Shown here one piece after another: positions 1 through 64,000 of a DNA stretch of 64,000 nt (positions are counted from its first letter, which is position 1; each line of letters starts with the position of its first letter). The DNA is from Chloranthus sessilifolius (lineage: Eukaryota; Streptophyta; Magnoliopsida; Chloranthales; Chloranthaceae). The notes under the pieces were generated by a model. That model searched no databases. It saw only the letters and a program-made list of their open reading frames with translations, and was not told the origin of the DNA. The DNA lies in the NCBI GenBank assembly GCA_021018995.1, contig CM037587.1, forward strand, positions 66,173,604 through 66,237,603, given 5' to 3'. Position numbers and translations under genes: made by a program.

Positions 1-480
1 ACACATTGGAGACTCATTTCACAGATCCTTAAATCATTGTGCAATTCTAACTTATAGTTATTCACCATGTAGTTGATTAGTGTGATTAATTATAGCTAGG
101 TTTTGATGTTTCACATGCTTGCTTATCACACTCACACTCGTACATCATATTCAAACTTGCTTGCTTATCACATTCACACACATTCATCAATTTCACACAT
201 GCTTGCTTATTGTACTTATTTCATTTACCCACATTTCTTATCACATTCACATTCATATCACACACACATGCACACACATGCTTAATCACATTCACATTAT
301 CTATATGATTCATATTAGAAGTCATGGTATTGAATTTCCCCTACCTCACACACAATTCAAGTCCAATCATGCAAAGACGGAGCACGGATGCTTATGCGTT
401 AATCCAAATCATGACCTACATATTAAGGTATTCAAAAGTCATTAACTAATGTCTAAAAGATCATAAACTTAAAAGATTCA
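1..480. repeat. AC-rich degenerate tandem repeat
   Basis: Positions about 110-300 repeat imperfect units built on CATGCTTGCTTATCACA with CACATTCACA tails. The rest, to 480, is AT-rich single-copy DNA. Short open frames here are translations of the repeat (His/Thr/Ser-rich) and are not credible genes. No protein domain or LTR end was seen. It is probably the decayed flank of whatever element T1 inserted into. Confidence 0.55.
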
Positions 481-486
481 GAGAGT

Positions 487-745
487 TCTTGAAGAAAAAT
501 TCGAATTTGCCTCAACTTGCTTAGTCGCGTGCACAAGCTCCAAGGTCACGCGAGCGAGTTATGTGGCACCTCATAGTCACACAAACTCGCTCTAGCAACT
601 TGGCTTGTCTATCTTTCTTGAGCTCATGGCCTGAGACAGTCGCGCAAGCGAGAGTGATGTCGCGTGAGCGAATTCTCCTGTTCCTTTCCAGTCGCGCAAG
701 CGATTGTTTAATATATTTTCATGCCTATTCTGAAGCCTCTCACAC
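487..745. repeat. CpG-rich short-motif array, LTR or spacer fragment
   Basis: Variants of AGTCGCGCAAGCGA and its reverse complement recur at about 523, 547, 580, 638, 658 and 690, for example TCGCGTG followed some 20 bases later by CACGCGA. The layout resembles the CpG-motif arrays in the U3 regions and post-integrase spacers of the Athila-like elements in this window, but the motif differs. The array is cut at 746 by the start of a Tat-like LTR. Which element it came from is unknown. Confidence 0.5.
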
Positions 746-956
746 TGTAGACACCCCCATTTTACCCTCTCGGAATATACAAACCTATTCAGTCAACCTT
801 TGACCTTTCTCATGATCTCTGGGAAAGGACTAACCTTTTTCGAAGACTTTAAAACCCTATATAGGAACCATGCACTAAAATAATAGTACATGGTCGGGAC
901 CTAGGCTGAAACAATAGCTCTATGACTCAGACTTGGCTCAAACCCAACAAAATCCC

Positions 957-1503
957 TAATTATGCGCCCTGTATAGCGCACATAACTCGATTGTATGCCC
1001 CATGGCTGGTGCGCAATTGGTCCCTCTTGGACCAGAATTTCACTACCTGAGGACCGCCTAGACCTGGATTATGTGCATTCTCAGGAGTGCAAAATCATAT
1101 TGAACACTTCACCACCAGTGCGCAATTAGTCCGTTTTGGACTGGCCTTTTACCCTTCTAGAAACCGCCTGAAGCACGACTGTACGCCCTATCTAGAGCGT
1201 GTAATCGAATTATGCTCCTCAGCACAAGCGCATAATTGGTTCCTAAGCCAACCCGGTTTCTAATTCCCTAGACCGCCTGAAAATTTCCTATTAAGTGCAT
1301 TAATTTATGCGCTTAATTGATTACTCGCACTACTTAGAGCGCGCAATTGGTCTAATTAGACTAGGCCTATGCTACCCGGCTGAGCTAGTCAGCCGATCAC
1401 TCACTGAGTCAGTCACTGACTCAAAGTGATTGTGCGTCTGATACTGGGCGCATAATTGAAATTCACTGAGCAATTATACGCACCCCACAGGGCACGCAAT
1501 TGG
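957..1503. repeat. Array of about ten short hairpins in the U3 of T1
   Basis: Successive inverted repeats pair a left arm like AATTATGCGC with a right arm like GCGCATAATTGG across loops of roughly 8-10 bases. Examples lie near 957-985, 989-1021, 1173-1206, 1208-1240, 1318-1350, 1429-1459 and 1470-1503. The loops differ while the arms keep the GCGC/AATT core. The last hairpin ends about 10 bp before the TATA box. Pairing was judged by eye, and some units have mismatched arms. Confidence 0.65.
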
Positions 1504-1512
1504 CCAAATACC

Positions 1513-1520
1513 TATAAATA
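1513..1520 (+). promoter_or_regulatory. TATA box of the T1 LTR
   Basis: TATAAATA in a CCTATAAATAGG context, directly after the hairpin array and about 30 bp before an A/C-rich stretch suited to transcription initiation (about 1543-1565). This is the expected U3/R layout of a plant LTR. Confidence 0.7.
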
Positions 1521-2540
1521 GGACCCACCACCTCGTCCCAAAAACACATCAATTCATCATCACACGAACTTCTCTCGAGTTCCTGCTTTCAAGCTTAAGG
1601 ATTTGAGATCCCTCCCTGTGGCTCTGGCCTCAAGTATTCATCCCTTTTAATTTTTAATTCTTCTAGTTCTAGTTCTTAGTTCTAGCCCTTAGTTTAGTTC
1701 TTAGTTCTAGATCATTAGCTCCATAAATTAAGTTCTTAAGCTTTTAGTTCTAGATCTTATATTTTAAATCTATTTAATCCTTAATTCTTATCTATTTTTC
1801 TTTTCCCTGGTTCTAGTTCTTAGGTTCTAGAATCAGTCCTTAATTCTAGTCTTAAATTCAGTTTTGAAATTTCCATTTTTAGTTCTAACTTGATTCTCAA
1901 AATCCTTGATTTTTGATCCGTAAATCCATAATTTATAAATTCAAAAATCAAATTTTCAATCCATATGATTAAAATAATATCCAGCCACCTGATTTGCCCA
2001 AGGGAGCTTACGGAGGGTACCCGAGAACAGGGCCAATCCTGTTCCTAATTAATATATTCACTTTAATAGGAATTTTAGTAGAATTAATATATTTTTAATC
2101 ACTTAGAGTTTCAATAGAAGTAGTATATTCCTAATTAATTTTCGTAGAATTAACATATTTGCATTCCTAGTAGGATTAGGAAACCTAGTTGAAGTCCCCC
2201 GATTAATTAGACTTCGAATAGGATTAAAATTGATTAGACCCCTGATAGTCATAGCAAGTGTAGGAAAGGTAAAGTAATTAGAAGAGAATTAGGAAAATTA
2301 GTTTAACTAAACTTCCAGGTGACCCAGTGCTACTGACATCGGTCGGTCGATGACTCAGTAAAGAGAACAACCCATATCTCCACCCCGGAAGGTGTGATCA
2401 GTGACGTGTTGTAGCGTCGATAAATATCTGCAGCTGGCGATCGCAACGAACTAGGTACTTTCCTGAGATTTACCTCTTTATTTTTAATACTTAATTACCT
2501 CTAAAAAACATTGCCTTTGCTAGAGTCCACTTGGACCAAA

Positions 2541-2560
2541 TTGGGTCACTCTTTCTGGGG
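2541..2560 (+). other. Primer-binding-site-like sequence of T1
   Basis: TTGGGTCACTCTTTCTGGGG lies just after the presumed LTR end. It aligns with the clean Tat-like primer site at 28963 (TGGCGACTCTGCTGGGGA) with several mismatches, so it is probably the decayed tRNA primer site. A second GATCGC-type sequence near 2600 was considered and is less similar. Confidence 0.45.
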
Positions 2561-2861
2561 ACCGAAAGGGACCCAAAAAAAGCGCGTATCAATAGACTGG
2601 TGATCGCAATGGGACGTCTTGTCGCCAAAGCCACCCGTGCTTAGTTAATTTTCCTTTTCTTCTAGCTATTTTTTTTTAGTTTTATTTTTATTACTTTTCG
2701 CATTTAAGTTTGCTATCAAGAGCACATGAGCATACACCAGAGGCTCGAGAAGTCAGGAATACGAAGGATTAGAATTGGTCACCCGCCGTTATTGGGGTAC
2801 CATAATAACCCGCTATACCACGACCAACCCCTCGAAGATTTAGCATAATACAACCTGGAAG

Positions 2862-3093
2862 TCAACATGGCCAGTGGTGAGGAAACCCCCTTCACACCGC
2901 CAAGCACCAACCACAATGACGGACATAGAGACAGCAACTTTGGGCAGAACTTTACAACTTAACAACTTGTGGACCTCAGCGTCAAGAAATTACAAAGGGG
3001 AGGAGATGAAGCTGACAAACTACTCTACAGCTTAGCCGCAGAATAGGAGACTATCAAAGGAAGACGGGAGGCGGAAGAACGAGAGTGACAAAG
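2862..3093 (+). pseudogene. T1 gag N-terminal remnant
   Basis: An ATG at 2862 opens a frame beginning MASGEETPF, rich in Thr, Pro and Asn. It has an in-frame stop after about 30 residues and another near 3043. The position, some 300 bp after the primer site, fits the start of gag. The frame ends where A2's LTR begins at 3094. There is too little sequence to place it in a gag family. The 2561-2861 interval is an AT-rich untranslated leader. Confidence 0.4.
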
Positions 3094-4076
3094 TGTTGTC
3101 TTGCTTACCTTACAATTGTTAAAGGGTTAAAACATCAAAATAGGAGGACAAAGTATAGAGGTATGGGCTCAAGGTAAGCAAGCAGTCCTGCAAGAACCAG
3201 GGCTGTTGCAGCAAGCTTAAGAGATAAGTAAGGGTATGTCCATAGGGAAATGTGTTCTAAAATGTAGTAAATCTCCATATCTATAACAGATCTAACAATT
3301 TAACCTATCTTAGTTTTAAAACAAATCAAAACAGAAAAGAGGAGAGGTTTCTAAGAGATGCCACTTTACTAAAAAGTACAAAAATCAAATGTAAAATAAT
3401 CCAGAACTGATTAAACTCAGATTCAAGGGAATGGAAAAGATTAAAATCAAAATATGGGGAGCACTAGCTAGGGGTTTTGGTCTTTACTGAAAATCAATTG
3501 GATCAAAGGCAATGCATAGGACAGATGTGCTACAATCCTTCATCTGGCTATAAGCTCAAATGCAAGGTATAAGAATCTGACATTAACCAAAGAATTGGAG
3601 CAATCCTAAGTCTATGATATGTCCACTCAAATGGTCACAGATCATCCTAGAGATTGTTCTAATTCAAGGATCTGGATCAGAATAGGCAAGCTATTGCAGA
3701 TGCTGTGGGTGCCAAGCTATAAGCTCAAGCATCCACAGGGATATCTAATCCAAGGAAATCAAATACGAAAAGGTAAAATTTAGATCATAATCATCTCTAA
3801 AAACTATAATTACACTGTAATAATACAACTTACAATCCTATTGTGCACAGATCTGTAATCTGTGCACCATACAATCTATCTACAAGCCTTTGAAACTCTT
3901 GATTTACAGCTCTCAACCTTGCCCTAGCTACGGAAGAGGTTTAGCCAACCATAATTGGCTAAGGAGAGAATGGCGGAAGAAGGAAGAAAGAGGGAATTTT
4001 TTTGGCGGGAAATGGAATTCGGATCTGGCTCTGGCTCTCCCAATTTCTAGATGCTAGCTCTGTAAATTCTTTAAGC

Positions 4077-4084
4077 TTTTATAC
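4077..4084 (-). promoter_or_regulatory. TATA box of the A2 LTR
   Basis: CTTTTATA on the plus strand reads TATAAAAG on the minus strand. It lies about 280 bp downstream of the palindrome array in the direction of transcription and is followed by a purine-rich (GAGAAGAG) to mixed leader. It is a reasonable core promoter by position and sequence only. Confidence 0.55.
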
Positions 4085-4363
4085 TCTTCTCCTCTCTTCT
4101 CAGATCTGTTTCAGCCAATCAGAGCCCAAGGGAATAATTCTATTATTCTGAGCTGCTGATGTGGCCAATTTTTCTTCTAAAAGCTATTTCCTATTGGTCC
4201 AAAATTGGTAAACACATATGATGCAGTTAGAGGGTTCCCATTCATGTGCATTTGTGTTCCAAAAATACCCCTACGGGTCATTAACACACCTTGGAACTCG
4301 TGCACAAAATTCTAAAGTTGGCAACTGCTATGAAAGGAACTGAGAAGTTCCCAATTCGAGTGT

Positions 4364-5030
4364 TGAGAGGTTCAAGGAACCTCTCGACAGGTTCTGAGAC
4401 TGCTTGGTGTTCTCATCGACAGGTTGAAGTGGCTTTCGATAGGTTTGGAGACTTCTCAAGAAGTTCAGCTGACTAGTCGACAGGATTGGAGTACATTTCT
4501 ATCTTCCATCCAGTTCTCCATTATCCTCTCGAATGGTTATACAAAATCCTGTCTACTACTTGTGATGCTGAGTTGCACTAGTCGATAGGATTGGAGCCCA
4601 TTTTCACCTTCTGTTCAGTCTCATTACATCCTCTCAACAGGTTATAGAAAATCCTATCGACATCTTTGTAAAGCTCCCGTTGAGCTTTCGACAGGTTGGA
4701 AATAGCACTCGACAAGCTGCTTAAACCTCGCGAGGATGAGCGTAGCTTCAGGTAAGTTGTCAACAGGTTGCATTGCATTGCTCTTCCAACCTCTCGACAG
4801 GATCTTTACTTTTGTCTCCAGAACCTCTCGACAGCTTAGCTTCTTTACCTTCTAACTCCTCGACAGGTTGGAGCACACTCTCTAATCCTCTCGATAGGTT
4901 CATGGAACCTTTCAACAACTTAACTTTTATCTCCAGAACCTCTCGACAGGTACTGGGAACCTCTTGACAGCTTGGTATTTGAGTAACCTAACCTCTCAAT
5001 AGTTTGGAGTGTCCTCTCGAGATGTTCTGC
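4364..5030. repeat. TCGA-centred palindrome array in the A2 U3
   Basis: More than fifteen copies of a degenerate ACCTNTCGANAGGT palindrome or half of it, such as CCTCTCGACAGGTT, occur in both orientations. The array includes a longer inverted repeat at 4364-4385 (GAGAGGTTC / GAACCTCTC). Intervening sequence is not conserved. The same motif fills the A2 spacer at 23940-24390. A related CCTATCGA form is found at 34590-35230. Confidence 0.75.
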
Positions 5031-5398
5031 CTTGAGTTTCCACAACTGGCACACATCTTTGGTGTGCTGTCTTTCATCTGTCAGCACTTAGTAGCCTCTT
5101 GTTGGGTTCAATCATCATTCCTTTCAACTGCACTTAGTCCCAAGCATACCTAGTTGGGTCCATGACAATCTCATGAACTTCTAAAGCTCTGTGGATCACT
5201 TGATTGGCTGGCCTTTAGGCTGTAGGAACACATGTTGAGCAGCAGATTGCTTTTTTGTCCTTTTTAGATGGATGTCTGCACTAAGGCTATAATTTATTAC
5301 TTATCTACAAAACACACTTAAACACCTTATTAGTCAGCTCAAAGGTCCCTCAAAGGTCAGGTTAGGAGGTGAAAAATGGTATTTTTCACTACTTAATA

Positions 5399-5413
5399 CA
5401 CCCTCAAACCTAA
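5399..5413 (-). other. A2 3' polypurine tract
   Basis: The minus strand reads TTAGGTTTGAGGGTG immediately before the LTR start. It matches the tracts of A1 (10061) and of the copies at 34351 and 37721, with one G-to-A change. It would prime plus-strand DNA synthesis. Confidence 0.75.
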
Positions 5414-7341
5414 GCTTTGCTAGTCCTTGAACAAAAGTGAAATTAAAAACAATTATTGAAAATGAAAAGTGCCACTTCTGTAGTGAGCACAGATGCATTT
5501 AGCATATGCATCAAGCCTTTTAAAACACTAGGTGATCCCTAGTGGAGGAGTGAAGTCTCCTAAGGGTTTTCAGTGAAGGTACCCACAAACTTCTCCAGTG
5601 ACTCAGTTAATATCAATGCAGCATATTAAAACAAAATTCAAGCCAGAAAGAGTTCATTCCACACTTTGTCCATTCTATTTTAGAGGATTCTCAGCAGAAA
5701 CATGGCAGTTTAAAACTAAGATTCTGCTATAATTCTTTCATAATCAATCAACTCATGTCAAGACATTTTGTATGAAAAATTAATGCAGAGCTTACCATCA
5801 AGTTGAGAATTATGTTTTGATAATGCCCCCAACAAACCTAATTTCAGATCCAAAGCTCACCAGGGCTGTCACACAAAATAGAATAGAAGGGTGTATCCTT
5901 TCACATAGCTCAAGAGTAGTTACAGCCCTCAAATAGGACTGCAAGCATGAGCATAGGCATTGCTCTAATTTCTAAAATCTTCTAACTCTTTTCACCATAG
6001 ATTACACAAATCCTCATCTCCACATGACAGCTCAATCCATTTTAGATCGGTAGGGACTTTTATTGGGTTGTAATGTGGCTTATAGGTGAGGTTTATAAAG
6101 AACAAAAGGGAAAAGGATTTCAAATTGAGAAATCAGTAAATTAGGGAGGTGATTTGCAACTTCACAACCTTCATTTCAACACAAGCTTCATTTTCTTTGA
6201 ACTTTCAAATTTGAAGTGATCAATTTCTAATCTTCTTTTCAATGTATCCTATTGAGTGACTTCTCTTTCTTTTTTTTCACTCTTTTGTTTTGCTTTTCTT
6301 TTTTTTTTTTGAATATTTTTCTCCATTTATTTCTTTTTATGGGCTGGAATGCCACAACTACCACCAATTGTGCTTTCTTTTCTTTCAACCAAATGTCAAA
6401 CCTTGCTCCTCTAACCTCACTTCTCCTTCTATTTCCTGAATTCTCAGATTGAGGGTGAACTGAAATAGGTCAAGGGGTTTTGGGTTCAAGCTTTCTGATT
6501 TTATCAAAGAAAAACTGAGATTTTAAGGCTCAAATGGTGTGTATCAAGGGCAATTCAAAGGTGGGAAATTTTAGACTCAAACTGTCCAAGGGATGGCCTT
6601 ACTTCAGGCCCTCAATGTCATGAATGCTGACAAGCTATTTCAACTTGGATTTGTCTAACTTCTAGTGAGCAAGATAAATTCAATCAGTCCTTAGAGCAAA
6701 AAAAAATTTGCCAAAATTCTCTTCAAAGAAATTTTTTATTCAGGCCCAAATCTCACTGGGTATGGTCTTCCATCAAATTTCTGGGGTGTGTCCTCATAGT
6801 TTTCTCTCTTTTCAAGTTCACTCAGTATTAATTTTTGAAAATTCCTGGCATTTGTTTCATGACAATGTTAGAGCGACAACACTATTTAATTTTAAAAAGT
6901 TTTTAAATATCCTCTTTTTCAAAAATCAGGTGGGACTTCACTTTATTTTCACAAATTTCTTTTAACATGACTGCATTAACATTAACTATCCATTGGCATA
7001 CCTTGCCACACCCCCAAACCTATGAGGAACAGTGTCCTCACTGATTTAAGGAGAAAGTGCATGTGCAATAGGGTAAAATCAAACACAAAATAAAATAGAG
7101 TAAGAAGCAGTATCAAACAAGGTACTAACAAACAATTAAAACATACAAACAAACAAACATAAAGACATAAAGTAAAGCACACAAAATGTACTAAAGAGAA
7201 ATTTCATTTATAACACAAAAAATTTGTGCAATGCAAGGGAGAATCACTACACAATGAATTTATAAAAACATCCTAACTGATGACATGTACAAGTCTAATC
7301 ATCTCAAGTGTCTACTAGTTCATCCTTGACTTGGACTCCTT
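5414..7341 (-). other. A2 3' untranslated region
   Basis: Non-coding stretch between the extra ORF and the 3' LTR. It aligns by eye with 10075-11858 of A1 and 36213-37720 of the plus-strand copy. Shared blocks include the CACTAGGGATCAC segment near 5540 and the text near 6450-6600. It has T-rich runs at 6265-6320. No convincing coding frame; short open frames are unconserved. A second polypurine-like tract is at 7007-7022. Confidence 0.65.
7007..7022 (-). other. Internal polypurine-like tract of A2
   Basis: The minus strand reads TAGGTTTGGGGGTGTG, nearly identical to the 3' polypurine tract but about 1.6 kb upstream of the 3' LTR and just after the extra ORF. The same sequence sits at the same relative place in A1 (11708), the plus-strand copy (36197) and the fragment at 59593. 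Conservation suggests a functional second plus-strand primer, though this is inference. Confidence 0.55.
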
Positions 7342-7605
7342 TTACTTTTTCTTTCTGCAAAAGTGAACTAGCTGGAGGGCAGAGGCAAGTGGGGTAGTAT
7401 CAACTACTTGTGCAGGCTCTCTGACAGCCATTTCAGCAACTCTCTTTTCAAGTATTTTTGCCTTCTTTTCAGCAAGTTGAAATCGACTTTCATACAGTTC
7501 CCTTGTGGCCTTGGTGGCCTCTTTGGAGGCAACTAGCCTTTTCTTGAGTACATCAGCCCTCATTTTCTCTGTTGCTACTATATTCTTCTGAGCTTTAAAT
7601 ATAAT
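7342..7605 (-). pseudogene. A2 extra (env-position) ORF, C-terminal part
   Basis: This is the last part of the ORF that continues from 21151, interrupted by A1. The frame is open across the insertion point when A1 and one ATAAT copy are removed. The segment is Lys/Glu/Ala-rich with regular heptads (about 50 residues, ATKATRELYESRF to AEKKAKILEKRV), so a coiled coil is likely. It ends in a stop at 7342 after a Lys-rich tail. Function unknown. Confidence 0.6.
7601..7605. repeat. Target-site duplication of A1, left copy
   Basis: ATAAT directly before the A1 LTR end at 7606. The same five bases follow the other LTR at 21146-21150. Five-bp duplications are normal for Ty3/gypsy integration. Confidence 0.85.
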
Positions 7606-8029
7606 TGTTGGCGGATTCTGAGTGTGTGCTTACTTTATTGGTTGGTGGTGAAAGTCATTTAAAAACCAAAGAAAGAGTAAAACAGGGGATGGAATCAGCA
7701 CAACTAAGAAATCCTAGACCTGCAAGATACAGGGTTCATTGTAGCAAGTTTTGATAAGTAAGAGTTTATCCCATAGGGAAAGGTGATCTACAGCTCCAAA
7801 GGAGCCATCTCTAGTGGTCCCTCCAGATCTGACTACAGATCTGGCAGTCCTAAAAGGAGGGGAGTTTAAGGTCACTCATTCTAAGTATTCTAATGTCTAG
7901 ACTACAGAAAGGGTTGAGAGGATGGATGGAGTGTGGAAAATAAATATAAAAGGGTGAGAAGTATGTTCTGGAGTCAAGATCAGAGAAGTTTTGTAACTCA
8001 GATTCAGATCTGATGTTATAGAAATCCTG

Positions 8030-8900
8030 TCCAGGGGCTACATTATCACCACTGAGGATAAAGGATCCAACCCATCACTCTGCCATGATTCCACCCTTAA
8101 GGCTATAACCTGTCCACTGAAATGGTCACACATTATCCCATAGGGGAGCCATTATCCAGGGATGGGTCAAAACACAAGTAAATCATTGCAGGCTATATTT
8201 CATCCAGGCTACCAGCTCAAGAATCCATAGGGAACCTCAATCTCTAAAGCTCTAGATGTGGGGCTAAGGCTGTATAGCACCATGATAGCCCAAACACATA
8301 GAACCAGCAAGAGATTGAGTGCAACCTTCGATCTAGCTGTCCATTGCTTGAGTGAGGCTGCAATAGTCCAGTCACCAGCCTACAATCTCTATAACCAGAT
8401 CAGATTCAACATCTGATGGCGGATCTATACAAATATAGGGGAGTCTGCCTCTGTACAATCTCTTATCAGGCTTCTACAAGCTCAGGTGTAAAGAAGAAGG
8501 ATCCATCTTGGATCGGTGGATTAGAATCACGCTAAGGCTATAATCTATCCACTTAAATGGTCACAGACTATCCCAGAGGTTATCCTCCTCACGGAGCCCA
8601 AAACAAAACAAGAATATCGCTGCTACCACCATGGTCACAAGGCTACCAACTCAAGCTCCCATGGGGATTTCAGATCTAGTGGGTCCTGTGATGGGGCTAA
8701 GGCTGTAGGACCATGATAGCCCAGACACATAGGTCACTTGGATCTAAATGGCCCTTAGAATCAGTCCTCCATTACTTTGAAACACAGCCAAAGCAATGGC
8801 GGATCACAAGGCAGTAGCCTTGCACAGAGCATCTCACACACAATCATAAATCCTACAAAGTACAGATCCTATTACATAACTTCCATTAATCTAGTTCAAA
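8030..8900 (-). repeat. 432-bp tandem duplication in A1 U5
   Basis: Blocks GGCTATAA..TCCACT.AAATGGTCACA (8101 and about 8533) and GGGGCTAAGGCTGTA..ACCATGATAGCCCA (8262 and about 8694) recur with the same offset of about 432 bp. Each copy holds a short CCACTGAAATGG-type inverted element. The same duplication is in the other LTR (about 19130-19990), so it predates insertion. A single related block is in the A2 LTR near 3607. Confidence 0.6.
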
Positions 8901-9045
8901 ATACATACAGAGACATAGCCAGCAAGTACTGGACTGTGGAGAGAAGGAAAAGAGAAAAAGAAAATTACTTACAGCTAAAAAGAAAGAGAAAAGAAAAATG
9001 ATCTGAGATGTGTTCCCAGATACCTAAACCTAAGCTAGGTATGGG

Positions 9046-9053
9046 TTTATATA
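9046..9053 (-). promoter_or_regulatory. TATA box of the A1 3' LTR
   Basis: Plus-strand TTTATATA, read TATATAAA on the minus strand, lies some 80 bp past the end of the CGCGAG array. The counterpart in the 5' LTR is at 20134-20141. Confidence 0.65.
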
Positions 9054-9129
9054 GCAGTGGAGTGGCGGAGCGTTAGAGATAGGAAACCCTAATTTTAATG
9101 ATGCCACATGGCCTAACAGTGATCCTTGG

Positions 9130-9870
9130 ATGTCTCGGGGTGCGTGCACAGAGATTTGAGCATGGGAGTGCGTGCCCTAATCGCTGGAAATTCCCAAAAG
9201 GTCCTCTGCTGAAGAGATGGAAGTTTAGGTTCAGAGCTTCACTAGGTAGTTGTAGTTTCCCAGACTTGTCACGTGGTAGCTCTTTGCTCTTCGCTAGGAT
9301 GATTTGACATTGAAGCTTCAGCCGTCGTGAGGTTGCCTTGGTTTGCTCTTCAGGCAGTCGCGCGGTAGAGAATTGTGCTCTCACTGGATTGGGGTTCGCG
9401 AGGTTGAGTAGAAAACACAGTCTTAGATGTCGCGGGGTTGAAGTTCAAGCAGTCGTGAGGTTGCTCGATCTTCGCTGGGCTGATCTTTGTGAGGATGGCT
9501 TTACCTTCGCAAGTATGTTTTCTTCTTGAATGGCATGAGAACTGTGCGAGGAGTTCTTCTTCTGATAATTACATCCTATGGTGACTGCACGATAGCTGCG
9601 CGAGGAATCTTTTGAAGCTATCTCTCCTCAGCCGTTCTGAGCGAACTATGCGAGATTGAGAGAGGTCTGCTTTGAACTGCGCGACACTGCATGATGTGTT
9701 CTACTCTTGAGCTTCGCGAGAGCTACGCGAATTTGAGTTTCTGAAGCTCTTCAGTCACTCATCTGTGCGAGAGGTTGCTGTAAAGTCTTAGGAAGCTCAG
9801 TTGAACTGCGCGAGGCATATTTCTCCTGAATCCTCTAAAGCTTGGGTCAGCTGCGTGAGGCTCATTTTAG
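9130..9870. repeat. CGCGAG motif array in A1 U3
   Basis: More than twenty variants of TCGCGAGG, GCGCGAGG and TCGCTAGG are scattered through otherwise unrelated sequence. Some pair as inverted repeats, such as TTCGCG / CGCGAA at 9714-9732. Many copies show TG or CA in place of CG, as expected for methylated CpG decay. The same motif is in the 5' LTR (20220-20950) and in the spacer after integrase (12290-12495). Confidence 0.7.
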
Positions 9871-10060
9871 GTCTGGATTCAGAGTTCATTCTTTTGAGGG
9901 ATTTCTGGTGCCAAAGCAGGCTCCTTAACAGGATTCCTGGCCTTATTTCATTGTTGATTATTATCTACACAAAACACTTAACAAGAACTTATTAGGAGGT
10001 TAATGGTCTAATCAAAGGTTAAGTTAAGGGGTGAAAAGTGATACTTTTCAGGTCTTAACA

Positions 10061-10074
10061 CACCCCCAAACCTA
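10061..10074 (-). other. A1 3' polypurine tract
   Basis: The minus strand reads TTAGGTTTGGGGGTG directly before the LTR start TGTTAAGACC. It is the plus-strand primer of the element. Confidence 0.8.
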
Positions 10075-11898
10075 ATCTTTGCTAGTCCCTTAGCAAAGCT
10101 ACATTAAATCTACTCTAAAAATTAAATGCCACTTTCGTAGGGAGCACGAATACATTTAGCATATGTACCAAGCCTTTTAAACCCCTAAGTGATCCCTAGT
10201 GGAGGAGTGAAATCTCCTAAGGGTTTTCAGTGAAGACACCCACAAACTTCTTCAATGAAACAGTTAACAAAAGTGCAATATCATCCAATGAGCAATCAAG
10301 GGGCAGACTTAGTTTACTCCTGCATCATTAAGCATAAAAGAAATTTAATTCATTGGTTGCACAGTAACTTTAAACAGTATAAACTCTTCATGATTGCACA
10401 GCATTTCCAAATAGTTTACAATCACAGAAAACTGCACAAGTGTGTGCCAGCATTGAGCTTATCCTTAGGTCAAAAATTAGGTTAAGGTCATACATAATGC
10501 ATTCAAGTTCAGACTCAAAAACTTTGCAGGGCATACTCTCATAAGGGTTTTGTTGAGGGGTTCATTCTCTCACAGGCTCAAGAGCAGTTACATCCCCCAA
10601 ATGGGTCTATAAGGATGAGCATAGGCAGAGTTCTAAAGTGCTGACATCATTGGCAGTTCCTCACCATAGATTGGATAACTCTTTTATCTTCACATGACAA
10701 CTCACTCAACTTTTGGATCACAAGGGCTTTTAACTGGGCTGTACTGTGGCTTATGGAGTGGGGTTGAAAGAATGGAGGGTTGAGAAGGGGTTCAAAATTG
10801 AGAAATCAGTAGGTGACAGAGGTGATTCATGACTTCACCTTCTTGAGTTTAGCTCCTTTCATCTTCTTTGAGATTTTCATATTTGAAGTGATCAGTTTCT
10901 CTTCTTGATTTTGATTTTCCAATGAAAGTTCCTCTTGACTCCTCCCTTGTTCCTCTTCATTATTATTTTTATTTATTTTTACTGGAGTTTCCTTCTTTTT
11001 ACTTTGTTCTTGCTTTTCAGAAATGCCACCATGTTCTCAGTTACCATACTGCCAGATTTTTGAGATCCTTCTTCTCCATTCACCTAATTTTGACCATAGC
11101 TAGTCCATCTTCAACTCTTTCTCCTTTACCTTCTGAATTCTCAGAGTGAGGGTAGGTTGAATCAGGTTCATAGGTTCAGGTTCAAGTACTCAGGATTTAG
11201 AATTTAAAGCTCAAAGGGGGGTATGGACAAGGGTAGTTGCTTTAGGATTGGTCTTTTTAGGCTCAAACTGTCCAAGAGAAGGCCTTAATCCTTTCCTAGG
11301 TCTCATGAGTACTGTCAGTTGTTTCAACTTGGAGTTACCTAACTTCTAGTGAGCACAGTGACTCAGTCAGTCTTTAGAACTAGAAGGGATTGCCTTGGTT
11401 ACTCCTCAAAAGATGGAAAAATTTTTATAGGCCCAATTCTCACTGGATATGGTCTTCCTTTGAACTTTTAAGTATGTCCTCACCTTTTTCTCTCTCTAAT
11501 GATTCACTAAGTGCTGATACAAGTAGGTTTCCTTGGTGATATTATCATGGAAATATGGAATATTAGAAGTTTATATTGTTTAAAGTTTGCAAAAATGTTA
11601 ACTTTCTTATTTGCATGATTCTTAAGTGAACATAGATCCATTTCCATATTGCTCAGATGAGTCTGTTGCACTTATGTTAACTATTCCATTGGCAGGGTCT
11701 GCCTGGCACACCCCCAAACCTATGAGGAGCAGTGTCCTCACTGGTTCAAAGGTGGCTGTGCAGCAGAGTTATTACAGCATAAAAGACCAGAACAAGAAAC
11801 AAAGTAACCAAGAATAGAAAATTGTACAGCATATTAGAAAAAGAAAATTTCATTAAGATTAAAAGAAAATTATAAAAATGGAGGAAAGGAGAGGGGGA
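10075..11898 (-). other. A1 3' untranslated region
   Basis: Non-coding. It aligns with A2 5414-7341, sharing the CACTAGGGATCAC block near 10190 and the TCAGAGTGAGGGTAGG region near 11140. It includes an internal polypurine-like tract at 11708-11723 (minus strand TAGGTTTGGGGGTGTG), placed as in A2. Open frames of 60-75 codons in it are unconserved. Confidence 0.6.
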
Positions 11899-12126
11899 TT
11901 AGGGGTGAGGGGATGGAGTGGAGGGGGCAGGGGATGGATTTGTCTTTTGCTTCTTCTGCGACAGCTGAAGCTTTTCCTCCTCCTCCTTGGCAAGGATTTG
12001 CAGAACCTCCTCGTATTCATCCCAGAGGGGTTGGAGGGGATCCAACTCTTTAGGTGGCGGCGAGTCCAACCACATCGGGTAAAACTTGTTAGGCAGCGCA
12101 GTTGGCTTGTCATCTGCTATGATTAG
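11899..12126 (-). pseudogene. Small Athila-lineage ORF after integrase
   Basis: The conserved frame runs through LPNKFYPMW, then Pro-rich residues, DPLQPLWDEYEEV and LAKEEEK, to a stop at 11899. The same frame with LPIKFFPVW, DPLQFLWDEYDEV and LAKEKKK is present at 35715-35984, so selection once kept it. No ATG was found in this frame; an ATG exists in another frame at 12113. The tail is Lys/Gln- then Pro-rich. A TTTAAATA box lies about 80 bp upstream, with the motif array before that. Function unknown. Confidence 0.5.
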
Positions 12127-12193
12127 GATTAGGGAAGGACCGCTAAGGTGGGAGGAGAGAAGATGTGATGAAGATGAATAGGACCTCCCTACG

Positions 12194-12201
12194 TATTTAA
12201 A
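12194..12201 (-). promoter_or_regulatory. Internal TATA-like box of A1
   Basis: TTTAAATA on the minus strand between the CGCGAG spacer array and the small ORF. The homologous place in the plus-strand copy (35616-35623) has TTAAATAG, and the flanking TTCAACC.TTTCAT text is conserved. This suggests an internal promoter for the downstream ORF. Confidence 0.45.
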
Positions 12202-12289
12202 GGTGAGGATGATGGAAGATGAAACGGTTGAATAACATCCAAGTCACCGCAATTAATTGAGAGTGAGTTGGGAAACGGCAAGTCCCAGC

Positions 12290-12495
12290 AATCAGCGTGA
12301 GAAATGACAAATGCATTAGACTCGCGCAGCTAGGTAAGGGGATCACGAGATATCAGAATCGCACGACTATGGGAGTTAGAGCTGGAAGTGCGCGAGAGAT
12401 TCTGCAGCATTGAAGCTCGCGACAGCGAAAGAAATGGTCTATGCGAATTGCGCGAGTCTTCCCAAATCACAATTTGGAATGCGCGAGGGCCTAGT
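12290..12495. repeat. CGCGAG motif array in the A1 post-integrase spacer
   Basis: GCGCGAG, TCGCGAC, TCGCGCAG and CACGAG variants recur about ten times in 200 bp. It is the same family of motif as in this element's LTR U3. It sits about 90 bp upstream of the internal TATA-like box, as the LTR array sits upstream of the LTR TATA. Confidence 0.65.
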
Positions 12496-12719
12496 GCCAA
12501 ACAGGAGCACTATAGTTAGTGCAGCCTATTCATAAAAAATATTCACATAATATGCATTCAAATTCGAAAATCAGCAATTCACAGAAGAAGAAGAATAAAT
12601 CATACCAATCCCACACCAACTCTATCTTAACAATATCAAACTCCACATGACCCCTAAAATTTCCTAAAACTTAAGGTAGAAACAAAAGTAGTATAGTACA
12701 ACATGGACACAACTGTGGG

Positions 12720-13658
12720 TCAGGTAGATGTAGGGGTCCCATGAAAATGAACAGTGCTCATAGGATCAGCCGGTTGTTCAATGCAAGGCTTAAGCCTCTA
12801 ACCATTCACTTTGAAGGTCCTCCCAGATTTGGGATCCCTGACTTCCCCAGCACCAGATGGAGAAACATTCAAGACAACATAGGGACCTTCCCATCTGGAT
12901 TTTAATTTGCCAGGAAAGAATTTTAGTTTGGAGTTGAATAACCAAACCTTACCACCCGGTTCAAGGTTTTTTCTTAGCAAGACCTTGTCAAAGAAAGCTT
13001 TAGCCCGTTCCTTGTAGATCCTGGCATTGGTGTAAGCATCCATCCTCAGCTCATCCAATTCCGATTGCTGTAAAGACCTGTGATGACCAGCAGAAGTTAG
13101 GTCCATGTTCAAATTCTTAATGGCCTAATAGGCCCTGTGTTTTAACTCTACTGGGAGATGGCAGGCCTTGCCATAGACCAGTCTAAATGGGGACATACCA
13201 ATGGGAGTCTTATAGGCAGTCCTATAGGCCCACAGTACATCATCCAATTTCTCTGCCCAATCTTTCATGTCAGTCTTAACTGTTTTCTCAAGGATGTGCT
13301 TAATCTCCCTATTGGAAATTTCAACTTGCCCACTTGTTTGTGGGTGGTAGGGAGTAGCAATCCTATGGGTCACAGAATATTTCTTGATCAAGCTCTTGAA
13401 ATTCCTGTTGCAGAAATGGCTACCCCCATCACTGATAATAGCTTTAGGGGTTCCAAATCTTGAGAAAATATTGTGCTTTACAAATTTGAGGACCACCTGG
13501 TTATCATTGGTTCTTGTGGCAATGGCTTCAACCCATTTGGAAACATAGTCCACTGCTACTAAGATGAAATGGTAACCATTAGAGGGAGGAAAGGGGCCCA
13601 TGAAGTCAATTCCCCATACATCAAACAGTTCTACAACAAGGATGGGCTGTAAAAGCAT
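12720..13658 (-). pseudogene. A1 integrase, catalytic core and C-terminus
   Basis: Would insert element cDNA into host DNA. The core (about 177 codons from 13658) shows GIDFMGPF (first Asp), ISDGGSHF (second Asp) and [16 protein letters not shown] (Glu), the DDE triad of Ty3/gypsy integrases. A TAG at 13122-13124 interrupts it. A2 has TGG (Trp) at the matching codon, so this is a G-to-A change. The C-terminal piece to 12798 keeps GGKVWLFNSKL..FPGKLKSRWEGPY, and another stop follows. No chromodomain is seen, as is normal for Athila. Confidence 0.85.
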
Positions 13659-13688
13659 TGAATTTCTTTTGGACAGCCCTCCTAATTT

Positions 13689-13952
13689 CTAACATCTCTC
13701 ACATGCCCTGCAGTGTGTGTATGCATCCTTGAATAAGGATGGCCAGTAAAAATCACACTGCAGGACCTTGTCAGCTATTTTTCTCCCACTAAAGTGGCCC
13801 CCACAGGCATTTTCATGGCACATGGCCAGAATACTGGGGATATCACTTTCAGGAACACATCTTCGGATGATCTGGTCGGCACAGTACTTGTATAGGCAAG
13901 GTTCCTCCCAGAAAAAATACTTGACCCTTGAGAAGAACAGGTCCTTATCCAT
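13689..13952 (-). pseudogene. A1 integrase zinc-binding domain
   Basis: An open piece holding the H2C2 zinc domain that precedes the integrase core: CHENACGGHFSG then YTHCRACERC. It is separated from the core by a stop near 13686 and from RNase H by a stop near 14008. This is the linker between RNase H and the integrase catalytic domain of the polyprotein. Confidence 0.8.
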
Positions 13953-14078
13953 TTTGGTCCAGTGGGAAGGAATCTTTCCTATAACTAGATAATTGACAAT
14001 GTGTGCAAACTAAGGGACTAAGGATTGGATGGCAAATAATTGCTCATCAGGGAAGGCATCATTTGTAGGGCCATCCAG

Positions 14079-15041
14079 TCATTTCTCCAAGATAATTCTG
14101 GACAAGTGGTCAGCCACCACATTCTCCACACCCTTTTTGTCCTTGATTTCAATGTCAAACTCCTGTAGTAGGAGTATCCATCGAATCAGCCTAGGCTTAG
14201 CATCTCTCTTGGACAGTAGGTACTTCAATGCCGAATGGTCAGTGAAGATTACAGTTTTAGATCCTAGTAGGTAGGCTCTAAATTTGTCAACAACATAAAC
14301 CACTGCTAGAAGCTCTTTCTCAGTTGTGGTATAGTTCAGCTGAGCTTCAGCAAGTGATTTGCTGATATAAGCAATGACCATAGGTAGTTTATCTTTTCTT
14401 TGGCCCAAAACAGCACCTATTGCCAAGTCTGATGCATCACACATCAGCTCAAAAGGTAGGGTATAGTCTGGTGTTTGGAGTACAGGAGCAGAGGTGAGAC
14501 AGATTTTCAATGTTTCAAAAGCCTTAAGACAGTCAGCAGAAAAGTCAAAGGGCACATCCTGGTAGAGCCAGTGGCACAATGGCTTAGCAATTTTACTAAA
14601 GTCCTTAATGAACCTCCTATAAAATCCCGCATGCCCCAGGAAAGATCTAATTTGCTTGACTATTTTTGGAGGGGGCAACTTGGCAATGAGGTCCACTTTG
14701 GCCTTGTCTACCTCAAGCCCTTCTTTAGAGACTACATGGCCCAACACAATGCCTTGTGTTACCATGAAGTGGCTCTTTTCCCAGCTTAAAACCAAATTGG
14801 TTTCCTCACATCTTTGCAAAACTAGGCTGAGGAGTTGTAGACACTGGCCAAAGCTGTCCCCATAGACAGAAAAATCATCCATAAAAATCTCTAAAAACTT
14901 GTCAATCATATCAGAAAATATGGCATACATACACCTCTGAAAAGTGGCTGGCGCATTACAAAGTCCAAAAGGCATCCTTCTGTAAGCAAAGGTGCCAAAA
15001 GGACAGGTAAAGGTGGTTTTCTCTTGGTCTTGAGGATGCAC
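14079..15041 (-). pseudogene. A1 reverse transcriptase (C-terminal) and RNase H
   Basis: The longest open piece of A1 pol. RT palm: [11 protein letters not shown] near residues 25-34 and the catalytic FMDD at 53-56, then [12 protein letters not shown] and [16 protein letters not shown]. RNase H follows with [20 protein letters not shown] and [11 protein letters not shown] (Asp-Glu-Asp), ending DHLSRI. It synthesises cDNA and removes template RNA. It continues the piece ending at 15048; the separating TAA corresponds to CAA (Gln) in A2. Confidence 0.9.
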
Positions 15042-15047
15042 AGGGAT

Positions 15048-15554
15048 TTAGTTGTACCCTGAGTACCTATCAAGAAAATAGTAAAAAGCTTTTCCAGCCA
15101 ATTTGTCCAGGATTTGATCAATGAAGGGGAGTGGGAAATGGTCCTTTCTGGTTTTCGAGTTGAGCTTCCTATAATCAATGCACACTCTCCAACCAGTGGT
15201 TGTCCTGGCTGGCCTCAACTCTCCAGTTTCAGTCTTAATCACTGTTATGCCAGATTTCTTGGGCACCACTTGGATAGGTGCCACCCAATGAGAATCAGAG
15301 ATGGGATAAATCACCCCTACATCTAGCAATTTAATGATTTCCTTGAGGACCACTTCCTGTATGTGAGGATTTAACTTTCTTTGCATTTCCCTGGAGGGTA
15401 GTGCTCCCTCCTCAAGATGAATCCTATGCATACAGATTGATGCATCTATTCCTCCCACATCGGCAATGGTCCAACCAATTGCCTTCTTGTGCTTCCTCAA
15501 AACTGTTAGTAATTCCTCTTCCTGCTCATTGGTAAGGGAGGAAATGATAATCAC
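15048..15554 (-). pseudogene. A1 reverse transcriptase, N-terminal part
   Basis: Starts in the connector after protease (LTNEQEEELLTVLRKHKKAIGWTI) and runs through WVAPIQVVPKKSGITV, WRVCIDYRKLN and FPLPFIDQILDKL to YSGYN, where a TAA stops it. These are RT fingers and palm motifs. The KKAIGW region is exactly where T2 interrupts the homologous A2 frame (27381 and 41120). Confidence 0.9.
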
Positions 15555-15742
15555 AGGAAGCTTGTCACCTAGGCATATTTTAATATTTCTGGCAGCTTCT
15601 TGAGTTCCAGATCAGGGGCTTGATGGGTGAATGGCAAAATTGGTGCATAGGAGGTTGGAGGAAGAGGTAGCAATGTAGGTTTCCAATTGGAATGCTGCAC
15701 TGAGCCCACAGAAGACTTCGGTATGATTATGTCTTTTGATCC

Positions 15743-16771
15743 TCAATCTGGGCTCTCTTCCTCCACCATATCCCAAATTTTAACTAAATTCCTGACAATG
15801 TTGCCCCACTCCAGCAGAGTGGGCAATTCCTCTTCTATAATTTCCTCTAGTACATCCACTGTAAAGCTCTCCTCATTGTCCATCTGAGGGTACTTTGCAC
15901 TATTGTACACATTCAGCTCAACTTTCATATGTCCAAAAGTTACCTCCATTACTCCAGACCTGCATTGGATGCATGCATTAGCAGTGGCCAAGAAAGGCCT
16001 GCCCAATATGACAGGTATGGGATTTGGGCTATTGCTGCACCCCATGTCCAAAACTAAGAAGTCGGCAGGGTAGAAAAACTTATCCACTCCCACCAAGACA
16101 TCCTCAACCATTCCCAGAGGTTTCCTCTCAGATCTATCAGCCATCATTAGCACAATGGGGGTAGCTTTTAGCTCCCCCAAACCTAGTTGCAGATATACAC
16201 TGTACGGCAATAGGTTAACACTGGCTCCAAGGTCTAAAAGGGCTTTTCCAATTGTATGGTCTCCAATTACGCAGGGAATAGTGGGAATCCCTGGATCTTG
16301 CAACTTTTCAGGCATTGATATGTTAAATCTGAGTTCAACATGTCTTGCAAAGACCTTTTTGGACACATGGCCTCTAGCCTTTCTCTTTTGGGTGCAGAGG
16401 TCTTTCAGGAACTTTGCATAGGCTGGGACTTGCTTAATTGCCTCAAGCAGGGGTAAATTGATTTTCACCTGCCTGAAGGTCTCCATCATTTCCTCCATCT
16501 GGGCATTCCCTTTATCAAAAGGGATAGGACCATCCAAAGCCTGAGGAAATGGCAGCTGAGGTCTTGCTGATTCCTCAGCTGCTAGCCCATGACTAAACTT
16601 CTGTTTCTTTCTTTTTTCATGTTTTTCTCCCTGCTGCGGCTCAACTACAGCCTCCTTATTTTTCTCCTGCTGCAAGGTGGCAGGCACTTCTTGGCTTTGT
16701 GGTCCAACAACTTCTCTATCACTATCATTTGCATCATCTGTAGAAATCGCATCTGTTGGTCTGTTACCCAC
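15743..16771 (-). pseudogene. A1 protease with gag C-terminal linker
   Basis: About 342 codons. Residues 1-130 are a Gln/Glu/Lys-rich linker followed by FDKGNAQMEEMMETFRQVKINLPLLEAI, typical of Athila. The aspartic protease has ALLDLGASVNLLP with the catalytic Asp at 180 (DLGAS rather than D[ST]G, usual in Athila) and VILGRPFLATA at 254-264. It cleaves the polyprotein. It stops at 15743 after a Glu-rich tail. Confidence 0.85.
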
Positions 16772-16855
16772 CTTGTTGTCTACCAGCCTGCCAGACCTTA
16801 GGGCAATGACAGCATTGGTGTCCTCAAACTTTGAGGAAGCTTCCTTAATTAAAAA

Positions 16856-18340
16856 CTAACCTTTGGGGTTAGCAATTGGCTGGCAGGGCAACCTGCCTTC
16901 ATCTCTCCTAGCCAAGGCTTTTGACATTTGGCTCATCTGCTCTTCCATTTTCTGGAGGCTCTGACCATGAGAGTCCACAGTCTGAGCCAAGGAACCCAAG
17001 TTTTGCAATGAAGTCAAGACCTGGTCCTCAAAAGAAACATTTCTTGGCTGGGAGTGGGGTAAGACCAACTGATTTTGCTACTGATGGGGCTGCTGATGGT
17101 GCTGGAAAGTAGACCTAGGGGCATTCCCTTGATTGAACTGCTGCTGTGGCCTTTGTGGTAAGGCCAACATCTGCTAGGGCTGCATGTAGTTGTCTTGCTT
17201 CCACCTTAGATTTAGGTGGTCTCTCCATTGGTAACCAGCATTTTGGTGCTGGTATCCATATGGCTACCTATTGTAGCCCCCAGATTGTTGCTGGCCATAA
17301 GATTGAGCAGCAACAGCTTCTTCTAAAATTAATTTAGGAAATTGCCCTGCAGATGGACATTCCTCCACTGTGTTGTGGGGACTGGCATATCAGACATGCC
17401 TCCGCCACATGAGCAGCCCTTCTAGGTTACATCACAGTCAATAATTTGTCAAACTTCATAGAGAGGTTTGCCATCTGCAGCTGCAGGTCATTGTTCCCAG
17501 ACACCTCATAAACTTTTCCTTTTGATCCAGCAGCAGGCCCCACCTTTGACTCAGATTCTTGACTAGTTCTTGCCAGGGATGGCTTTTGAAAAGCATTCTC
17601 ACTAATCACCTCAAACAATTCTCATGCCTCCTCAGCAGTCTTGTGCATGTAGGATCCACCACAAGAGGCATCGACCATATCTCTATTTTGCTCATCAATT
17701 CCATTGTAGAAGCTTTGTACAAGCTGCCACTCTGGGATCTTGTGGTGGGGGCATTGTTTGAGCATCTCTTTAAACCTATCCCAGGACTGGTTAAAATCCT
17801 CAGTTGGGGATTGAGCAAGCGCAAGAATCTCTTTCTTCAAATGGCTAGTTTTGGTCTCAGGGAAGAACTTGGTTAGGAATTTGGTCTGCAGATCTTTCCA
17901 TGAAGCAATGCTATTGTTGGGAAGAGTGGTTAGCTAGGTACTGGCCCTATCCTTCAAAGAGAAGGGAAAGAGTCTAAGCCTAGTAGCCTCAGGTCCCAAA
18001 CCAGTGATATTAAAAGTGGTGCACAAGGCCAAGAACTGGTCAATATGCTTGTAAGGGTCCTCTTTTCTAAGCCCATGGAATGATGGCAGCATCTGGATGA
18101 TTGAAGTCTTTATTTCATAGTTCCCCTGAACATCAGGGAATTGAATGCTAAAAGGGGAGTTATAGTCATCCGGAGCATTCAACTCCTTGAGGGTTCTGGG
18201 TTGTTCTTCACCCATAATTACTGTCATAGATTCACTTGGGGGCTCTCCTGTGGTGTGCCTGTCTCTTCTAAGTCTCCTTCCCCTTTCTAACTCAGGGTTA
18301 AGAGGCTCTCTAAAGCGGTGAGGATCTCCTCCCTAGCATA
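16856..18340 (-). pseudogene. A1 gag, broken
   Basis: Capsid-nucleocapsid protein. The N-terminal block near 18290-17934 has RTLKELNAPD, IQMLPSFHGL and DPYKHIDQFL, the retrotransposon gag domain. A TAG at 17934 replaces the TGG (Trp) present at the matching codon of the copy at 38333. It continues with SPTEDFNQSWDRFKEML (17840-17622), VISENAFQKPS (17618-17427), a decayed CX2CX4HX4C zinc knuckle near 17400 with a frameshift, Gln-rich sequence, and SFEDQVLTSLQNLGSL (17068-16856). At least five stops or shifts. Confidence 0.8.
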
Positions 18341-18676
18341 CAAGCACACCAACAGCAAGGAAAGCTTCTTGCAGGCACATTGCAAAAGAATAATTGTACA
18401 ACTAACAAATTTATCTAACTAGTTTACAGCTATTCAAAGAATACATTTAAAACTATCCTAGATACTGCTTGAAAAAAATTTTAAGAAAGATAGACAGAGC
18501 TTTAAAAGTTAGAGTTTGCAAACAGAGGTAGCTAAGCTCCAATTGCAGTCCAACTATCCTTCACTGCTGCTGTCTAGATCTGCAAGAAAGGTTCAAAATT
18601 ATGTCAGCAGTATCAATTATTCACATGTGCAAAGAATACTAAGAATACAAAAACTAAGGGTCTACTAATAGATCAT

Positions 18677-18693
18677 CTTTCCCGACAGCGCCA
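18677..18693 (-). other. A1 primer-binding site
   Basis: The minus strand reads TGGCGCTGTCGGGAAAG just downstream of the 5' LTR end, preceded by a few T. It resembles Athila primer sites, reported to match tRNA-Asp, and the site at 37999 (TGGCACCGCTGTCGGGGA). 18341-18676 is the untranslated leader with no coding signal. Confidence 0.75.
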
Positions 18694-20133
18694 AAAAACT
18701 TGTGGATTCTGATTGTGTGCTTACTTTATTGGTTGGTGGTGAAAGTCATTTAAAAATCAAAGAAAGAGTAAAACAGGGGATGGAATCAGCACAACTAAGA
18801 AATCCTAGACTTGCAAGATACAGGGTCCATTGTAGCAAGTTTTGATAAGTAAGAGTTTGTCCCACAGGGAAAGGTGATCTACAGCTCCAAAGGAGCCATC
18901 TCTAGTAGTCCCTCCAGATCTGACTACAGATTTGGCAGTCTTAAAAGAAGGGGAGTTTAAGGTCACTTATTCTAAGTATTCTAATGTCTAGACTACAGAA
19001 AGGGTTGAGAGGATGGATGGAGTGTGGAAAATAAATATAAAAGGGTGAGAAGTATGTTATGGAGCCAAGATCAGAGAAGTTTTGTAACTCAGATTCAGAT
19101 ATGATATTATAGAAATCCTGTCCAGGGGCTACATTATCACCACTGAGGAGAAAGGATCCAGCCCATCACTCTGCCATGATTCCACCCTTAAGGCTATAAC
19201 CTGTCCACTGAAATGGTCACAGCCATAGGGGAGCCACTATCCAGGGATGGGTCAAAACACAACAAGTAAATCATTGTAGGCACTATTTCATCTAGGCTAC
19301 CAGCTCAAGAATCTATAGGGAACCTCAATCTCTAAAGCTCTATATGTGGGGCTAAGGTTGTATAGCACCATGATAGCCCAGACACATAGAACCAGCAAGA
19401 GATTGAGTGCAACCTTCGATCTAGCTGTCCATTGCTTGAGTGAGGCTGCAATGGTCCAGTCACCAGCCTACAATCTCTATAACCAGATCAGATCCAACAT
19501 CTGATGGCGGATCTATACAAATATAGGGGAGTCTACCTCTGTACAATCTCTCACCAGGCTTCTACAAGCTCAGGTGTAAAGAAGAAGGATCCATCTTGGA
19601 TCGGTGGATTAGAATCACCCTAAGTCTATAATATGTCCACTTAAATGGTCACAAACTATCCCAGAGGTTATCCTCCTCACGGAGCCCAAAACAAAATAAG
19701 AATATCGCTGCTACCACCACGGTCACAAGGCCACCAGCTCAAGCTCCCATGGGGATTTCAGATCTAGTGGGTCCTGTGGTAGGGCTAAGGCTGTAGGACC
19801 ATGATAGCCCAGACACACAGGTCACTTGGATATGAATGGCCCTTAGAATCAATCCTACATTGCTTTGAAACACAGCCAAAGCAATGGCGGATCACAAGGC
19901 AGTAGTCTTGCACAGAGCATCTCACACACAATCACAAATCCTACAAAGTACAGATCCTATTACAAAACTTCCATTAATCTAGTTCAAAATACATACAGAG
20001 GCATAGCCAGCAAGTGTTGGACTATGGAGAGAAGGAAAAGAGAAAAAGAAAATTACTTACAGCTTAAAAGAAAGAGAAAAGAAAAACGATCTGAGATGTG
20101 TTCCCAGATACCTAAACCTAATCTAGGTATGGG

Positions 20134-20141
20134 TTTATATA
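20134..20141 (-). promoter_or_regulatory. TATA box of the A1 5' LTR
   Basis: Minus-strand TATATAAA, about 80 bp past the CGCGAG array. It would drive the full-length A1 transcript. Confidence 0.65.
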
Positions 20142-20219
20142 GTAGTGGGGTGGCGGCGCATTAGGGTTAGGAAACCCTAATTTTAACGATTCCACGTGGC
20201 CTAACAGTGATCCTTGGAT

Positions 20220-20950
20220 GCCTCGGGGTGCATGCACAGAGATTTGAGTGTGGGAGTGCGTGCCCTAATCACTGGAAATTCCTAGAAGGTCCTCTGCTGA
20301 AGAGATGGAAGTTTAAGTTCAGAGCTTCGCTAGGTAGCTGTAGTTTCCCAGACTTGTCGCGTGGTAGCTCTTTGCTCTTCGCTAGGATGATTTGACATTG
20401 AAGCTTCAGCTGTCGTGAGGTTGCCTTGGCTTGCTCTTCAGGCAGTTGCGCGGTAGAGAATTACACTATCGCTGGATTAGGCTTCACGAGGTTGAGTAGA
20501 AAACACAGTCTTAGATGTCGCGGGGTAGAAGTTCAAGCAGTCACGAGGTTGCTCAGTCTTCACTGGGCTGATCTTCGCGAGGATGGCTTTGCCTTCGCAA
20601 GGATGTTTTCTTCTTGAATGGCGCGAGAATTGCACGAGGAGTTCTTCTGATAATTGTATCCCGCGGCCACTGCACGACAGCTGCGCGAGGAATCTTTTGA
20701 ATCTCTCTCTCCTCAGCCATTCTGAGCGAACTATGCGAGATTGAGAGAGGTCTGCTTTGAACTGCGCGACACTGTGCGATGTGTTCTACTCTTGAGCTTT
20801 GTGAGAGCTGCACGAGTTTCAGTTTTTGAAGCTCTTCAGTCACTCATCTGCGCGAGAGGTTGCTGTAAAGTCTTGGGAAGCTCAGTTGAACTGCGCGAGG
20901 CATATTTCTCCTGAATCCTCTAAAGCTTGGGTCAGCTGCGCGAGACTCAT
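20220..20950. repeat. CGCGAG motif array in the A1 5' LTR
   Basis: Same array as 9130-9870, with GCGCGAGG, TCGCGAGG and decayed CACGAGG forms. It keeps CG at several sites where the other LTR shows TG or CA. Confidence 0.65.
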
Positions 20951-21145
20951 TTCAGGTCTGGATTCAGAGTTCATTCTTCTGAGGGATTTCTGGTGCCAAA
21001 GCAGGCTCCTTAACAGGATTCCTGACCTTATTTCACTGCTGATTATTATCTACACAAAACACTTAACAAGAACTTATTAGGAGGCTAAGGGTCTAATCAA
21101 AGGTTAAGTTAAGGGGTGAAAAGTGGTACTTTTTAGGTCTTAACA

Positions 21146-21150
21146 ATAAT
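21146..21150. repeat. Target-site duplication of A1, right copy
   Basis: ATAAT, identical to 7601-7605. Confidence 0.85.
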
Positions 21151-23648
21151 CAAAATTCTTTTCCAGCCCATTGATATTTTCAGCAACTCAACCCTGTGAT
21201 CAAACTCCATTTGAGTGAGCTTCTCTTCATAGGGCACACTGATTGAGGTCCTGAGGTCAGCCATGCCTCTAATGACATTCTTTTTAAGGTATGGGTTATC
21301 TTGCATGGCATGGAGGAGGGTGAAATAAGGAGGTATGGAAAAGGAAGCGGTAGGTAGTATGGGCTGCTCAACACTGGAAGAAGGGATGGATGATGGATTG
21401 TGTGGGGTGGAGATTGAGGGTAAAGGGTGATGGACTTCAAGTTCATGCTCAGGGTCAGTTTGGGTTGAAATGGAGGAGGTGGGGATTAGGTTGTCCACAT
21501 CTGTGGCAGCATTGGTAAAGGTAAGAGGAGGGACATCTGAAATAGGTTCAGTGGGTGAAGTGGTAGGTGTGCTGACAGCTAAGGTTAAGGGTTAGGGAGA
21601 AAGGGGTGAGGTGAGAATATGGATGGGTGTAGGGGTAGGTATTGGAAGGGGTTGGCTAGTTAAGGTGGAAGGGATGAGGGTGGACTGAATGGCCTGAAGG
21701 CAAGTGGACATAGTAGCTTGGTTAGATGTGTTGGATTGAAGCTGGGCAAGGATGGCAGTAAGAAGGGAAAGTATTTAGGTGGAGGCCTCAGGTAGGATAT
21801 GGGCTTGGGTAACAGGTGGAATGGGGTGAATGTGTTGAAAGGGGGATGTGGGGGCATGCTGAAAAGGTGGGATGGGTGTAGACTGGAAATGGGTAGGTTG
21901 TGGGGATTCAGGTAGGGGGCATATTCATACCCAATGTCTCCCATAATGGAGTCAATTAGGGTTGAATATCCCTTAGTGGTCAGGTGGTCCAGCTCTTGGG
22001 TATGGGTAGGTGAGAAGGAGAAGGTGGGGTTAGTGTCAAAGGGTATGGATAGTGGAGAAGTGGTGAATGGATCAGTTGATGTGGAAGGTGCAGGGCTGAA
22101 AGGCTTAGCAGCTAATATGGATGGGCTAGCTAGAGGTAAGGTAGGGATGGGGTCTATGGTAAGAAGAGTAACTGACAGAGGTGTGGATGTGGTGATGGTT
22201 GAAAGGGTGGCTGAGCTGCTAGGGGGAATGGAAACTGAGATGGAAGGTATGGCAAGGGAGGGGATGGTGAGGCTGGCATTAGTGGAGCTAATCATAGGCA
22301 CAAGTACAGTTGTGGAAGGAATGAATAAGGGGACACAGGTCACAGGTGTGGAAGGGATGAGTAAGGGTGCAAAGGGTACAAATGGAGGTACTGAGCTCGA
22401 ACCAACAGATGTGAGTAGAGGCTCAGAGGTGACTGATGTAGAGATCTCAGGAAGAGGTACAAGGCTAGTCGTGGCTGTAGGGAGAGGCTCTGAACTGGCT
22501 GAAGTAGAGGTACTAGGTGTAGTAGCTGAGTTGGCTGCTTGTGGAGCTTTTATCTCAGGGTCCTCTACTGACTTGTTCTTGCCCTTCCCCATCAAGGTTC
22601 TGCTAGCAGACTAGGCCCTCTTCCCAAACACTTTTGGCTTCACCCTCTCCATAGGCTCATCCTCTTTAAACACAAATTTTCCTCTCTTAAGTAAGGCAGT
22701 GATGAGCCTGCTGTAAGGTAGCCCTGGTAGAGCTTGTGCTTTCCTAATCTTCTCATGCACATCCACCATTGCATCAAATACCAGCTTGGAGGCATTCATA
22801 AACTGGCCCTTGGAGAAAAAATATAGGGCATCCACAATGGGGGTTCTCCTCTCTTGCTAATGTCCACTGACATATATGTTCTTCCTCATAATTGAATCAA
22901 TGAACAACATGCTGGGGTGTAGATCTCTCCTCATCAAGGACTCCCAAGACCCCACAATACCTTGAATCAGGTGGCTGGCCATAGCTTTAAAAGATACATT
23001 CTCAAGATCTGCTAGACCATAAATTATATCAAAAACTGATGGGACCCCTAAAGCCAACCCTATATCACTGTAATTCACAACAATCTCTTGGTTATCAATT
23101 AAAATCTTCAGACAAGGATCAGTTGACCCAGGCTTGGTTTTCTTTCTGATGTTCTGATATAACAACTTGACCAGCCTAGGGTAGGATTTTTCATTCAAAT
23201 GGGTCAACATTGGTGTCAGGCCTATCTTCACCAAATAATTCAAAGTATCCTTACAATCCTCTTCCTTAGAAAAATAGGGGAGATCAACAGTTGTCTCTGG
23301 AATCAGACCTAAGGCATCCACAAATTCATTGGGAGTAGATAGGTTCACAGGAACTTCAGGTTCGTCCTCAGGGTCAGGCTCAGGCTCAGGAATTTCAGGC
23401 ATAGGGTCACACTCAAGTATAGGGTTAGGTTCTGTCTCAGGGGCCTCAACAATTTCTTCACTGATTTGTGCCTTCTTAGCTTTCTTTGCTTTCCTAGATT
23501 TCTCATATTTGTCCATGTTGAGCTTCCTCTTGGCAAGTGGGGTTTCCTTGGGCTGTGTAGCTAGCCTACCAGATTTCCTAATGGTTTTAGTGGCGGATTT
23601 GGAAAGGGCTTTGAAAAGGCTGGCAAGGGTATCCTCTTGGTCAGCCAT
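21151..23648 (-). pseudogene. A2 extra (env-position) ORF, N-terminal and middle part
   Basis: Starts MADQEDTLASL at 23648. Lys/Arg-rich residues about 25-75 (KRKLNMDKYEKSRKAKKAKK) look like a nuclear localisation signal. Next is an acidic Pro/Glu stretch, then a globular region (ETTVDLPYF, YLVKIGLTPML, LVKLLYQNIRKK, IVVNYSDIGLALGVPS) resembling the domain annotated as putative plant transposon protein, then a Ser/Thr/Pro-rich region of over 300 residues. Stops lie at 22857 and 22611, with a shift near 21780-21660. It occupies the env position of Athila elements, but I see no signal peptide or membrane helix. A1 interrupts it at 21146. Confidence 0.65.
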
Positions 23649-24659
23649 TAGACAATCAATCCACACAAATTATATCTCAACAATTCATAGAAATCATCTT
23701 TTTCCCACATGAATTATCACACAAACTAATAATGAAAGTATTGAGCTTGGAAATCACAGCGTGAAGGTGAAGGAAAACTTACCCATAGAAAACCTAAGGT
23801 TTTCAGATCTTGATGTGCACGGCACCAAATTGGCAGAGACTAGGTGAAAAATGTAGCCCTTGAGGAATTAAAGCAATTAGAACAATGGCTGAGTGATTGG
23901 AGTAGACACAAGTGAGGTAGAGGAAGAAGAAAGAAAATGGAAATCGACAGAGAGAAAATAAAGCTCAGAGACAAGTTGTCGAATGGCTTAATTGAGTTGT
24001 CGATAGGTTTAAAGCGATGAAAATCGAGTTTCGACAAGATTGGGGGAAAGGTGTCGACAAGTTGATACAACCTGTCGAAGAGTGAAAAGCAGCTAAATGT
24101 CTCGAGAGGTACACTCAGCCCTATCGACGGGTTCAAGGCTTCAGAAAAAATTCACTTTGAGAGGTTCACAGAACCTCTCGACAGGTACTCTAAACCTATC
24201 GACAATGCATCCAAAAACCTTCAGAACCTATCAACAAGTTCCTAGATCCTATCGACAATCATATTTACACCTTCAGAACCTATCGCGAATTGACTCAAAC
24301 CTCTCGACAGGTCCCAGATCTTGTCGAAATGCATATTGGGAACCTTCAGAACCTGTCGAAATGTTCTCCACAAATCTCGACAGGTAGTTTCTTAGTTCAA
24401 ACAGATTTTTATTAGTTCCCAAATCCATTTTACACACAGATTTGTCAAGTTTATTTAGCTCCCATTGATTTCTCTTGCCTTCGAGTTGATGATTCATGCT
24501 TCTAAACAATTTACGAAGGACTCATGATTTGTAAATGCAAACATCAAGCACAATTGGCAACCATATTTACAATGCCAATCAAATTTAAAATAGAAGCAAC
24601 AACAAACACTGACAAAAATAGTAGCTATGATACATAGTATACATTGTTGAAAATCAGAC
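23649..24659 (-). other. A2 post-integrase spacer
   Basis: Non-coding gap between integrase and the extra ORF. It holds the palindrome array at 23940-24390. About 140 bp before the ORF the minus strand reads TATGGGTAAGTTTTCC (near 23785), a good plant splice donor, and GATTGTCTAATGG just before the ATG could hold a branch point. The extra ORF may be expressed from a spliced or internally started transcript. No clear TATA box was seen. Confidence 0.5.
23940..24390. repeat. TCGA-centred palindrome array in the A2 spacer
   Basis: About eighteen variants of ACCTATCGACAGGT and half sites occur in 450 bp (for example near 24110, 24170, 24195, 24300 and 24380). The motif is the one in this element's LTR U3 (4364-5030), but the sequence between copies differs, so it is not a simple LTR duplicate. 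Confidence 0.75.
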
Positions 24660-25910
24660 ATGTTGTGGAGGTTCTTGAAGGTTAATGGTCAGCACAGGCT
24701 CTACTATATTTTCAACAAAGAGCTTGAGCCTTTGACCATTAACTTTCATGATCCTACCATCTTTGATATCCTTGATTTCAATAGCTCTAGATGGGGATAC
24801 ATGCTCTACCATGTAAGGTCCCTCCCATTTGGATCAAAACTTACCTGGGAAAATTTTCAATTTAAAATTGAACAACCATACCTTGCTGCCAGCTGTGAAC
24901 TCCTTCCTCAGCATATGCTTGTCATAGAAAGCCTTGGTTTTCTCCTTGTAGATCCTTGCATTGGAGTAGGACTCCAATCTCAGCTCTTCCGGCTCTAACA
25001 ACTAGAGTTTCTTGTGCATGCCAGTAAAAGTTAGATCAATGTTCAATGCTTTAACAGTCCAATAAGCCTTATGCTCAGGTTCTATTGGTAAATGGCATGC
25101 CTTGCCATATACCAGTCTGAAGGGAGACATCCCTATTGCGGTCTTATAGGCAGTCCTATAAGCCCAGAGAGCATCAGATAACTTCAGGAACTAGTCCTTC
25201 CTATCAACTCGCACAGTTTTCTCTAAAATGTGTTTCATCTCTCGATTAGAAATTTCCACCTGCCCACTAGTTTGTGGGTGGTATGGGGTGGCAACTCCAT
25301 GTGTCAAAGAGTTCTTTTTAAGTAAGGTTCCAAACTGTCTATTGTAGAAATGGCTCCCCCCATCACTAATGATAGCTCTGGGGGTGCCAAACCTGGAAAA
25401 ATATTGTCCTTCAAGAAGTTGAGGATAACTTTGTGATCATTGGTTCTTGTGGCTATGGCCTCAACCCATTTGGACACAGTCCACAGCCACCAGAATATAA
25501 TTGTATCCATAGGAGGAGAGAAAGGACCCATGAAGTCAATCTCCCAAATGTCAAAGAGTTCAATCACAAGTATAGGCTGCAAAGGCATGGAGTTTCTTTT
25601 GGAGATACTTCCCATCTTTTGGCATCTTTCACAAGCTTGCTATCATGCATCCTTGAAGAGAGTGGGCCACTAAAATACACTTTGGAGCACCTTGGCAACA
25701 ATCTTGTTCCCACTAAAGTGGCCTCCACAAGCCTATTCATGACACATAGTTAGTATGTTGTGAAATTCATCATCAGGGACACATCTCCTCACCACTTGGT
25801 CTGCACAATGCTTAAACAGGTATGGATCGTCCCACATGTAATGTTTGATTTGTGAAAAGAACAGCTCCTTGTCCATTTTATTCTAATGTGGGAAAATCCT
25901 ACCCACAACC
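24660..25910 (-). pseudogene. A2 integrase, degenerate
   Basis: Minus-strand frames with many stops and shifts still show [14 protein letters not shown] and SKWEGPYMVEHVSP at the C-terminus (about 25000-24760), WTVKALN near 25050, [15 protein letters not shown] and ELFDIWEIDFMGPF of the core (25615-25304), and an H2C2 remnant near 25750-25640. A shift after FMGPFSPP breaks the core. It is homologous to A1 integrase and less well preserved. Confidence 0.75.
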
Positions 25911-25919
25911 AAGTAGTTC

Positions 25920-27381
25920 ACAATGTTTGCAAACCAAGGTGTAGAGGTGTTGATAGTAAACAGCTGTTCATCAGGGAAAGAATCATTGATAGGCAACTTA
26001 TCAAACTCCTCAACTAGGATCCTGGATAAGTGGTCTACAACCACATTTTCAACCCCTTTTTTATCCTTAATCTCAAGATCAAACTCCTGTAATAGGAGGA
26101 TTCATCTGATTAATCTTGGCTTAGCATCATTTTTGGACAAAAGGTACTTTAAGGCTGAGTGGTATGTGAACACCACTATCCTAGATCCCGACACATACGA
26201 CCTAAATTTATCTAAGGCATAGACAATTTCCAATAGTTCTTTCTCAGTTGTGGTATAATTTAACTAAGCATCACTCATGGTTTTGTGGGCCTTATCCTTC
26301 TTTTGTCCCAAGACTGCACCAATAGCAAAATCTGATGCATCACACATCAGCTCAAATGGCAAAGAAAAATCAGGTGCTTGAAGGATAGGTGCTGAGGTTA
26401 AACAACCTTTTAAAAGCTTAGAAGTCATAAGACATTCATCATCAAATTCAAAGGGAACCACTTGGCACAAAAGGTGACAAAGAGGTTTTGTGATCTTGCT
26501 AAAATCCTTGATGAATCTCCTATAGAACCCAGCATGCCCCAAGAAAGATTTGACTTATTTCACAATTTTTGGTGGGGCAAATGTGCAATCAAATCAATTT
26601 TAGCCTTGTCTACCTCAATGCCTTTGTGGAAAACCACATGGCTATGGACAATGCCTTGATTGACCATAAATTGGCTCTTTTCCCAACTCAACACCAAGTT
26701 GGTTTCCTCACATCTCTGCAACACAAGGCTGAGATGGTGTAGACATTGGCTAAAGTTGTCCCCAAAGATAGAGAAATTATACATGAATATCTCTAAAAAT
26801 TGATCAATCATGTCCGAAAATATAGCATACATGCACATTTGAAAAGTTGCAGGGGCATTGCATAATCTAAATGGCATCCTTCTATAGGCAAAGGTGCCAA
26901 ATGGGCATGTGAAAGTTGTCTTTTCTTGATCTTGTGGATAAATAGGGATTTGGTTATATCCTGAATATCTATCAAAAAAATAATAGAAAGCCTTTCTTTC
27001 CAACTTATCCAAAATTTGGTCAATGAAGGGCAAAGGGAAATGATCTTTTCTGATTCTCAAATTGAGCTTCTAATAGTCTATACACACCCTCCAACCTATG
27101 GTTTCCCTAGTTGGAACAAGCTCACCAGAATCAATTTTAATCACAGTAATTTCAGATTTCTTAGGGACCACCTCAGTAGGTGCCACCCAATCAAAATATG
27201 AAATTGGGTAGATGGCTCAAGCATCTAACAATTTGACCACTTCTTTTATTACCACTTCTTGCATGTGGGGATTAATTTTCTCTGCATTTATCTAGAGGAT
27301 TTGGAACCCTCTCCTAAGTAGATTTTATGCATGCACATAGCAGGGCTGATGGCCCCAAGGCCAGTAATGGTCCATCCTATT
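25920..27381 (-). pseudogene. A2 reverse transcriptase and RNase H, degenerate
   Basis: 27060-26560 keeps [45 protein letters not shown] and, near 26780, FMYNFS in place of the catalytic FMDDFS, so the active site is lost. 26542-26264 holds [15 protein letters not shown] and FELMCDASD of RNase H. The tail to 25920 continues RNase H with stops. The frame ends at 27381, at the KKAIGW codons, where T2 begins. Confidence 0.85.
27377..27381. repeat. Target-site duplication of T2, left copy
   Basis: CTATT precedes the T2 LTR start TGTAGACAC. Its reverse complement AATAG stands at 41116-41120 beside the end of the inverted LTR. The flanking Athila coding sequence is also contiguous between the two places once one side is reversed. 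Confidence 0.75.
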
Positions 27382-27770
27382 TGTAGACACCCAAATTCGG
27401 CCCAAGGCCCGATCAATCTGTACTTCGGGAGGGATGTACCCCTGCGCTTCAGATGGCACCCCCCTGAACCCTTAAGAACCTACCTAGACTAGTAGGAATC
27501 ACCCTAAGACCTTTAGAGCCATTCCCCCAATCCTTAGAAGTCACCCCTACACCCTGGAATCCCTTCCCAGACCTAACTTAAACCCTTCTGGAGGTTGATG
27601 GGAGGAGAGCTACATAATTTCACACAGACTAGTACCATGGATGAGCCATATACCATTGGAAAGAGGACTTCTTCAGCTTTCCAACAAGCCAAAGATCACC
27701 CAATTTGGAGCTACGGTTCAAACGTTATGGCCGTTTTAAGTTTCACATAAAATCATAGGACTTTTACTCA

Positions 27771-27985
27771 AGCATAGATATTACATACGCCCAGCCATTT
27801 TTGCCCCAGATTAGTCAGGCGTATATATTATATACGCCTGCCAATTTTGGGAAAAATTTGGCCGGGCCTATATAATATATACGCCCAGTATAGGTGGGAC
27901 CCACCACGGGTTTCATCTTCTCAAAACTCCCCTGATTTTGGTGAAAATTACTGTTCCTAAACTGGGCGTATATAATATATACGCC
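27771..27985. repeat. 21-bp palindrome array in the T2 LTR
   Basis: Four copies at 27771 (degenerate), 27818, 27865 and 27965. Each has arms GGCGTATATA and TATATACGCC around one base. Starts are 47, 47 and 100 bp apart. Between copies the sequence is GCC-plus-A/T-rich and loosely repeated. A mismatch in 27865 changes GGCG to GGCC. Confidence 0.9.
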
Positions 27986-28246
27986 GAGCTTAGCTATAGT
28001 AATTTCTTCCATCTAGTTTGACCCTTTGACCATCCCCTTGGTTGAGGTGGGTGTCTTGAGATTGGTTGCACCCCCTTTGAGCTTATTGGCAACCCTTAAG
28101 TCACCCATGGTCTCACCCCATCATCCGCCATTGAAACCAATTTCTCAAAACCCTAGGACCTTGAAAATCCAAAAAACCTTAGATGGGGGATTACCTAATT
28201 GCTAAACCAATTAGCTCTTAAGTAAGCCCCTAACCCATCCCTTCTC

Positions 28247-28254
28247 TATAAATA
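28247..28254 (+). promoter_or_regulatory. TATA box of the T2 LTR
   Basis: TATAAATA in a short inverted context (CTCTATAAATAGAG), about 260 bp after the palindrome array and 30 bp before an AG-rich start region. Confidence 0.75.
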
Positions 28255-28962
28255 GAGAGGCCTCCCTCTTCCTTAAGGGTTGAAAAAAAATTGGAGGTTA
28301 AGGATTTGGAGCTTAAGAGAGAACCCTAGTGAGAGAAAATGCACACATTTTTCTAGAATTTCAGCGTGCTTAGTTCATCCCTTTCAACCCATTTCCACCA
28401 TTAGATCACTCCCTTTTGCTAAAGTCTAGCCTCTAGCTTCACTCTACACCCCCTACTTTATTGAATCCTAGCATTAGAACCCATTTTCACACCATTTAAG
28501 CCATCGGAAGCACGCCAAAGCGAAGATCTTCCGCGGTGCAACAAGGGCCCGTGAGCTCCGGCTCACCCCTCTCTTCCTCTACCTTCTTGGTGTCTCCTTC
28601 GTCCAAGGATTCAAGCCGTTACGCCGCCGAAATTTCGGTTTGGCTCAAAGCTTGATAGGACCGTATTGCCTTCGGGCAAGGAGAAACTCCGCCCTTTTTA
28701 TTTTTATTTTGGCCATAGATAGAGACCGCTACGTGCAGGTTGATCGGGTGCCTAAACCCTTCCCGATCGATAACCGAAGCCCCTACCCTAGAGCCTTTGG
28801 CAAAGACCGGTAAATCAGAGTCATATTTAGCACTTCGATGCTCAAAATATCGATTTGAAGGCTTCCCGGGTCACCAAAAGCTCCGGGTGGCGACTCTACA
28901 TTTTCATTTAAAAGGCGAGCGCATCGCCGCGACGGGTTCGAGAGGATCCACAGTCGCACAAA

Positions 28963-28980
28963 TGGCGACTCTGCTGGGGA
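28963..28980 (+). other. T2 primer-binding site
   Basis: TGGCGACTCTGCTGGGGA, 18 bases starting two bases after the LTR end. It would pair with a tRNA 3' end of the form TCCCCAGCAGAGTCGCCA. Tat/Ogre elements are reported to use tRNA-Arg; I have not confirmed the tRNA identity here. Confidence 0.8.
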
Positions 28981-29131
28981 TATCACCCTAGCGCTTCCCC
29001 TCTTGTTGGCCTTTCCTTTTGTTTTGTTATTTTACTAACCATGGCTGTTTTTTGTTCTAATTTGCTGCTGTTTTCGTTATTTTTTATTGTTTTTACTAAC
29101 GTACTCACCCCTACAATTCAGTCCTTTAAGT

Positions 29132-29290
29132 GCCTTAGCCGTTTGGCGGGCCTACTTGCACCTTAAATTTCAGCTTTTACGATTCTAGTCATTTAAGCCG
29201 CCTTAGCCGTTTGGCGGGCCCGCTCGCATTTATTTTCACGTCATTTAAATTTCGGTCATTTACAAGCCTTAGCCGTTTGGCGGGCCTACT
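29132..29290 (+). repeat. 67-bp tandem repeat in the T2 leader
   Basis: Three copies of a unit carrying GCCTTAGCCGTTTGGCGGGC at 29132, 29200 and 29266, the rest being CATTTAA..TTTCGGTCATTT-like. The conserved core can fold as GCC-GTTT-GGC. It lies between primer site and gag, where packaging or dimerisation signals are expected; that role is a guess. The rest of 28981-29800 has no other recognisable feature. Confidence 0.6.
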
Positions 29291-29803
29291 TGCGCACTTT
29301 ATTTCGGTCATCATATTTCACCTTTGAACGCCGGCCCGTCGAGGCGGCACGGGTTTGTGATCCCCGACTCGATTTTGGACTTAATTTCACTCCCCTATAA
29401 AAATTTGTAATTAAAAGTGAACCAGCAGTATGGGGACATAATTGACTTTATTTTTGCATTTTTTGGGTAGTTTTCGGGGGGTTTAGGCACAGATACAATT
29501 TACCCGATTCCCAGTAAGGCGGTAGCCCTAGTGGTGATGATTCTCAAAAGAACCACCCCTTCCAGTACCTGAGAAGGCGCTTGCGCCGGAGGTATATCGG
29601 TTGGGTTGCCAATTCCGATCAAGCTGTAAAACCCGCATTGGTGAGAGCATAGAAAACCCAAAATTCAGCCGTGTATCCCTAGGAAACGGAAAGGAGGGAC
29701 CCGATAACAAACACAGCAGCCCCCGAGAGCATTTCTTCCAAGAAACCAGTTTAAAGACCCACATTCGGGCTTGCTGTCCACTGTCAAACAGAACCTTTTG
29801 CCC

Positions 29804-29965
29804 GGCGTATATAATATATACACCCAGCAAAAAAGCCCCAGATTTACACAGGCGTACATAATATATACGCCCAGCCAAAATCCCTAGATTTTAGCCAGGC
29901 GTATATAATATATACGCCCAGCCAAATCTGTACTTTTTTGGTCGGGCGTGCATAATATATACGCC
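29804..29965. repeat. 21-bp palindrome array in the T2 leader
   Basis: Four copies at 29804, 29851, 29898 and 29945, exactly 47 bp apart, with zero to two mismatches from the palindrome. The 26-base intervals share CAGCCAAAATC-like starts, so this is a 47-bp tandem repeat whose palindromic core is best conserved. It precedes the gag start (30512) by about 550 bp. Confidence 0.9.
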
Positions 29966-30511
29966 CAGTATATCTTCGGTCAAAAGAACTGACCGAGGCC
30001 CAATCCACCACCCCAATTCCCCGATTAGCGGTATTAGTGTCCGCGGTAGCCTCCCACATTCTCTAACACCCAATATGCCCCCGCCCAGTCAAAAGAAGGC
30101 GACTTCTTATTGATTTGCTCCTGGGGATCGGGTCATTTACGTGGATTCCCTCACCTTCAATAGAACGAAAGGGTTCCCTTTCACTTCTTCTGAAGTGTGT
30201 CGGATCCCGCTGCGGGACCTACTAAAGGTACATATATCGCCCGAAACGGGAGTTGACCCTGGGTACCAGGTCATCATTAATCTAAATAGAGGGGAGTTAA
30301 TTGCAATTTGAAAAAAAAAGAGAGAAAGAAAATCCTCATCTTCAAAAAAATCCACCTTCAAAAAAGAAAAAATCAATCAAAATCAAAAATCAAAAATAAC
30401 AACAAAAAATTCACTTTTCAAAAATAAAAAATAATAATAATAATAAAATCATCATCATTTTCCAAAACCCCAAAAAAAAAATCAAAACTATACCTTGGTG
30501 TGACCGGCACT

Positions 30512-33350
30512 ATGGCGACCTCAAACCCGGCCCGTAGGAGAAGAACCAGGAAGGTATTCGGCCCTTATCCGCGACATCAATACAACACTCGTCAGCGAGT
30601 CATGTCAAGAGCCGATACATCCCCACCGTCATCCCCTTCCCATTCAGATAGGAGAAGATCCGTCTCCACACCTTCACCCAAGCCGGGTTCGATATCACGG
30701 GCCCATTTGGGCGCCGTGTTCACCTCCACCTCATCCCCTTCCCCATTCCCCAACATACCCCTTTTCATCCCCCTCAAACCCCTCATTTCCCAACCGATCC
30801 TTACATCCCCATCTCCCATCCAAACACCATTACCGCATCCCCATACTTCCAAAGACCCCCAGGAGTCCCATCCCCGCCTACTTCCCACATTCCATCCCTC
30901 TCATCACCCATGCCCCAACATCCCTACATCCCATCCACCCCATCTCACATACCATTCCCACCACATGGCCCATCCACATCCCAACATACCCCCCCATTTA
31001 CCCGGGTCATGCCCAATTTGTCCCAACCACCTCCATCCTTAAGTGATCCATCACCCCCCAATCTCACACCTGAGTTTATGCCCTCGATGGACGAAATGAG
31101 AACGATGTATGCCCTGTTGGCTGCTTCTCGCAACCCTACCTCTCAAACCCCGCATCCAAATTTCCAAAACCTCCATACCCCATTCCCTCCTAACCATGCC
31201 CAACCACCCATCGTCCATACCTCCCAAAATCCCCCACCTCAATTCCAGACCCAAACCCACATAAATCCATGGGCCCCAGCCCAAACACCTATAGAGACAT
31301 GGACCCAGGCCCAAAACCCTCAAAACCCATGGGCCCAAGCCCAAGCTTATCAAGCCCAGGCCCAAAACCCTCAAAACCCATGGGCCCAAGCCCAAGCCCA
31401 CCAAACCCAGGCCCAAACCCAAGACCCTCAAAACCCATGGTCCCAAGCCCATCAGACCCAGGCCCAAGCCCAAAACCCTCAAAACTCATGGCCCAAGCCC
31501 AAGCCCATCAGACCCAGGCCCAAGTCCAGGCCCCCCAGGGCCCATGGACCCAAACCCAGCTCCCTCATGGCCCAGTAGCCCAAACTCAACAAGGCCCATT
31601 GGCCCAAAGTCATATTAATCCCCACACCCAGGCCCAGGGCTCGTTGACTCGAGCCTTCCAAAACCATCAAACCCAAGGCCCATCCGCCCACGCTCATCAA
31701 GGCCCATTCACTAACCCCATACCCCCCCACCAATACCCTTCATTCACCTATACCCCTTACGCCTCCATCCCACCTCCAACGGGAAATCCAATCCATCCCA
31801 TTCCTCAAAACCACAACATCCCACCACCTCAATCACACACCCATCACCCCCAGAACATGCACCCAGCTCAGCACATTACTTACCCACAAAACGCTCACCC
31901 ATTCATCCCTTCTCATCCCCTACAAACCATGTGGCCCCACCAAGTCATCCAACCCATCACCCCCAAGTCCAAATAGCAGAGCTCACCCCTCACTAATACC
32001 ACAACCAACAGTACGAGGAGGATGAGATTCGCAACAGTGGAGGAACTGCCAATTTTAACCCTCCCGGGCCCACCATCATCACACCTAGGGTCAAACCAAA
32101 TCAGGGGGAAGCGGTCCCCGCCACAGCCTCAAAGGAACCAGAGCAGCTGAAAGAACAGATAGATAGAATACAGAAGCAACTGATGAAGATGGGAGGAATG
32201 GAACTACACTCGACAGACTTTTCAGACTTATGTCTGTTCTCTGACGTCCCCCTGCCACTGAAATTCAAGATGACATCATTTGATAAGTATAATGGCACTG
32301 GCAACCCCATCGCCCACTTAAAATCTTACTGCGGAGATATGTGCCAGTATGGCGGAGATGAACGACTCCTCATCAAAGTGTTCCAAAAGAGTTTGACGGG
32401 CCCAGCACTGAGATGGTTCACATCCCTGGAGCCATCTATGATAAAAAATTGGAAAGATCTGACACGCTTATTTCAAGAACAATATGTCTATAACATGGAC
32501 ATAGAACCAAGGAAGTCGGACTTGGCCCGATTAAAGCAAAGACATGATGAAACATTCAGTGCTTACTTAGGGAGGTGGAGGGCCTTAGCCGCTCAGGTAA
32601 CTCATCGGATTCCCGATGATGAGCAGATTGAATTGATAACCAAGGGAGCCCTCCCATCGCATAAATTTTTAGTATATCGCCATGTCAAGTTTTTGATCTA
32701 GTCCAAAATGCCTGTCGTTGAAGACGCCATTAGAGAGGGCGGGTTAGGAAGGAATGTATTAACGGGACCGGTTCAAAGTCGAACCAAGAATTGAAAGAAG
32801 ACCAGGGACAGAGGTACAGAACATTGTTTACCCTCAGGCCAATACCAACGCCCCCCCGATACAACTATAGGTTACACAACCACCCCCGACCCGTTTCGAG
32901 CAAGTATCAAGGCCAAGCAACGGCCCAAGAGCCCCGTTTACCCAGAAACAGATGAAAGCATGTTTTGAACGAGTATTCACCCCGTTGGGGCAATCCTTGA
33001 GTGTCTTACTGTCGGTATTACTACAGAAAGGTCTGGTCAATTTACTCCAACCTCGCCCGCCACCCCACCTAATACCAAGGAATTATGATTCGAATCTGCA
33101 TTGTAATTTCCACCAGGGACCGGGTCACCCTACGAACCGGTGCTTCCCGTTAAAGCACGTGGTCCAAGATCTGATAGAGGCGGGAAAGATCATACCCCCA
33201 CCACTTCCCCAAGGGCAAAACCAGAATATCCATCAAGCCCCTCTACCACCGCACCCAGGAGGCCCCAGGCCTAACATACATTGGATAGAGGAAGAAGAAG
33301 AAGAGTTTGACCCTTCAGATTATATTAGCAATCAGGAGGAATTTTCACTC
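30512..33350 (+). pseudogene. T2 gag, broken
   Basis: Starts MATSNPARRRRTRKVFGPYP, a basic N-terminus, followed by about 450 residues of Pro/Ser/His-rich sequence with frameshifts (about 31040 and 31578) and a repeat of NPQNPWAQAQA type at 31300-31520. The gag capsid domain is 32183-32701 (MTSFDKYNGTGNPIAHLKSY, GPALRWFTSLEP, RHDETFSAYLGRWR). After a TAG at 32699 come AQVFTPLG-like sequence (FERVFTPLGQSL, 32964) and a CNFHQGPGHPTNRC zinc-knuckle-like motif near 33101. It ends in EEEEEEFDPSDYI at about 33330, where Athila-like DNA begins. Confidence 0.8.
31300..31520 (+). repeat. 51-57 bp coding repeat in T2 gag
   Basis: Four units built on CAAAACCCTCAAAACCCATG then GGCCCAAGCCCAAGC, starting near 31310, 31361, 31415 and 31470. 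They encode QNPQNPWAQAQ. A related GPMAQTHKGP repeat is in the minus-strand copy at 62962-63100. This gives a low-complexity, probably disordered gag segment that varies in copy number between elements. Confidence 0.7.
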
Positions 33351-34365
33351 CCCAATTTTCTTTGATGAAAACCAGAAAGTCTAAACCCAAAATCTCTTGA
33401 CCTATTTCATTTCACCCTCAATCTGATAAATCAGGAAGAGGAAGGAGGAGAAAGGTCCTAAATCAGGTTAAAAGAAAGATAAAATGTAGTTGGTGGTAGT
33501 TGTGGCACTATATATAAAAAAAAAAACTGGAAGGAAGAGAAGAAGCTGGCCACTTTGGCTCTGAAAATTCAAAAAGAAGATGGAATTGTGCTGAATAAAG
33601 GTGAAGTCATGAATCACCTCCTAGCCTCTACTGATTTCTCAATTTCGAACTCTGTTATCCCTTCTTATTCCTCCACAAACCTCATCCCTAAGCCACAGTA
33701 CAACCCAATAAAAAAACCTTACTGATCTGAAAGTGGATTGAGCTGTCATGTGGAGATGAGAATCTGCTTAATCTATGGTAAGAAAGAGCTGGAAAAGTCA
33801 GAAATTCAGGCAATGCCTATGCTTCTGCTTGCAGTCCTATTTGAGGGTTGTAACTGCTCTTGAGCTGAGTGATATGATTTACCCCTCTTCTCTGTACCGA
33901 TGAGTGAACAACCCTGATGAGACTTGGGTCTGAAATCCAGATTGAAGGGGGAAGTATCTAAGCAGGATCCTCAAATTGATGGTGAGTCATGCATAAAATT
34001 TCAGAAGCAATGCCTGGACATATACTTAGTGATGATGGAGAGATGTCAGCAAACTTTCATGTTTCCAAATGGATGTTTTTTCTGTTGAATTTCCCTTAAT
34101 GAATGGGCATGATTTGAATTTATTTGATTTGCTTAAATTCTGCTTTAACAGGTTGCACTATTATTAACTAAGTTTATTGGAGAAGTTTGTGGGTACCTTC
34201 ACTGAAAACCCTCAGGAGACTTCACTCCTCCACTAGGGATCACCTAGGGGTTTAAAAGGCTTGGTGCATGTGCTAAATGCATCCGTGCTCCCTACGAAAG
34301 TGGCATTTTATTTTTCTTTGAATTCTCCTTTGCTCAGGGACTAGCAAAGCTTAGGTTTGGGGGTG
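33351..34365 (+). mobile_element. Athila-like 3' end, first copy, with polypurine tract
   Basis: Begins at CCCCAATTTTCTTTGATG and is nearly identical to 36705-37735 over 1 kb. It is the non-coding 3' region, ending in the polypurine tract TTAGGTTTGGGGGTG at 34351-34365. The junction with T2 gag near 33350 shows no target duplication and is a probable rearrangement breakpoint. Confidence 0.7.
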
Positions 34366-35240
34366 TGTTAAGTGGTGAAAAATGCCACTTTCCTTTAACC
34401 TGACCTCTCATGGACCCATGAGCACCCTCATAAGCCGCTGTTGAGTGCATTTTGTAGATAGCAGGGAAAGCTGATAATGATGTAGCAAACCACTTAAGAA
34501 TGCCCACAAAGAAGTCATCTCTCAGCACCATGCTGACCCAACAATAGAACAAGGAGAAAGAAGTGAAGATAGGTCCAAAACGCCCTATCGAGAGGATGCT
34601 GGAAGACTTCGATAGGAGCTGAGGATTAAAAGGAAAGAATTCATGTAGTTGGAGAAGGGTTCGATAGGAGCCGAAGGTGGAAGAAGGATGAAGTCGCATG
34701 GATTGAGGAGTTCGATAGCATTTCAGAACCTATCGAGCAAAGGAAGGAAAGAAGAAACTATCCGGTCAAAAACTTGCCTGAAGTGTCAAAGGAACCTATC
34801 GAACAGATCTGAGAACCTAGCGAAAGGACTAAAATGCTCGATTCCAACCTGTCGAAGGCTCCCTGAACCTATCGAAATGAAGATGTTGAAATTGAACCTA
34901 TCGAAAGATGCTTAAGCCTTTCGATAGGAATGAGAGCCAACTTATCGGGATGACGGCACACAGAGCTACACCTGTCAAAAAGGACCACTGGACCTATCGA
35001 ACTACTCAGCCAACCTATCGAATACTCTAGATATTGGGCTGAGGACCCTGAAGCTTCAAAGAGAGAACTCATCCTATCGATACCTATCGAAGAGACCAGG
35101 GAACCTATCGAAAGGAACTACAAGCTTACTTTTAACCTGTTGGAAGCTTCTCCAACCTATCGAAATCGTGTGCTGAACTTCTCAGAAACTATGCTATGCA
35201 CACGCTGAGACTTGGTGACCTATCGCACGTAAATTGAGGC
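34366..35240 (+). mobile_element. Athila-like LTR start fused to a spacer array
   Basis: TGTTAAGTGGTGAAAAATGCC after the polypurine tract is a genuine LTR start, and 34366-34480 follows the A2 LTR (AACCTGACCTCTCATGGACC). From 34590 a CCTATCGA array runs to about 35230. After it the sequence no longer resembles an LTR but the post-integrase spacer of A1. The LTR and spacer arrays therefore seem joined within the repeats. Confidence 0.6.
34590..35230. repeat. CCTATCGA palindrome array
   Basis: Over twenty copies of CCTATCGA, TTCGATAGG or the full CCTATCGATAGG type occur in 640 bp, spaced 15-50 bp apart in both orientations. It is related to the A2 palindrome (ACCTNTCGANAGGT) but prefers AT next to TCGA, as if each subfamily keeps its own version. 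Confidence 0.75.
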
Positions 35241-35615
35241 ACTTTGGTGACCGGCGTGATGTTCTAGAAGATGCCTTAGGAAGCCCTAACCGACCCACAT
35301 GCTTTAACGGAACTCTAACAAACTCTGAAAACCTTCTAGAAGGGATTTTTGGCGGGAAAAATAGAGGAGAAAGCTATATATTGAGATCCCTAATTGCCAT
35401 TGGAGAGGATTGAATTTCTGAACAATTTCTTGGAGATCAGAGCTTGCAGCGAGATTCCATTTTCCCCCTTAAATTTAGTCCATCATGCAGTCCACGCTCT
35501 GTTTCCCACACAGCGACCACCACTCCATGCATTCCCACCCTTCATTTTCAATTCCCACGCCTGGAAGACTGCGTCACTTTTATTGAACCATTTCATATTC
35601 CGGCAGCCATGCACC

Positions 35616-35623
35616 TTAAATAG
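35616..35623 (+). promoter_or_regulatory. Internal TATA-like box of an Athila-like copy
   Basis: TTAAATAG about 80 bp before the small ORF, in sequence alignable with the A1 spacer (TCACTT..ATT.AACC.TTTCAT just upstream). An earlier TATATATT at 35373 is a second candidate. Confidence 0.4.
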
Positions 35624-35691
35624 TCGCTTCGCCCAGTCCTTACACATCCATTCCACCCTAACACCTTGACTCTCTTCCAAATTTCACTCAT

Positions 35692-35984
35692 GGCGTATTT
35701 ACAAACCTCAAGATTTGCCTATCAAGTTCTTCCCAGTCTGGCCACCACCACCCCCACCGGTCAAACCTGATCCTCTTCAATTTCTCTGGGATGAATATGA
35801 CGAGGTCCAGAAACTCCTCGCCAAGGAGAAAAAGAAAAACCTAAAGAGGGAGAAGACCGAGTCACCGACTGCCTCCCCCCCCGTCATCGTCATCCTCATC
35901 CACCACCCCACCACCAGCCCCCTGATCCCACTCTTTTGCCTATTCTTCCCCCCCACCCTGGCTTGCACTTCCTCTTCCACCTGA
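35692..35984 (+). pseudogene. Small Athila-lineage ORF after spacer
   Basis: Conserved frame LPIKFFPVW..DPLQFLWDEYDEVQKLLAKEKKKNLKRE, then a Ser/Thr/Pro/Ile-rich tail to a stop at 35984. The ATG at 35692 (MAYLQ) is one base out of frame with it, so a one-base indel is likely. The in-frame ATG is at 35715. It is the counterpart of 11899-12126 in A1. The conserved LWDEY core in two diverged copies argues for a real protein of unknown role. Confidence 0.55.
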
Positions 35985-36196
35985 TGCAGGCTGAGGATAT
36001 CCCTGAGCCTAGAGGGATGTTTTTTTTTCTCTATAGGATATGTTGTCCACATGTCTGTTTTACTATTAGTTATAATAAAATGTTTTGTTCAATTCACTTG
36101 TTGTTTCCCAATTTATTTCTTGTTCAATTTATTTTTCTTTGGATGTCTGCACAACTAAACCCATTCTGCTCGAAACAGTGGGGACACTGTTTAGTT

Positions 36197-36212
36197 TAGG
36201 TTTGGGGGTGTG
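36197..36212 (+). other. Internal polypurine-like tract, plus-strand copy
   Basis: TAGGTTTGGGGGTGTG, preceded by CAGTGGGGACACTG. It has the same context as 7007 and 11708 on the minus strand (CAGTG.GGACACTG is an inverted repeat flank). It lies 1.5 kb upstream of the 3' tract at 37721. Confidence 0.55.
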
Positions 36213-37735
36213 GCATGTATGCCAATAAACTAGTTAATTTTAGTATAGCCAAGTTAAAAAGGAATAATCAATAAGAGAATGAATTCACCTCATAATAGTT
36301 GATTAAGAAAATTTTAAAAACCATTTGCAATTGAAGTAAGCTAAAGTTTTAACATTTTTCATAAAGAAAATGTCAAGAATTCTTGCAGGAAGTTTTTGAT
36401 GTGTGATATACCAGCAACGAGAAGAGACTGTGAAGATACTCTCTAGAAATTGGATGGAAGGCCATACCCAGTGAGAATTAGGCTTGAAAAACTTCTTTGA
36501 AGAGTGTCTTGGCAATTCATTCTGCCTTGAGGACTGACTGGACCTAATCTGGATCACTAGAAGTTAGGCAAATCCGAGTTGAAACAACTTGATAGCACCC
36601 AAAACATGGAAGACATGAAGTAAGGCCATCTCTTGGACAGTTTGGGCCTAAAATTCCCCACCATTGGACTACCCTTGATGCACACCACTTGAGCCTTAAA
36701 AGCCCCAATTTTCTTTGATGAAAACCAGAAAGTCTAAACCCAAAACCTCTTGACCTATTTCATTTCACCCTCAATATGAGAAATTAGGAAGAGGAAGGGG
36801 GAGAAAGGTTAGAGGAGCAAGGTCTTAAATTAGGTTAAAAGAAAGACAAAATGCCATTGGTGGTAGTTGTGGCACTATATATATAAAAAAAAAAAACTGG
36901 AAGGAAGAGAAGAAGCTGGCAACTTTGGCTCTGAAAATTCAAAAAGTAGATGGAATTGTGCTAAATAAAGGTGAAGTCATGAATCACCTCCTAGCCTCTA
37001 CTGATTTCTCAATTTCGAACTCTGTTATCCCTTCTTATTCCTCCACAAACCTGATCCCTAAGCTGCAGTACAACCCAATAAAAGGACCTTACTGATCTGA
37101 AAGTGGATTGAGCTGTCATGTGGAGATGAGAATCTACTTAATCTATGGTAAGAAAGAGCTGGAAGAGTCATAAATTCAAGCAATGCCTATGCTCCTGCTT
37201 GCAGTCCTATTTGAGGGCTGTAACTGCTCTTGAGCCAAGTGACATGATTTACCCCTCTTCTCTGTAAAGATGAGTGAACAGCCCTGATGAGACTTGGGTA
37301 TGAAATCCAGATTGAAGGGGGAAGTATCTAAGCCGGATCCTCAAATTGATGGTGAGTTATGCATAAAATTTTAGAAGCAATGCCTGGACATAAACTGAGT
37401 GATGATGGAGAGATTTCAGCAAACTTTCATGTTTCCAAATGGATGTTTTTTCTGTTAAATTTTCCTTAATGAATGGGCATTATTTGAATTTATTTGATTT
37501 GCTTAAATTCTGCTTTAACAGGTTGCACTATTATTAACTAACTTTATTGGAGAAGTTTGTGGGTACCTTCATTGAAAACCCTCAGGAGACTTCACTCCTC
37601 CACTAGGGATCACCTAGGGGTTTAAAAGGCTTGGTGCATGTGCTCAATGCATCCGTGCTCCCTACGAAAGTGGCATTTTATTTTTCTTTGAATTCTCCTT
37701 TTCTCTGGGACTAGCAAAGCTTAGGTTTGGGGGTG
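36213..37735 (+). mobile_element. Athila-like 3' region, second copy, with polypurine tract
   Basis: Non-coding 3' region homologous to A2 5414-7006. 36705-37735 repeats 33351-34365 with few differences. It ends in TTAGGTTTGGGGGTG at 37721-37735, directly before an LTR. It is a tandem duplication product rather than a separate insertion. Confidence 0.7.
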
Positions 37736-37992
37736 TGTTAAGTGGTGAAAAATGCCACTTTGCTTCCACACCCGAAGGAGGTTGGAGTGTCAGATCTGTT
37801 ATAGATCTTGAGAGTTACTACATTTTAGAACACATTTTCTTGTGTACATACCCTTACTTATCTCTTAAAGCTTGCTGCAACAGCCCTGGCTCTTGCAAGA
37901 CTGGTTGCTTACCTTGAGCCCATACCTCTGTACTTTGTCCTCCTATTTTGATGTTTTAACCCTTTAACAATTGTAAGGTAAGCAAGACAACA
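37736..37992 (+). mobile_element. Shortened Athila-like LTR between polypurine tract and primer site
   Basis: Only 257 bp. The first ~40 bp (TGTTAAGTGGTG) and last ~215 bp (GATCTGTTATAG to AAGACAACA) match the two ends of the 2.3 kb A2 LTR, so about 2 kb, including the palindrome array and TATA box, has been deleted. It is preceded by a 3' polypurine tract and followed by a primer site, so one LTR joins two internal regions. Unequal LTR recombination is the usual cause. Confidence 0.75.
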
Positions 37993-37998
37993 AGTTTT

Positions 37999-38016
37999 TG
38001 GCACCGCTGTCGGGGA
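37999..38016 (+). other. Athila-like primer-binding site
   Basis: TGGCACCGCTGTCGGGGA, six bases after the LTR end. Better preserved than the A1 site. 38017-38332 is an AT-rich leader without coding signal. Confidence 0.75.
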
Positions 38017-38332
38017 TCTGTGTTTGTAAATTGGTAGATCTAAGTTTTTCTCATTTTAGATTTAGATTTTTAATTGCCTATTTTGTGTTGGGCTAATTGT
38101 TGTTGTAGTTTTTTATAGTCTAATTTTGTGATTGCAGATCCGGTTCTATTATTTTGAGAGGGACATTGTGCTAATTGGAGGAGCAAGCTGTGCTATAGTT
38201 TGAATTTCCTAACTTCTTTACATTTCTTAGATCTGTAAATTTTTAGATCAGTAGCAGTAGTTGTGTGTTTGTAAATTTATTTTGCTGTAATTTGTGCTGT
38301 ATTTTCTGTGTACTTATGTTTCTACTGTGTAT

Positions 38333-40200
38333 ATGCTTGGTATGAGATCTGTTAATCCTAAGATTGCTCCTTTAGATCTTGAAGTTAAGAGACTTCTTAT
38401 ACCTAAGCAACCCATACACACACCTGTGATTGATTGTGATAGTTTTGCAATGGGTGAGAAACCTAGGACATTGAAAGAATTCAATGCACCAAGGGTGTAC
38501 AATTCCCCCTTCTGCATTCAATTCCCTGCTATCCAAGGGAACTATGTGATTAAATCTTCCATCATACAGATGTTACCCTCATATCATGGCCTGAGCAAAG
38601 AAGACCCATACAAGAACATTGATAAATTTTTAGGACTGTGCACTACTTCCAATATTGCAGGTTTGGGGGAGGAAGCAACCAGGTTGAGACTCTTTCCTTT
38701 TCCATTAAAGGATAGAGCCAGAACTTGGTTGTCAATGCTCCCAACCAATAATATTCAGTCTTGGAATGACCTTCAATGTCAATTTTTGGCCAAGTTTTTT
38801 CCCATGTTGAAAACAAGTCAGCTGAGGAAGAGCATTATTTCATTTGTTGAAGCCCCAACTGAAGACTTTCACCAAGCATGGGAGAGATTTAAGGAGCTCT
38901 TGAAGCAATGTCTATATCACCAAATTCCTGAATGACAACTTGTTCAAAGTTTTTATCAAGGAATTGATCCCAAGAGTAGAAATATGGTTGATGCCTCATG
39001 TGGTGGTACATACCTCCATAAGACAGCTAATGAGACTTGGGAGTTATTTGATATTATTAGTGAAAGCTCCATGCAAAGGGAGACCTTGTCAAGGGACTTT
39101 GAGACCCCTGCCAAATTGGTGAGAGAAAATACTACAAGGGGTAGATCTATGAAGTGAGTGGATACAATGGTTTGGAAAGGAAAGTGGACAGCTTGACTCA
39201 AAAGTTTGATAAGTTCATGGGAGCAATGCAGTCTCTAATGGCTGCCAAAGTGGAGGAGGCATGTGTGATATGCCAGTCCCCCACTCACTCCCTTGAGGAA
39301 TGTCCCTCTGCTGCTCAATTTCCAGACCTTGTGATGGAACATGTGAATGCTGCTCAGTCCTATGGACAACAGCCTACTATTGGTTATCATTGGAGAAACT
39401 ACCCCAACTTGGGGTGGAGACAAGATACCTTTCAAAGGCAGCAATAGCAGCCACAACAGCAATCCATGCCTTATAGGAATGCCTAGCCAAACCAGCAAAA
39501 TTATTTTCCAAGGTCTCAATATAAACAGCCAATGACCCAACCAATGGTTCAACCTGTGCACCAAAGTGCACCAGCCCCAGCACCCTCTAGATCCCTCTCA
39601 TTTGAAGAGCAAGTTCTGGCTTCACTGCAGAATTTAGCCTCTTTGTCCCAAACTGTCAACTCCCATAGCTAAAGTATTAAGAAAATAGAGGACCACCTTG
39701 GTCAACTATCTAATACTTTGACTAAGAGAGAGGAGGGAAGGCTGCCTAGTCAGCCCATGAACAACCCCAAAGGGCAGTACATGGTGGGCGAGTCTTCTTC
39801 ACATGAAGAAGCCAAATCTGTCACCACTTTAAGAAGTGGAAGGCTGGTTGATAACCAAGTTGGTATTGAACCTAATGAGAAAGGTGCAGCTCATGAAGAT
39901 ATACAGCAGGAGTAGCATATAAAAAATAAGGGGAGTGTAGATGTACGCCAAGAAAAAACTGAAAACAAAAATAAAGAGAAATCTGATGAGCTTGCTAAGG
40001 CAGCAAATGGGAGATCAGTCCCCCAGTTGCCATTTCCCAATGCACTTCAAGTACCTTCTCCTTTTGACCAGGGGAATGCTAAAGTGGAGGAGATGATGGA
40101 AATATTCAAACAAGTAAAGATCAACTTGCCTTTACTTGATGCTATCAAGCAAGTTCTAGCCTATGCAAAAATTTTGAAAGATTTGTGCACCCACAAAAGA
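38333..40200 (+). pseudogene. Athila-like gag, probably the inverted gag of A2
   Basis: Starts MLGMRSVNPKIAP. The gag domain is near residues 40-200 (RTLKEFNAPR, IQMLPSYHGLSKEDPY, LFPFPLKDRARTWLSMLP, APTEDFHQAWERFKELL). TGA at 38933 sits where A1 has TGG (Trp). It continues with DASCGGTYLHKTANETWEL, a CVICQSPTHSLEEC zinc knuckle near 39270 (CX2CX4HX4C intact), Gln/Pro-rich sequence and FEEQVLASLQNLASL. Stops include TAG at 39447, 39484, 39669 and 39913. It shares the LTR family of A2. Confidence 0.8.
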
Positions 40201-41120
40201 TAGTCTAGGATACACCTATCCAAGAAGGTATTTTGTGCTGAGAAAAGGAACCAAGTGTCATCCATTATAATCCCAACCAAGTTTCAAGACCCTGGAGTTC
40301 CCACAATCTCCTACATCATTAGGGATCATACCATTGAGAAGGCCTTGTTAGATCTGGGAGCTAGTGTAAACCTACTTCTATATTCAGTTTATGAGAAGTT
40401 AGGCTTGGGACAATTGAAGCCCACACATGTGGTGCTACAACTAGCTGATAGACTGAGAGGAGGCCTGTGGGAATGATAGAGGATGTATTAGTTGGGGTTG
40501 ATAAGTATTTTACCGAACAGATTTTTTGGTGCTTGATATGGAGCCAAGCAAGTGCACCACCTCTATTCCTGTGATTTTGGGCAGGCCCTTCTTAGCTACT
40601 GCTAATGCTTGTGTTCAGTATAAATCAGGGGTAATGGAGGTGTCATTTGGCAACATGAAAGTGAAATTGAATATTTACAATGCAGCCAATCAGTCTCACT
40701 TGGATAGTGAGGATTGCTTTTTAATTGATGTTTTTGATGAGCTTGTGGAAGAGACTTCTCCCAAGCTAATGCATGGTGATGATTTTTATGATATTTTTGA
40801 GAATGTGTAGAGTGAGATTGTAGAAAAGAAGGCCCCCACACCCATGGTTCAAGAGGTGAAAGCCTTAACTTCTTATATGGGGCCAGCAACAAGGTATCCA
40901 CCATGGAAACCTGCTGTGTTGCCTCTTCCACCACCATGAAAGGCACCTTTGTTGCCTTCTCTCATATGTCCACCTGATGTGGAGTTGAAACAGTTGCCTG
41001 AGACCTTGAAATATGCTTTTTTGGAGGCAAATCAGAAGTTGTCAGTGATCATTTCTTCCTTTCTCACTGATGAGCAATAGGAGTTGTTGTGTGTTTTAAA
41101 GAAGCATAAGAGAGCAATAG
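40060..41120 (+). pseudogene. Athila-like protease and start of RT, cut by a Tat-like LTR
   Basis: GNAKVEEMMEIFKQVKINLPLLDAI near 40080, protease ALLDLGASVNLL near 40350, VILGRPFLATANACVQ near 40575. TGA at 40477 and TAG at 40808 break it. The RT connector LTDEQ.ELLCVLKKHKRAI runs to 41120, where the LTR interrupts it. The missing continuation (GWTI) is on the minus strand ending at 27381. Confidence 0.8.
41116..41120. repeat. Target-site duplication of T2, inverted copy
   Basis: AATAG, reverse complement of CTATT at 27377-27381, abutting the outer end of the 3' LTR. Confidence 0.75.
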
Positions 41121-41818
41121 TGTGCAACCGTGGATCCTCTCGAACCCATCGCGGCGATGCGCTCGCCTTTTAAATGAAAATGTAGAGTCGCCACCCAGAG
41201 CTTTTGGTGACCTGGGAAACCTTCAAATCGATATTTTGAGCACCGAAGTGCTAAATATGACTTTGATTTATCGGTCTTTGCCAAAGGCTCTAGGGTAGGG
41301 GCTTCGGTTAACGATCGGGAAGGGTTTAGGCACCCGATCAACCCGCACGTAGCGGTCTCTATCTATGGCCAAAATAAAAATAAAAAGGGCGGAGTTTCCC
41401 CTTGCCCGAAGGCAATACGGTCCTATCAAGCTTTGAGCCAAACCGAAATTTCGGCGGCGTAACTGCTTGAATCCTTGGACGGAGGAGACACCAAGAAGGT
41501 AGAGGAAGAGAGGGGTGAGCCGGAGCTCACGGGCCCTTGTTGCACTGTGGAAGATCTTCGCTTTGGCGTGCTTCCGATGGCTTAAATGGTGTGAAAATGG
41601 GTTCTAATGCTAGGATTCAATAAAGTAGGGGGTGTAGAGTGAAGCTAGAGGCTAGAGGCTAGACTTTAGCAAAAGGGAGTGATCTAATGGTGGAAATGGG
41701 TTGAAAGGGATGAACTAAGCATGCTGGAATTCTAGAAAAATGTGTGCATTTTCTCTCTTAAGCTCCAAATCCTTAACCTCCAATTTTTTTTCACCCTTAA
41801 GGAAGAGGGAGGCCTCTC

Positions 41819-41826
41819 TATTTATA
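41819..41826 (-). promoter_or_regulatory. TATA box of the inverted T2-type LTR
   Basis: Plus-strand TATTTATA is TATAAATA on the minus strand, in the same context as 28247. Confidence 0.7.
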
Positions 41827-42106
41827 GAGAAGGGATGGGTTAGGGGCTTACTTAAGAGCTAATTGGTTTATCAATTAGGTAATCCCCCATCTAAGGTTTT
41901 TTGGGTTTTCAAGGTCCTAGGGTTTTAGGAAACTGGTTTCAATGGCGGATGATGTGGTGAGACCATGGGTGACTTAAGGGTTGCCAATAAGCTCAAAGGG
42001 GGTGCAACCAATCTCAAGACACCCACCTCAACCAAGGGGATGGTCAAAGGGTCAAACTAGATGGAGGAAATTCAAGCTACTGATGACAGTTACTGTAGCT
42101 AAGCTG

Positions 42107-42319
42107 GGCGTATATATCATATACGCCCAGTTTAGGAACAGTAATTTTCACCAAAATCAGGGGAGTTTTGAGAAGATGAAACCCGTGATGGGTCCCACCT
42201 ATATTGGGTGTATATATTATATGCCCCGCCAAATTTTCTCCAAAATAGGTAGGCGTATATAATATATACGCCTGACTAATCTAGGGCAAAAATGGTTGGG
42301 CGTATGTAATATCTACGCC
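42107..42319. repeat. 21-bp palindrome array in the inverted LTR
   Basis: Four copies at 42107, 42207, 42252 and 42299, mirroring 27771-27985. Single changes are seen, such as TATATATCAT at 42107 and GGGTG/ATGCCCC at 42207. Where one LTR copy is mutated, the other usually keeps the palindrome. Confidence 0.85.
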
Positions 42320-42709
42320 TGAGTAAAAGTCCTATGATTTTATGTGAAACTTAAAATGGCCATAACATTTGAACCGTAGCTCCAAATTGGGTGATCTTTG
42401 GCTTGTTGGAAAGCTGAAGAAATTCTCTTTCCAATGGTATATGGCTCATCCATGGTACTAGTCTGTGTGAAATTCTGTAGCTCTCCTCCCATCAACCGCC
42501 AAAAAGGGTTTAAGTTAGGTCTGGGAAGGGATTCCAGGGTGTAGGGGTGACTTCTAAGGATTGGGGGAATGGCTCTAAAGGTCTTAGGGTGATTCCTACT
42601 GGTTTAGGTAGGTTCCTAAGGGTTCAGGGGGGTGCCATCAGAAGCGCAAGGGTACATCTCTCCCGAAGTACAGATTGAACGGGCCTGGGGCCGAATTTGG
42701 GTGTCTACA

Positions 42710-42724
42710 GATGCCCCTCTTTGG
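42710..42724 (-). other. Tat-like 3' polypurine tract
   Basis: The minus strand reads CCAAAGAGGGGCATC immediately before the LTR start TGTAGACAC; AAAGAGGGG is the purine run. Confidence 0.75.
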
Positions 42725-44640
42725 TATTCGACCACTAATGATCGGATGTCAAAGACAAGTGACATCCGAAGAGGTCCAAGGCACGTTTGATGGGTCCGCC
42801 TGGTTCAACTAAATTCTCAAACATTCATGGTGATGGTGAGTGTACGTAAGCCCTCTCATTTCGAGATATCGTCTATACCTCAAAGCTAACAGTCCCCAAG
42901 CGCATTGTGACATTACTGGGCATAACTGTGATGATCATAAAAAGTGTAAGCCCGCTAGCCGGGATATCATCCACTTCCTGAGGGAAATTATAGATTTGTG
43001 ATGTTTGAGTATTAATCTGAACTAGACAGCTCCATGAAACGGGATGATCGATCTATGCTTCGGAATTGATGTGAAGCATACAAAGCGAAGGCCTTCAAAC
43101 TGTGTCCAATCCTATGGAATATCGACAGCTCCATTGGATTGGGCACGGGTGCCCTTACCTAGGTAAGGCTCAAAGTTTCTGGGTGAACCCATCAACCTCG
43201 AGGTTGCTTTAGCATAATTGACCCGAGTGGAGCGAATATTGATGTCGCAACACCTCTTGGGAATGCATGCTCATTTTTCGAGTAATTTTTTTACGTCATT
43301 TTCTAAATTTTCTTTTGTTTCGAGGCCTCTAAGCAGAGCTCAGTGACCTCTGACAACTTTATTTTTGCACAACTCTTTAAGTGGATCAAATGTCAATTGA
43401 TATGCTTTAAGAATGCGTGCGCTCTGCCAGGGATAGGTGCACCTGGGGGATGTGCTCGTTCCAGTGGTGAGGTGCTCCTGATTCACACGGATCGGAGTGC
43501 TTTAACTCGAGACAAAGCTGAAAAGATTGGGCTAGGACCAATCATCCCTCGAAAGAGATGGCCAATTCTAGCATCCATCCCTAATGAAATCACATCTTAC
43601 TAACTATGCACAGATAGACACCCATCAGGGGCGATAAGCAGCAAATAGGCGCGAACAGAAACCTCGACCCTAAGATACAATTTACGAGGACAACGACCAT
43701 CCTGCGAATACCCAGACGCAAGTGCGTACATTCAACAGGGACACCGTGCCTATACAGGTTTTAAGCCTGTGTAAAAGGAAATAAAAAGAGAAAAGAGCCC
43801 TTTGGTCTGTATGTTCGCACATAGTTTGGTTGGTTGTAATTTCATTTTTGACGGGTCAGTTTCTACTGACAATAGACTTTTCGAATGGTCTGAAGTCAGG
43901 GGCACTCCTGGTCAACAGAGATTCGAAGGTGGATGACCAGAGTGAATGCCGGAAGGTGGGGTCAACCCACTCAGGGTTTTCACTAAGCAGCAACAAGTTG
44001 TTATTTCTTCTCCTTTTCTTTCTTCTTTTTTCTCTTCTTTTTTTTTGTTTTGATTGAGACTCCGGGCATGCTCAAGCTGCCTTTATTTTTGCACGTATCC
44101 TTAGGCGAATCAACTTGCCATATTGATATACCTTAGGGACGTGTGCATTCCGGTGATGGGTTCTTGGTTTGCCTGCCGGATCAAGCCTTGACTCTTACTG
44201 GGGGACTATGTAGGGAACAGTGACCGGAGATGGGCAAAATTACCTGCCTGCCGGGTCAGGTACAAAATGTCCCTGCCTGAAACGGGGTTCGAGAACTTTC
44301 GGGGAACCCGATCATTTCGAATTGATTTAACACGGCTCTCGGAGTGGGGCAAACAAGCGTTGCGACGCTCTTTTGAGTACCAGCATTGTGTATATTATAT
44401 TTTTCTCTTTTCATTATTTTTTTCTATTCTCTTTTTTTTTTATTTTGTGGGCGCATTAGGTGGGCGCCTACGGATCTAGATCCGTTTATTGTAGCATGGT
44501 CCCTTTGGGCCAATCGAAGGAAACTCGAAGGGTCACTTGGGGATGTGTGCACCATGGCCGATGACACATGGGCCTCGAAGGGGGGTCGAGGTCCATAGCA
44601 TACAAGGGGGACCGTTGGGCATTAAAATCGAAAAAGGGAG
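42725..44640. other. Tat-like 3' region without recognised gene
   Basis: About 1.9 kb of mixed composition. It has a T-rich run at 44010-44050 and another near 44400-44440. Possible coding relics on the plus strand (43343-43603) show no domain. Sequence resembling exon/intron text (GGAGACTATG, CTGCCTGCCGGGTCAGG) is repeated at 44150-44270. I see no supported gene. Confidence 0.5.
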
Positions 44641-44673
44641 GTCGGGCAGTTTAAAAACTGCCATTTTTGGTCG

Positions 44674-44742
44674 GGCATATATAATATATACGCCTGACCA
44701 AAATCTGGCAAAAAATGGTCGGGGGTATATATTATATACGCC
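44674..44742. repeat. 21-bp palindrome pair upstream of antisense gene A
   Basis: Two copies at 44674 and 44722, 48 bp apart, each with one mismatch (GGCA and GGGG in the first arm). The same palindrome as in the LTRs. It lies about 1 kb before the first supported exon of gene A, with a leader that includes a CT-rich stretch at 44800-44850 and a likely intron ending at 45765. Confidence 0.85.
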
Positions 44743-45236
44743 CATCTAAAATCTGGCAGTTACGAAACTGCCCGAGCCCGAGCACAAAAGGGGCCCCCCT
44801 TTTCAAATTCTCTCTTCCTCCCTCCTTTCTTCTTGAGTCCAGGACAACCCCTTAGGGTTTTTTTTTCATTTGATTTGGCTTGAATTCTATTACTGGCGGT
44901 CGCGGGTGTGGATCGAAAGGCGCTTATCCTCCGCCGCTCTTCGTTTTTCTCCCCCATTGAAGGTAACCATTACCTTCCCTTACTTTCCCTTTGTATTTTG
45001 ATAATATTATTGTTTGATGCTTTTCTTTTTCTCTCTTTTTTTTTTATGGTGAAATGTTCTTTTCTTTCATTTTCATTTAAACATATGTGATGCCTATGTT
45101 CCTTTTCTCTTGGTTTTGTTTTTGTTGTTTTCCTTAAACCTATTTTTTTTTCATCTATCATTTATTCATCTCATCCTATTTTCTCTTTCATTTTTTGTTT
45201 TCGATGGATTAGTGCATCTTATTTAATGGATTGGTG

Positions 45237-45690
45237 CCTACATACACATGGTTTGTTTTTTTTTTTGTTCTTGTTTTTAGTACACACACGCATCTCTTTT
45301 TTTGGATTGATATATACACATGGGGTTTTTTGTTTGGTTTTTTGGTACACACACACACACCTTTTTTGGTTCGGATTGGTATATACACATGGTTTTTTTT
45401 TTTTTTTTTTTAGTACACACACACACCTTTTTTGGTTCGGATCAGTATATACACATGGTTGTTTTTTTTTGTTTTTTAGTACACACTCACACCTTTTTTT
45501 TTGGTTCGGATTGGTATATACACATGGTTGTTTTTCTTTGTTTTTTAGTACACACACACACTTTTTTTTTTGGTTCGGATTGGTATATACACATGGTTGT
45601 TTTTTTTTGTTTTTAGCACACACACACCTTTTTTTTTTGGTTCGGATCAGTATATACACATGGTTGCCTTTTTTGTTTTTTGGGATTAGT
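45237..45690. repeat. 68-bp minisatellite before gene A
   Basis: Six to seven copies of a unit with TTTTGGTTCGGATTGGTAT, then ATACACATGG, a T run and TAGTACACACACACAC. Copies of ATACACATGG start near 45313, 45383, 45449, 45517, 45586 and 45653. Both strands give long open frames of Thr/His/Phe or Lys/Pro/Cys-rich peptide, which are artefacts of the repeat. It probably lies within the first intron of gene A. Confidence 0.75.
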
Positions 45691-45766
45691 GTATATATAC
45701 ATTTTTTCTTTCTTCCCTTTTTTGTTGGCAACCTTCTCATATGCCGATGCGTCTCATATTTTCAGG

Positions 45767-48186
45767 ATGTCTGGTGACGAAGGGCATGATCGGCAAAAAG
45801 GGCAGGAGATGGCCTATGGCCCCCGTGGGGAACAGTTCTTTGTGTCTCAGCGCTCCTCCCAGCCTTGGTATGAGATGCAAGGCGAGGCCACCCACACCGG
45901 CCTCCTCTACTGCCAGCACACCCACATGTCCAACTTTGGGATCGTTGGTCAGGTAAACAGATGGGCCCCCTCCTCCTTTCTGCTTTTGTTTTCCTTTGAT
46001 GCCCTCATTATACCTCCCTGCCCCTATCTGATTGATGCCTTCTGCTTGCAGCCCCGGCCACACATTATGTTCCGAGGCGGTTGGTTTGACCTCCAGCGTC
46101 TTGTGCTTTGCCTTCCCCCAGTGGTGAAGGACCTACTCACTGCTGCCGGTTTTGGGGACTTCATTTCGTGCCCCACTGTAAGGGCTAATACGGCCTATTT
46201 AAAGGCACTGATAGAGCATTTTTGCCTCGAGACGATGGCATTCCACATGGCCGTGGCAGAGATGGCCTTCACACCGGCAGACTGGTCTATGATCACTGGG
46301 GTCCGTATCGGAGGGGTGCCCATGGTACCTACCCGCACACCGGGTAGGGAGGAGGTGATTCAACTGCTAGGGGCCTACCCGTCCTCAGGGAATGTTCGGG
46401 GCTCGGAGGTCAAGCTATCCTAGTTGGTTGATCAGTTTGGGCCTAATGAGTTGGTGGACCAGGGGCAACCTGACATGGACATTTACATCGAGCTCATCGA
46501 ACTGCGCCGCGCCTTATCTCGCATCTCATCGTTTTCCTCTGGGCAAGACTCTCCTCTCCAACACCGGTGGAGGCGAGTCTCTTGTCCCTCGGCCACTGAT
46601 GGTGAACTGGGAGACCGTGCATTGATTCGATTGGGGCGGTGCTGGCTATGCCGTACTCATGTCCAGCCTAAAGCGGGCTGTTCTTGGGGAGTCTAGCTCC
46701 ATTATGGGTTTCTGGCCTGCCATTGAGGTATTTTATCTTTTGGTTTTAGTTTATTCAATTTTCTTTTATAGCATACCTGTCCTCATCTGCCTGCTTTCTC
46801 AGGTCTGGGGGTACCTTCACTTTCAATCGGGTCGCCCTCTGCTTCAGTCCGACATTGCTACGTTCCCCCTCATGAGTAACTAGCACGTGGGCCGCCGTCG
46901 GGACATAGGTATGAAGCATTTGGAGTTAGGACTGCGCTCTCGATTCGCTCAATTTGATCCCAGGCAGTGTAAAACAATTCCTTTTATAAATTTGATTTCG
47001 GCTCACATGTGCTAGGGGTTCTGATCCAATGTGTGCATCCCCTTCCAATTTTCTCTTCTTTTACAGGTCATCCTCGACCCTTACATAGGATCTCCCTTCT
47101 GGAATTTGGCCTCAGTGGGTCCCTCTCGTCTTTTGCTGGACCGTCGTATCATCTTTCTCTACGGGTCCTGGACTAGGGCCTACTACTTAGGGGAGAGAGC
47201 GGTTCATCAGTATCGCCCTCTCTTTGTCGTGCCCCAAGCTCCTCCTGCTGATGTGTTGGCCCCAGAGGGCTCCATTGATGAGCTCACTGCTCACTTTCTT
47301 CATCATGGGGTTCCTATCGATGACCTTCTCCTGCCCGGGGGGTATCGTGGTCGTGATCACTCTCGCCTATCATTTCTTCTTCGATGCTAACTTTCTAGCT
47401 TTTGGCGGGCCGCGATCTTAGGTAATGCCCCTTCTCTCCTTTCATTCAGCATCTTTCATGTGGTTACTTTGATTGACCTGTCTCCCTTAATGATAAAATG
47501 TTTCTGTCTACAGTTTGAGCAGAGCGGCGACTCAGATGAGGGGGAAGAGGAGGCCGTTCCCTATGATGCAACAGGTGCTGGACCTTCCGATCCTTTCGGG
47601 GCTGGTGCTTCTGGCGTGGCTTCAGGTGCTGGACCCTCTGGCCCTTCTGGTGCCGGTGCTTCTGGTAGCTCGCCCGTCAAGGTCCAGGGGACCTTCAAGC
47701 GCCTGGATGATGCCTTTTTGTGACGCGTGTGTGCCGACGTGGCTGAAAAGGCACGAATTTCTGCTGAAGCTATCCAGGTCCCACCTCCCGAGCTAATTCC
47801 TGGGGTAATTTCTATCTTATTGCTCTGTTCTTATTCCTTTCTCTCGAATTATGCCGATGGCCTGTGTAACTAACACCTCCTTTTCCTTTTCGGCTAGGAT
47901 TATGAGTCGGCAGTGAGTCAGGCCGAATACTACCGTAATCTCATTGAGCTTAGGGAGACCGAAGTGGTGAGTGAATGCTGGCCCAACCTAGTCATTTTCC
48001 TAGTTTACTTTCTGCCTATTTCTCTATTTGATGGCTTTTGGTGTGCCTCTGCAGCGTGCTCGTGAGAAGGAGTCGCGCTCCTTGCTTAGCCGTATCTCTC
48101 AGGCGTGGACTCGGGTGGGGGAGACCCGTACCTTTCAAAGTGTGAGCCGGCGCCAAAAGAAGTCGAAGGGGGCTACCCAGGACTAG
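45767..48186 (+). pseudogene. Antisense gene A: spliced plant-mobile-domain protein
   Basis: Antisense to the surrounding pol. Exons by splice signals: start MSGDEGHDRQ at 45767 after TTTTCAG; exon to 45952; 99-bp intron 45953-46051; exon 46052-46727; intron to 46802; exon from 46803; exon 47067-47421; exon from 47514; 47898-47966; last exon 48055-48186 ending SKGATQD. The protein shows LLTAAGFGDFISCP, AFTPADWSMITGVRIGG, then FDWGGAGYAVLMSSLKR and a VWGYLHF..GRPLL relic, as in the plant mobile domain family, then a Gly/Ala/Ser linker and a Glu/Arg-rich tail. Stops at 46423, 46890, 47388 and 47721, and shifts near 46530, make it a pseudogene. Exact exons need alignment. Confidence 0.6.
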
Positions 48187-48596
48187 TTTATTTTCTGCAA
48201 AAGTGAACACGATGAGACAATTTAGACTTTTGATTTATACGGGATATGCAATAACTTTAGACAACAACAGTCTCTTTTTTTTATGGTTTTATAATTTTCA
48301 TGGTTCATGCGACTGTTTTATTTGGTTATCTCTTTGCTTTGGTGGTTTCCTTTCTCTTTTTCTTGCTTGGAATGAACTGGCACCTCTCCAATGATGAGGT
48401 TGATCATGTAGGTGACTCTCCGTATGTGACCTATGGGCGGCGCGCCACCCGGGTGTTTCTCATGGGTGTGTGGCATGGCCGCCCATGTGCGCTCTCGCGA
48501 CGAAAAGGTGGGCCAAAATAAACTACGTTCCTCCTTGGAAAAAGAAATAGACCAGTGTGAGGGGGGGGGGGGCCTTACCAGCCCCGGCTTAAACTG

Positions 48597-48713
48597 GGTG
48601 TATATATTATATACGCCAGGCCAACATTCACCAATCAATAGCCGGGCGTATATATTATATACGCCGGGCAAAAATGATTCAAAATTTGCCTTGGCATATA
48701 TAATATATACGCT
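48597..48713. repeat. 21-bp palindrome triplet upstream of antisense gene B
   Basis: Three copies at 48597, 48645 and 48693, each 48 bp apart; the middle one is a perfect palindrome apart from its central base. It lies 150 bp before the ATG of gene B and 410 bp after the stop of gene A. 48187-48596 is intergenic, with a G run at 48561-48572. Confidence 0.9.
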
Positions 48714-48864
48714 CCTTATAACCCGCGCCTGGTCCCCCCTTGTCTCCTCCTCTACTTTGGTTTGGCTGTTTTGCCCCTCCTTTTATTTTCTTTCTTTCCC
48801 CTCTTTTTCTAGCGAGCCCATCGTCATATATTGACCGATTTCACAAGGAACATCTTTGTACGCC

Positions 48865-50349
48865 GATGGACCTGCCTTCAAAAGGGGGCCTAAGCTTTTA
48901 TACGGGGGCCGGTATACTTCCCTGTTTGGACCCGGGGCCCAGTTTTTTGCAAAAATGGCATGATAGTTTGGCTTAGAGCGAGCTTGCTATTCTGAATGGC
49001 CTCGGGTTGTCCCACCTTTCCTCTCTTCTCGTTGTTCCCCTGTTGCCCAACCTACTACAGGCGGCTTTGGCATCATGGGACCATAGGGCCCATGCCTTTA
49101 AATTTGGGTCTAGGGAGCTAACCCCAACTTTGGAAGAGCTAGCCTCCATCACTGGCTTGAAGATGCATCGAGGCCTTGCTAAAGTAGTGCCCAAACCGAG
49201 GTATGCAAAGGCGGTCCATGCGGTCCTTGGCTTAAAAAAGGGTGGAATCTGAAATGTTTCACGGAGGCCCACAGTGTTGGTGAAATTCCTAAGAGAACTT
49301 TTCGATGACTCGAGCCTTCGAAAGTTGCCTATTCGAGATCCCTTCAATGTGAAGGCCTTTGCCCTTTATTTGTTGTCGGAAGTTCTCTTCTTCACTGGGG
49401 GTGAGAGCTTTTCCCTTGGACTATGTGATGTTTTGATCGAATTAGAGGGAGGTCGCTCATTGGTACACCTGGTCCTGGCGGAGATGTATCGAGGATTGGA
49501 TGTTGCGGCCTCAGGCAGGGTTGGGATTCTCAGCGGGAGCTCGCTCCTTGTTCAAATCTGGTTAGGAGAGCATTTGGCTATCATGGGGCCTGTGCCGAGA
49601 TTCTGCTTGATTAGAGGGGATGTGGCTCGGGGTTTTCTGATCCGGAGTTCGAGACTACCTGGTGGGAGCATCGAGGCCCGGGCTGTGGCTATCGATCTGA
49701 CTGGATGGATGACACCTTTCCGATTGTCCGCTCTCGAGATTATGAGGGCATCACACTTTTGGGGTTGACTGGCAGCACATACTACTTCCCATCTCGAGTG
49801 CTCCATCAGTTCGAGTATACTTAGCATGTGCCGTGTGCCACGAGGCCACCCTTGTGCTCTCTGATATTCCCTCGAGGTTCTCTTAGTGATCTTGATCGCA
49901 TAGCAGCCCTCTGGGAAACCCGCCAATCGGCGCATATGTGTAGCTTGGTCCAGGGGGGCGCCGTCTCTCCGGGTTATGAGGGTTGGCTGATATCCGAGGG
50001 ATTACCTACTCCTAGCCCAGCTTCGGTAGATGTGGTAGAGAGAGGGCCCTAGCCATGTAAGGAAGCAATGCTTCGGACCCGGATCGAATCCCTTTCTGCA
50101 GAGAGGCTGGCTTTGATCGAGGCTTTGGAGAAAGAAAGGGTCAAAGCTGATTTTGAGGAGGTGAGAGCTGCTACAGCCGAGAGCGAGGTTCTTCGATTGA
50201 CTGGTCTTTTGACTGAGTCTCGCAGCGCAGCTGAAGCTTCCCGGAGACAGCAGAAGAGTCTTCATGGTAGGTGGATGTCTAATCGAAATGCCCGCGAGGA
50301 CTCCCTGCTTGCAGAGATTAGTGCTTTGAAGCGTGCTCCCCGCCCTTGA
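48865..50349 (+). pseudogene. Antisense gene B: DUF7745-like protein with coiled-coil tail
   Basis: Start MDLPSKGGLSF at 48865. After a TAG at 48974-48976 the frame continues with SWDHRAHAFKFGSRELTPTLEELASITGL, then (49274-49768) FNVKAFALYLLSEVLFF, VLAEMYRGLD and LVQIWLGEHL, then a TYYFPSRVLHQFEY relic near 49780-49820. This order is that of the retroelement-linked plant family annotated as DUF7745, distantly like the plant mobile domain. The tail (50068-50349) is a Glu/Arg/Leu heptad coiled coil ending KRAPRP. Stops at 48976, 49252, 49768 and 50052. No introns needed. Family assignment is from memory of motifs. Confidence 0.55.
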
Positions 50350-50619
50350 CCTGTTCCTGCACATATCATAGATCATATACTCGGGGGGAAAGCCCCCTAA
50401 CAGAGATCTCTTTTTGGGTTATCTTTTTCTGTTCTTTTTTTTTTTTTTCATATATACACAGCTATATACATTTTGGGTTTTGTTTTCTGTTGTAAAGAAA
50501 GCAACAAAATAGAAAGTGTGTCATGTCGTTATCTTTTTGGGACATGACACTCAGCAGGCAACACTTGTAAAGAAAGGGAATGAACTCTATACATGCGCTC
50601 TTGTTTTTCTTTTTGTAAT

Positions 50620-51035
50620 TCTGCAATGTAAGACTTTTTATGGGGATTTTCTCTTTCACCTAGTGGGGTTTTTTTGGAAAAGAGAAATCTATTTTCTTCC
50701 ATTTTTGTTTTTGGAATTTTCTCCTCCACAGTGTGAGGCTTTTTATGGGAAAGGGAAATCTATTATCTTTTTTGAAATTTTCTCCTCCACAGTGTGAGGC
50801 TTTTTATGGGAAAGGGAAATCTATTATCTTTTTAGGATTTTCTCCTCCACAGTGTGAGGCTTTTTATGGAAAAGGGAAATCTATTTTCTTTTTTGGAATT
50901 TTCTCCTCCACAGTGTGAGGCTTTTTATGGGAAAGGGAAATCTATTATCTTTTTTTGAATTTCCTCCTCCACAGTGTGAGGCTCTTTTATGGAAAAGGGA
51001 AATCTATTTTCTTTTTTGGAATTTTCTTTTCTTTT
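50620..51035. repeat. 60-bp minisatellite after gene B
   Basis: Five to six copies of a unit with CTCCTCCACAGTGTGAGG, CTTTTTATGG and GAAAGGGAAATCTATTATC. The CACAGTGTGAGG cores are near 50727, 50788, 50848, 50909 and 50969. Each unit carries TTTTCTCCTCCACAG, a good splice-acceptor look-alike. It lies about 300 bp past the gene B stop. Confidence 0.75.
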
Positions 51036-51339
51036 GTGATGCCGGTAACCACAAGGCCAAACCAGCGGGTCCTATTTTGAGCATGGTCGAACCCTGTTGG
51101 TGAGGCACAGGTTTTTTTTCCTTTAAACATGGGAAAGGTCAGCTGCCCTAGGATTGGTTCAGTCCTCTATCTTTCCCTTTGGTCATGCGTCCGACGCTGC
51201 GGTAGAGACAACATACTTGATTGGGATCTGATCCAATTTCCAACATGAGTGGCCCATCAAAGGGGAGAAGAGGCTCAAGGGTTCCAAACAAAAGCAGGCA
51301 GGCTAGGACAGATCTTCTCCTAATCTCTCTTTTCTTGAC

Positions 51340-51535
51340 ATTTTTGCTCATAGCGCCCAAGACGAGTTTTTGCCATGCCTGTCATCCCTGTTTTTACCCG
51401 TAGCGCCCTTTCGGGTTTTCACCACGTCCATGGGTTCGCTCTCTTACCCCAGGTGCCCTTTCAGGTTTTAACCTGGTCCGCGTGAGTTCGCTATTTTTAC
51501 CCGTGGCGCCCTTTCGGGTTTTCACCACGTCCGTC
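51340..51535. repeat. Short GCGCCCTTTCGGGTTTT repeat
   Basis: Three clear copies of ACCCGTGGCGCCCTTTCGGG with TTTTCACCACGTCC (near 51396, 51447 and 51500) and one decayed copy near 51350, about 52 bp apart. CGCCCTTTCGGG could form a small hairpin. T-rich runs follow at 51555-51632 and 51901-51925. 51640-52163 shows no other feature. Confidence 0.6.
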
Positions 51536-52163
51536 TTGCTTTGAACTCAAAAATTTTTATTTTCTTTTTTCTTTTTTTCTTTTTCTTTTTTTTTTCCTTT
51601 TTTTTTTCCTTTTTTTTTTCTTTTTTTTTTTTCAAGGACCAAAAAGCCACGACATGGGCGTCGATTCCGTCATAGCCGGCTGAATGAAGTTCTGTGTGGT
51701 TTGTTAACTCGGCTTGTTCTGATGCAGTAGATGTTATAATCGCTTGTGGACCTTAAAGAGGGCTTTCTTTCGGGTTGTAATGTGGTTGGGGTTCAAACAG
51801 GTTGAGTTTTTCTGGGGATTTGGATCTAAGTTTGGAGTGATTTCTAGATTCGGGGACTCCTTTTTCTTCCCAAAGGCTTTTTATGCCCCAGTCTTCATTC
51901 ATTTTTTTTTTTTTTTTTTTTTTTGGGTACCCCTCTTTTTCTTTGTTGCTTGGATTCTCCCTCCCTCCTTTCTTCTTTTTTTTGGAATTTTGGGTGGGGT
52001 ATATGAAAGAAATGGTTGTTGGCCCGAGGTGTGTAGCAAAAAGGGGTGAAGGTTTCTAGGGAATATTCTTTTGGGCCACTTGACTTTGAAATGATGGCCT
52101 CTTTTATGGAGCCCTTAAGCGGTCATGCATCTACTTTTATCGAAACTTACCTTGTCCCAAGAC

Positions 52164-53560
52164 CTATGAGTAGAACTTACGGAGGTATCCAGTGTTGATG
52201 GGCTCAGGAAAGTGGTCTCCGTCCATGGTGGCGAGGCGAACGGTGTATCCCGACAGAACCTCTCGGACGACGTAGGGTCCTTCCCAATTTGGCCTAAACT
52301 TCCCTCTCGGATCGGCGTGGAGAGATGGAAAAATCTTCTTCAGTACAGTGTCTCCTACCTTCATATCTCGGCCGCGGATGCGCTTATTGTAAGCACGTGC
52401 AATTCTCTTCTGATAGATCTGAGTGTGGCACAAGGCTAGGAGTCTCTTCTCGTCAATTAGGTCTAGCTATTTAAAATGGGCTCTTTCCCTCTCGGCTTCA
52501 GGTAGATGGGATTCTAAAAGGATAGGGAGCGACGGTACCTCGACCTCAACGGGTAGTACGGCCTCGGTCCCATACACAAGGGAGATTGGTGTTGCCCCTG
52601 TTGCGGTGTGGATAGACGTTCTATAGGCCCAAAGTGCGAAGGGTAACTGCTCACTCCAATCTCTGTAAGTAACTACCATCTTCTCCAGGATGCAGATCAG
52701 AGTTTTGTTGGCTGCCTCTACTGCTCCATTCGTCTGAGGCCTGTACGGGGATGAACGATGATGCTTGATCTTGAACCGCTCACACAAGGCCCGAATGCGC
52801 CTATTAGCGAAATTAGTGCCATTATCAGTGATGATATCTTTGGGTACGCCGAATCTACAAATGATGTTGTTCTTGATGAACTTCTCAACATGGCTAGCCT
52901 TAATGCTCGTATAGGAGGCCGCCTCTACCCATTTTGTAAAGTATTCCACAGCGACGAGGATGAATTGATGTCCATTGGAAGCCTTAGGATTGATCTTGCC
53001 GATGACGTCGAGACCCCAGGTGGCGAACGGCCAAGGGGTGGCCATGCTGTGTAAGTCAATGGCCGGAGCGTGTATTAGGCTGGAGTGCTCTTGGCATTTG
53101 TAGCACTTCTATACGTGCTTGCAGCAAAAGTATCCTTGCCTTAGAATTTTCTTAGCAAGCATGTGACCGCTGACGTGGGCTCCGCAGACCCCTTCATGAA
53201 TCTCCTTCATGATCTCAATCGCTTCTTTCTGGGTTAGGCATCGGAGCAGAATATTGTCGTGAGACCGTCTATACAGGAGATCGCCGCAGATGACGTAGTT
53301 TGTTGCCAATCGTTGGATGGTGCGTTTGTCTACCTTTGATGTTCCTTCCGGGATAGTTCGGGTCTCGAGGAAGTTCTTGATGTCTGAGAACCAAGGTGGT
53401 TGATCCTCTATCTCCGTAGGTCCTTCGATCAGGTGACAGAAAGCCAGTTCGTTCCTCTGCTCTATCATGATTGGCTTCATCACCACTCCATGTGGAATCT
53501 CGACCATAGAGGCCAGGGTAGCCAGGGTGTCAGCAAACCGATTTCTTGCTCGTGGCACAT
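52164..53560 (-). pseudogene. Tat-like integrase
   Basis: The order on the minus strand is an RNase H tail with PRARNRFADTLATLASM (53558), zinc domain HEGVCGAHVSGHMLAKK..YKCQEH (about 53180-53090) with a stop between its halves, core GLDVIGKI, ITDNGTNFANR and NGAVEAANKTL (DDE intact, 53045-52467), a stop, then GDTVLKKIF and RPNWEGPYVVREV to the end of pol at 52164. It inserts element DNA. No chromodomain is visible. Confidence 0.85.
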
Positions 53561-53657
53561 AAGAGAAGGTGACTTCCTCAAAGCAGGTTATCAGATCCTC
53601 CAGATGTTCGTGGTATGGGATCAGTATCTCATCCTTGGTCTTCCAATCCCCGTTGGT

Positions 53658-54281
53658 TTAGCATATAATTAACTGTGAATCTCGAAAGACCCTAAGGTGA
53701 GTTATATTTAGATCAAGAGCCACCTGTAAACCAGCTGTACAGGCCTCATACTCCGCCATATTGTTGGTGCATGGGAAGTTCAATTTGATTGAGATGGGTA
53801 TATGGGATCCTTTTGGCGAGATAAGAATGGCGCCAACTCCTTGGCCCTCAACATGCGATGCCCCATCGAAGTGCATTACCCAGGGCTCCTCCGTTTCCTC
53901 TGTATCTTCGTTGGTCATGAACAAAATGTCTTCATCGGGGAATTCAGTCCTTAGAGGCTCATAGTTTGGCAGAGGGTTCTCAGTAAGATGATCGGTGAGT
54001 GCTTGCCCCTTAATCGACTTTTGGGTGACATAAGTAATGTCAAACTCGGATAGGAGTAGTTGCCAACATGTGGTTCGGCCAGTGAGAGCAGGTTTCTCGA
54101 ATAGGTACTTCAACGGATCCATCCGTGCTAGAAGTAGAACGACCTGGGATAACAGGTAGTATCGAAGTCTCTGAATAGCCCAAACAAGCGCCAGGCATGC
54201 TTTCTGCAGATGAGAATAGCACGTCTCGTAATCAGTGAATTTCTTGCTTAGGTAATAGATGGCCTGCTCTCTTCTTCCCAT
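53658..54281 (-). pseudogene. Tat-like RNase H pair (RT RNase H and second RNase H)
   Basis: The first part (REQAIYYLSKKFTDYETCYSHLQKACLALVWAIQRLRYYL, then GRTTCWQLLLSEFDITY) is the normal Ty3 RNase H. It is followed by WVMHFDGASHVEGQGVGAILISP, NNMAEYEACTAGLQVAL and LRVFRDSQLII, a second RNase H with its own Asp-Glu-Asp. The tandem second RNase H marks the Tat lineage. A stop at 53658 ends the piece; the domain continues in 53558-53109. Confidence 0.85.
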
Positions 54282-54290
54282 CTCATCATG

Positions 54291-55625
54291 CTATCCTAAC
54301 ACACAGCCCATGGAAAACTCAGTCGTGGACAAGTACATTATCAGGGGTCTATCAGGTACGGGCGGTACCAATATCGGAAGTTTAAGGAGATAACTTTTAA
54401 TCTTGTCTAATGCAGCCTGGCAGTCATCATTCCATTCAACTGGTGAGTCCTTCCTCAGCAGCTTGAAGATTGGTCGTATCGAGTTAATGCGTATGAATCG
54501 GTGATGTCGATCACCGCCTAAAAAGCCTCTGACTTCCTTCTCTGTAGATGGTGGTGGCATTTCAGTGATAGCCTTGATCTTGGTCGGATCGACCTCGATC
54601 CCTCTCCTACTGACAATAAAGCCCAACAGCTTTCCGGACATAGCGCCAAACGCGCATTTCTGGGGATTCAACCGCAATCTATATTTTCTCAACCTCTCGA
54701 ATAGCTTCTGAAGGTTTATCAAGTGGTCCTCCCTTTCTGGTGATTTGGCAATCATGTCGTCAACGTATACTTCAATCTCTCAGTGCATCATGTCATGGAA
54801 CAGGGTCGTCATTGCTCTTTGATAGGTTGCCCCAGCATTCTTCAGCCCGAATGGCATCACTTTGTAGTAGAAGGTTCCCCAGGGGATAATGAACGTTGTC
54901 TTCTCGCGATCAACCTCTGCCATCCTTATCTGATTGTATCCTGAGAATCCATCCATAAATGAGAGCATTCCATGCTTTGCGGTGTTATCGACCAGGATAT
55001 CGATGTGTGATAGTGGGAAATTGTCCTTAGGGCTCGCCTTGTTGACATTTCGGAAATCAATGCACATTCAAACCTTTCCATCCTTCTTTGGTACGGGGAC
55101 AATATTGGCTAGCCACTGCGGGTACTTGGATACCATGAGGACACCAACGTCATACTGTTTAATGACCTCATCCTTCACCTTCAACATCCATTCGGGTCGG
55201 AGTCGTCTCAGCTTCTGTTTCACCGGCTTAACATTGGGGTAGAGTGGCAACTCATGCTCAACCAGATCGGTATCCAAACCAGGCATGTCCTCATACGACA
55301 ATGCGAAGACGTCTTGGTATGACCAGAGGAAGTCTATCATACCTTCCCTCTCCGCAGGGGACAGCGACGTTCCGATTTTGGTGATTCTGGGGGCCTCTGT
55401 GGTGCCCAAATTGACGTCCTCTATCTCCTCGATGATCGGGGTAGGGCCATGCTCAAAATCGACAAATTGTTTGAGGAGCTCATTGGGGAGCTCGTCGGTT
55501 TGGCCTTCCTCATCCAGACTCGTGACTCCTACCTCTTCTTGTATTTCTACAGGGAAGGGGTTGGCTTCACGTGGGACAGGTATCACGACATTGATTTTAA
55601 TTTTATTGGAAATTTTAAAGGACAA
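54291..55625 (-). pseudogene. Tat-like reverse transcriptase
   Basis: Three open pieces. 55625-55068 has VEHELPLYPNVKPVKQKLRRLRPEW and WLANIVPVPKKDGKV. TGA in place of the expected Arg codon separates it from 55067-54780 (MCIDFRNVNKASPKDNFPLSHID, FMDGFSGYNQI, FGLKNAGATYQRAM). A second TGA precedes YVDDMIAKS, the catalytic motif near 54770-54740, and 54755-54291 continues with GFIVSRRGIEVDP and EKEVRGFLGG. The segment after GFLGG is scrambled (DRHHRFIRINS), suggesting a local shift. Confidence 0.85.
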
Positions 55626-55810
55626 TATTTTTGGAATTGGTATTTTTTCTATTTTTATGATCTTTTGTATTTTTTCGGAGGTCAGCCCCTGGTGAGGTGG
55701 ATCTCTATATATACAAGGTAGAGTGGTCTAGAGGCTAACCTCACTTTTTATAGGTTGTTTTTTTTTTTAGAGTCGGTGCCGTTTTCACGGCATTCGGCAA
55801 CTCTCAAGAG

Positions 55811-57175
55811 TTAGGGCAAGGATGCCCAGTTACTCACCTGCGAGGCTTGGCCTTTACCTCTTTGATCAGGAGCGGCATCGGTAGGCTCTTGTATTTCTTC
55901 CCTCAACATATTTACAGAGGGATCCTCCGGGACCTTGTCCTCTACAGTTAGGAGGGGCCCAGAGTGGTTGGTGCTGGAGTGAGGGGTGGATCGGGGAACT
56001 TCTTCCTCAAACAAGGAAAGGGCGGCTAAGTCCATTTCGAAGTCTGGGGGGATGATGTAGGGATTGGTGGGGTGGATTGAAGTAGGCTTATGTGGGGTTA
56101 CCCTCGTCTCCCCATTCAGATCAATTTTTACTACCCCGGCGCTCACATAGGTTTCACAGATGTGGGGGCGAGCGTGAGGTTCCTCTTCCAAGATGATTCC
56201 TCTGGCCTTGGCGGCTGCTGCGGCTCTCATCTTTTCCTTGGCTTCTCTGACTTCCTCTTCTCTGGGCATGTAGCCTAAGCTAAATTTAGTTTGTTGCCCC
56301 TTGGCCTTGACGGGGTCTCTTCTTCCTTGAAGGCATGGGCCCAGTCCTTTCCCTTTTTGATGGCCCCATCTATGGAGCATGAACACAGCTGCGTCCATTC
56401 CTCCTCCATTTTTATCCGGGGTCTTTTCAGTTGGTTCGAGGGTAACATTTGAGAAGTCATACTCAAATCGATGGAGATCGACGTCCTCAGCTATGTGCGG
56501 TATGTTCAGCACTTTCGGATTTTCAATGTGCAGAGCGCTCTTCCCCATGTCCTCTCTGCTCTCGCCTATGATGGTGACAATTTTTCCTTCTGAGATGAAT
56601 CGGAGCTTTTGGTGCAGGGTAGATGGTATTGCTCCGAGCTTAGGTATCCACGGCCGGCCCAATAGCAGATTGAAGGTAGACTTGATGTCCATTACTTGAA
56701 AGGGGGTGGTGAAGGTTTGCGGTCCGAGGATCAGGTCAAGGTCTACTTCTCCTATGATTTCCCTTCTAGTGTTTTCGAATCCCCGTGCGCTTGATATGGA
56801 TGGCCGAAAGGTGTCGGGGTTCACCCCAATTTTGATTGCCGTCCTTAGAGGGCATACGTTCAGCACCGACCCGCTGTCGATCAGGACCAACGGCACCACC
56901 AAGTTCCCTACTTCCACTGTTATATTCAGGGGTTTAGAATGGTCATTCCGCTCGATCGGTAGGTCTGCATCGGTGAAAGAGATGGTGTTTGGGGCCAACA
57001 CTTGCCCTATTATTTCCCCTACTTCATCCGGAGTTACATGGGTGGAGACATGCGCATCCTTGAGCGCTCCCATTAGGGCTTGAAAGTAGAGTGGAGACGT
57101 GATTAACAAATCCCACACAGTAATATGCGTGAGTGTTCTCTTGAGCTGTGTCTCCAGTATATGCTCCCTGGCCAT
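55811..57175 (-). pseudogene. Tat-like protease with G-patch
   Basis: A 454-codon open piece. Protease VLIDSGSVLNVCP with catalytic Asp at residue 100, and LLLGRPWIP at 170-178. About 90 residues further on, RWGHQKGKGLGPCLQGRRDPVKAKGQQTKFSLGY (265-302) fits a G-patch, an RNA-binding or helicase-activating motif. The same order of protease then G-patch is known from betaretroviruses and is described for Tat/Ogre polyproteins. The C-terminal 150 residues are acidic and Pro-rich. It ends at 55811, and 55626-55810 is a non-coding gap to the RT piece. Confidence 0.8.
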
Positions 57176-57540
57176 TTTTTCAAAGGGATTTCCTGTGGCC
57201 TGTTCTTTCTTCTTTTCCTCTCCGACCGCCTCGACGATGCTTCGGTTGGGCGTAACTGCCTCGATCGGGTAACGAATTCAACAGCCTCTTTTTGGTTGCA
57301 CCCGGCATTCATGTCCATCTGTTCATAGCTCAATGGTACCTGAAGCGGGTCATAAGCAGGTTTTGGGATGAGAAATGGAGTGCGTGAGGATTTCATGGAG
57401 GATTGGGTTGGATATATTGGTTTCTCGGGTCCGACCAGGTTAACTCCAATGGGGGGTGGAATGGTAGTGGGGGGACTTGACGGAATTGGACTTATGGGCA
57501 CGGAGGGGGCTTGTACTGGTGTTGCCTGGGCATGGTAGGA
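57103..57540 (-). pseudogene. Tat-like gag C-terminus to protease linker
   Basis: Pro/Ile/Ser-rich, with IPPPIGVNLVGPEKPIYP, YDPLQVPLSYEQMDM and FVTRSRQLRPTEASSRRSERKRRK, typical of the disordered region between gag and protease. It overlaps the protease frame by a shift. Homology with Tat stops near 57540, where unrelated DNA starts. Whether this pol belongs to T2 or to the copy at 62962-64000 is undecided. Confidence 0.6.
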
Positions 57541-57559
57541 CCAATGTAGATGGAAAATG

Positions 57560-58160
57560 ACCAGAGTTCCTTAGCGAGAAAGAGCTTTTGAAGCTCTAGT
57601 GTGTGAGAAATCCTAGCACTCCAGATTATCTCCGTGATAAAACTGCGATGCGAAGCAACTGTGTGATTCACTAAAAGTTCTACTGCACGAATGAGCCCTT
57701 CCCATCAGCCAAAGCCAACTCCACAAAGGTAAAGCAACTGCACGAATGAGCTAAAAGCAACTCCCAGCCCTGCGAAGCACAAGCTCTCAACTTCTCAGTT
57801 TTATTCAAGGACCTTTTGGGAATTTTCCAAGGCTAGGGCACACTTCCCGAGGCATGGATTTTGAGGCACACGTCTCGAGGCATTCAAGGATTGTAATAGT
57901 GCCACGTTTGTTAAAAAAATTAAGGTTAACATCTTAAGAGCCAAGGCCATTTTTAGAGAGTATATAAGTTGTACTTAGAGTTTATTATTTTCATCTTTCC
58001 TTCATCCTCTGCCGGTTGAGAGCTCTCTAAGGTTTCTGGCTTGTTGTTTCCTTATTTCATTCATTTTAAGTTTAAAGATTAAAAGCTTTTGGGGGATATC
58101 TTGTGTTTGTAACTTTGGGCATTTTTTTTTCGTTCATTAATGTCTTTTATTCCTCTCTAT
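57560..58160 (+). promoter_or_regulatory. Motif array and TATA box of an unassigned LTR or spacer
   Basis: 57640-57785 repeats CTGCACGAATGAGC, GCGATGCGAAGCAACT and CCTGCGAAGCAC. TATATAAG is at 57961-57968, followed by a TC-rich leader (CATCTTTCCTTCATCCTC). CTCTATTTCGTTTCCCAG at 58155-58172 looks like a splice acceptor. The array-then-TATA layout is as in the other elements, but the motif is different. Family unknown. Confidence 0.45.
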
Positions 58161-58172
58161 TTCGTTTCCCAG

Positions 58173-58362
58173 GTACTGGACCCAAGGACTTGTGTTTATT
58201 AAGTGGATTATGAGAATGGACGGGATTGGGAATTCGAGATGATACTAGGGTTGGTGCTATCAATCCAACTCGAAGTGCCACCCTATCGGGAGAAGAGGTG
58301 GAGGAGAAAAAGGTAGTAGAGAGGAAACCCAAGGATAAGGCAAGGATAGAGTTCTCGTGACC
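58173..58362 (+). pseudogene. Possible exon of unknown function
   Basis: After the acceptor-like site, one frame reads RSATLSGEEVEEKKVVERKPKDKARIEFS (about 58270-58358), Lys/Glu-rich and protein-like, with stops before it. Nothing matches a family I know. 58363-58740 is non-coding by inspection, then there is an (AT)n run at 58744-58768. Confidence 0.25.
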
Positions 58363-58745
58363 GATGCCTATTTTTCCTGGGTAGGCTCTGCGAATTCAGT
58401 GTTAGTTGCTCCTCATTTTTTAATGTGTCCAAGGGGAGCTTCTAACAGTGGGTCCACAGGTCCTAGGTGGCTTTCTGTAAGCCACTCTTCCTTTAAGCCG
58501 GCTCGGGGCGAGGGGAAGAGGTATCACAGTTAGAATTCTTTCAGGGTGCGCTCCTCCTCTGAGCTTCTCCGAGATCTCTAGTCTCTCGAATAAGTCCGGA
58601 TTCAGGCATTGCTTGAACGTGCGGATTTTAGCATTCTTATTTTTAAGTTGTATATTCAGAGCGTATGCCCTCAGTGTGCATTGTAATGATTTTTATTAAT
58701 CTATGGAGTGATTATATTTTGATTCCATTTGTGGTTATTCAATAA

Positions 58746-58776
<31 letters not shown>

Positions 58777-58989
58777 ATATTTTGTTTGTCTCGTTGTGGG
58801 TGTGATGCTTTTGGTTTTAATTTGGTTGTTTATTTTAAATGTGGGGGCGTGTCAAGGATAGTTTTTCTTTTCGTTTAGTTTTGAGTATTATAGAGGCAAT
58901 GTGAGTATTTAATCTTATTGAGAACACGTGAAGGTGTTGGGGGCATTTTTTGGTTGAGGAAAGTGGAGAGAGCATTTTCCTTGGGTTTT

Positions 58990-59375
58990 AATTTTTTATT
59001 GTGAAGTAAAGGGCATTTTTTTTGGGTTTTCGTTTGTTTATTTTGAATTAAGGGGCATTTTTAGTATTCTTGTTTTTTTTTTTTGTTTATTGTGAATTAA
59101 GGGGCATTTTTTTATTGGTTTTTTTTTTGTTTATTTTTGTTTATTGTGAATTAGGGGGCATTTTTATTTTATTTTTATTTTTGTTTATTTTTTTTTATTG
59201 TGAATTAAGGGGCATTTGTTTATTGGTTTATTTTTGTTTATTGTGAATTAAGGGGCATTTTTATTTTAGGTTTTTTTTTTTGTTTATTTTTGTTTATTGT
59301 GAATTAAGGGGCATTTTTTTTTTATTGGTTTTTTTTTTGTTTATTTTTGTATATTGTGAATTAAGGGGCATTTTT
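58990..59375. repeat. Minisatellite with GTGAATTAAGGGGCATTTTT
   Basis: About eight copies, 40-58 bp apart, of TTTATTGTGAATTAAGGGGC followed by a T-rich stretch of variable length. The first copies (near 58998 and 59043) are the most diverged. No coding potential. Confidence 0.75.
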
Positions 59376-59446
59376 TTGGGGGGGTTGTAAATTTTCTTAA
59401 GTTATGAGTGTTTTAGGTTGGTCTTATCAAGGGCGTGATTTAAGTT

Positions 59447-59580
59447 GAGGACATCAGGCCCACTAAGGGGTGCATCCTAGGATGCACCCCTTCCCTGACA
59501 TCCCGATCGGGTGTGTAGCAGATTTCCACGTTAGAGGACATCAGGGCCACTAAGGGGTGCATCCTAGGATGTATGCCCTG
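59447..59580. repeat. 87-bp direct repeat with a 24-bp perfect palindrome
   Basis: GAGGACATCAGG.CCACTAAG starts at 59447 and 59534. In the first copy, 59467-59490 is a perfect palindrome with arms GGGGTGCATCCT and AGGATGCACCCC. The second copy has lost its right arm (GATGTATGCCC). It lies immediately before an Athila-like fragment that starts at its internal polypurine-like tract (59593). Confidence 0.7.
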
Positions 59581-59592
59581 ACCACACCGAAT

Positions 59593-60840
59593 CCACCCCC
59601 AAACCTATGAGGAGCAGTGTCCCCACTGATTCAAAGGTGGGTGTGTAGCAGATTTATTAATGGCAAAATAGAAGGAAATAACATAGAGCAAAACAAACAC
59701 AAGACTTAGAAAAATAGTAATGACAAAAGAAGAAGATCTATTATAAGAGAGAAATGTACAAAATGAAAAACAACAGGAGAAAAAGAAAATGCAGAAACAG
59801 GAAAATCCTAGGTACAAGCTAATTGGAGCCTGAATCAAACCCAGTCCCAACCCATCTTCTTGGCATGCTCTCGAAGGAGAGCCTCTTCCTCTTTTTTCTT
59901 TCATTCCCTCGCTTCCTTTCTTTGGGCTGCAGTTTTGGGCATGGTTGGAGCTTTTGGTGCCCTCACCCTCATTTTGGGGGCCTTTGGTGCAGGAGGGATC
60001 ACTGGGGATTTGTCTGTGGTTTGCTCAGATGATTTGATAGGACTTTTTCCTTTGGGACTCTTCCCTTTTGGGCCCTTCCCTTTTGGGCCCTTCCCTTGTT
60101 GAGTCTGAGGGGGAATAAGAGGAGATTTTACTTTTTCTGGCTAAGGAGGGACAACCGGGCTCTTGCCTTTATCTTGCTGGTTCAGTGGTGGTGCCTCCTC
60201 AGACTGGGTAGATTGTTCTTTTTCAATTTTTATAGAGGCAGCTGAGTGAGTAGTCCTCTTAGTCAGAATCTTTCCTTCTCTCGAGATAAGTTTGCTCGTG
60301 GTCTGATGAAGGAGGAGCAACAGACTTTTAGCACTTGGATCCAGGTGGTGCAAAGTCGACTACAATCGAGAGAAAAAGCAAGGATCCAAGGCACAGCTGA
60401 CCTTCTGCGTTCATCTTTGGAAAGTAACCGACCATGGGGGTCATCCTGAGCAGAACCTCTGGTGGCCTTTGGGGGTGGGGATGGAGGTGCATGCTTTTTC
60501 CCTTTTTGGGCAGCAGTGGCTCTTTTGGAGGGAGAAGATTTCGTGGAAGCAACCCTTTTCCTCTTGGGTGCAGGAGATTTAGCAGGGGGAGGCACTGGAG
60601 CAGGAGGTGGTGGAGGTACTTGAGTAGGAGGTGGAGGAGGAGGAGATGTAGATGTAGGAGCAGGGGGAATGGAAGAAGATGGCTCGGGGTGTGTGGAAGG
60701 TGGGGCCTCAGGGGGTGCTGTAGCAAGAGGGGTGGCCTGAATTGGTTGGCCTAACAGAGATGCAATCCTTTTTTGCAAAATTTCAATCTGCGTAGTATCT
60801 GATTAAAGGACTAGTGACCTACCTAACCTCTTTTAAAAGC
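59593..60840 (-). pseudogene. Athila-like extra ORF, C-terminal fragment
   Basis: The minus-strand frame from about 60780 has a long Pro/Ser-rich stretch (PPPPPPTQVPPPPPAPVPPP), basic KRKRVASTKSSPSKRAT and, after a shift near 60330, KGPKGKGPKGKSPKGKSP repeats and a Lys/Glu-rich end (EARE, KKKEEEALLREHAKKMG) with stops, to about 59830. It parallels the Ser/Thr/Pro-rich and coiled-coil end of A2's extra ORF. It ends at the internal polypurine-like tract 59593-59607, and non-Athila DNA follows. Confidence 0.55.
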
Positions 60841-62310
60841 ATAAGTAACACCCGATCCTCATTTCTCTTTCCCCACCATTAGAGGAGACGTTAGAGCAAA
60901 AAATTGAAGATGCTAGGTTTAATCAAAACTCATTATTCTTGCGCTAACAGGATGCTTTCAAATATATCTATATATTAAAAATCGAGTGAGAGGATTACGA
61001 CGAATGAATAAGTCAATGAGCTCTGGGAAGCATAAGCAGGCCGTGAGGACATCTCTGATAACTTTACTAGAAGTGTATAAGCAAGCTGCAAGGGCATCCT
61101 GATGTCCCCATACTACTAGATGTCGTCGTAAGGTGGCGGGAGGAGGATAAACTCCTGCTAACCACAGAATGTGAGATTTTGATGGTACTAACATATGTCA
61201 AACAACTCAATCATGGCACTCGTATCCCTCTGATAAAAAGATTGTTACTCATCCCTTTTGGAAAGCATTAGATACAAATAATTCACCATATCACTGAGCC
61301 TTACCCCCCCCCCCTCTTCTATCTTTATTTCGGACGATAAATCAAAAGCCTTATAGGATACTCCTAGGAATGAAACTGAAAACCGATGAATAATGACTGA
61401 TGCAATCACTTACTATACCTACCATACTTCTCCCTAATAACCACAGGATAGGATGACAAACACCTTAAGATAGACCCCGTATACAACTGACCTAATCGAA
61501 GAGACCTCCCTTGGTTGGACGATAGTACTGAGGAACATTTCTTTGAAACTAACTCACCAAATACCCATGACTACTTATAGACCCAAAGTGCTCATCCAGA
61601 GCCCAGAAAATCTCCATTGCATCTACACACTAGGACAGTTTTTTTTGTCAGAAGGAAAATCACCTTAGAAGTGCCGACTTGCCCTTAAAGAATATGAGGA
61701 ATAACGAAATTACCATTTGAAGGATGCTACCGAAGATACTATACTGCCAGTCCTATCACTCTCCTACACTGGGGCATTTTTTATTTTATTATTTTTATTA
61801 TTTCTATCTTAGCTATTTGCTTTCCTGTTGCATTACTTTCAAAAAGAAAAAAAAAGAAAAAAAAAGGAAAAAAAAAAGAGCACATATCCACCTTTATTAC
61901 TAGACCTTGGTCTCAGACACTCACCCCCTTGACAACTAGCAAGGGGGAGAATAAAAATTACTGATAGCGTTACCTTTACATGTGCAGTTACAAAGCTACC
62001 TCCAACCATCACCAGGCCAGCTCAGGAAGCATCCAAGTCCCGATGATGGTTGACGGTGTCAAAATATAAGAAAAGCAAAAATAGGCGCAAGAGGTAACTA
62101 AAAGAAAAGGAGCCAATCAGGTACATCTAGACCCAAACAAATCTCCATATATATATCAAAGTTTTCTTTTCTTTTTACACTTGTCACCGAGGGCATCCCC
62201 CCTACATACAATGCACACACAATGGACAAAATAAACACACACACACACACACCCCTACCCTCTACATTGCCGCTAGGATGGACGAGCACAACTGTCCCCA
62301 GTATCATCAA
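60841..62310. other. Unassigned region
   Basis: About 1.5 kb with no supported gene. It contains a C run at 61306-61314, an A-rich stretch at 61840-61880 and a (CA)n run at 62236-62254. The open frame at 62098-62310 (minus) spans the CA repeat and shows no domain. It could be the decayed 3' region of the copy at 62962-64000 or a separate insert. Confidence 0.4.
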
Positions 62311-62428
62311 CTCAGAGGTCCGTAGACTGGTCCTCTAAAAATATAATCTCGACACTCGGAGTCCTCAAAACCTCTAGATGACAAGGCCTCGCCACACCCT
62401 CACTCGCCTGGCTAACAGATCGCCTCGA

Positions 62429-62961
62429 TCGCTAATGGGGAGGATACCTTGCAAGAATCTCACGAATGACAGAATCCTCACTAGCATCACCCCTGACATG
62501 ATCATGTGACGTGTGATGAGACTGCCCAACCGAGGAACCCGTAGCCCTCGACTCCGATCCATCAAGCTGACTAGCTAGCCTACGCACCCCTCGTTCACTC
62601 CTCATCAGACGATACTGCAGCTGATCTAGGGACACCTGCATCTCTGCCCACATCGTCCAACGCACCACTTCCAATGCCTTAGCCTGAGTCTTCTGTGCAA
62701 CCATCATCTCAACGAATAGCTCATCACGACTCTGCATCTCCCCAAGGATCTATCTTGCCTCGGGAGTGGCGCGCGCTCACATCGCCTCTAAACGCACCTC
62801 CTCAAGCTGACGAACCTGCGTAAACACACCAAGTCAAAGAAAACCAATATATATATATATATATATGAACATAAAAAAAGGGAAACTTTGAAAAAAGAAA
62901 ACCATATCAAATCCAGCCTCTCCTCCAGAAGGCGCTCGACCGTCGGGTGGGTCAGGGCCAT
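62429..62961 (-). pseudogene. Two-exon coiled-coil gene fragment, unrecognised
   Basis: The minus strand reads MALTHPTVERLLEERLDL near 62961-62905, then a gap with T-rich and (AT)n sequence, a TGTTTACGCAG acceptor at about 62816-62826, then VRQLEEVRLEAM, a TGA, ARATPEARQILGEMQSRDELFVEMMVAQKTQAKALEVVRWTMWAEMQVSLDQLQYRLMRSERG (described here in parts) and a Ser/His-rich end to a stop near 62429. Strong heptads suggest a coiled coil. No family recognised; it may be the tail of a gene carried by a retroelement. Confidence 0.35.
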
Positions 62962-64000
62962 GGGCCCTTGGTGGGTCTAGGTCATGGGTCCTTAGTGGGT
63001 CTGGGCCATGGGCCCTTTATGGGTCTGGGCCCTTTGTGAGTCTGGGCCATGGGCCCTTGGTGGATCTGGGTGGTGGGGTATTGGGTCATGGGGTCCTGGG
63101 ATATGTGGGACAAGGAGGTTTGGGCCAATGGGCCTTGGGGTAAGTGGGTAATGGGGGTTTTGGTGGTGTGGATTATGGGGGGTTGATGGAGGTCATTGGG
63201 GAGTGAAGCATGGAGGTTGGCTATGGTATGGGATGGGTTCATGGATGTGGGGTGTGGATGATGGGAGGTGTTTTGGGAAGCTTTCCATAAGGAGTGGGCT
63301 TGGAACATCTCCTCCATCATGGTCATGGATGAAGGGTTGGATGGAGATGGGAGATTTAAGGGGTGATGGGGTATAGATGGGATGGAGGTGGCGGAAAAAT
63401 TGGGCATGGCCCCGGTATAATCGGGCATGGCCACGGTAGGTGGGGGGGTATGGGGTGGATGAGGGGATATATTGGGAATGTTTTGGGATGATGGGGGGCA
63501 TGATGAGGGGGGATGAGGAAAGTTGGGCATGGCCTCGGTGAAAATGGGCATGACCCGGATGGATGGGGGATTTTACGGGGGGGCGGATAAGACGGAAGTG
63601 GTGTATTTGAATGTGGGTGGATAGAGTCTATAGGGGGATGATGGGAATTGGGGCATGGATGTGGATTGGGAAAATGGGTTTGGGTTTTGTATGGATGTGG
63701 ATGGGAGATGAGTTGGACTTGGCATGGGCATGGCTTGGGCAAAAGATGGAGAATGGGGGGTAGGACTTTGGATATTTTGGGGGGTAATGGTTGGGAATAT
63801 GGGGGCGCCGAATGGGTCGGTGACGGTAAAAGGGGAGTTGGGTGAGGGGGATGGTGGAAAAAACTTCTCCCGAATGGGAGTGGGTTGGAGAATGTGGTGG
63901 GGATGTGTCGGGATCGGCGTAAGCCGGGTCCACTACCCACGACATTCTTCGGGAGCGGGTCGGGTAAGGGTGCCTTAGATAAGGCCCAAAAATCCTCCTC
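62962..64000 (-). pseudogene. Tat-like gag N-terminus, second copy (T3)
   Basis: From the right edge the minus strand encodes RIFGPYLRHPYPTRS, matching FGPYPRHQYNTR of T2 gag, so the start codon is probably just beyond 64000. Then comes a Ser/Pro/His-rich region (DTSPPHSPTHSHSG, SSMTMMEEMFQAHSLWKAS, comparable with PSMDEMRTMYALLAASR of T2) and a GPMAQTHKGP repeat to 62962. Frameshifts near 63940-63550. The capsid domain is absent; foreign DNA follows. Confidence 0.65.

Follow-up and report, generated by a model that had tools for sequence, protein, structure and literature searches.

The closest described counterparts of the arrays reported here are the repeated palindrome of Sireviruses, reportedly also the subject of a 2016 paper, the VANDAL/VANC system, the Retand and Grande retrotransposons, and the foamy viruses, whose accessory genes lie near the 3' end and for which we know of no Tas sites arranged as palindromic arrays. 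In Sireviruses, which belong to Ty1/copia, the repeated motif is palindromic, mostly CpG-containing and present in many LTR copies upstream of the TATA box, with further copies ahead of ENV, where 77 of the 79 linker copies lie, a CGG-CCG core in 12 of 13 repeated motifs, and element-specific variants, a Vitis element carrying CGGTCGACCG with a TCGA centre (PMC2829016, available part). VANDALs are DNA transposons in which a short family-specific motif, dense in non-coding parts and spread by tandem repeats, changes between related families; VANC has been demonstrated as the binding protein, together with demethylation, and the VANC21 sites have one orientation (PMC5735166 and PMC10398659, excerpts). 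Foamy virus Tas serves two promoters, one in the LTR and one internal (PMC8670036, excerpt). In Retand and Grande the region between pol and the 3' LTR holds antisense ORFs and family-specific tandem repeats, and Grande gene23 has its own promoter (PMC11963269 and PMC7264820, excerpts); what the env-like and antisense accessory genes do in giant plant retrotransposons has yet to be settled (PMC7264820, excerpt).

Here, we analysed a 64 kb window of Chloranthus sessilifolius DNA, over the whole of which arrays and motifs were counted, and found 14 motif arrays. Profile searches of the window's elements matched the domains Retrotrans_gag, RVT_1 with RT_RNaseH, and rve, from which we provisionally take the elements to be Ty3/gypsy. 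A1, with RT/RNase H matches and a protease match just below the cut-off, is presumably Athila-like, and A2 and A3 are provisionally grouped with it by ORFs positioned between pol and the 3' LTR; T1 and T2 are provisionally termed Tat/Ogre-like from antisense ORFs with a plant mobile domain (PMD) and from rve and RT_RNaseH matches. A1, whose LTRs start with TGTTAAG and are 94% identical, is nested in A2 with the target duplication ATTAT, and the A2 LTR and A2 spacer are parts of a single element split by this insertion. The arrays and associated features are:

500 to 720, no strand: additional array of TCGCGCAAGCGA and variants, with 6-mers in common with A1.
957 to 1503, plus strand: AATTATGCGC inverted-repeat array upstream of the TATA-like box at 1513; its words are absent from the 7-mer scan list.
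3094 to 5400, minus strand: A2 3' LTR; A2 continues at 5400 to 7604 and 21146 to about 27378.
4357 to 5030, minus strand: TCGA-class palindrome array in the A2 U3, 23 sites at up to 5 mismatches in 14; TATA at 4076 to 4083.
7605 to 21145, minus strand: A1, Athila-like Ty3/gypsy, inside A2; 3' LTR about 7605 to 10060, 5' LTR about 18700 to 21145.
9235 to 9870, minus strand: CGCG-class U3 array of the A1 3' LTR, about 180 bp upstream of the TATA at 9046; absent from the 7-mer scan list.
11899 to 12243, minus strand: A1 small accessory ORF frame without a clear ATG, 52% identical to the A3 ORF over 65 aa.
12290 to 12490, minus strand: CGCG-class array in the A1 spacer between pol and the 3' LTR, about 90 bp upstream of a TTTAAATA box near 12194.
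20323 to 20950, minus strand: CGCG-class U3 array of the A1 5' LTR, upstream of the TATA at 20134.
22857 to 23654, minus strand: A2 accessory ORF to the first stop, 265 aa, in the env-like position between pol and the 3' LTR, with a K/R-rich N terminus.
23940 to 24390, minus strand: A2 spacer array of 16 TCGA-class palindrome sites, about 320 bp upstream of the accessory ORF ATG.
27771 to 27985, plus strand: T1 (Tat/Ogre-like) U3 array of GGCGTATATAATATATACGCC, upstream of the TATA at 28247.
29804 to 29965, plus strand: array of four palindromes at 47 bp spacing, between the LTR and gag of T1.
34582 to 35235, plus strand: TCGA-class array (CCTATCGA) of A3, between the LTR start at 34366 and an internal promoter at about 35612.
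35670 to 35984, plus strand: A3 small accessory ORF frame without a nearby in-frame ATG.
42107 to 42319, minus strand: T2 LTR U3 array, upstream of the TATA at 41819.
44674 to 44742, plus strand: internal array of T2 with a pair of palindromes, about 1 kb upstream of the first antisense PMD-like gene.
45617 to 46423, plus strand: first antisense ORF of T2, with a match to the plant mobile domain (PF10536; 7.2e-08, 32.4 bits, below the cut-off of 34.9).
48597 to 48713, plus strand: T2 internal array, three palindromes at 48 bp spacing, about 150 bp upstream of the second antisense gene.
49253 to 49768, plus strand: second antisense ORF of T2, also with a match to the plant mobile domain (1.7e-06, 27.9 bits, below the cut-off of 34.9).
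57620 to 57800, plus strand: weak GCGAAGC/CACGAATGAG array upstream of the TATA at 57961, with an A1-like motif.

The motifs fall into about four classes: CGCG (A1 LTRs and A1 spacer, tentatively also the 0.5-kb and 57.7-kb arrays), TCGA (A2 LTR, A2 spacer and A3), a 21-bp palindrome (five arrays, in T1 and T2) and AATTATGCGC. Their cores are TCGA, CGCG, GGCG..CGCC and GCGC, and not the CGG-CCG of Sireviruses. By motif likelihood 13 of the 14 arrays beat all five shuffles, a comparison biased toward the real arrays by the 15 restarts given to shuffles against 40 for arrays; the A1 spacer array does so narrowly (41.8 against a shuffle maximum of 35.0), and nine of the 14 were recovered through their own words in an unbiased 7-mer scan. 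Chance or low-complexity origin is ruled out by the shuffles, the PWM scan and k-mer sharing. A sequence-only reading of this DNA had described seven arrays with at least five motifs and one layout; that description is largely right, but we count 14 arrays, and k-mer sharing and motif alignment rule out five or more independent motifs. The TATA positions it gave (1513, 4084 minus, 9046, 20134 and 57961) do carry TATA-like boxes, at 1513 (+), 4076-4083 (-), 9046 (-), 20134 (-) and 57961 (+), and two more lie in the T LTRs at 28247 (+) and 41819 (-), under a loose pattern with 70 matches across the window, many inside TA repeats. Its inverted motifs are found in A2, T and AATTATGCGC, but only by half in A3, where the sites are asymmetric (left half 4.2/5, right half 2.4), and hardly in A1, whose cores are mostly one-directional and fit a palindrome poorly.

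Sixteen exact words were tried, the cleanest being GCGCGAG, with all 11 window copies in A1 arrays (four of them in the A1 spacer array), ATACGCC, with 21 of 22 in T arrays, and CTATCGA, with 23 of 25 in A2/A3 arrays; CCTCTCG (8 of 21 outside arrays) and TCGCGAG (2 of 8 outside arrays, 2 more in A2) are among the less clean. TCGA-type palindromes number 58 in the 1.84 kb of TCGA-class arrays against 145 in the remaining 62.2 kb, and all 17 window sites of the 21-bp T palindrome (up to 7 mismatches) lie within the five T arrays. The k-mer sharing matrix among arrays is block-like, and the LTR and spacer arrays of A1, as well as those of A2, carry a common motif without a joining alignment of at least 80 bp. 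In a PWM scan the A2 LTR motif recovers the A2 spacer (12 matches per 300 bp against a shuffle maximum of 4), the 44.7-kb T array scores no higher than background (3-5 matches), and the A1 LTR PWMs show no preference for the A1 spacer (6 matches per 300 bp against 6-7 in A2/A3 arrays), a preference that exact words and k-mers do show.

These results bear out the earlier placing of CGCGAG-type motifs before the A1 LTR TATAs and the box at 12194 (CACCTTTAAATA, with a counterpart, CACCTTAAATA, upstream of the A3 small ORF), of TCGA palindromes before the A2 LTR TATA and throughout the A2 spacer, and of one motif at both LTR and internal genes within A1 and within A2. Within the window, family words and k-mer blocks show more sharing within families than between them, the A1 PWMs disagreeing. 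The motifs are largely family-specific, as claimed, judging by exact words and k-mers, but A2 and A3 share one class, so that a separate motif for every family goes too far. Convergent evolution survives in part: the T and AATTATGCGC motifs look independent in origin, but the LTR motifs of A1 and A2 can be aligned in every column, as if one site had drifted within the Athila-like group. The motifs were rightly said to be mostly CpG-containing; CpG observed/expected is 0.57-1.13 in the A1, A2 and A3 arrays against 0.00-0.18 around them, with the exception of 0.47 downstream of the A3 array, a richness that is partly circular since the motifs themselves contain CpG.

Neighbouring sites of the TCGA class (AACCTnTCGAnAGGTT) lie 21, 31-32 or 52 bp apart, distances of whole helical turns. 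Of 54 gaps, 46 deviate from a whole turn by no more than 1.5 bp, as do 34 of 40 once similar spacers are merged, where 29% is expected. The mean cos(2 pi gap/10.5) is 0.79 in the A2 LTR, 0.79 in the A2 internal array (A2_int) and 0.65 in A3 (p <=5e-5 under two nulls at 5 mismatches; for A3 at 4 mismatches p 0.0012-0.0015), and exact TCGA is phased in each of the three (p <=0.0023). Merging similar spacers turns 55 gaps into 41 clusters with a mean of 0.71, reached in 0 of 200,000 jitters. Other genomic copies show phasing too: exact TCGA in five hand-cut LTR arrays (window plus four copies) gives 0.53-0.87 with p <=0.0011, and three of four further spacers are phased (p 0.0008-0.017; the fourth p 0.05). 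Decoy palindromes (158 of 300 usable, mean 0.21) were not used: since some decoys may recreate the real motif or overlap with it, their maximum was as high as the true value. Phasing is not a property of all arrays, most outside the TCGA class being unphased: p is about 0.002 in the A1 5' LTR, 0.08-0.10 in the A1 3' LTR, 0.0014-0.017 in T_LTRb and T_5utr, 0.07 in T_i1 and 0.2 in T_LTRa, and none was detected in the T_i2, A1 spacer, 57.7-kb, 0.5-kb and AATTATGCGC arrays. T units are alike over 47 bp, so T spacing may reflect tandem duplication. The helical phasing of the TCGA class points to DNA-protein recognition.

The layout is already known from Sireviruses (PMC2829016, available part). A many-copy palindromic U3 motif upstream of a TATA box is seen here in A2 and T, half-symmetric in A3 and hardly in A1, and extra copies likewise precede a gene between pol and the 3' LTR; the differences from the Sirevirus account are that our elements are taken to be Ty3/gypsy, that the cores are others, that antisense PMD genes are also preceded by arrays, and that one class has whole-turn spacing, not noticed in the available part of that account. 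Both LTR superfamilies thus seem to have arrived at the Sirevirus layout, and the TCGA-class phasing is new here. As in VANDALs, to go by the excerpts, a family-specific motif is dense in non-coding parts and changes between related families, the mostly one-directional A1 array being closest, although ours are LTR retrotransposons with a putative binding protein. Foamy viruses, in the part described, share the combination of LTR and internal promoter, with a transactivator that is here putative only. The antisense ORFs between pol and the 3' LTR recall Retand and Grande, in whose accounts, in the portions available, motif sharing between LTR and accessory promoter was not found. Among the matches listed, a literature search gave no LTR/spacer motif sharing or helical phasing for Athila, Tat/Ogre or other Ty3/gypsy elements.

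Elsewhere in the genome the A1 U3 array is present in 20 of 20 other copies fetched, the A1 spacer array in five of five that include the spacer and the A2 spacer array in 29 of 29 loci besides the window, but one A2 copy, L062, retains only the first few LTR sites, and all were found with queries containing or touching the array, so that copies without it would escape detection. The A1 U3 varies in length (740-887 bp matched), its arrays holding 5.0-6.5 CpG per 100 bp against 0.2-0.4 in the adjoining body. Between the A1 LTRs the array diverges faster at non-CpG sites (37/660 against 70/1652 elsewhere) and CpG decay is about equal (24/49 against 6/15), so that resident copies enjoy no protection. 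Between A2 subgroups, 1/256 motif, 3/193 spacer and 13/230 flank positions show fixed differences, figures that count for the operator reading set out below but do not bear out slower evolution of motif than spacer; non-CpG columns differ by 0.080 (motif), 0.067 (flank) and 0.098 (spacer) in close copies, and by 0.086, 0.145 and 0.084 in more distant pairs.

We consider it probable that the arrays serve as multi-site operators, bound at the LTR promoter and at the promoters of accessory genes by a sequence-specific DNA-binding protein. Their short putative sites, many of them palindromic, would be read in clusters by a protein that is probably a dimer in the palindromic classes and, with arrays upstream of the LTR promoter and at internal gene starts, a single factor could activate both transcription units or hold them open. 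The helical spacing of TCGA-class sites would set adjacent sites on one DNA face, as expected for cooperative loading, and arrays would lengthen and shorten through duplication while the site drifts between families. Neutral tandem duplication, in which short units expand by slippage and recombination without function, would explain the duplicated spacers, the variable A1 U3, the alike T units and A2 motif columns no slower than flank in close copies; we judge it unlikely, as motif and phase are kept between spacers that are mostly different, A1 and A2 each repeat their LTR motif in the spacer without longer homology, and the A1 U3 array is far richer in CpG than the adjoining body. A role of the palindromes as RNA hairpins or cruciforms, or as a source for small-RNA silencing, is improbable: among eight pieces folded against shuffles, T (z -9.7), A2 (z -5.1 and -4.0) and, weakly, AATTATGCGC (z -2.4, -1.1) do stand out, U3 forms part of the genomic RNA at its 3' end and the 29.8-kb T1 array lies downstream of the LTR, but A1 (z -0.7, -0.6) and A3 (z -1.8) are not clearly above shuffles and yet have the same layout, so that a common hairpin role fails there, and it is hard to see what a 10.5-bp phase would mean for RNA.

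If the arrays are operators, their reader may, tentatively, be encoded by the element, the product of the accessory gene next to the internal array (a PMD protein in T, that of the env-position or small ORF in the Athila-like elements) binding its own family's motif and lifting silencing or activating the LTR, an autoregulatory loop like that of VANC or foamy-virus Tas. This would fit arrays upstream of the accessory gene as well as the LTR promoter, including both T2 PMD-like genes, and the parallel divergence of the A1 and A3 small ORFs and their motifs; Retand antisense proteins are predicted to bind DNA (PMC11963269, excerpt) and Grande gene23 is nuclear (PMC7264820, excerpt). However, the T1 array at 29.8 kb precedes gag, and A2 and A3 have a common motif class while comparison of their accessory ORFs showed no similarity, which argues against the simplest self-encoded version. 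The A2 accessory ORF, whose lysine/arginine-rich N terminus we take to be nuclear-signal-like, matched no Pfam family at its cut-off, its single-sequence AlphaFold2 model is uninformative (pLDDT 40), and no TATA box is evident upstream. Its seven PDB matches, to six sigma factors (1.4e-4 to 2.6e-3) and an autophagy protein (0.19), were discounted as products of low complexity. Accessory-protein searches gave no relatives at E 0.001, nor did the PMD query, so the collection searched seems poor in plant proteins; viral contigs gave 0 matches. It may equally be, again tentatively, that the elements collected sites for one or few host transcription factors, families differing because they use different ones, which would account for arrays at several promoters and for A2/A3 sharing despite unlike ORFs. 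Against this, the site changes between related elements, and 16-23 copies of a 16-bp site seem more than is known of plant LTR boxes. In favour, Sirevirus motifs mainly resembled stress-factor sites in PLACE (PMC2829016, available part).

A bolder and rather doubtful extension of the element-encoded case is a private switch, whereby the PMD protein (Tat/Ogre) or env-position protein (Athila) would dock cooperatively on phased sites at the LTR and its own promoter and lift its own family's silencing; with site and reader changing together, families would cease to recognise each other. If true, plant env-like and PMD genes would be transcriptional self-recognition factors and not envelope relics. 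A phased motif common to LTR and accessory promoter is a direct probe, an array oligo serving as bait for the reader, and phased sites with LTR/spacer sharing provide a sequence-only screen for self-recognition systems in plant genomes.

The weak 57.7-kb array that had been proposed at 57640-57785 does not hold up on its own, its motif likelihood of 33.0 lying within the shuffle range (22.7-33.2), and no inverted repeat was found in it; for the 0.5-kb array, PWM comparison with A1 gave no match at p 0.02. The AATTATGCGC hairpin array placed before the TATA at 1513 does exceed its shuffles. Arrays beyond those listed by the sequence-only reading lie at 0.5, 29.8, 44.7 and 48.6 kb, those in T being perhaps what it meant by a 21-bp palindrome in T2.

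Ty3/gypsy elements, nested in one another, make up the window, with Pfam domain matches for gag, RT/RNase H and integrase, and one for a protease slightly below its cut-off. We take A1, A2 and A3 to be Athila-like and T1/T2 Tat/Ogre-like.

Elements of the window
~7605-21145, minus strand: A1, two LTRs 94% identical, sitting within A2
3094-5400, minus strand: A2 LTR
5400-7604 and 21146-~27378, minus strand: internal parts of A2
After A1/A2, plus strand: A3
After A1/A2: T1/T2, Tat/Ogre-like

The 5-bp target duplication of the A1 insertion, ATTAT, is readable, and the TCGA arrays of the A2 LTR and the A2 spacer (the pol-3'LTR region with an accessory ORF) therefore belong to one element. In A3 (region 34366-37992) one LTR start, at 34366, precedes the array, and the internal promoter follows it. 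The LTR end (37779-37992) comes almost immediately after another LTR start (37736); LTR and spacer may have recombined, or undergone a template switch, at the array they share.

Motif fit exceeded that of all five shuffles in 13 of 14 arrays, the shuffles being searched less hard than the real arrays (15 vs 40 restarts), while the 57.7-kb array was not above its five shuffles. When 400-bp windows were scanned for 7-mers in excess (p below 1e-5), nine of the 14 were recovered through their own motif words (A2 LTR, A2 spacer, A1 5' LTR, A1 spacer, A3 and four T arrays), the 44.7-kb T array was listed under a different word, and the A1 3' LTR, 0.5-kb, AATTATGCGC (957-1503) and 57.7-kb arrays were not returned. 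The scan also picks up other repeats, including at 1.4-2.1, 31, 45, 51 and 59 kb. Ordinary non-coding tandem repeats, with words differing from those of the arrays, lie at 45220-45690, 50640-51030 (period 61) and 59000-59400. An extra CpG-rich array at 500-720, with TCGCGCAAGCGA twice exact, directly precedes an LTR-like start (TGTAGACACCC near 749) and has 6-mers in common with A1.

The sites of the TCGA class are mostly spaced by whole helical turns. Allowing up to 5 of 14 mismatches to AACCTnTCGAnAGGTT, there are 23 sites in the A2 LTR, 16 in the A2 spacer and 19 in A3, that is, 58 in the 1.84 kb of the three arrays vs 145 in the remaining 62.2 kb. Their gaps cluster at 20-24, 29-34, 51-54 and 72, with a best period of ~10.5 bp, and with this consensus, picked after the sequence had been seen, the mean cosine is 0.79, 0.79 and 0.65 for A2 LTR, A2 spacer and A3 (p <= 5e-5 under two nulls; for A3 at 4 mismatches, p 0.0012-0.0015). 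Exact TCGA alone gives p <= 0.0023 in each of the three arrays. Merging gaps with similar spacers reduces them from 55 to 41, with a mean cosine of 0.71 that was reached by none of 200,000 jittered sets; 46 of the 54 gaps of at most 60 bp (34/40 once merged) fall within 1.5 bp of whole turns vs 29% expected. Outside the TCGA class, the test for phasing gives p ~0.002 in the A1 5' LTR (3' LTR 0.08-0.10) and 0.0014-0.017 in two T arrays, T_LTRb and T_5utr (T_i1 0.07, T_LTRa 0.2), the T palindromes lying mostly 45-48 or 100 bp apart. It found no phasing in T_i2 or in the A1 spacer, AATTATGCGC, 0.5-kb and 57.7-kb arrays.

Motifs are shared between the LTR and spacer of a family, and exact words separate families better than motif scans. 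In scans of the 64 kb, the A2 LTR motif has 12 matches per 300 bp in the A2 spacer, 11 in A3 and, weakly, 5-6 in the A1 LTRs (shuffle maximum 4). For the T motifs most other T arrays rank first, with the 44.7-kb array at background (3-5; shuffle maximum 5), and for both A1 LTR motifs the A1 spacer (6) is not above the A2/A3 arrays (6-7). As exact words, GCGCGAG falls within A1 arrays in 11/11 window copies, ATACGCC within T arrays in 21/22 and CTATCGA within A2 and A3 arrays in 23/25; specificity is lower for some of the 16 words tried (CCTCTCG, for example, lies outside arrays in 8/21). The matrix of 6-mer sharing, whose scores CpG-rich arrays inflate somewhat (A1 spacer vs AATTATGCGC, 2.1), is block-like: LTR-spacer values are 4.6 for A2 and 3.1 and 2.6 for A1, T arrays reach 8.5-14.1, and A2-A3 gives 2.5 and 3.1. 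A1 vs A2/A3 stands at 0.9-1.4, at or slightly over the null 99th percentile (1.2-1.5), and the 0.5-kb and 57.7-kb arrays share 2.8-3.5 and 1.4-2.3 with A1. T units align with each other; no alignment of at least 80 bp joins LTR and spacer arrays in A1 or in A2. Comparison of PWM columns (45 pairs, 300 permutations each) matches A1 with the A2 LTR in register and with the 57.7-kb motif, and A2 with A3 (p 0.003, 0.007); A1 vs A3 falls short of p 0.02, and the 0.5-kb array matches no other motif at that level. We read the sites as TCG-CG-AGGTT in A1, TCG-AC/AG-AGGTT in A2 and TCG-AT-AGG in A3, which would make them forms of one drifting site.

From the sequence, we favour a role for the arrays as operators of a sequence-specific DNA-binding protein, probably dimeric, that would load cooperatively at LTR and internal promoters. 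A2 sites are palindromic, T palindromes nearly perfect, A3 sites half-palindromic (left half 4.2 of 5, right 2.4), and the AATTATGCGC array consists of inverted pairs; A1 sites run mostly in one direction and match AACCTCGCGAGGTT poorly (3 to 5 mismatches, with 108 such sites outside arrays). The arrays could instead act as RNA structures, and folding z scores of -9.7 for T and -5.1 and -4.0 for A2 make RNA roles possible there; values are -2.4 and -1.1 for AATTATGCGC, -1.8 for A3, and -0.7 and -0.6 for A1. Phasing together with motif sharing favours DNA-protein recognition over RNA structure.

Such a protein might be encoded by the elements themselves or by the host. Plant mobile domains (PMD) occur in two T2 antisense ORFs, both with matches that are significant yet under the Pfam gathering score, and arrays lie ~1 kb and 150 bp upstream of these ORFs. 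Another T2 ORF (55811-57277) has a G-patch domain (PF01585, 3.1e-05, over its cut-off). The small ORF frames of A1 and A3 are homologous (52% over 65 aa) and preceded by a common promoter-like sequence; a clear start codon was found in neither. The longer A2 accessory ORF has no known Pfam domain, and comparison of the A2 and A3 accessory regions found no similarity, making an element-encoded protein less likely in the TCGA class.

The repeated motif of Sireviruses has the same layout as the arrays here, 77 of 79 linker copies lie before ENV, and the motif is termed Sirevirus-specific, the classic Ty1/copia elements used for comparison lacking it (PMC2829016). The VANC/VANDAL system is an example of how such motifs can serve anti-silencing (PMC5735166). 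Work on Retand (PMC11963269) and a review of additional ORFs (PMC7264820) describe antisense accessory genes, proteins predicted to bind DNA and an internal promoter, and PMD, G-patch and AIR1 are given as the commonest atypical domains of plant Gypsy elements (PMC9289625). In sunflower, lower methylation is reported near the ends of one Athila clade (PMC12844716); we speculate that similar arrays might contribute to this.

CpG o/e is 0.57-1.13 in the A1/A2/A3 arrays, a richness partly circular because the motifs themselves contain CpG (CpGs within sites: A2 LTR 16/20, A2 spacer 16/20, A3 18/28), and 0.00-0.18 in their surroundings, where only the stretch that follows the A3 array downstream, at 0.47, stands out. 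The contrast is small in the T1 LTR (0.90 and 0.73) and the AATTATGCGC LTR (0.82 and 0.66) and absent at 57.7 kb (0.64 and 0.65). Between the A1 LTRs, the union of CpG sites numbers 49 in 758 array columns and 15 in the other 1682; 24/49 and 6/15 are now TG/CA in one LTR, and non-CpG differences are 37/660 and 70/1652. The window's A1 copy is thus decaying throughout, and we infer that the transposing A1 lineage had retained its array CpGs.

Every other copy in the 2.17-Gb assembly was found with a query containing or touching an array, so array-less copies could not be sampled. For A1, where 5691 candidates yielded 40 scored places and 20 of the 39 besides the window were examined, the U3 array, upstream of the TATA, occurs in 20/20 copies (GCGCGAG 2-5, CTATCGA 0, CpG 5.0-6.5 per 100 bp), and the spacer array (GCGCGAG 1-3) in all five showing the spacer, the other 15 stretches showing none; the body between, matched in nine copies, has no GCGCGAG and 0.2-0.4 CpG per 100 bp. 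Near window 9493, eight copies (L010, L012, L015, L017, L018, L019, L020, L026) have ~113 additional bases within the U3 array and four (L011, L013, L014, L027) a ~170-base unaligned stretch; these differences are an A1 array polymorphism.

The A2 spacer array (3322 candidates, of which 40 were scored, with identities of 81-93% apart from fragments) is present at 29/29 loci besides the window, with 14-18 sites and mean cosine 0.60-0.81. Fixed differences between two A2 subgroups number 1/256 motif, 3/193 spacer and 13/230 flank columns, suggesting constraint on the entire array; stronger constraint on motif than on spacer is not seen between them. More distant pairs differ by 0.086, 0.084 and 0.145 in motif, spacer and flank. 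In non-CpG columns, close copies (pairs among 21 rows) differ by 0.080, 0.098 and 0.067, and post-insertion constraint is thus not visible in the A2 array. On the LTR side, four of seven stretches have the U3 array: duplications or losses set L060, L066 and L067 apart from the window, and L069 can be aligned to it over the full length, with 33 gap columns. In L062 the LTR start and a few sites are followed by different sequence; L064 stops short of the LTR and L068 gave no match. With exact TCGA, the hand-cut LTR arrays of these four and the window are all phased (p <= 0.0011), as are three of four further spacers (0.0008-0.017; the fourth 0.05), though the copies are related and these p values are not independent tests. 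In L066 (1-1500), A1-like LTR sequence with three GCGCGAG directly adjoins the TCGA-class array, a junction that is either an insertion into the array or recombination at it.
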